A stretch of DNA of 23,231 bases. It comes from a virus. Location: the IMG/VR virus record IMGVR_UViG_3300030521_000060, positions 1 through 23,231 of that record. One strand, 5' to 3'. The position numbers and the translations under genes are program-made. The notes beneath the pieces are model-generated. The model did not search any database. It saw only the letters and a list, made by a program, of their open reading frames with translations, and was not told the DNA's origin. Positions 1-23,231 of this stretch are shown here, one piece after another (positions within the stretch are counted from its first letter, which is position 1; each line of letters starts with the position of its first letter).

Positions 1-17
1 GCGTACCCTCCGGGCAG

Positions 18-36
18 CCACGACGGGCTGTCGTGG
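18..36. terminator. Possible terminator hairpin at left edge
   Basis: A perfect 7-bp stem (CCACGAC / GTCGTGG) encloses a 5-nt loop. No T-run follows, which is common for actinobacterial terminators. It may end a gene lying left of the window. The rest of positions 1-154 shows no convincing ORF and only the leader of the regulator gene. Confidence 0.35.
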
Positions 37-154
37 TGCTTCGCGAGCGAATGAGTTTCCTGTCTAGGCAACACGCGTTACGGAACGGGGGGTACCGTCG
101 AGGGGGGTGTCGAAGGGTGTCGCTTCGGTCGCCCCCAGTCGCGGAGGTGCGGGG

Positions 155-1507
155 ATGAATTCGCCGAACGAGCAACTTGCCTACTGGTTGGGGCGCTCAG
201 GGATCAGCCGCAAGCAACTAGCGCGGCTTGTGCAATCGAAGGCGCGGGAGTGGGGACAACCGAACGTTTCCCCCAACGCCACCCGCATTCGACGGTGGTT
301 GGAAGGGGAAACGCCCCGTGCGCCGATCCCCGACATTCTCGCCGGCGTGTTCTCCGATCACTTCGGGTGGCGCATCACGACGTACGACCTCGGTCTCGGC
401 GACGGGAGTTCGGCCGACGCTGCCCTGAACTACGACCCTTCGTTCGCGGCTACCGTCGAGGTAGTTGCCGACCTGGGGAGAGCTGACGTGGACCGTCGAA
501 AGTTCCTTGCCGCCGCGCCGTTCGCCGCGGTGGCCGGTGTCGGTCCCTCTCGGGACTGGCTGTTGGCCACCCTTGATCAGGCACCAGAACCGGGCCCACG
601 GGTGCGCCTCGAAGACGTGACCGCAGTGAAGAATATGTTCGGCACGTTTCAGCAGATGGACATTTTCCAGGGCGGGGGTTCCGGACGTCTGGTGCTGGCG
701 GAGTACATGAACCAGCACGTCTATCCACTGCTGAGGCGGTCGCACAACGACAGCGTGCGATACGCGTTGTGCGAGGCTGCGGCCGAACAGACCTACCTAC
801 TCGGCTGGATGGCCTACGACAACGGCGAACACTCCGTGGCGCAGCGCTACTTGATCCAGTCGCTACGCCTCGCAGAGGAGTCACGTAACCCTGCGCTCGG
901 CGCGCACGTCCTCGCTGGGATGGCCGATCAGGCGACGCTACTCGGCGACCCGGCAGAGGGGCGGCGGCTGGCGCAAGCGGGCCGACAGGGCTTGTCGAGG
1001 GCGGACTCGCCGGCCTGTCTGGCGGATCTGTGGTGTCTGGAGGCGCGGGCGCAGGCGCTGCTTGGCGACCGGATGGCGGCGGCCCGTGCGGTCGTGCATT
1101 CGGAACAGGCATACGAGCGGGTCGACGTTGCGGAACAACCAGGCTGGGCAGAGTTCATCGATCCGGCCTACCTGCACGGCGAGCACGCGAACACGATGCG
1201 GGACCTTGGCGACGCTGAGGCGGCCGAGGAACACGCGCGCCGATCGATCGATCACGCCACGATGCAGCGCAGGGCCCGCCGCGGTGCGATGTCGCAAGCG
1301 GCGCTTGCCGTGTCCCACCTGCAACGGCGCGACCTTGAAGGGGCGTACTCCGCAGGACTGCGGACGCTGCGCCTGTCCGGACAGGTGAAGAGTTCGAGGG
1401 CAGTTGAGGCGGTGCAGGATCTACAGCGGCGGATGCAGCCCTTCGGCAGTCATCGTCTGGTCGCCGACTTCAACGAGAGGGCGCGCGAGCTGGTTACCGC
1501 GGCGTAG
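155..1507 (+). CDS. HTH/TPR-type transcriptional regulator, Streptomyces family
   Basis: A 450-aa probable cytoplasmic regulator. Residues about 5-75 form a divergent Xre-like DNA-binding region (ISRKQLARLVQ, then TRIRRWLEGETPRAP). A linker carries RRKFLAAAPFAAVAG (about 114-128). Residues about 155-445 are alanine- and leucine-rich helical repeats of TPR type. Large Streptomyces regulator families share this layout, including the RRKFL segment, which resembles a Tat signal but is internal. I chose ATG 155 because GGAGG lies 7 nt upstream; an in-frame GTG at 107 has weaker support. The gene converges on the lysis cassette and is separated from it by a 17-bp inverted repeat. It could be a host gene at a prophage edge or a phage regulator; its targets cannot be deduced. 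Family assignment is fairly sure, role is not. Confidence 0.8.
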   Translation: MNSPNEQLAYWLGRSGISRKQLARLVQSKAREWGQPNVSPNATRIRRWLEGETPRAPIPDILAGVFSDHFGWRITTYDLGLGDGSSADAALNYDPSFAATVEVVADLGRADVDRRKFLAAAPFAAVAGVGPSRDWLLATLDQAPEPGPRVRLEDVTAVKNMFGTFQQMDIFQGGGSGRLVLAEYMNQHVYPLLRRSHNDSVRYALCEAAAEQTYLLGWMAYDNGEHSVAQRYLIQSLRLAEESRNPALGAHVLAGMADQATLLGDPAEGRRLAQAGRQGLSRADSPACLADLWCLEARAQALLGDRMAAARAVVHSEQAYERVDVAEQPGWAEFIDPAYLHGEHANTMRDLGDAEAAEEHARRSIDHATMQRRARRGAMSQAALAVSHLQRRDLEGAYSAGLRTLRLSGQVKSSRAVEAVQDLQRRMQPFGSHRLVADFNERARELVTAA

Positions 1508-1523
1508 GCGCTGGAACGCAGAG

Positions 1524-1563
1524 AACGCCCCCGTACGGCCACATGCGGCCGTACGGGGGCGTT
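1524..1563. terminator. Bidirectional terminator between convergent genes
   Basis: A perfect 17-bp inverted repeat (AACGCCCCCGTACGGCC and its complement) with a 6-nt loop lies between the stop of the plus-strand regulator (1507) and the stop of the last minus-strand lysis gene (1566). There is no long T-run on either side, but position, symmetry and stem strength fit a terminator shared by converging transcripts. Confidence 0.8.
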
Positions 1564-1565
1564 GC

Positions 1566-1826
1566 TCATGAGCGGGCGAACTGCCACAGGGACAAGACCA
1601 GGCCGCACACGGCGACCAGGGCGGCCAGAGACGGGAGCGGCCATCGTGCGCGTTCGAGGGCGTCGAGCCGCTGGTCGTGGTCGGTGAGCTGACGGTCGGT
1701 CTGGTCGCCGCGCTGTACGAGCAGGGCGAGGGAGCCGTCGACCCGGGCGAACCCCTCGGCCATGGTGCCGCGCAGTTTCTCCAGTTCGACGGCGACGGAC
1801 TGCTCGGGCGGGGGCGGCAGGGTCAC
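1566..1826 (-). CDS. Small coiled-coil protein with C-terminal TM helix, lysis cassette
   Basis: An 86-aa protein, last gene of the late operon. Residues about 8-62 are charged and heptad-like (VELEKLRGTMAEGFARVDG, then QTDRQLTDHDQRLDALERA), predicting a coiled coil. Residues about 64-85 (PSLAALVAVCGLVLSLWQFA) form a single hydrophobic helix at the C-terminus. The GTG start overlaps the holin stop by 4 nt (GTGA), which implies translational coupling. Coiled-coil proteins with a C-terminal anchor are common beside holins (XhlA-like or second holin/antiholin components). Its place after endolysin and holin supports a role in lysis timing or membrane permeabilisation, but no specific family can be proved from sequence alone. 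Confidence 0.75.
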   Translation of the reverse strand: MTLPPPPEQSVAVELEKLRGTMAEGFARVDGSLALLVQRGDQTDRQLTDHDQRLDALERARWPLPSLAALVAVCGLVLSLWQFARS

Positions 1827-2059
1827 GCGCTACCGCCCTGGTCGTCGTCGACCAGGCCGAGGCCGACACGGTCGAGCAACTGCTCGACGGCGGGCAGGGC
1901 CATGATGCGGGCGAGGCCGGCGGCGACGGCGAGGGCGCCGGCGACCCACGGGAGGGATTCCGGGATGCCGGACGCGCTGACGATGGCGGGGAGGGCGACG
2001 GCGAACATGACGACGCCCTGAATGATGGTGCGGACGGTGCGCTTGTTGGCGGGGTTCAT
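1823..2059 (-). CDS. Holin-like two-helix membrane protein
   Basis: A 78-aa protein. Two hydrophobic segments are visible: residues about 11-29 (TIIQGVVMFAVALPAIVSA) and about 37-56 (LPWVAGALAVAAGLARIMAL). The C-terminal tail is charged (LLDRVGLGLVDDDQGG). The start is ATG 2059, because GAGGAA lies 7 nt upstream and the upstream in-frame reading is low-complexity arginine/serine-rich sequence. Size, topology and position directly after an endolysin that has no export signal point to a holin that lets the endolysin reach the cell wall. The gene overlaps the next one by 4 nt. The assignment rests on topology and context rather than a diagnostic motif. Confidence 0.8.
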   Translation of the reverse strand: MNPANKRTVRTIIQGVVMFAVALPAIVSASGIPESLPWVAGALAVAAGLARIMALPAVEQLLDRVGLGLVDDDQGGSA

Positions 2060-2132
2060 GAGGGGTTCCTCGTTTCTGAGAGTGCGGGTACAGGGGCCCG
2101 CCCCGGCGCGGTGCCGGGGCGGGCAGGGGTGG

Positions 2133-3047
2133 CTACTTGTCGTAGGCGAGGCGGAACAGGGCGGCCCAACCCTTCGGGCCGATGGCCGGGTCGGATGCCT
2201 TGCCCTTGGCGCGGTACTGCGGGTGCGCGTTGTGGAACTTGACGACGCCGGCCTGAGTCTTGGGGCCGTAATTCGGCGACTCGGCAACGGACTTGGCCAT
2301 GTAGCCGGCGGCCTTGAGCGCACGCTGAAGCGCGACGGCCGACGGCTTGGCCTTGCCCGGGGCGAGGCCGGTCGGGAACTTCGGCGGGGTGTACGACGGC
2401 TCGTCGTCGTTGCCGGTGTCGCCCTTCGCCCACTCGCGCAGCGCGGAGGGGGACATGTAGGCGATGTTCCGGTCGAGGGGGGTCGACGTGAACTGCCAGA
2501 TGGTCACGGTGCGACCGCTCGGCTTGGGGCGGGTAGCGGCCTCTGCTCGGGCGTAGGTCGCGGCGCCCCACGGGTAAGCGGGGTACCAGAGGGGAACGCC
2601 CGACGGGACGTGCCCGGCGGCGATGTCCGAGGCGGACGTGTAGATGCCGACGACCTGCCCGGGGAACGCCTTCTTCACCGCGGCGATCCACGCCGAGGCG
2701 TACGCCTTGATCTGCGCGGCGGTCCGGCCCTTGTAGTTGCGGCCGTCGCTGTAGCGCTCAAGGTCGAGCCAGTGCAGGAACCCGGCGCCGGCGTACGGCT
2801 TCACGGCGGCGATGTAGTTCGCGGCCTCGGCGGCGGCGGACTGGTTCGGCCACGCGAAGTGATACGCGCCGGCGACCAGGCCGGCGCCCTTGATGCCCTT
2901 GATGTGGGTCGCGAACCGGGCGTCGCGGCTCTTCTCTCCCTCGCTCGCCTTGGCGAACGCGAAACTCAGGCCGTCGGCCTTGAGCGCCTTCCAGTTCTGT
3001 GCGGACTGGTACGCGGACACGTCGAGGCCGCGCGAAGTGCTGGTCAT
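2133..3047 (-). CDS. Endolysin: GH25 muramidase with peptidoglycan-binding domain
   Basis: A 304-aa cell-wall hydrolase that cleaves the MurNAc-GlcNAc backbone at the end of infection. Residues about 5-205 form a GH25 lysozyme domain: GLDVSAYQ places an acidic residue at D9, and LHWLDLE gives D95 and E97, the usual DxE catalytic pair, followed by IWQFTS (about 183-188). Residues about 235-300 match a PG-binding-1-type domain (VALQRALKAAGY, YGPKT, IGPKGWAALF), joined by a proline-rich linker. No signal peptide or TM helix is present, so release through the neighbouring holin is expected. The ATG at 3047 has a strong AGGAGG 6-7 nt upstream. An intrinsic terminator stands about 20 nt upstream of the start, between this gene and the tail-fibre gene. 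Confidence 0.95.
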   Translation of the reverse strand: MTSTSRGLDVSAYQSAQNWKALKADGLSFAFAKASEGEKSRDARFATHIKGIKGAGLVAGAYHFAWPNQSAAAEAANYIAAVKPYAGAGFLHWLDLERYSDGRNYKGRTAAQIKAYASAWIAAVKKAFPGQVVGIYTSASDIAAGHVPSGVPLWYPAYPWGAATYARAEAATRPKPSGRTVTIWQFTSTPLDRNIAYMSPSALREWAKGDTGNDDEPSYTPPKFPTGLAPGKAKPSAVALQRALKAAGYMAKSVAESPNYGPKTQAGVVKFHNAHPQYRAKGKASDPAIGPKGWAALFRLAYDK

Positions 3048-3068
3048 ACGGGGTGCCTCCTGGGCATG

Positions 3069-3098
3069 AAAAAACGCCCGGCGCGGTGCGCTCGGGCG
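3069..3098 (-). terminator. Intrinsic terminator upstream of the endolysin
   Basis: Read on the minus strand, CGCCCG-A-GCGC-ACC-GCGC-CGGGCG is followed at once by TTTTTT. This is a 10-bp stem with one bulged A, a 3-nt loop and a six-T tract. It lies after the stop of the tail-fibre gene (3118) and before the RBS of the endolysin (start 3047), so it should stop or attenuate structural transcripts before the lysis genes. Confidence 0.85.
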
Positions 3099-3117
3099 TG
3101 CGGGTGATCGGGGCGGC

Positions 3118-4656
3118 CTAGTAGACGGCGGCCCAAATGGCGTTCGCGTCGGGCACGATGGCGCTCGACGGCGTGAAGGAAGTAGGGAGCGCGGTAAGCG
3201 CGGTGGTGGACAGTCGGCCGTGCCGGATGAACGTCACGGTGGACGCGCGGGCCTGCCCGGACGGGTTCGTGCCGGCGGCGGCGCCGCGGGCGAACCCGGG
3301 GCCGTTGGTCGAGGCCGTCGGCCCGTTGATGAGCAGGGCGACCCAGTACAGGCCGGCGGCGGCCGAGTAGTTCGCGGACAGGCCGCACTCGACGGTCGCG
3401 CCCTCGTTCGTGGTGAACCAGTTGTTGAGGCTGGTCGTGAGGGCAACGCGCGTTCCCGCTGCGTTGTAGAGGCCGGCGAACGACTGCGTGTTCGGCTGCG
3501 TGGCGCCGTTGCCGGCGGTGTAGAAGCAGATTTTCGACAGGGTCGCCGCCGCGCGCAGCGCGATCCCCATCAGGTAGACGTAACCGATCTGGCAGTACTG
3601 GGCGGTTGCGTCCGTGAGGGCCGGGTCGAACGTCCACGCCTGAAATCCGAGGTCGGAGGGGATGAAGACGTTCGGGATCGCGGCCGGGGGGATGTTGGCG
3701 AGGGGTACGTCGCTGCTGGCATCGAGCGGTGCGACGCCGGATGCCGCGCCCCGCGCGGTGGTGGCGAGGGCGCCCACCTGGGCGGCGGTGTAGGTGGGGC
3801 GCTGCGCGCTGGTGAGGATGCCGTCGGTGCCGAGGCTGGCGACGCCGGACGCTGCGCCTACCGCGGCGGTCGCGACGGCGCCCACGGTGGCGGCGGTGAG
3901 GGCGACGTTCCCGGAGGCGTCCGGCGTGATGCTGTTGACGGACAGCACGCCCGCGGCACTGCTCGCGGGAAGCTGCGCGGCGGGTACCTTCCCGGACGCG
4001 TCGAGCTGCGCGACGCCGTTCGCCGCGCCCGCGGCGCTGGTGGCGATGGCTCCCACGGTGGCGGCCGTGAGGGTGATCGCGGCGGCCGATATGCCGTTGA
4101 CGGACTGGACGACGCCCGGTGCTCCGGTCGCACCCTGGGCGCCCTGTACTCCCTGCGCGCCGGTCGCTCCGGTGGCACCCGTCGCGCCGGTGGCGCCGCG
4201 GGCTCCGGTCGGGCCGATCAGGGAGGCGAGCCACTGGGCGACGGTGCCCACGAACCCGTTCTCGACGGCGACCTCGTACGCGCTGTCGCCGCGTACGGCA
4301 ACGTAGGTCGGCGTCGAGGGGTCGGTCGGCGCGATGTCGGCGAGGTCGACCTCGGGCGCCTCGCCGGGCAACAGGACTTGATAGACGCGATTCACCGCAA
4401 CGCCGACGAGCTGCTCGGCGACCGAGTACGACCAGTCGCTCGGGTTCATGCCGGGGGCGTCGGTGGCCGGTAGCTCGACCTCGAACGCGCCCGTGGCGTC
4501 GAGCGGGACCGTGACGGGCCCGCCGAGGATCACGTCGTACTCGGCGAACGTGAGCAAGTTCGGTGCGCGGAAGACGACTTGACCGGACAGGGGCCGGCCG
4601 TCGGGGAACAGGAAGCGTCCGGTCACACGGACGGTGGGGATGCCCTCGGGCAGCAC
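3118..4656 (-). CDS. Tail fibre protein with collagen-like repeats
   Basis: A 512-aa probable receptor-binding fibre. Residues 1-120 form a beta-rich attachment domain. A linker with VENGFVGTVAQWLASLIG, a motif common in phage fibres, leads to about eleven Gly-X-Y triplets (about 148-182; GATGATGATGATG), which predict a trimeric collagen-like shaft. Residues about 190-315 hold repeats of the pattern TAATVGA(I/V)AT..GAA.GVA.LD..G.VP. The remaining C-terminal ~190 residues are probably the exposed tip. The start is GTG 4656, because GAGGGGG lies 6 nt upstream and the upstream gene's stop ends just 1 nt before; longer in-frame readings begin inside the upstream gene. An intrinsic terminator follows the stop. 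Host receptor specificity cannot be read from the sequence. Confidence 0.85.
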   Translation of the reverse strand: MLPEGIPTVRVTGRFLFPDGRPLSGQVVFRAPNLLTFAEYDVILGGPVTVPLDATGAFEVELPATDAPGMNPSDWSYSVAEQLVGVAVNRVYQVLLPGEAPEVDLADIAPTDPSTPTYVAVRGDSAYEVAVENGFVGTVAQWLASLIGPTGARGATGATGATGATGAQGVQGAQGATGAPGVVQSVNGISAAAITLTAATVGAIATSAAGAANGVAQLDASGKVPAAQLPASSAAGVLSVNSITPDASGNVALTAATVGAVATAAVGAASGVASLGTDGILTSAQRPTYTAAQVGALATTARGAASGVAPLDASSDVPLANIPPAAIPNVFIPSDLGFQAWTFDPALTDATAQYCQIGYVYLMGIALRAAATLSKICFYTAGNGATQPNTQSFAGLYNAAGTRVALTTSLNNWFTTNEGATVECGLSANYSAAAGLYWVALLINGPTASTNGPGFARGAAAGTNPSGQARASTVTFIRHGRLSTTALTALPTSFTPSSAIVPDANAIWAAVY

Positions 4657-4657
4657 A

Positions 4658-5470
4658 TCACACCCCCTCGGCGGACACAGCGGGGGCGGCGGTCGCCCCA
4701 TTGGCGGCGGCCGTTACAGGCACGTCGGGCGCCTCGTCCTCGGTGAACGTGTTGCGGGTGTAGGCGCTGTAGAGGCGGGTTTCGCAGTTCTGGCTCGCCG
4801 ACTTGGCGCGGTGGTCGATCCGCAGCGTGAAGTACGACAGGAATTGCAGACCGTCGAGCGGGTGCTCGATGGTGCGGCCGGTCCACGCGCCGGCGGCGCA
4901 ATCCCACTGGTCGAGTTGGGTCTCGACGCCGTCGTGCGTGAGGACAACCCGAACTTGCGCCCCGCCGGTGTTGGCGTACGTGCTCAGGTTCAGGTACAGC
5001 ACGGCGTTATGGGCGGCGGTGGTCCCGACCCACGCCGGTTCGTACGTGGTGCCGGTGTACGACTGCCGTTCGGTGGGGTGGAGTTGAACGGGTATCCACG
5101 GGCGGCCGAGGAACTCGTCGGAGTAGTAGTCATCCATCACGACGACGTTCCGGTTCCGGTCCCACATGCGAACCATCTGCCGAGGGGCGTCGTCATCCGG
5201 GTAGGAGTTGGCGCCGATGGCGAAAGCGACCTGTCCGGAGTCGCGCCGCATGGCGGTGTAGTAGTCGCCGACACTCGGTGACTGTCCGGTCTCGAATACG
5301 GCTGTTCCGTCGGGGTCACGCAGGATGAGCCGGCCGCCCTCGCCGATCACGACGTCCCCGTTCAACACCTGATTGAGGGCGGGCCGCATCTGCGCACGCC
5401 CGCGCAGTTGCCGCACTTCGCGTTCGAGAGCGGCGATCCGGTCGAGGACGTCTTGCGGGACGTACGGCAC
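4658..5470 (-). CDS. Minor tail/fibre-associated protein
   Basis: A 270-aa protein between two tail-tip genes. Residues about 6-28 form a heptad coiled coil (LDRIAALEREVRQLRGRAQ) followed by RPALNQVLNGDVVIGEGG, an N-terminal arrangement seen in many actinophage tail proteins. The middle is beta-rich with aromatic residues, and the C-terminal ~20 residues are an alanine/proline-rich tail. The GTG start lies 3 nt after the upstream stop, and the stop lies 1 nt before the fibre gene's start, so all three are probably translated in sequence. It is likely a tail-tip or side-fibre component. I recognise no enzymatic motif, and the exact position in the tail is inference from gene order. Confidence 0.7.
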   Translation of the reverse strand: MPYVPQDVLDRIAALEREVRQLRGRAQMRPALNQVLNGDVVIGEGGRLILRDPDGTAVFETGQSPSVGDYYTAMRRDSGQVAFAIGANSYPDDDAPRQMVRMWDRNRNVVVMDDYYSDEFLGRPWIPVQLHPTERQSYTGTTYEPAWVGTTAAHNAVLYLNLSTYANTGGAQVRVVLTHDGVETQLDQWDCAAGAWTGRTIEHPLDGLQFLSYFTLRIDHRAKSASQNCETRLYSAYTRNTFTEDEAPDVPVTAAANGATAAPAVSAEGV

Positions 5471-5473
5471 GAC

Positions 5474-6583
5474 TTAGGGAACCTCCAGGTACAGGCGGGC
5501 CGTCTCGGGGCGGCCTCGCTCGGGTGGGGTGATGGACAGGCCGACGACGCGGTACCGGGCGTCGAGGGTGTCGGGGTGCCACAGGTCGCGGATGCGGAGC
5601 CGCACCGTGGCGCCGAGCAGGGCCGGCGTGATGTTCCCGCCGAGCAACACCTCAACCTCGGGTATCTGCACCGGGTTGCGGGCGGCGCTCCAGTCGGCGC
5701 GGGCGTGACCGTCGAGGGTCGCCTGTTCCTCGACCGTCGTGTAATCGCTGGAGCCGTCGAGGCGCGGCCAGCCGGCGGCGATATCGGCGTCGTCGACCAG
5801 CACGGGCGAGGTGAGCGGGTAACTGTCCTGCGCCTGGTTGCTGTTGACGCTGGCGCCGCGGGACTGCCACGCGTTCGCCTTGGCCGTGGCGTCGACCGGC
5901 CATGTGTAGGACAGGACCGGGCCGGGGTGGTCGAGCACGATCTCGGTGGCGCCCGCGCGGATGATCGGGTGGCCGAGCTGAAGCTGCTTCACTCGGCGGC
6001 CGTCAGCATCGCGGAACGACGCGATACGCCACTCGAACCCGTCCTCGACCGCGGCGAGGTCGTCGAGCAGGTCGCCGACCGTCGGGAGGTCATAGCGCAG
6101 GTACGTGCGGTCGCGCAGCACGCCGGACACGGCAGTGCCGTACGTGACCCCGATGTTCCCGCCGGGGGTGTTCTGCACGTAGTCGACCAGGCCGCGGGCA
6201 ATGTCGAGTTGGTCGACCTGCTCGGCGACTTGAGTGTCGAACAACAGCCGGCGGTACAGGTAGCTTTCCCACCCGCCGGCCTGAATCTGCGCGCCGAGGA
6301 ACCCTCGGGCATCCGAAGCGAGGGCGAGCGTCCACAGGATGCCGCCCCACCAGATGTCACGCCCGCGCTCGACCCACACGGCCGTGCGTCCGGGCACGAT
6401 CGCCCGCCGAGCGCGCTCAGCAATGGCGCGGTTGGGAATCGGCACAGTGCCGGTCAACCGGCCTGTCTTGCCTATGTAGTCGTCGAGGGCGACGCCCTGT
6501 ACGGGCAGTGCGTCGAGCAGTTGGTCGGAGCGTAGGTCACAGAACAGCAGCCGGTACGGCGTTGGCAGGGCAGGGAATGACAC
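5474..6583 (-). CDS. Minor tail protein, probable tail-tip/baseplate hub
   Basis: A 369-aa protein of the type encoded downstream of the distal tail protein in actinophages (ReqiPepy6 Gp37-like/hub group). Visible features are an N-terminal [19 protein letters not shown], a central [11 protein letters not shown] with [10 protein letters not shown], and a C-terminal beta-rich part containing [10 protein letters not shown] and [14 protein letters not shown]. These fit hub-type proteins that bridge tail tube and fibres. The GTG start is preceded by a GGGGG-containing RBS. The gene is followed with a 3-nt gap by the coiled-coil tail protein. Upstream of it the operon is broken by a 386-nt gap holding a plus-strand membrane-protein gene. 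No peptidase or glycosidase motif was seen. Confidence 0.65.
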
Positions 6584-6635
6584 GAGGCCCCCTATCCGTC
6601 GAACGACAGTCCAATCGGGCGAGAGCCGCTAGGTA

Positions 6636-6669
6636 ACGTTTGTGAAACGTGACAGCAACATCTGCTGTC
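6636..6669. repeat. Two abutting inverted repeats upstream of a plus-strand gene
   Basis: ACGTTT-GTG-AAACGT (6636-6650) is followed without a gap by GACAGCA-ACATC-TGCTGTC (6651-6669). Both arm pairs are perfect. They lie in the 137-nt gap between the divergent starts of the hub gene (6583, minus) and the small membrane protein (6721, plus). They could be operators or RNA hairpins; the first, with its short spacer, looks more like a protein-binding dyad. Confidence 0.6.
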
Positions 6670-6720
6670 GCCCTACTGCTATTCGTTGGGGAGTGCTGAA
6701 TTCCAAGTAGCGGAGCGCGA

Positions 6721-6939
6721 ATGATGGGTAATTCAAAGGCTGTCTGCTTGCTGGTGGTTGGCCTCGTGGTCGTCTCAGCTGCCCTGATCGCGGTCATTTC
6801 CGCGTGGGCAGCACGGTCAACGGGAGAGAGCTGGGCCGAAGTCTTTCAACGTGGAGGGGTCGCGTTCGGGGGGACCGTGGGTGTGTATGCCGCACTGGTG
6901 GCCGTATACCGAACAATCGGGGGTAGAAGCGGTGAGTAG
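6721..6939 (+). CDS. Small two-TM membrane protein, antisense moron candidate
   Basis: A 72-aa protein on the strand opposite to the tail genes around it. Residues about 7-31 (AVCLLVVGLVVVSAALIAVISAWAA, described here by its ends at 7 and 31) and about 47-63 are hydrophobic, with a short loop between them (STGESWAEVFQRGG). This predicts two membrane helices with a short polar tail. GGAG lies 5 nt before ATG 6721, and a second ATG follows at once at 6724. I recognise no family. Its isolation in a gap of the late operon, inverse orientation and upstream inverted repeats suggest an independently expressed cargo gene. Superinfection exclusion or envelope modification is possible, but that is inference. 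Confidence 0.6.
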   Translation: MMGNSKAVCLLVVGLVVVSAALIAVISAWAARSTGESWAEVFQRGGVAFGGTVGVYAALVAVYRTIGGRSGE

Positions 6940-6969
6940 GCCACTTGAGAGCAAAGTCTCGGATATTGG

Positions 6970-8016
6970 TCAGACGATCAGCTCGACTGTCAGTTGTCCG
7001 TCCTGCACGAAGACGTCCGTGCCGCCGTTGCTGCTGATGTTCCAGCCGGGAATGAGCGTGACCTGTCCGCCGGGGGTGAGGCCGTCGCGGTAGACGCGCC
7101 GCGAGCCGATCACACGGCCGGCCTGCGCCGACAAGCCGTTCAACGCCCCGTGTGCCTCGGTGTAGGCGCCGGTCGCCCGCCACGTCATCCACGCTGTCGA
7201 GGCCGCGGTCGAGCGGTTGCTGACCTGCCCGCCGACCGAGACGAACACGGCGCCGGACGGAGGCACGGTGAACGTGATGCGGGGCCAGGCGGCGGCGGTG
7301 AAGTCGACGAACGCGCCGGTCGTGGTGAGCGGCGCGGGGGTGACCTGCTTCGTGGTGATGGGGCGGGTCGGGGTGGGCGGGTATGCCTCCCACGCGCCGG
7401 CCGTGGCGTCCCAGCGTTCGAGGCCGGTGCCGTTGTCGCGGTACTGGCCGTCGTACGCGCCGTTGAAGGCGAGGCCGTATCCGCGCGGGATGATCCCGCC
7501 GTAGGCGGAGGTGAAGCGGCGCCGGTCGGCGAGGGCCGACGACCAGGGGATACCGCCGACGCCGGCCGAGGCGCCGGCGGGCACGGTCACGTCCCACAGG
7601 CGCAGACAGGCCGAGGGCATGCTCGGCGCGGTCGGGGTCGCCGAGCCTGTGCCGCGGATGATCTCGACGGCGGCGAGGTTCTGGCCGGCCTGGTCGAATA
7701 GCTGGTCGTACACGCGTAGGGCGACGGAGTCGATGCGGGCGAACTGCGCCTCGCCGTCGGCAAAGTTGAGGGTTACGGGGGCGTCGACCGCTACCGGGTA
7801 GGCGCCCTGGGCGTCGGTGCCCTGCACTTGGGCGCGGCCGACGCCGATCTGTAGGGACATTGCGCCGGCGCTGGTCGCGGCGAACGGGTTCCCGCCGGCG
7901 ATCACGCCGTCGCGGGTGCGCATCTCGGACTCGGGCGCGTAGGTGCCGACCGGCGTAAGGCGGGTGTCCTCGCGAGTCTGCGTGAGTGGCAGCAGCCATG
8001 CGGAACGCACGGTCAC
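6970..8016 (-). CDS. Minor tail protein, tail tip
   Basis: A 348-aa protein encoded just downstream of the distal tail protein. The N-terminal ~70 residues (SAWLLPLTQTREDTRLTPVG, then IAGGNPFAATSAGAMSLQIG) resemble the start of phage proteins that form an upper tip or baseplate-like piece. The central region contains RLWDVTVPAG and IPWSSALADRRRFT, and the C-terminal ~120 residues are beta-rich with ITFTVPPSGAVFVSVGGQ, typical of jelly-roll-like fibre or carbohydrate-facing domains. GTG 8016 is preceded by AAGGAG at good spacing. It may contact the fibre or the host surface. No catalytic motif is evident, and the exact structural role is inferred from order. Confidence 0.7.
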   Translation of the reverse strand: MTVRSAWLLPLTQTREDTRLTPVGTYAPESEMRTRDGVIAGGNPFAATSAGAMSLQIGVGRAQVQGTDAQGAYPVAVDAPVTLNFADGEAQFARIDSVALRVYDQLFDQAGQNLAAVEIIRGTGSATPTAPSMPSACLRLWDVTVPAGASAGVGGIPWSSALADRRRFTSAYGGIIPRGYGLAFNGAYDGQYRDNGTGLERWDATAGAWEAYPPTPTRPITTKQVTPAPLTTTGAFVDFTAAAWPRITFTVPPSGAVFVSVGGQVSNRSTAASTAWMTWRATGAYTEAHGALNGLSAQAGRVIGSRRVYRDGLTPGGQVTLIPGWNISSNGGTDVFVQDGQLTVELIV

Positions 8017-8029
8017 GGTGGGGTTCTCC

Positions 8030-8911
8030 TTACCAGTAGGCCGAGCGGTAGCGCACGGTCGCCGACGCCGTCGGGTCGTTGCTGCCGGGCGCGGCGCGGA
8101 AGATCAGGTTCGTGATGCCGGGGGCGAGCGTGAACGTCTGCTCGGGCACCGAGCGCGAGGTCGCGGTGTAGATCCGGCTCGCGGTGCCGTTGAGGACGAC
8201 CGTCCCGGCGAGGGTGTCGACGGTGAGCACGTCGCCGACGGCGAGCGGCATGTCGTACTCGATGGCGTCGCCGGTCGCGAGGCTGGTCAACGACGGGCGG
8301 GTCACCGGCCCCCGGAACTCCACGACGGGGTGAGTCTCGGAGTCGCCGACATTCATCGCTGACAGGGCGCCGGTACTGCCCGGGTTGCCGAACGGGAGCG
8401 GCCACGACAACGGCCACGACAGGCCGGCCTCGGACATGGGCAGCGTCGCCGACACGGTGCGCTCGGCGAGTTCGTACCGGCGAGGGTCGGTCGCCTGCCA
8501 CTCGATCGCCCCGCCTGTGATGGTGCCGAGGCGGTACCCGAGGCCGGCGGGGATCGCCCGACGGGTGGCGCGCGCGTACGCGAGCAGGGGCCCGCGCTCG
8601 TCGAGCCACACGACGAGCGGGCGCTCGTCCTCGACCGGCACCGTGCCGGAGTTGAGGGCGGCGACAACCGCGCCGATCGTGGCGCGCGGGGCCCGCACGA
8701 TCAGGCCGTCGAGCGTGATCGTCCGGGCTTGGGCGAGCAGCCGGCCGGGGAACGCGCCGTGCGCGTCGGACCGTGCCACGGTGCCGGAGTCGAGGGTGGG
8801 AAGGTCCTCCCACCCCCCGATGGAACGCCACCCGTAGGGGGTGCCGGGGCCGAGCAGCAGCTCGCCGTACTGCACGTGCCCCGGTCGGGTCACCTGGTCA
8901 CCAGCGGCCAC
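8030..8911 (-). CDS. Distal tail protein (Dit-like, siphovirus tail family)
   Basis: A 293-aa protein directly after the tape measure gene, the usual place for Dit in siphoviruses. The N-terminal half carries VQYGELLLGPGTPYGWRSIG, SDAHGAFPGRLLAQARTITLDG and a DERPLVVWLDERG segment, then a GAIEWQATDPRRYE motif; the WxAxDPR-type pattern is characteristic of siphovirus tail proteins. The C-terminal half (HPVVEFRGPVTRPSLTS, GDVLTVDT, IFRAAPGSNDPTASATVRYRSAYW) fits the galectin-like second domain of Dit. Dit rings join the end of the tail tube to the tip. The start is GTG 8911, 6 nt after the tape measure stop. Confidence 0.8.
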   Translation of the reverse strand: MAAGDQVTRPGHVQYGELLLGPGTPYGWRSIGGWEDLPTLDSGTVARSDAHGAFPGRLLAQARTITLDGLIVRAPRATIGAVVAALNSGTVPVEDERPLVVWLDERGPLLAYARATRRAIPAGLGYRLGTITGGAIEWQATDPRRYELAERTVSATLPMSEAGLSWPLSWPLPFGNPGSTGALSAMNVGDSETHPVVEFRGPVTRPSLTSLATGDAIEYDMPLAVGDVLTVDTLAGTVVLNGTASRIYTATSRSVPEQTFTLAPGITNLIFRAAPGSNDPTASATVRYRSAYW

Positions 8912-8917
8912 GGACGA

Positions 8918-11335
8918 TCACCCCCTCGCCTTGGCCAGCCACGCGAGCGCGCGGGCGTTGTCGTCGGGGGTGCCGTTCTCGGCTGCGTGCCAGTGCTCGA
9001 CGTGCACCGTCGCCCCCGTCGAGGTGGCGGCGAGCGGGGAGCCGTACGCGCCCGCTCCCGCGTAGGCGGGGGTGAGGGAGGGAACAGCGGGTGCGGCAAC
9101 CAGGTTCCGCATGGTCCGCTCTACTGCACCTGCGCCACCCTGAATTCCCTTGACCAGACCGGCGGGAATCCAACGGCCAATATCGCGCGCCATGACACGC
9201 GAGGGGCTGGAAATTCCGAGCGCCTTTGCGATGGGTCCCGGAATCATGTTCTTGGCGAAAGAGACAAGCTGACTCTTGAGCCAAGATCCCATGCTCTTGA
9301 CGCCGTTATACAAACCCCGGATCAGATCGCGGCCCTTTTCCGTGAGCATCGATCCGAAATTGCCGAAGTATCCGGCGATCGTGCGAGGCAGTCCGCGCAC
9401 ATAGGCGAGCATCTCGCCCGCCTTTGTCTTCGTTCCATCCTTGATGGACTGCCAATGCTTGATGATCAGTCCGACCAAGGTGAAGTTAAGAAAGAAGCTG
9501 ACGAGCTTCTGCGGCAGGCTCTTTACGAACTCGACCGTGCCGTTCCAGACACGTACGGTCCCGTCCTTGATGGACTGCCAATGCTTGATAATGAGGCCGA
9601 CCAAAGTGAAGTTGAGGAAAAACTCGACGAGCTTTTCGCCAACCCACTTGATCTTTTCCCACACCCAATTCCAGGCGGCGAGCGTGGCCTGCTTGATGGT
9701 GTCCCAATTGGCGATCACCAGAGCGACGAGGCCGATTACGGCGGCGATCACGAGCGCTACCGGGCCCATGGCGATCAGCCAGGCCGCAGCCATCCGGCCG
9801 GCCTGAATGAGCGACTGAGTGCCCATCAGCACCCAACCGGCGACCACCCGCAGCGCAGTACCGGCCGCAGCCGCTCCCTGGGCGATCCAGCCGGCGAGGA
9901 TCGTCGCGTTCGTGGCGACGAACCGTGCCGCGGCAGTGGCGCCGGCGGCGGTCTGCGTCGCCCAGCTCGTGACCGTCGCGGTTGCGGTGGTGTACGCCTG
10001 CGCTGCCAGGGTGACCAACGCGGGCAGCATGACCAGCGTGACGACGCCGGCGGCGACGGCAAAGGCGGTGCTGTTGTCGGCGACGAACCCGGCGGCCGAC
10101 AGGAACGCGGCTCCGAAGTCGTCGAGGTAGTCGGCCCCCGCCGTCAGGGCAGGGATCACGTACGTGCCGAGGACGGTCACGAAGCCCTGTTGCAGGGACC
10201 GTGTGAACGCCGTGACCTTGGTCGAGGCGTTGTCGCGCATCGTGTCGCCGGCCCGCTTGGCGGCGCCGTCGACCTTGCCGAGCGCGTCAACGGCCGAGGA
10301 CGGATCGAGCGCGAAAAGGGCGCCGGCGAGGTCCTCGGCCTGACTGCCCAGCAATTGAACGGCCAGGCGTGAACGCTCGGTCGGGTCCTTTACCGCACGT
10401 AGGCGGTCCATGATCTGATCGAGCGCAGCATTCGCGGCCGGTCCACCCTTGGTGAACGCGGCGGCCATCTGATCGGCATTCAGCCCAAGCGACTTGAGCC
10501 CCTCGGCCGCGCTGCCGTCCTTGACCCTGATATTCAGTTCTTTGAAGGCATCGGCGACAATATCGGCGTCGCGCGCGCCTGCGTTGAGCCCCTGCTGAAT
10601 GAGGCCCATCGCTTGCTTTCCGTCGACCCCCAGGTCGCGGAATTGCGTTCCGTACTCGCCGAAGACGTCGAGCAGGTCCTCGGCCTTGTTCGCGCCGTTC
10701 TGTGTTCCCTTGACGAGAATGTCGAACGCTTCCTCGGCGTTCGCGGCCATTCCCGTTTTGAGCATCTGGCCGACCGCGGCCGAGGTGGGGCCGACTTCCT
10801 CGCCCATGATCTGTGCGACCTGGGAGAGGCGCCCGCCTACCTTTTCGAGCTCTTTCTGCGTGGCGTCCGCGGGTACGAGACCCTGCTGCCACAGTGCTTT
10901 CAACGCCTCGTTGGCGTCGGCGACCGAGTCTGTGTACCCCTGGCTGTAGAGGTTGCCCGCGGCCTTGCCGAGCCGCTTCGCCTGCTCGGGGCTCGCGCCG
11001 AGCTGGGCAGCAAGAAGGCTGTTGTCCTTCTGCTGCTCCATGGCCTCGCCGATACCGGCGACGACCGCGGCGCCCACCCCTGCGCCGACCGCGGCCCACC
11101 CGAACGAGGTGAGCGTGTCCCGGAGTCGGCCGCCGGCTTCCTGCGCTCCGTCCTCGGCTCCCTCGGCGACGCCGTCGCCGAGCTGCTGCCCGGCGGCCTC
11201 GCCGGCACGTGCGGCCTCGGTGGTGATCTGCTCCGCGGCGGCGACGACGTTCGCCTGCATCCGGGCGAGGCCGGCCTCGCCGGGGGCGTCGTCGAATTCG
11301 AGGGTGGCGAGCAGCTCGGCGACGGTGAGCGGCAC
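8918..11335 (-). CDS. Tape measure protein
   Basis: An 805-aa, mostly helical protein that sets tail length and fills the tail tube. The N-terminal third is alanine-rich helix, with AAVGAGVGAAVVAGIGEAME and the SPEQAKRLGKAAGNLYSQG region seen in actinophage tape measures. Hydrophobic stretches lie at about residues 415-440 and 525-545 (MGPVALVIAAVIGLVALVIA). Residues about 570-640 hold a duplicated unit (FFLNFTLVGLIIKHWQSIKD twice, 42 residues apart). The C-terminus has ISSPSRVMARDIGRWIPAGL, a conserved tape-measure motif. GTG 11335 is preferred, since GGGGG lies 9 nt upstream, over a TTG at 11341 that would leave almost no RBS spacing. The long ORF lies after the frameshifted chaperone, as expected. 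Confidence 0.93.
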   Translation of the reverse strand: MPLTVAELLATLEFDDAPGEAGLARMQANVVAAAEQITTEAARAGEAAGQQLGDGVAEGAEDGAQEAGGRLRDTLTSFGWAAVGAGVGAAVVAGIGEAMEQQKDNSLLAAQLGASPEQAKRLGKAAGNLYSQGYTDSVADANEALKALWQQGLVPADATQKELEKVGGRLSQVAQIMGEEVGPTSAAVGQMLKTGMAANAEEAFDILVKGTQNGANKAEDLLDVFGEYGTQFRDLGVDGKQAMGLIQQGLNAGARDADIVADAFKELNIRVKDGSAAEGLKSLGLNADQMAAAFTKGGPAANAALDQIMDRLRAVKDPTERSRLAVQLLGSQAEDLAGALFALDPSSAVDALGKVDGAAKRAGDTMRDNASTKVTAFTRSLQQGFVTVLGTYVIPALTAGADYLDDFGAAFLSAAGFVADNSTAFAVAAGVVTLVMLPALVTLAAQAYTTATATVTSWATQTAAGATAAARFVATNATILAGWIAQGAAAAGTALRVVAGWVLMGTQSLIQAGRMAAAWLIAMGPVALVIAAVIGLVALVIANWDTIKQATLAAWNWVWEKIKWVGEKLVEFFLNFTLVGLIIKHWQSIKDGTVRVWNGTVEFVKSLPQKLVSFFLNFTLVGLIIKHWQSIKDGTKTKAGEMLAYVRGLPRTIAGYFGNFGSMLTEKGRDLIRGLYNGVKSMGSWLKSQLVSFAKNMIPGPIAKALGISSPSRVMARDIGRWIPAGLVKGIQGGAGAVERTMRNLVAAPAVPSLTPAYAGAGAYGSPLAATSTGATVHVEHWHAAENGTPDDNARALAWLAKARG
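9438..9634 (-). repeat. Duplicated 71-bp unit inside the tape measure gene
   Basis: Two 71-bp copies, 9438-9508 and 9564-9634, are offset by 126 bp and differ at about 10 positions by eye. They encode the repeated segment FFLNFTLVGLIIKHWQSIKD with a 42-residue period. The copies are visibly less GC-rich than the surroundings, with several AAG, GAA and ATC-type codons. Tape measure repeats change tail length in steps. Confidence 0.85.
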
Positions 11336-11358
11336 AGGCAATCACCCCCGGCGGTGCT

Positions 11359-12044
11359 CTAACCGGCAGGCAGACCGGTGATGGCGGCGATCTCTGCGGG
11401 GGTGGTGACCTCGCGCGGGGTGCGCGACCACGCGCGGGTGAACCGAGCCTCGGCCGACAGGCCGGCGACGAGTGCGAGGAACCGGCGGGTGGAGAGGGCG
11501 GCGAGCTGCTCGGCGGTGAGGTGGTACTCGCGGGCGAGGTCGGCCTCAAGGGCGTTCCAGTGGGTCAGGACCGCGCGCCAGAACGCGCCTGCGTCTTGCC
11601 CTTCCTCTTCTTCGGGTTCTTCGGGCTCGCCCTGCGCTCCGCCCGGTTGGCCGGGGCTTTTCCCGCCCTGCCGGCCTCGCCCTGGTCGTAGAGCTCGGCC
11701 GCGCGCTGCATGGAAACGGCGCCGGGGTTACGGATGTTGGCGGCCGACCAGATCAGCACGACGCCGAGCTGCCGGTCGGTCATGCCGTGCTCGGCCCACT
11801 CGTCGAGGGTGCCCTCGCCGAACAGGGTGGCGAGCATCCGGCGGACGTCCTCGGGGTCCGAGCTGTGCTGTACGCGCTCCATTTGGAGGGTGAACAGCAG
11901 CGGCAGGGAGTCGGGCAGCACGTGCTCGCGCCCATACAGGGTGAGCGCGGCGCGCGGCCGGTCGGGGATCTGCTCGGCGAAGAACGCGTCAAAGTCGGCG
12001 GTCTCGACGAGCGGCTGCTCGGGGGTCTCTGGAGTCTCGGTCAC
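11359..12044 (-). CDS. Tail assembly chaperone, -1 frameshift product (GT type)
   Basis: A 228-aa fusion made when ribosomes slip -1 at GGGAAAA (11658-11664). The first 129 residues are shared with the short chaperone. A further 99 residues are read in the -1 frame: an acidic linker (GEPEEPEEEEGQDAG), then WRAVLTHWNALEADLAREYH, LAALSTRRFLALVAGL and a stop at 11359-11361, 18 nt before the longest tape measure reading. This matches the lambda G/GT scheme, where the short and fused forms bind the tape measure and recruit tail tube subunits. The T part has no start codon and RBS of its own, and its sequence is protein-like with a good hydrophobic pattern. The reading frame was translated by hand. 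Confidence 0.85.
11565..12044 (-). CDS. Tail assembly chaperone, short form (G type)
   Basis: A 159-aa protein between the tail tube and tape measure genes. Residues 1-115 form the folded part (FDAFFAEQIPDRPRAALTLYGREHV, here described from residue 18 to 42; then LPLLFTLQMERVQ and RQLGVVLIWSAANIRNPG). The last ~35 residues are a basic, disordered tail (NPKKRKGKTQARSG) read when ribosomes do not slip at codons 128-129. Such proteins assist tail assembly and are absent from virions. The GTG start overlaps the tail tube stop by 4 nt, so translation is coupled. The unshifted basic tail contrasts with the acidic -1 frame linker encoded by the same bases. Confidence 0.85.
   Translation of the reverse strand: MTETPETPEQPLVETADFDAFFAEQIPDRPRAALTLYGREHVLPDSLPLLFTLQMERVQHSSDPEDVRRMLATLFGEGTLDEWAEHGMTDRQLGVVLIWSAANIRNPGAVSMQRAAELYDQGEAGRAGKAPANRAERRASPKNPKKRKGKTQARSGARS
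11641..11664 (-). promoter_or_regulatory. Programmed -1 ribosomal frameshift site
   Basis: The heptamer GGGAAAA (minus strand, 11664 to 11658) is in the proper X XXY YYZ register: the zero-frame codons are GGA and AAA, codons 128 and 129 of the chaperone. It is followed by a small hairpin (CCCGG-CCAA-CCGGG, in 11641-11657). GGGAAA-type heptamers serve tail chaperone genes in lambda and many actinophages. The spacing to the stem is only a few nt, so the hairpin's stimulatory role is uncertain. Confidence 0.85.
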
Positions 12045-12556
12045 GCGTCACCACCCGACTTGCTCGCCGCGGCGGCGAGCGTGGTTCCGCCGGCGACCGG
12101 GGCCGCGGTGGGCGCCCCGCACCTTGTGATCGTCGCCGACCAACTCGTCTTGTCGTTGGTTTCGCCGCCCTGCTCGCCCGGGGTGACGGTGGAATCCCAA
12201 AGGACCCATGCCGTCTGCGACTTGTGGCGCCACCGCACGGCGTTGCGTGACTCGATGCCGAGCCGGTACGCCCATACGGTGTCGACGTACGCCTGCCCGG
12301 GGTCCTGATTGCCGGTGGACTTGTCGATGCGGTACTGCCCCTCGATTGCCAGGGTCGCGCCCCGCTGCATGACGTCCTGCTCGAAGTACCCGTCGCTGTC
12401 GAACGCGACGGTCTCGGCCGTCTCTTCGTTCTCGCCGGGGTTGTGCGTGAACGAGGTCAGGCCGGCAATCGGCAGCCATGTCTCGGTAGTTGCGGTGGCG
12501 TCGAGGACCTCGAACAGCCACCCGCGGGCATCAATCGGCCTGCTGGTCGCGGCCAA
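12041..12556 (-). CDS. Major tail (tube) protein
   Basis: A 171-aa protein whose many copies form the tail tube. The order terminator, tube, chaperones, tape measure is diagnostic. Visible features are an N-terminal WLFEVLDATATTETWLPIAG, then LTSFTHNPGENEETAETVAF (an alternating beta pattern typical of tube proteins), QYRIDKSTGNQDPGQAYVDT and WSATITRCGAPTAAPVAGGT near the C-terminus. TTG 12556 is taken as the start because AGGAGG lies about 8 nt upstream and no better start is available. The stop overlaps the chaperone start by 4 nt. Confidence 0.85.
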   Translation of the reverse strand: MAATSRPIDARGWLFEVLDATATTETWLPIAGLTSFTHNPGENEETAETVAFDSDGYFEQDVMQRGATLAIEGQYRIDKSTGNQDPGQAYVDTVWAYRLGIESRNAVRWRHKSQTAWVLWDSTVTPGEQGGETNDKTSWSATITRCGAPTAAPVAGGTTLAAAASKSGGDA

Positions 12557-12568
12557 GGGTGATCCCTC

Positions 12569-12991
12569 CTATTCGGGTCGGTGAGGGGTGGGGTTGGCCA
12601 CGTCGAGCCGGAAATTCACCGTGTGCTCGTGCCGGCCCGAGGCATCCGTGCCGAGGGGCGCGGGAGTCTGCTGCGCGACGGCGAGCACCAGCCATGTGCC
12701 GTCCGGCAGTTCGAGGCCGGCGAGTCCGTGCAGGGCGCCGTACAGGGCCTCGGCGCGGCGGCGGGAAACCCGCGGGTCGGAGGTGCCGCGCACGCGCACT
12801 TGTAGCGAGCGGACGTCGTAGCCGTTGCGCGCGTCCTGCTCGCCGGCGCCGTACAGCCACAGCCCGACCGCCTCGGCCGGCTCGGGTGGCAGGGTCTCGA
12901 TGAAGGTGTCGCCGGTCGTGCCGGTGGGGTCGTAGGTGAGCAGGTCGAGGTCGTCGAGGTAGCGGGCGATGCCGTCGAGGAGATCAGCCAC
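12569..12991 (-). CDS. Tail terminator protein
   Basis: A 140-aa protein between the HK97-gp10-like gene and the tail tube gene, the usual site of the tail terminator that caps the finished tail and joins it to the head. LLDGIARYLDDLDLLTYDPTG at the start (residues 4-24), DVRSLQVRVRGTSDPRVSRR in the centre and HTVNFRLDVANPTP at the end match the alpha/beta pattern of minor capsid/terminator families in actinophages. GTG 12991 overlaps the upstream stop by 8 nt, showing tight coupling. Confidence 0.75.
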   Translation of the reverse strand: MADLLDGIARYLDDLDLLTYDPTGTTGDTFIETLPPEPAEAVGLWLYGAGEQDARNGYDVRSLQVRVRGTSDPRVSRRRAEALYGALHGLAGLELPDGTWLVLAVAQQTPAPLGTDASGRHEHTVNFRLDVANPTPHRPE

Positions 12992-13343
12992 GCAGCGCCC
13001 GCCGAACCTGCGCGGCGATCAACTCGCCGATGACCGCGGCCTCGCGGTTGGCCGGGTCCTCAAGGAACTTCGCCTTCCGACCGGGGGAGTGCCGGGCCGT
13101 GAGGTCCTCGTGCACGCGCGCGGCGTACAGGGTGTCGTAAGTGACGCCGGCGACGAGGTCGTGCTCGTCGACGGTGGCAGCGCCAGAGCGTTCGAGGGTG
13201 CCCTCGGCGATCGGTACCTCTTTGCGGGACTCGGCGAGCAGGTGCTCGGCGCCGAGCAGCAGTCCGCGCACGGCGCCGGCCCGAGCTCGGCCGAGGACCT
13301 GCTCGCCATTCCACCGGATACGTGAGCGCGGGCGACGGCTCAT
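12984..13343 (-). CDS. HK97 gp10-like head-tail joining protein
   Basis: A 119-aa protein. It resembles HK97 gp10-type proteins: a basic N-terminus (SRRPRSRIRW), a helical middle (GLLLGAEHLLAESRKEVPIA, EGTLERSG), then a beta pattern around VTYDTLYAARVHEDLTARH and a C-terminal helix. The TYDTxYAAxxHE segment is a hallmark of the family. ATG 13343 is preferred to the longer TTG 13349, since GGGGGTGA lies at a suitable distance. It is the first tail-side gene after the operon gap at 13344-13962, so transcription either reads through that gap or begins anew there. Confidence 0.8.
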   Translation of the reverse strand: MSRRPRSRIRWNGEQVLGRARAGAVRGLLLGAEHLLAESRKEVPIAEGTLERSGAATVDEHDLVAGVTYDTLYAARVHEDLTARHSPGRKAKFLEDPANREAAVIGELIAAQVRRALRG

Positions 13344-13428
13344 TTGCAACTCACCCCCGAATACGTCCTGTTATTCCATGCGAGACGTGCGAGACCTGTA
13401 GGATCTGTGGCGCCTGCCTATTTCTCAC

Positions 13429-13477
13429 ACGTATACGTCCGACCGTGATCTTCGGTCGGATTCCTCGCAGCGCGAGG
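13429..13477. repeat. Palindrome and two hairpins upstream of the 38-aa gene
   Basis: Three features lie in a row: ACGTATACGT, a 10-bp palindrome (13429-13438); TCCGACCG-N7-CGGTCGGA (13438-13460); and CCTCGC-AGC-GCGAGG (13463-13477). They end about 26 nt before ATG 13504. They may be operators or leader hairpins for the plus-strand gene, or act in the minus-strand leader of the tail genes. A short direct repeat GCGAGAC (from about 13380) lies further upstream. Confidence 0.55.
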
Positions 13478-13503
13478 TGCCCGATAGGGAAAGGGGCAGG
13501 CAC

Positions 13504-13620
13504 ATGGAAGGCGAAGAGGGAGAGAAGCCCGAAGATCTACCACGCTGGGTCCGCTCGGCGGTTGCGATCTTGGGTGCGCTCGTCCCGCTCGCAACGTGTG
13601 TGGTGATGCTGCTGCGCTAG
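13504..13620 (+). CDS. 38-aa single-TM protein, antisense moron candidate
   Basis: A very small protein: an acidic N-terminus (MEGEEGEKPEDLPRW), one helix from about residue 16 to 37 (VRSAVAILGALVPLATCVVM), and a terminal arginine. An AAAGGGG lies about 8 nt before ATG 13504. It lies in the longest non-coding gap of the head-tail operon, on the opposite strand, with hairpins upstream and two strong hairpins downstream, so it has the outline of an autonomous unit. I recognise no family. Single-helix proteins of this size can modulate host membrane complexes, but function is unknown. A chance ORF is possible; the clean acidic-then-hydrophobic layout argues against it. Confidence 0.5.
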   Translation: MEGEEGEKPEDLPRWVRSAVAILGALVPLATCVVMLLR

Positions 13621-13667
13621 ATCGCGGCAGGTCAGGGCGGGGAGCGGCTGAACGGACCTTTAAGATA

Positions 13668-13696
13668 GGTCCGGCTGGTTGATAGTCAGCCGGACC
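13668..13696. terminator. Hairpin downstream of the 38-aa gene
   Basis: GGTCCGGCTG-N9-CAGCCGGACC is a perfect 10-bp stem, 47 nt after the stop of the plus-strand small gene. No T-run follows. It is probably part of a termination region together with the larger hairpin 12 nt further on. Confidence 0.5.
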
Positions 13697-13708
13697 CACC
13701 CAACCCCG

Positions 13709-13758
13709 CACACGTCCGGGGTCCCGGTGCCAGCCGGGGCCCCGGTTCTTCACGTGTG
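13709..13758 (+). terminator. Large compound hairpin, probable plus-strand terminator
   Basis: CCGGGGTCCCGG-TGCCAG-CCGGGGCCCCGG gives a 12-bp stem with one G-T pair (13716-13745). Outer arms CACACGT / ACGTGTG (13709-13715, 13752-13758) close around it. TTCTTC follows the inner stem on the plus strand, while no T-rich tract follows on the minus strand. This suggests plus-strand termination behind the 38-aa gene while still allowing late minus-strand read-through. Confidence 0.6.
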
Positions 13759-13767
13759 TGGGCTTCA

Positions 13768-13812
13768 GTTGCAGTGCAACTTGCAGTTGAACTGCGTCTT
13801 GTGTAGCTACAC
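13768..13812. repeat. Three consecutive short palindromes in the head-tail gap
   Basis: GTTGCA-G-TGCAAC (13768-13780), GCAGTT-G-AACTGC (13783-13795) and GTGTAGCTACAC (13801-13812) follow one another. The centres of the first two are 15 bp apart. All lie in an AT-richer stretch (about 13760-13980) with no coding pattern on either strand. An inverted pair GTTCAT / ATGAAC (13868-13873, 13890-13895) lies further on. They look like binding sites for a dimeric regulator. Confidence 0.6.
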
Positions 13813-13916
13813 CATAGCAACCGACTGCAAGTCTTAAGAGTCATTCGGGGTTGTTCATACGTCTTCAGTTCATCGATTGCGAAGCCGTAATGAACATCCA
13901 GGTTCTTCTATACGGG

Positions 13917-13969
13917 ACTACTCGATAAGTCACTACTCGGGGTTCAGTAGTCCGCTGAGTAGTTACTCG
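13917..13969. repeat. ACTACTCG repeats at the end of the head genes
   Basis: ACTACTCG occurs at 13917-13924 and 13932-13939, 15 bp apart, with a variant GTTACTCG at 13962-13969. Inverse copies CAGTAGT (13945-13951) and GAGTAGT (13957-13963) lie between. The cluster overlaps the stop of the head closure gene. The 15-bp step and mixed orientation suggest iterated protein-binding sites rather than a terminator. Confidence 0.5.
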
Positions 13970-14286
13970 CAACTGACTTCTGTGCAGGCTGGAACGGGCA
14001 GACCAGGGGCGGTGTGCCGGGCGACGGTGATCGCGGTCGCGGTGCGGCCGCCGGGCAGCGTGATGCGCGAGCCGAGGGGACAGTCGAGGTCAGGGGCGGC
14101 GATGAACGTCGCCGCGGGAGTGACCTCGCGCCCGTCCGGAGCGCGCACCATGCGCGGGGAGGTGTCTACCTGGGCGGGGACGTCCTCGACCGTGGGCCCG
14201 TACCGCGGGCCGTACGCGGAGTCGCCGAGGTAGGGCTCGATGCGGATGCGGTGGCGCAGCAGGACCGCGGGAACGCGGGTCACCAT
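13963..14286 (-). CDS. Head closure / stopper protein
   Basis: A 107-aa protein downstream of the adaptor. It carries VLLRHRIRIEPYLGDSAYGP near the N-terminus, PAQVDTSPRMVRAPDGREVTP and a beta-rich end (GSRITLPGGRTATAITVARH). This short all-beta pattern, with an RRIRVEPYxGDSAYGP-type start and a DGxEVTxxAT segment, is that of head closure proteins in actinobacterial siphoviruses. It seals the capsid connector and binds the tail. ATG 14286 overlaps the previous stop by 7 nt. It is the last gene before the non-coding gap, and its stop lies in the ACTACTCG repeat cluster. Confidence 0.75.
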   Translation of the reverse strand: MVTRVPAVLLRHRIRIEPYLGDSAYGPRYGPTVEDVPAQVDTSPRMVRAPDGREVTPAATFIAAPDLDCPLGSRITLPGGRTATAITVARHTAPGLPVPACTEVSCE

Positions 14287-14684
14287 GGCATCACGCAACC
14301 GGGGGTGAGGCCGGCGCGGCGCAGGGCGCGGTCGGCGCGGGGCGCGAGGTCGACCCCGCCCGTGGTCGAGGTGCGCGAGCTGCGGCCGGATAGGGAGACG
14401 GGGCCGATCGAGACCGAGTCCCATTGTCCGGCCGCGCCGGTTCCGTCGTCGCCGGCGGCGAGTTGGTACTCGACTTGTGCACAGGTGGCGTCGGCGAGCG
14501 CGGCCCGTATCTGCGGGTCGAGCGGGTCGCCGTTGTCGTTCACGGGATAGACCGCGGTGAGCAGGGCCGAGTCGATGTCCTCGTCGGCCCGCGCGAGCAG
14601 CCGCTCGGCGTCCGCGGGGGCCGGCTGGCCGGTCCATGCGGTGAGCTGTTCGGGGGTGGCGTAGGGCTGGCGAGCCACGATCAC
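14280..14684 (-). CDS. Head-tail adaptor (connector) protein
   Basis: A 134-aa protein. The N-terminal PYATPEQLTAWTGQPAPADAER and a helical stretch RLLARADEDIDSALLTAVYP are typical of HK97 gp6-like/adaptor proteins, which form a ring under the portal. The middle has ADATCAQVEYQLAAGD and the end has SLSGRSSRTSTTGGVDLAPRA, then ALRRAGL, a pattern common in actinophage connectors. The GTG start overlaps the preceding small gene by 4 nt (GTGA), and the stop overlaps the closure gene. Confidence 0.75.
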   Translation of the reverse strand: MIVARQPYATPEQLTAWTGQPAPADAERLLARADEDIDSALLTAVYPVNDNGDPLDPQIRAALADATCAQVEYQLAAGDDGTGAAGQWDSVSIGPVSLSGRSSRTSTTGGVDLAPRADRALRRAGLTPGCVMPW

Positions 14685-14827
14685 CCCGTCGACTTGCCGC
14701 GGGCAGCAGAACGGGCCGTCGGCTTCTTCGCCGGCGGCCCGCTCGTCTGCTCGTCTTCCGTTGTCTGCTCGTCCCCGTCCTCATCGGGGGAATCGTCGTC
14801 TCTCGGGTGGTAGCGGCGGAGCAACAT
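14681..14827 (-). CDS. 48-aa highly charged protein downstream of the capsid gene
   Basis: A 48-aa protein: a basic start (MLLRRYHPR), an acidic middle (DDDSPDEDGDEQTTEDEQ), then a basic end (AKKPTARSAARGKS). ATG 14827 shares one base with the capsid stop (TGATG), and its stop overlaps the adaptor start, so it is translated between two coupled genes. No known domain is recognisable, and it is probably disordered. Small proteins at this position are common in actinophages. It may be a capsid accessory piece, but that is conjecture. Placement and overlaps make it a real gene. Confidence 0.65.
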   Translation of the reverse strand: MLLRRYHPRDDDSPDEDGDEQTTEDEQTSGPPAKKPTARSAARGKSTG

Positions 14828-15681
14828 CACGCCGCCCCCCGGGTCTTGAGAACGACGATCCCCTCGTCGTCGAGTCGGTGCGTGGCGTAGTGCACGTTCG
14901 TGGTGACCACGGTCGTGCGGGCGAGGATGTCGCGGTCTGTCTCGACGAGTGGCCGGCGCTTGTAGAGCAGGCCGAGGGAGCCTCGGCGCACCATCAGCGC
15001 GTTGTACGTGGCCGGGTTGGTCCCATCGGCCGCGGTAGTCGTGACGCGGTCGGACACGAAGATGTTGACGCCGCCAATCTGGCCGATCACGCCGCGCGGG
15101 ATCACGGCGCCCGTGCCGAACTTGTCGGCGCTGATGAAGTTCGGGTCCTTGTAGATGCTCGCCCGCTGGAGCGAGTGAATGATGATGCCGGCCATGTTCT
15201 CCGGCTCCCACTCGTCCCCGAACTTGGCGATGCCGTCCACCATCACATCCCACGACAGAGGGTCGGTCGCGGCGTTGACCATGATGACGCCGGCGGCCTC
15301 GGCCGCGGCCGTCAGATCCTTGTCGATCTTCCGGGCGATGAGCACGCCGAGCTGTCGCTGCGTCTCGGCGAACGGGTCGCCGAACGCGACAAGGCGAGCC
15401 TTGTCGGTGATCTCGACCGCCTTACCGGCCTCCTTGATCGTGGCCGTATTACCCGGGTCGGTGCCGAGCTGCTCGGGGGTCATCGGGGTGCCCTCGGTGA
15501 GGTCCTCAGCCTCCGTAAGTCCCTTCCACTTGGGGAAGTTCACGGAGTCGCCGGGCTTGCCTTCGAGGGTGGAGTCGTTCAGCGCCATCGAGCCGATGAC
15601 TAGCTTGCCCTTGAACTTGTTTTGCACCATGTCGGCCCAGACGTCCGGGACGATCATCTGTGCCGCGGTCGTCTTCGCCAT
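14827..15681 (-). CDS. Major capsid protein (HK97-fold)
   Basis: A 284-aa capsid subunit. The N-terminal QMIVPDVWADMVQNKFKGKL, then LEGKPGDSVNFPKWKGLTEA and EDLTEGTPMTPEQLGTDPGN followed by ATIKEAGKAVEITDKA match the N-arm, E-loop and P-domain start of HK97-fold capsid proteins in the group without an N-terminal delta domain. The long spine helix lies around AETQRQLGVLIARKIDKDLT. The C-terminal half has GIIIHSLQRASIYKD, GQIGGVNIFVSDRV and RDILARTTVVTTNVHYATHR, typical of the A-domain. It follows a separate scaffold gene. ATG 15681 has AGGAGG upstream. Confidence 0.92.
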   Translation of the reverse strand: MAKTTAAQMIVPDVWADMVQNKFKGKLVIGSMALNDSTLEGKPGDSVNFPKWKGLTEAEDLTEGTPMTPEQLGTDPGNTATIKEAGKAVEITDKARLVAFGDPFAETQRQLGVLIARKIDKDLTAAAEAAGVIMVNAATDPLSWDVMVDGIAKFGDEWEPENMAGIIIHSLQRASIYKDPNFISADKFGTGAVIPRGVIGQIGGVNIFVSDRVTTTAADGTNPATYNALMVRRGSLGLLYKRRPLVETDRDILARTTVVTTNVHYATHRLDDEGIVVLKTRGAA

Positions 15682-15693
15682 ACGGCAGCCTCC

Positions 15694-16401
15694 TTACTCG
15701 CTCGCGGCAGACAACTGCCGGTACTGGTCGGGGTCGGACTGGTGGAGCTCGACGCGGTCGGCATAGCTCAGGCGCGCGAACTGCTCGGGCGTGACCGTCG
15801 TCGGGGCGCCCGGGGTGAAGTCGGCGCCCCCCTTGGGCGGTCCGGCCGGCAGGGTGCCGCCGGCGCGCAGCAGCGGGTTTGCCTCGACCGCCGCGGCGAT
15901 CACGGCGTCGAGCTGCTCGCCGAACTTCGCGTCGGTCGGGTCGAGCGCTTCGAGCTGCGCAGCTACCGAGCGGGAGTCGAGCAGCCGTGCAGGGTCGGCG
16001 CCGCTCTTGTGCGCGGCCTGGTGGGCGGCGAGCTCGACGCGCAGCCGGCGAGCCTCGGCGAGCGCGGTGTCGCGCTCGGTGGTCGCCTGCTCGGCGAGCT
16101 TGGCCGGGTCCTGCTCGCCGGCCGCGCCGCTCGGGTCGAGCACCTTGCGCAGTGCGCCGAGCAGGTCGTCGCGCTCGGTCTTGGCCTGCTGCGCTGCCTG
16201 TTCGGCTGTGGTCGCGCGCTGCTCGGCCGCCGGGTCGACAGGGGGCGGTGTTGGTGCCGAGGCTGTCGGGGTGGTCCTTCCAGCCGGCGGGTTACCGGCC
16301 GGATCGTTTCCGCCGGTGGTGCCCGGCTCGGGCGCACCGCCCTCGCCCGAGCCGCCTGGCCCCGTGTGCGGGTGTACGGGCAGGGAGCTGGATTCAGACA
16401 T
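15694..16401 (-). CDS. Capsid scaffolding protein
   Basis: A 235-aa protein directly before the capsid gene. Residues 1-55 are proline/glycine/threonine-rich and disordered. Residues about 57-135 are an alanine/glutamate/lysine-rich helix with coiled-coil character (AAEQRATTAEQAAQQAKTER). The C-terminal part (about 190-235) ends with TPEQFARLSYADRVELHQSD and PDQYRQL, a conserved actinophage scaffold tail that probably contacts the capsid. Scaffolds guide procapsid assembly and then leave. ATG 16401 is preceded by AGGAGAG. The gap upstream contains a plus-strand gene. Confidence 0.85.
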   Translation of the reverse strand: MSESSSLPVHPHTGPGGSGEGGAPEPGTTGGNDPAGNPPAGRTTPTASAPTPPPVDPAAEQRATTAEQAAQQAKTERDDLLGALRKVLDPSGAAGEQDPAKLAEQATTERDTALAEARRLRVELAAHQAAHKSGADPARLLDSRSVAAQLEALDPTDAKFGEQLDAVIAAAVEANPLLRAGGTLPAGPPKGGADFTPGAPTTVTPEQFARLSYADRVELHQSDPDQYRQLSAASE

Positions 16402-16486
16402 GACGATCTCTCCTAAGTATCATCGTGAGGAAGAAGGCATTCAGGCTTGGTTGCGGAGCGGGCACGCGTAGCGCACAGGGAGACCG

Positions 16487-16792
16487 ATGCAGATAGCGGC
16501 GGTATGGGAGCGGGTTGGGCTGCCAGAGCTGATACTGCTCGCCGCTTTTCTGGGGTTGCTGTGGGCGCTGGTTCGCTCAGTCAGACGGGGGACTGTCGTT
16601 CGGCGGCATGGTGGCGCGCCTGGGAGCCCTTCCCCGCGCCCCCCGTCGCCGCCTGACGGAAGCCCTACGCCTTCGGCGCCTCCGTCAGACGGCAACTCTC
16701 AGCGGCGCCCTGCGCTTACGGTGGCCGCCGAGCTCGCTGGAATCGTCGGGCTGTTGATCGCTCTCATCGCCCTCATGCGGGGCGGCGGATAG
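16487..16792 (+). CDS. 101-aa two-TM protein, antisense moron candidate
   Basis: A 101-aa protein in the 440-nt gap between scaffold and Rmf-like genes, on the strand opposite to both. Residues about 12-31 (PELILLAAFLGLLWALVRSV) and about 78-97 (AAELAGIVGLLIALIALM) are hydrophobic. Between them lies a basic patch (RRGTVVRRHGG) and a proline/serine-rich linker (SPSPRPPSPPDGSPTPSAPP). GGGAG lies 6 nt before ATG 16487. A strong inverted repeat sits within the coding region of the linker. I recognise no family. Orientation and membrane character match three other small plus-strand genes in the window. Confidence 0.6.
   Translation: MQIAAVWERVGLPELILLAAFLGLLWALVRSVRRGTVVRRHGGAPGSPSPRPPSPPDGSPTPSAPPSDGNSQRRPALTVAAELAGIVGLLIALIALMRGGG
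16653..16688. repeat. Inverted repeat in the linker of the 101-aa gene
   Basis: CTGACGGA (16653-16660) and TCCGTCAG (16681-16688) are perfect 8-bp arms around a loop that itself contains GCCTTCGGC. Flanking GCCG and CGGC extend the pairing past one or two mismatches. It codes for part of the proline/serine linker. It looks like a former terminator absorbed into a coding region, or an RNA structure acting on the antisense late transcript. Confidence 0.45.
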
Positions 16793-16841
16793 TAACGAGC
16801 TCCAAGTGCAGGTGCCGTAAGCGTCTTGCGCCTCTGTATGC

Positions 16842-17006
16842 CTACTTGTTTTCGTTGGGTAGCGGGCGAGTGCGGGCGTATCCGCGTACCCATGCCGAGC
16901 GCAGCAGGTCGCCGGCGGGGAACGGGCAGGCAGTGACCGGGTTGCCGTTGCGGCCGGCCTCGGCGCCGGCGTTGATGGCGCGGACGAGGTCGCCTCGGCT
17001 GCCCAC
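16842..17006 (-). CDS. Rmf/CrpP-like small protein
   Basis: A 54-aa protein read by hand. After MGSRGDLVRA comes INAGAEAGRNGNPVTACPFP, then AGDLLRSAWVRGYARTRPLP. The pattern AxxAGxxAGxxGxPVTxCPxPAGxLLRxAWVRGYxxxRP is that of Rmf/CrpP-fold proteins widespread in actinobacteria and their phages. Founding members are ribosome modulation factor (ribosome hibernation) and CrpP; the function of phage copies is not established. GTG 17006 has AAGGGGG 5 nt upstream and lies 14 nt after the MuF stop, so it belongs to the late operon. Here it is fixed among head genes. Confidence 0.8.
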   Translation of the reverse strand: MGSRGDLVRAINAGAEAGRNGNPVTACPFPAGDLLRSAWVRGYARTRPLPNENK

Positions 17007-17020
17007 TGCTGCCCCCTTGT

Positions 17021-19246
17021 TCAGAGTCGGTTCTGCTGATCGCCGCGGTTCTTGCGGGCGGTGTCAGCGGCGGCGTTTCGCACGCCCGTGATCTGCTCTG
17101 TGTACTCGGTCAGCGTAAGGCGCGGGTGATCCTGCCACCACCTGATCAGGTCCTCGGATGCGCGCGCGTAGGCGATGTGCGCGGGACCGGAAAACAGAGT
17201 GATTGGGTCGACGCCGGCGGCCTGCGCCTTGCGGTTGAGGAGATAGCCGTTCGTGGCGTCCTCGGCCGCGAGCAACTGTGCGTAGACGTGCTCTCGGTAC
17301 ATCTCGCGTATCTGCTCGCGGGTGTAGGCGGTGCGCTGCTGCTCGGCGTCGTACTCCCGCTCGGCGATCCATCGCTCGGTAGCGGTCATGCCGGCGTACG
17401 GGTCCTCGTCCAGCGCGAGCGATCCCCACTCGTCGAGACTCTCGGCCGGCGCGAGTGCCTCGTCGATCGCTGCGCGGTCGGCGAGTTGACCCTCGACGGT
17501 GTGCGCGCCGGCGGCCTCGGGCAACGGTGTTGGCGGGTACCGGCGGTCGAACTCGTCGGCGATCCGCTCGGCGTCCTCGGGACGCGCGTACCGGATCGCC
17601 CAACCGAGGACGTCGTCGCCGAGTGGCGAGAGGTCCTCGGCGAGCCGGCCGTCGGGGAACACCTCGGTGAGCAGCCGGCGCCGGTTGGCCTCGGCGGCGA
17701 TCTCGGCTCGCTCGGCGTCGTCGACGTGCCGTGCCCGTTCGGCGAGCTCGCGCTCGGACAGGCCGATCAGATCGCGGCGCGCGGCCGGCAGGGCGGCGTC
17801 GACGTCGCGCCGGTCCAGCTCGGCCATGACGCGCAGCAGCTCGTCGTCGCCCAAATGCGGGAACGTGGCGGCGAGTTCGTCGTCGCTGAACTGCGAGAGG
17901 GGCTCGGCGAGTTGACCGTCGGGGCGCAGTCGGGCGAGCAGCTCGGCCTCGTCGCGCCGCTCGGACTCGGCGCGGATGCGGCCGAGGTCGCGCTGATCGA
18001 GCACCCCGGGCCGGATCGCGGCGCCGAGCTGCTCGTCGCCCATCTCCGGCAGGGTGCGCTCGTCGCCCGCGCGGACGCGCGCGGCCTCGATCGCGTCCTG
18101 CGACGGGCGCGGCGCGGTTGAGGGGAGATTGCCGGCGCCGGGCTGCTCGCGCTCACGTCGGCGGATGAGTTCGGGGTGGTCGGCGAGGTGGCCGCGCATC
18201 CGGCCTTGCCATGCACGCACGCGTGCCTCGGCCGCGCGCTTTGCTTCGGGGGTGGTGGCTGAGGCGGCGCGGTTCTTCCACTTGCGAATGCCGCGCTCGA
18301 TGGCGCGCTGCTTCTGCGTCGCCTCGTACCCGTCGAGGTCCTCGGACGCGTCCTCTGGCGCGCGGGTCACGCCGGCGAGGTAAGCGGCAACGGAGTGACG
18401 GCAGTTGGGATGCTGAAAGCCTCGGGCCCGAGCGGCGTTGAGCGAGCCGGCGACGTCTACGCGCACGGTGCGGCCGTCGTCGAGGGCGTGCTCGACGTCG
18501 ACCTCGTGCGGCTCGTCGGGGCCGTCGATCGACAACACCTTGCCCTCGTACGGCCGGCACACGGGGCACTCGTGCGGGGCGTTGCTGACGATGACGAGGT
18601 CGAGACCGGCGGCGCGCAGGCGGTCGGTGTGCCCCTCGACCGCGGCTCGACCGACCGAGGTACGAGTCGCCATCTCCGTGTAAGACGTCATCTGCCACGC
18701 GCGCCCGCCCTTGTCGACAAACGTACGCAGCCCACGGTCGGAGAACCGTTCCATGGCGCGCTGTGTAGCCTGTCGGCGAGAGTCGATGCCGAGCAGCGGC
18801 GTTGCCGACACTTCGGCGATCACCTGCCGGTACCCGTCCTCAACTCCCCGGAGAATCCCGCGGTGCGTCTCGGTGACGAGGGCGACCGTTTCCTGCGCGA
18901 GCCGATCCACAGCGCGCGTCGCCGGCGTCGTCTCGGCGATCCGGCGCACCTCGTCGTCGCCCAGGGCGCCGAGCTCAGCGAGGCCGGCGCGCGCGCCGAC
19001 GTTGTACGCCTCGGCGACCACATCCCACACCTCAAGGTCAACCGCAGTCGAGAGCGCGTCGACGACCTGCTGCGCCGAGCGTCGTAGCGACTGGATATCG
19101 GCGAGCTTGGCCACCGCCCACCCCGGAGCCTCGAACCCGTCGGCGAGTTGGCGCGCGACGATCCCCATCAGCCGCGCCTCGGCGTCCGCGTACAGATCAC
19201 GCACGCCGGCCGAGAGGTCCTCCACCATGCCGGGGTGAATGGGCAT
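17021..19246 (-). CDS. MuF-type minor capsid protein, long form
   Basis: A 741-aa minor head protein after the portal gene. Residues about 1-295 match Phage_min_cap2/MuF-type proteins: a helical N-terminus, AWQMTSYTEMATRTSVGRAA, SNAPHECPVCRPYEGKVLSI (CPVC at 227-230) and HPNCRHSVAAYLAG (from 279), where the Cys and His residues may bind metal. Residues about 397-570 hold four degenerate ~40-residue repeats (DGxLAExLSxxxDDxL, then about 18 residues and ExDRR). The C-terminus has GYLLNRKAQAAGVDPITLFS and YASEDLIRWW-like sequence, a segment conserved in actinophage capsid-associated proteins. ATG 19246 follows GGGGGTGA. The protein is much longer than typical MuF proteins (about 300-500 aa). It is likely packaged in the head. 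Confidence 0.85.
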   Translation of the reverse strand: MPIHPGMVEDLSAGVRDLYADAEARLMGIVARQLADGFEAPGWAVAKLADIQSLRRSAQQVVDALSTAVDLEVWDVVAEAYNVGARAGLAELGALGDDEVRRIAETTPATRAVDRLAQETVALVTETHRGILRGVEDGYRQVIAEVSATPLLGIDSRRQATQRAMERFSDRGLRTFVDKGGRAWQMTSYTEMATRTSVGRAAVEGHTDRLRAAGLDLVIVSNAPHECPVCRPYEGKVLSIDGPDEPHEVDVEHALDDGRTVRVDVAGSLNAARARGFQHPNCRHSVAAYLAGVTRAPEDASEDLDGYEATQKQRAIERGIRKWKNRAASATTPEAKRAAEARVRAWQGRMRGHLADHPELIRRREREQPGAGNLPSTAPRPSQDAIEAARVRAGDERTLPEMGDEQLGAAIRPGVLDQRDLGRIRAESERRDEAELLARLRPDGQLAEPLSQFSDDELAATFPHLGDDELLRVMAELDRRDVDAALPAARRDLIGLSERELAERARHVDDAERAEIAAEANRRRLLTEVFPDGRLAEDLSPLGDDVLGWAIRYARPEDAERIADEFDRRYPPTPLPEAAGAHTVEGQLADRAAIDEALAPAESLDEWGSLALDEDPYAGMTATERWIAEREYDAEQQRTAYTREQIREMYREHVYAQLLAAEDATNGYLLNRKAQAAGVDPITLFSGPAHIAYARASEDLIRWWQDHPRLTLTEYTEQITGVRNAAADTARKNRGDQQNRL

Positions 19247-19285
19247 TCGTTCACCCCCATTTAGGAGCAAATGGACCTTCTGTGC

Positions 19286-19314
19286 GTTGACTGGCCGTTG
19301 GCCAGCCAGTCAAC
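19286..19314. repeat. Ten-bp inverted repeat at the start of the MuF upstream gap
   Basis: GTTGACTGGC (19286-19295) and GCCAGTCAAC (19305-19314) are perfect 10-bp arms around CGTTGGCCA, which can also form an inner TGGCC-GTT-GGCCA stem. It lies 40-68 nt upstream of the MuF start on the minus strand. A weaker hairpin GATTC-CTAT-GAATC follows at about 19334-19347. It may be an operator or an RNA stem in the MuF leader. The gap from 19247 to 19458 is otherwise non-coding. Confidence 0.6.
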
Positions 19315-19458
19315 ATCGAAGGTATCTCGGCCCTGATTCCTATGAATCGTAGGCGGCGCCGCGATTTTGGTGCAGACTATTACTTCAGACGGCAGCACTG
19401 CTTGCGGTCGTCGACCTGTGCGCGCAGGGACCTGTCGGTACGAATCAGGAGTGACACC

Positions 19459-19668
19459 ATGCCGAAGACGCGTCCCGACCTTGTGCTGCGCTTTCCACGA
19501 TTTGGCATTCGATGGAGCGCTGTGAGCGGGAGTGGCATCGCTGTGACCATTGCAAGCGGGCACGTACAACAGGCCGAGCCGATGTGGGCGTTGGTGGTCC
19601 TGGGAGTAGTAGGGCAAGTCTGCGATGTGCTCATGGTCAGGAAGGCCGAGGAGCCGAGTCCCAAGTAG
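19459..19668 (+). CDS. 69-aa membrane protein, antisense moron candidate
   Basis: A 69-aa protein: a basic N-terminus (MPKTRPDLVLRFPRFGIRW), a weakly hydrophobic stretch (SAVSGSGIAVTIASG), one clear helix at about 42-59 (MWALVVLGVVGQVCDVLM), then a charged end (RKAEEPSPK). AGGAG lies about 8 nt before ATG 19459; the longer upstream reading is arginine-rich and lacks an RBS. It precedes the restriction-like gene by 79 nt on the same strand and could be its partner or an independent moron. I recognise no family. Confidence 0.6.
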   Translation: MPKTRPDLVLRFPRFGIRWSAVSGSGIAVTIASGHVQQAEPMWALVVLGVVGQVCDVLMVRKAEEPSPK

Positions 19669-19709
19669 GCCACTGCGCCTCGCTACACGAGGTAGGGCAG
19701 AGCCTGCTC

Positions 19710-19740
19710 GGCACCCGTTGTCAGTGGTGCCCGATACGGT
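19710..19740 (+). promoter_or_regulatory. Candidate leaderless promoter with overlapping dyad
   Basis: TACGGT (19735-19740), a TANNNT-type -10 box, ends 7 nt before ATG 19748, and no Shine-Dalgarno is visible, which is the layout of leaderless actinobacterial genes. No good -35 is seen at the usual distance. A perfect dyad GGCACC-N10-GGTGCC (19710-19731) covers the -35/spacer area and could be an operator. A small CCTCG-CTACA-CGAGG hairpin (19678-19692) lies between the two plus-strand genes. Confidence 0.35.
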
Positions 19741-19747
19741 CGAGTGC

Positions 19748-20758
19748 ATGACCTCTGCGAAGATCAAGCCCGGCGACGTCTTCACCCGCGCGCAACTGAA
19801 AGCGAAGTTCGGCGGCGGCCCCCAGGGCGGCATCATCCCGTCCGCCACTACCGACAACGTCCTGATCTACTCGGATCACGACAGTGGTAAGGACTACGGC
19901 TATCAGGATGGTTGGCTTGCCGAGGAAGACGAGACGGGCCCGATCTTCGAGTACACCGGTCAGGGTGTTGAGGGCGACCAGACGCTGAAGGGCAACAACG
20001 GGTCGGTACTGAATCACGCCGACGACGGGCGCACGCTGCGCGTTTTCATCTGCGTCGGATACGTCAAGGGCAACAGTGGGCCCAAACTGCACCGCTACGT
20101 CGGCGAGTTCAAGGTCGACGAGGGCGAGCCGTTCGTGAGGCGGCGGGCCCTCGACCAGAACCACGACATGCGATGGGTCTACGTCTTTCGGCTGCGCCCG
20201 GTGGCCGAGACCAAGCAACTGCCCGAGGACTTCATTTCCGCGGCGGTCGACGACGTCACCGAGACCCTGCCGGCCGTCCCGATCAGTGGTGACCCGTACT
20301 TCGAGCTCAAGCCCGCCGAGTCCACCAGCGGACAGGCCACCAAGCCGGAGAAGAACAGTAAGAAGCAGGTCACCCGCAAGGCGAGCGACGCCGTCGAGGT
20401 CACGCGACGCGAGGCGGAGCTGAGCGACCGATTCCTCGCCTTCCTCAAGGGCGAGGGGCACACGGTCGACCGCTTCAAGATCCGCATCAAGGGTCTGACG
20501 TCAACGTTCTGGACGGACCTCTACGACGCGACCGACAACGTGCTCTATGAGCTCAAGGGCAGCAGCAGCCGTAACGCCGTCCGCATGGCCATTGGACAGC
20601 TCCACGACTACCGCCGACACATCCCCCCGAAGGATGCGCAGCTCGTTGTGCTGCTTCCCGAGCGTCCAGTCGACGACTTGGCCGAGCTCGTCGAGTCGGC
20701 CGGAATGACGCTCGTGTATGAGGACGGAGACAAGTTCGTCGGCTGGCCTGTCGCCTGA
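19748..20758 (+). CDS. SRA-like/PD-(D/E)XK modification-dependent restriction enzyme
   Basis: A 336-aa protein on the strand opposite to the head genes. Residues about 8-155 resemble the SRA-like domain of ScoMcrA-type enzymes: FTRAQLKAKFGGGPQGGI, DYGYQDGW, FEYTGQGVEGDQTL, NNGSVLNHADDGRTLRVF, then HRYVGEF. SRA domains read modified bases. A lysine-rich linker (about 195-212) leads to a nuclease of PD-(D/E)XK type: REAELSDRFLAFLKGEG with a possible alpha-A glutamate, TDLYD (D257), LYELKG (E268, K270) and IGQLHDYRRH (Q284). The pair suggests cleavage of modified DNA, a type IV-like defence. ScoMcrA itself has an HNH nuclease, so the fusion here is different. It lies between portal and MuF genes, ends 2 nt from the portal stop, and would be an odd neighbour for a structural protein. 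Domain calls come from motifs, not a search. Confidence 0.75.
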   Translation: MTSAKIKPGDVFTRAQLKAKFGGGPQGGIIPSATTDNVLIYSDHDSGKDYGYQDGWLAEEDETGPIFEYTGQGVEGDQTLKGNNGSVLNHADDGRTLRVFICVGYVKGNSGPKLHRYVGEFKVDEGEPFVRRRALDQNHDMRWVYVFRLRPVAETKQLPEDFISAAVDDVTETLPAVPISGDPYFELKPAESTSGQATKPEKNSKKQVTRKASDAVEVTRREAELSDRFLAFLKGEGHTVDRFKIRIKGLTSTFWTDLYDATDNVLYELKGSSSRNAVRMAIGQLHDYRRHIPPKDAQLVVLLPERPVDDLAELVESAGMTLVYEDGDKFVGWPVA

Positions 20759-20760
20759 AG

Positions 20761-22242
20761 CTAGATCAACTGCCCGGCCTGCATGGGGTCGGGCACTGCT
20801 TGCCCACTCTCGACGAGGATGCGGTCGACCTCGGCCTGCACGGCGGTGTCGTCCCAATCGGGGTGCAGGATGCGCACCTTGGTGTCGACGCTCACGGCCT
20901 GCGCCTGTGCGAGCAGAGACAGGGTTTGCGCGACGCTGGTCGGGTCCTCGCTCACGGAGTCGCCGAACGCGACGCGGGGCCGCTCGATGACGAGTGAGGG
21001 GGTGAACAGGCGACGGTCGAGCATGAGCGCCACGTGCAGGATGTCGGCGACCCCGGGCGCCCAATACCGAGCTTTCTTCTCGCGGGTGGTCATGGACTTG
21101 CGCTCGCGCGCTTTGACCTCGGTCGCGGTGACCGCGGTCGAGTCGTCCATGCCGAAGGTCTGCGCGGAGTAGCCGGCGGACCGTACGGCTTGCCGCACGA
21201 TCGAGTCGGCCGTCGACTGGTGCTCGGCGACCCTGATCGCGAACTGCGACAGGGTGATGCCGGCGCCGTTCTCGGTCGGCGGGATGGACAGGGCGGCCCA
21301 GATTTCCCGGTCGTCGTCGAACGAGGCGCCGCGGCCGGGGCCGTGGTCGCGCAGATAGGAGTCGGGGACGATCAGCCGCGCGCGAGCGAGTCGGATGTCG
21401 CGCATCCAGCTCGACCATGTCTCGTCGAGCGCGTCCATGAGGTCATGCAGCGGGGCGTCGTAGTCGCTGCGCCCGTACGGACTGCCGCGGTGGCGGCGGT
21501 TGGGCAGCATGTTGGGGACGTACGAGGCGGTGAGCGCGTCCACGCCGGTGGTGATGCTGTCGCCCTCGGTGTCGAGGGAGTCGACGAGGCTGGCCGTGTC
21601 GGGGTGCTCGGTGAGCGGCACGCGGGTGCCGAGTCGGTCCTCGGTGCCCTCGTACAGGGCGTGCAGGATGCGGCCCCGCTCGTGTCGTTCGAGGTGGCGC
21701 CGTACGGTCGAGCGGTCGCTGCCCAGCAACTCCCGCCAGAACGTGACCGCTTGAAGCAGTCCGTACGAGAACTCGGGCACTGCCTTGTCGGGGTGAATGA
21801 CCGTGATGAGCGGGCGGGCGGCGAGCTCGGCATTCCAGGTGACGCGGAGGAACGATCCGCCGAGGGCGGCGCCGACTTCGGCCGCTTCGAGGAGCGTGTT
21901 CGCCAGTCCGCCGGCCTCGGCGAACGCGTCGAGGCGGTCCTGCGTCGTCGTGTTGTCGACGGTGAGCGCGAGCGGCTCGGCGAACAGCAACTCGGCGGAC
22001 GTGCTCGCGATGTCGCCGGCGAGCGGGATGTGCAGCCGGCCGTCGTCCTTGCCGTGCTGGGGGTTGCGGTGGCGGGCCCACAGCCGGCGCCGGCCGTCGT
22101 GGCGGCGCTGCCGTTCGGAGCGGTAGACGTCGGCGAGCCGCTTGCGGTCGCCGGAGTACCACGCGTCGTTCACCCCGATCTCGCGGTACAGGCCGGCGAG
22201 TTGGGGCGGTGGCCACGGGGCGCCGTTGTCAGGCAGCGGCAC
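20761..22242 (-). CDS. Portal protein
   Basis: A 493-aa SPP1 gp6-like portal, the ring through which DNA enters the head. Characteristic segments are REIGVNDAWYSGDRKRLADV near the N-terminus, LHIPLAGDIASTSAELLFAE (the conserved portal core start), LGGSFLRVTWNAELAARPLI, GRSDYDAPLHDLMDALDETW (clip/stem region) and VTATEVKARERKSMTTREKK, which is a portal hallmark, followed by LVIERPRVAFGDSVSEDPTS. GTG 22242 overlaps the HNH gene end by 14 nt. Its stop faces the stop of the restriction-like gene with 2 nt between them, so the two genes converge with almost no space for a terminator. Confidence 0.92.
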   Translation of the reverse strand: MPLPDNGAPWPPPQLAGLYREIGVNDAWYSGDRKRLADVYRSERQRRHDGRRRLWARHRNPQHGKDDGRLHIPLAGDIASTSAELLFAEPLALTVDNTTTQDRLDAFAEAGGLANTLLEAAEVGAALGGSFLRVTWNAELAARPLITVIHPDKAVPEFSYGLLQAVTFWRELLGSDRSTVRRHLERHERGRILHALYEGTEDRLGTRVPLTEHPDTASLVDSLDTEGDSITTGVDALTASYVPNMLPNRRHRGSPYGRSDYDAPLHDLMDALDETWSSWMRDIRLARARLIVPDSYLRDHGPGRGASFDDDREIWAALSIPPTENGAGITLSQFAIRVAEHQSTADSIVRQAVRSAGYSAQTFGMDDSTAVTATEVKARERKSMTTREKKARYWAPGVADILHVALMLDRRLFTPSLVIERPRVAFGDSVSEDPTSVAQTLSLLAQAQAVSVDTKVRILHPDWDDTAVQAEVDRILVESGQAVPDPMQAGQLI

Positions 22243-22672
22243 AGTGCACCACCCCCTGTGTCCGACGTTGCGAGCGGGCGCGCGCTGCTGCTCGGCACTT
22301 CCGGCACTTGCGGGTGCCGTTGCTGGCTACGTAGGTGTTGGCCCTGGTGAACCGGTGGCCGCGCAGACAACGGACCTGCCGCGCGCGGACGGCGGCGAAT
22401 GAGACGCCGCGCAGCACGTTGGTTCGCTGCGTGACTGCTTCGAGGTGGTCGGGGTTGACGCATCCTCGGTTGCGGCACAGGTGGTCGATCACGAGTCCGT
22501 CGGGAATCGGCCCGAGGAACGTCTCGTACGCGACGCGGTGCGCGTACTGGCGCTCGCCGTTGACGGAAATCCGCGCGTACCCGTTGGGCATCAGGTAGCC
22601 GGTCCACTGCCAGCAACCGCCCGGTGCCTCGGTGACGTAGGCGAGGAAACGGTCGGTCCACTCGCGCGGCAT
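22229..22672 (-). CDS. Free-standing HNH endonuclease
   Basis: A 147-aa nuclease between the terminase and portal genes. HNH_3-type motif: CWQWTGYLMPNGYARISVNG, then AHRVAYE (H45), LVIDHLCRNRGCVNPDHLEA with the D63/H64 pair, N73 and H76, and VTQRTN. The C-terminus carries a zinc-ribbon-like C-x3-H ... CRKC (C102, H106, C123, C126), perhaps for DNA binding. HNH genes beside terminase genes act as homing endonucleases or as DNA-packaging helpers. ATG 22672 is chosen for its GAGGGGG upstream, over GTG 22678, which would overlap that RBS. The end overlaps the portal start by 14 nt. Confidence 0.88.
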   Translation of the reverse strand: MPREWTDRFLAYVTEAPGGCWQWTGYLMPNGYARISVNGERQYAHRVAYETFLGPIPDGLVIDHLCRNRGCVNPDHLEAVTQRTNVLRGVSFAAVRARQVRCLRGHRFTRANTYVASNGTRKCRKCRAAARARSQRRTQGVVHCAAA

Positions 22673-22742
22673 GAGCACCCCCTCGGCATGGCGGAGCCCC
22701 GGGCACCGTGCGGCGGCCGGGACTGCGGGCGGGTGGGGGGGG

Positions 22743-23231
22743 CTATGCGGCGAGCGAGAGCAGGTGGCGCCACTCGTGCGCGGTGGAGTGCACGGCGTAG
22801 CGCAGCGCGTCGACCGAGTGATCGTTCGCCTTCACGGGCTTGTCTTCACCGCGGGCGGCGGCCTCGTCCGACCATGCGTATCCGGGCAGTTCGTCGAGCA
22901 GCCCCTCGCACGAGCGATGGATGCGCAGCAGGCCGGCGTCGAGCACGTTCGAGACACTGCGGATGCCGTCAAGCACCATGTTGTCGGCGCGCGCGACGCC
23001 GGGGTGCCCATCGGCCCAGAGCTGTGCGGAGTACGAGGCGGCGCTCGGGTCAACGAACGTCCACTCGGGCTCGACGCTGAGCCCGGCGAGCCACTTCCGT
23101 ACGGCGGCGCTGTACTGCGCGTCGGTCATCTGCCGATGCCGGGCGCGGGAGTCGTAACGCCACTCGGCGACCGCGTACAGACGATCGTCGTCCCCGAGGC
23201 CGAGCAGGACGGCCGAGAACGGGTTCGTGGT
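22743..23231 (-). CDS. Terminase large subunit, C-terminal part (cut by window edge)
   Basis: The visible 162 residues continue upstream beyond the window. The reading opens with TNPFSAVLLGLGDDDRLYAV, continues AEWRYDSRARHRQMTDAQYS, and includes FVDPSAASYSAQLWADG and a C-terminal VKANDHSVDALRYAVHS. These are the RNase-H-like nuclease motifs of large terminases, which cut concatemeric DNA during packaging. The apparent internal start at 23129 is not a real start, since the frame stays open to the edge and the preceding residues match the family. The ATPase domain lies outside the window. The following 70-nt gap leads to the HNH gene. Confidence 0.93.
   Translation of the reverse strand, partial: TTNPFSAVLLGLGDDDRLYAVAEWRYDSRARHRQMTDAQYSAAVRKWLAGLSVEPEWTFVDPSAASYSAQLWADGHPGVARADNMVLDGIRSVSNVLDAGLLRIHRSCEGLLDELPGYAWSDEAAARGEDKPVKANDHSVDALRYAVHSTAHEWRHLLSLAA

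What the first reader, a model, noticed from the sequence alone, without database searches (positions are those of the whole stretch)
6721..20758. Small membrane proteins of opposite strand fill every long gap of the late operon
Each minus-strand gap over about 380 nt in the structural module contains a plus-strand gene: 6721-6939, 13504-13620, 16487-16792, 19459-19668, and the restriction-like gene 19748-20758. Four of the five encode proteins with one or two predicted TM helices and their own RBS, and inverted repeats are frequent around them. They share no obvious sequence, so they are unlikely to be copies of one gene. Being antisense, they should be silenced during late expression and active in a lysogen. 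A dispersed set of lysogenic envelope or exclusion proteins is a plausible, untested idea.
Basis: partly seen in the sequence, partly recalled or inferred. Interest (0 to 1): 0.8.

Follow-up and report, generated by a model that had tools for sequence, protein, structure and literature searches.

The report
Antisense defence-type cargo in phage late operon
Streptomyces prophages of this family carry extra genes, written backwards between their virus-building genes, that mostly encode small membrane proteins plus a DNA-cutting enzyme whose promoter matches the host's DNA-damage switch, so they look like a removable toolkit with which a resident virus protects its cell from rivals.

Summary
The window is a 23 kb IMG/VR record of a Raleighvirus-like Streptomyces prophage. 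All four late-strand gaps over 380 nt hold antisense genes that cultured relatives lack; they come and go at fixed junctions. In 46 non-redundant relatives, 25 of 53 such gaps contain a Shine-Dalgarno-led antisense ORF with a TM helix; shuffles predict 1.2 and the sense strand shows 3. P0001, P0004 and P0005 are under purifying selection, P0003 has one relative, P0002 is undecided. By anatomy these are morons in recurrent slots. The 'restriction-like' gene 19748-20758 is an SRA + PD-(D/E)XK modification-dependent endonuclease by predicted fold, antisense between protease and portal in nine distinct phages. It has a perfect TTGTCRGTG-N8-TANNNT promoter (RecA-NDp/PafBC type) 7 nt before its ATG; 24 of 30 distinct homologues keep it with two or fewer mismatches, and in Streptomyces the motif precedes recA, polA, ruvC and dnaX. 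So this gene is probably DNA-damage inducible, not simply 'on in the lysogen'. Exclusion by the four small membrane proteins is plausible (HK97 gp15, SieA precedents) but untested; they lack the motif. Verdict: new variant of a known kind (moron / prophage defence hotspot), with a new, testable regulatory link.

The parts
6721..6939 (+). P0001, 72-aa membrane protein (1-2 TM), antisense in slot mtp19|mtp18
   Evidence: SD GGAG; antisense homologues at the same junction in L018/L105, L011, L106 (G389) and L108 (G085); dN/dS 0.11-0.29
13504..13620 (+). P0002, 38-aa single-TM candidate, antisense in slot g11|stopper
   Evidence: Frame kept in L018, L010, L011; selection test inconclusive because the whole slot is conserved
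13621..13850 (.). conserved non-coding tail of slot g11|stopper with very stable hairpins (terminator- or operator-like)
   Evidence: -88.8 kcal/mol, z -5.84 for 13618-13770; about 90% identical in four phages; no Rfam match
16487..16792 (+). P0003, 101-aa protein with a TM at each end and a Pro-rich middle, antisense in slot scaffold|g5
   Evidence: One relative, L209 48% over 89 residues with both TM ends kept, outside a prophage; the slot holds other genes in other phages
19271..19345 (.). hairpin between protease start and P0004 (TTGACTGGC..GCCAGTCAA)
   Evidence: z -3.1; function unknown
19459..19668 (+). P0004, 69-aa membrane protein, antisense in slot protease|portal
   Evidence: SD AGGAG; homologues in L018, L013, L045 at the same slot; dN/dS 0.13-0.33
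19718..19740 (+). RecA-NDp/PafBC-type promoter TTGTCAGTG-N8-TACGGT of P0005
   Evidence: Only exact match in the window; 0 mismatches; 24/30 distinct homologues keep it with two or fewer mismatches at 6-13 nt before the start
19748..20758 (+). P0005, SRA + PD-(D/E)XK endonuclease, antisense in slot protease|portal, convergent with portal
   Evidence: Same slot in nine phages; SRA fold Z 13.5 to ScoMcrA; D257, E268, K270, Q284 invariant in phage copies; dN/dS 0.08-0.33

Best explanation
The late operon of this Streptomyces prophage family has a few junctions that accept extra genes; what sits there is almost always antisense, independently controlled cargo (morons) not needed for virion assembly. 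The window carries four filled slots with five genes. P0005 is a modification-dependent endonuclease (SRA reader plus PD-(D/E)XK cutter). Its promoter matches the host's RecA-independent DNA-damage activator PafBC, so ssDNA from damage or from an invading, replicating phage should switch it on and modified invading DNA would be cut. The four small membrane proteins most likely act in the lysogen at the cytoplasmic membrane, for example by hindering genome injection as HK97 gp15 and P22 SieA do. Shown by computation: slots, strand bias, TM enrichment, selection on three genes, predicted folds, conserved promoter motif. Inferred: expression, PafBC dependence, DNA cutting, exclusion.
For: Slots empty in cultured relatives and filled with different antisense genes in others. 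25/53 gaps with an SD-led antisense TM ORF against 1.2 expected, sense strand 3. Purifying selection. P0005: SRA and PD-(D/E)XK folds, catalytic residues kept in phage copies, same antisense slot in nine phages, chromosomal copies next to mREase_IV. Motif at a fixed distance in 24/30 homologues; same motif before recA, polA, ruvC, dnaX in Streptomyces; consensus from PMC5656591. Membrane-protein exclusion precedents in PMC10883804. Other slot genes in relatives include HNH nucleases.
Against: No expression or phenotype data. P0001-P0004 have no homologue of known function and no damage motif. P0002 may not be translated. The P0005 model has a mean pLDDT of only 60. PafBC itself was not searched for. 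P0001 and P0003 relatives also occur outside prophages, so exclusion is not their only possible role.
Confidence: 0.55

Rival explanations
1. Ordinary morons with unrelated jobs: the small membrane proteins adjust host physiology or are passengers, and only the nuclease is defensive.
For: P0001 and P0003 relatives occur next to chromosomal genes with no phage context; no defence-model hits.
Against: Strong over-representation in slots of one phage family and shared slots with nucleases favour a common selective reason, but do not show which.
Confidence: 0.3
2. The antisense units act on the late operon itself: antisense transcription or the hairpins keep late genes quiet in the lysogen, and the proteins are secondary.
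For: Near-exclusive antisense orientation in the clade; strong hairpins in two slots.
Against: Purifying selection on the protein sequence; many phages of the family lack all units; a damage-type promoter would fire when late genes must be turned on.
Confidence: 0.1
3. P0005 works for the phage during induction: DNA damage turns it on and it degrades modified host or competitor DNA, rather than guarding the lysogen.
For: A damage-type promoter fires under the conditions that induce prophages; one homologue in phage Sidious sits beside two methyltransferases.
Against: The same gene with the same promoter stands in a conjugative-type element and other non-phage loci, where no lytic cycle exists; chromosomal copies adjoin a type IV restriction protein.
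Confidence: 0.2
4. P0002 is not a gene; slot g11|stopper is a regulatory or structural DNA element.
For: Non-coding parts are as conserved as the ORF; extreme hairpin; dN/dS 0.26-0.69 on few changes.
Against: Frame and TM kept in four phages; 44-62% matches in two other genomes; shuffles give such an ORF in 2%.
Confidence: 0.3

Closest known systems
Morons, e.g. the 'ant moron' of P22-like phages (PMC2629481)
   Same: Independently controlled genes inserted in a late operon when related phages are compared, variable content, no assembly role
   Different: P22-like phages show one such site; here there are several recurrent slots in one structural operon, almost always antisense and rich in TM proteins
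Membrane superinfection-exclusion proteins HK97 gp15 and P22 SieA (PMC10883804)
   Same: Moron-type prophage genes for small membrane proteins
   Different: No sequence relation found; no exclusion shown here; other host phylum
[quoted passage not shown]
   Same: High-turnover loci of anti-phage genes between two conserved genes, P2's beside the portal gene
   Different: 1-5 kb single loci there; here several small antisense slots spread through the structural genes
SRA-containing modification-dependent endonucleases: ScoMcrA (5zmm), TagI, MspJI
   Same: N-terminal SRA fold; MspJI also pairs it with a PD-(D/E)XK-type nuclease
   Different: ScoMcrA and TagI use HNH; only remote sequence similarity (E 0.017 to ScoMcrA); substrate unknown
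RecA-NDp / PafBC damage promoters of mycobacteria (PMC5656591, PMC8223512)
   Same: Exact tTGTCRgtg-N8-TAnnnT consensus, shared in Streptomyces with recA and repair genes
   Different: On a prophage restriction-type gene; PMC9380542 left open whether this pathway exists in Streptomyces

Membership tests
Moron | Inserted relative to related phages at a conserved junction | tested here: met
   Closed junctions in cultured relatives and in L014; filled in others
Moron | Own transcription signals | tested here: inconclusive
   P0005 has a conserved promoter motif; generic promoter scan for the others not above chance
Moron | Different base composition from the host operon | tested here: met
   Slots 58-66% GC against 69% for the late region
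Superinfection-exclusion membrane protein (gp15/SieA type) | TM protein | tested here: met
   Hydropathy maxima 2.12-3.17; prediction only
Superinfection-exclusion membrane protein (gp15/SieA type) | Blocks phage DNA entry | not testable with these tools
   Needs plaque and DNA-entry assays
SRA-type modification-dependent endonuclease | SRA fold | tested here: met
   Model residues 1-154 on ScoMcrA SRA, Z 13.5, rmsd 3.0, 134 aligned; Foldseek E 9.6e-7
SRA-type modification-dependent endonuclease | Nuclease domain with catalytic residues | tested here: met
   221-334 on PD-(D/E)XK-like folds, Z 9.8; D257, E268, K270, Q284 invariant in phage copies
SRA-type modification-dependent endonuclease | Cuts modified DNA only | not testable with these tools
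   Needs purified protein
PafBC / RecA-NDp regulon | tTGTCRgtg-N8-TAnnnT just upstream of the gene | tested here: met
   Exact at 19718-19740; 24/30 homologues with two or fewer mismatches against 0.9% background
PafBC / RecA-NDp regulon | Induction by DNA damage through PafBC | not testable with these tools
   Needs RNA from wild type and a pafBC mutant
Prophage defence hotspot (P2/P4 type) | Turnover of anti-phage genes between two conserved genes | tested here: inconclusive
   Turnover shown; nucleases present; anti-phage activity not testable

The most novel reading that the evidence does not exclude
A prophage carries a modification-dependent restriction enzyme, antisense in its late operon, that is gated by the host's RecA-independent ssDNA sensor PafBC: immunity wired to the host damage response and mobile among prophages and conjugative-type elements, accompanied by a rotating set of antisense membrane exclusion proteins.
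Probability: 0.4. Interest if true: 0.82.

Novelty: new variant of a known kind. Interest (0 to 1): 0.68.

Why it matters
It turns a loose remark about small antisense genes into a mapped set of slots in which unknown Streptomyces defence genes can be looked for, and it ties a phage restriction-type gene to a DNA-damage promoter. The motif upstream of recA, polA, ruvC and dnaX in Streptomyces also bears on whether a PafBC-type response operates in this genus, a question that PMC9380542 left open.

Tried and rejected
Copies of one gene: no similarity among the five. P0004 and P0005 as an obligate pair (membrane-tethered nuclease): each occurs without the other (P0004 in L013 and L045; P0005 in L166 and L167). 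Hidden minus-strand late genes in the gaps: none with coding signal in slots 1-3 of the window. Known RNA in slot 2: no Rfam match. Generic sigma-70 promoter scan: not above chance. LexA box GAAC-N4-GTTC: none in the window. Damage motif at P0001-P0004: four or more mismatches. Direct viral-contig scans with P0001 and P0003: no relatives. P0005 in defence models: no PADLOC hit. A first count of the upstream motif assumed plus orientation for some loci; it was redone with strand corrected. The window's own record is only this 23 kb viral contig, so the early region and integration site could not be read.
Full report
WHAT THE WINDOW IS. The window is a 23,231-base IMG/VR virus record. Its structural genes match Streptomyces phages Tubberson, SoJo, Raleigh, Darolandstone and ToastyFinz (Raleighvirus), SV1 and Alderaan. 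Late genes run on the minus strand from terminase (right end) to endolysin and two small genes annotated as membrane proteins in Tubberson (left); a plus-strand HTH regulator follows at 107-1507.

OBSERVATION. All four late-strand gaps over 380 nt hold plus-strand genes at the coordinates given. In cultured relatives the same junctions are closed, apart from one 58-aa antisense TM ORF between protease and portal in Alderaan. The closest IMG/VR relatives (L018, L010, L011; mostly 94-99% identical late proteins) have the same gaps where their contigs cover them; L014 (81-88% over most head and capsid genes) has none of the four. The finding is real and the genes are insertions.

STATISTICS. I fetched viral and genomic loci around the capsid gene, called genes with a codon model trained on the window, and reduced them to 71 phages by portal identity, 46 of them in the clade with 53% or more portal identity to the window. 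The clade has 53 late-strand gaps of 200 nt or more. An antisense ORF with a ribosome-site match and a TM segment occurs in 25; shuffled gaps predict 1.2 (sd 1.1). On the sense strand 3 occur, 0.9 expected. Gaps cluster at few junctions: protease|portal, scaffold|g5, portal|terminase, term12|g11, g11|stopper and mtp19|mtp18; several others (g20|mtp19, mtp17|tape measure, stopper|adaptor) show no gap in 22-58 phages. Sense-strand genes at protease|portal occur mainly in distant metagenomic phages outside the clade.

THE GENES ARE CODING AND MOVE AS UNITS. P0001 has antisense homologues at the same junction in four further phages, dN/dS 0.11-0.29. P0004 has homologues at the same slot in L018, L013 and, distantly, L045; dN/dS is 0.13-0.33 for the close three. 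In the window P0004 precedes P0005; in L018 it follows P0005 and an unrelated TM gene stands first. P0002 is undecided: its whole 600-nt slot is conserved, including a non-coding part with a -88.8 kcal/mol hairpin. P0003 has one relative, which keeps both TM ends, in a setting of chromosomal genes. Slot 3 holds a different gene in other phages, DUF6082 in L045 and L098.

THE NUCLEASE. P0005 gave only weak domain hits by sequence (phrog_15103 at 3e-24, function unknown). A family profile touches ScoMcrA weakly (E 0.017). An AlphaFold model from nine window and viral-contig sequences (mean pLDDT 60, linker disordered) puts residues 1-154 on the SRA domain of ScoMcrA (Z 13.5, rmsd 3.0, 134 aligned) and 221-334 on an XisH-family protein (2inb, Z 9.8), among other nuclease-type folds; MspJI spans both halves loosely. 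I read the C-terminal part as PD-(D/E)XK from that fold and the D257, E268, K270, Q284 pattern, invariant in the phage copies. The gene holds the same antisense protease|portal slot in the window, L020, L200, L201, L166, L167, L203, L204 and L206, down to 47% identity. Relatives were found in 71 of 393 Streptomyces genomes. Several chromosomal copies adjoin a PLDc-ResIII-DUF3427 protein that PADLOC calls mREase_IV. In the four copies directly beside it on the same strand (L168, L170, L171, L181) the ExK motif is lost, while phage and stand-alone copies keep it. That is independent support for a restriction role.

THE PROMOTER. Aligning the DNA before P0005 in six phages showed an invariant TTGTCAGTG followed after 8 nt by TACGGT. 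This fits the consensus of the LexA/RecA-independent damage promoter of mycobacteria (tTGTCRgtg - 8 nt - TannnT; PMC5656591), the PafBC target (PMC8223512); PafBC is activated by single-stranded DNA (PMC11804915). The only exact match in the window is 19718-19740. Among 209 loci exact matches occur in 17; 15 of these are just before a P0005 homologue. Of 30 distinct homologues, 8 have it exactly and 24 with two or fewer mismatches, ending 6-13 nt before the start codon; random 162-nt stretches reach that in 0.9%. In three Streptomyces genomes the motif occurs 47, 19 and 20 times and its reversed control never. Genes after it include recA, polA, ruvC, dnaX, an AlkZ-like glycosylase and an HD phosphohydrolase. 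PMC9380542 reported that an initial search suggested the mycobacterial motif is not conserved in S. venezuelae and left the pathway open; these counts suggest that it exists in other Streptomyces, though PafBC itself was not tested. The short distance to the ATG and the poor SD suggest a leaderless mRNA (inference).

HOW IT MOST LIKELY WORKS. Anatomy (shown): antisense cargo in late-operon slots. Step 1 (inferred): in the lysogen late genes are silent, so the antisense genes can be expressed. Step 2 (inferred from the motif): ssDNA from damage or phage replication activates PafBC, which turns on P0005. Step 3 (inferred from the fold): P0005 reads a modified base and cuts that DNA. Step 4 (analogy only): the small membrane proteins hinder entry, as P22 SieA is shown and HK97 gp15 is thought to do (PMC10883804). 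P0001-P0004 lack the damage motif, so they must be controlled differently.

COMPARISON AND NOVELTY. By the definition in PMC2629481 these are morons, and they resemble the P2/P4 defence hotspots of PMC9122126. What differs is the number of slots within one structural operon, the near-exclusive antisense orientation, the bias to TM proteins and a damage-type promoter on the nuclease. I call it a new variant of a known kind. My paper searches found no description of it, but only open-licence papers were searched.

LIMITS. There are no expression data; TM calls rest on hydropathy; gene calls are home-made; relatives are not phylogenetically independent, so the contrast between isolates and prophage or metagenome records (1/6 against 25/35 with cargo, p = 0.018) is only suggestive.

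Noticed in passing
Streptomyces genomes G001, G044, G052 (L210-L239): The RecA-NDp/PafBC motif precedes recA, polA, ruvC, dnaX, an AlkZ-like glycosylase and an HD phosphohydrolase, with 0 matches to the reversed control: a RecA-independent damage regulon may exist in Streptomyces.
   Followed up: partly
L168, L170, L171, L181: Chromosomal P0005 homologues directly beside a mREase_IV gene have lost the ExK catalytic motif, unlike phage copies: possibly a reader subunit of a two-gene restriction system.
   Followed up: partly
L174, L175: P0005 homologues stand antisense in elements with FtsK-like and integrase genes (conjugative-type element) and keep the damage motif.
   Followed up: partly
L017:5162-5569 and L045:3700-4176 (portal|terminase slot): Antisense TM proteins share an N-terminal RNE(F/L)SG...G.VVQ(A/S)G.I stretch that recalls bacterial amyloid-signalling (RHIM-like) motifs; recalled from memory, no model matched.
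   Followed up: no
L012, L016, L025 (term12|g11 slot): Antisense HNH nuclease family in a different slot.
   Followed up: partly
L129:7603-12322 (prophage of G085, protease|portal): A 6.7 kb gap holding two tyrosine recombinases and an AAA/zeta-toxin-like gene, all antisense: perhaps an integrated element in the same slot.
   Followed up: no
L044, L045, L098 (scaffold|g5 slot): DUF6082 antisense protein with N-terminal TM in the slot where the window has P0003.
   Followed up: no
window 13621-13962: About 340 nt of conserved, repeat-rich non-coding DNA (several palindromes such as CAACTTGCAGTTG and GTTGCAGTGCAAC) with an extreme hairpin; role unexplained.
   Followed up: partly
L240 (Gordonia phage Sidious gp63): A 30% P0005 homologue lies on the same strand as, and next to, two methyltransferase genes.
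   Followed up: no
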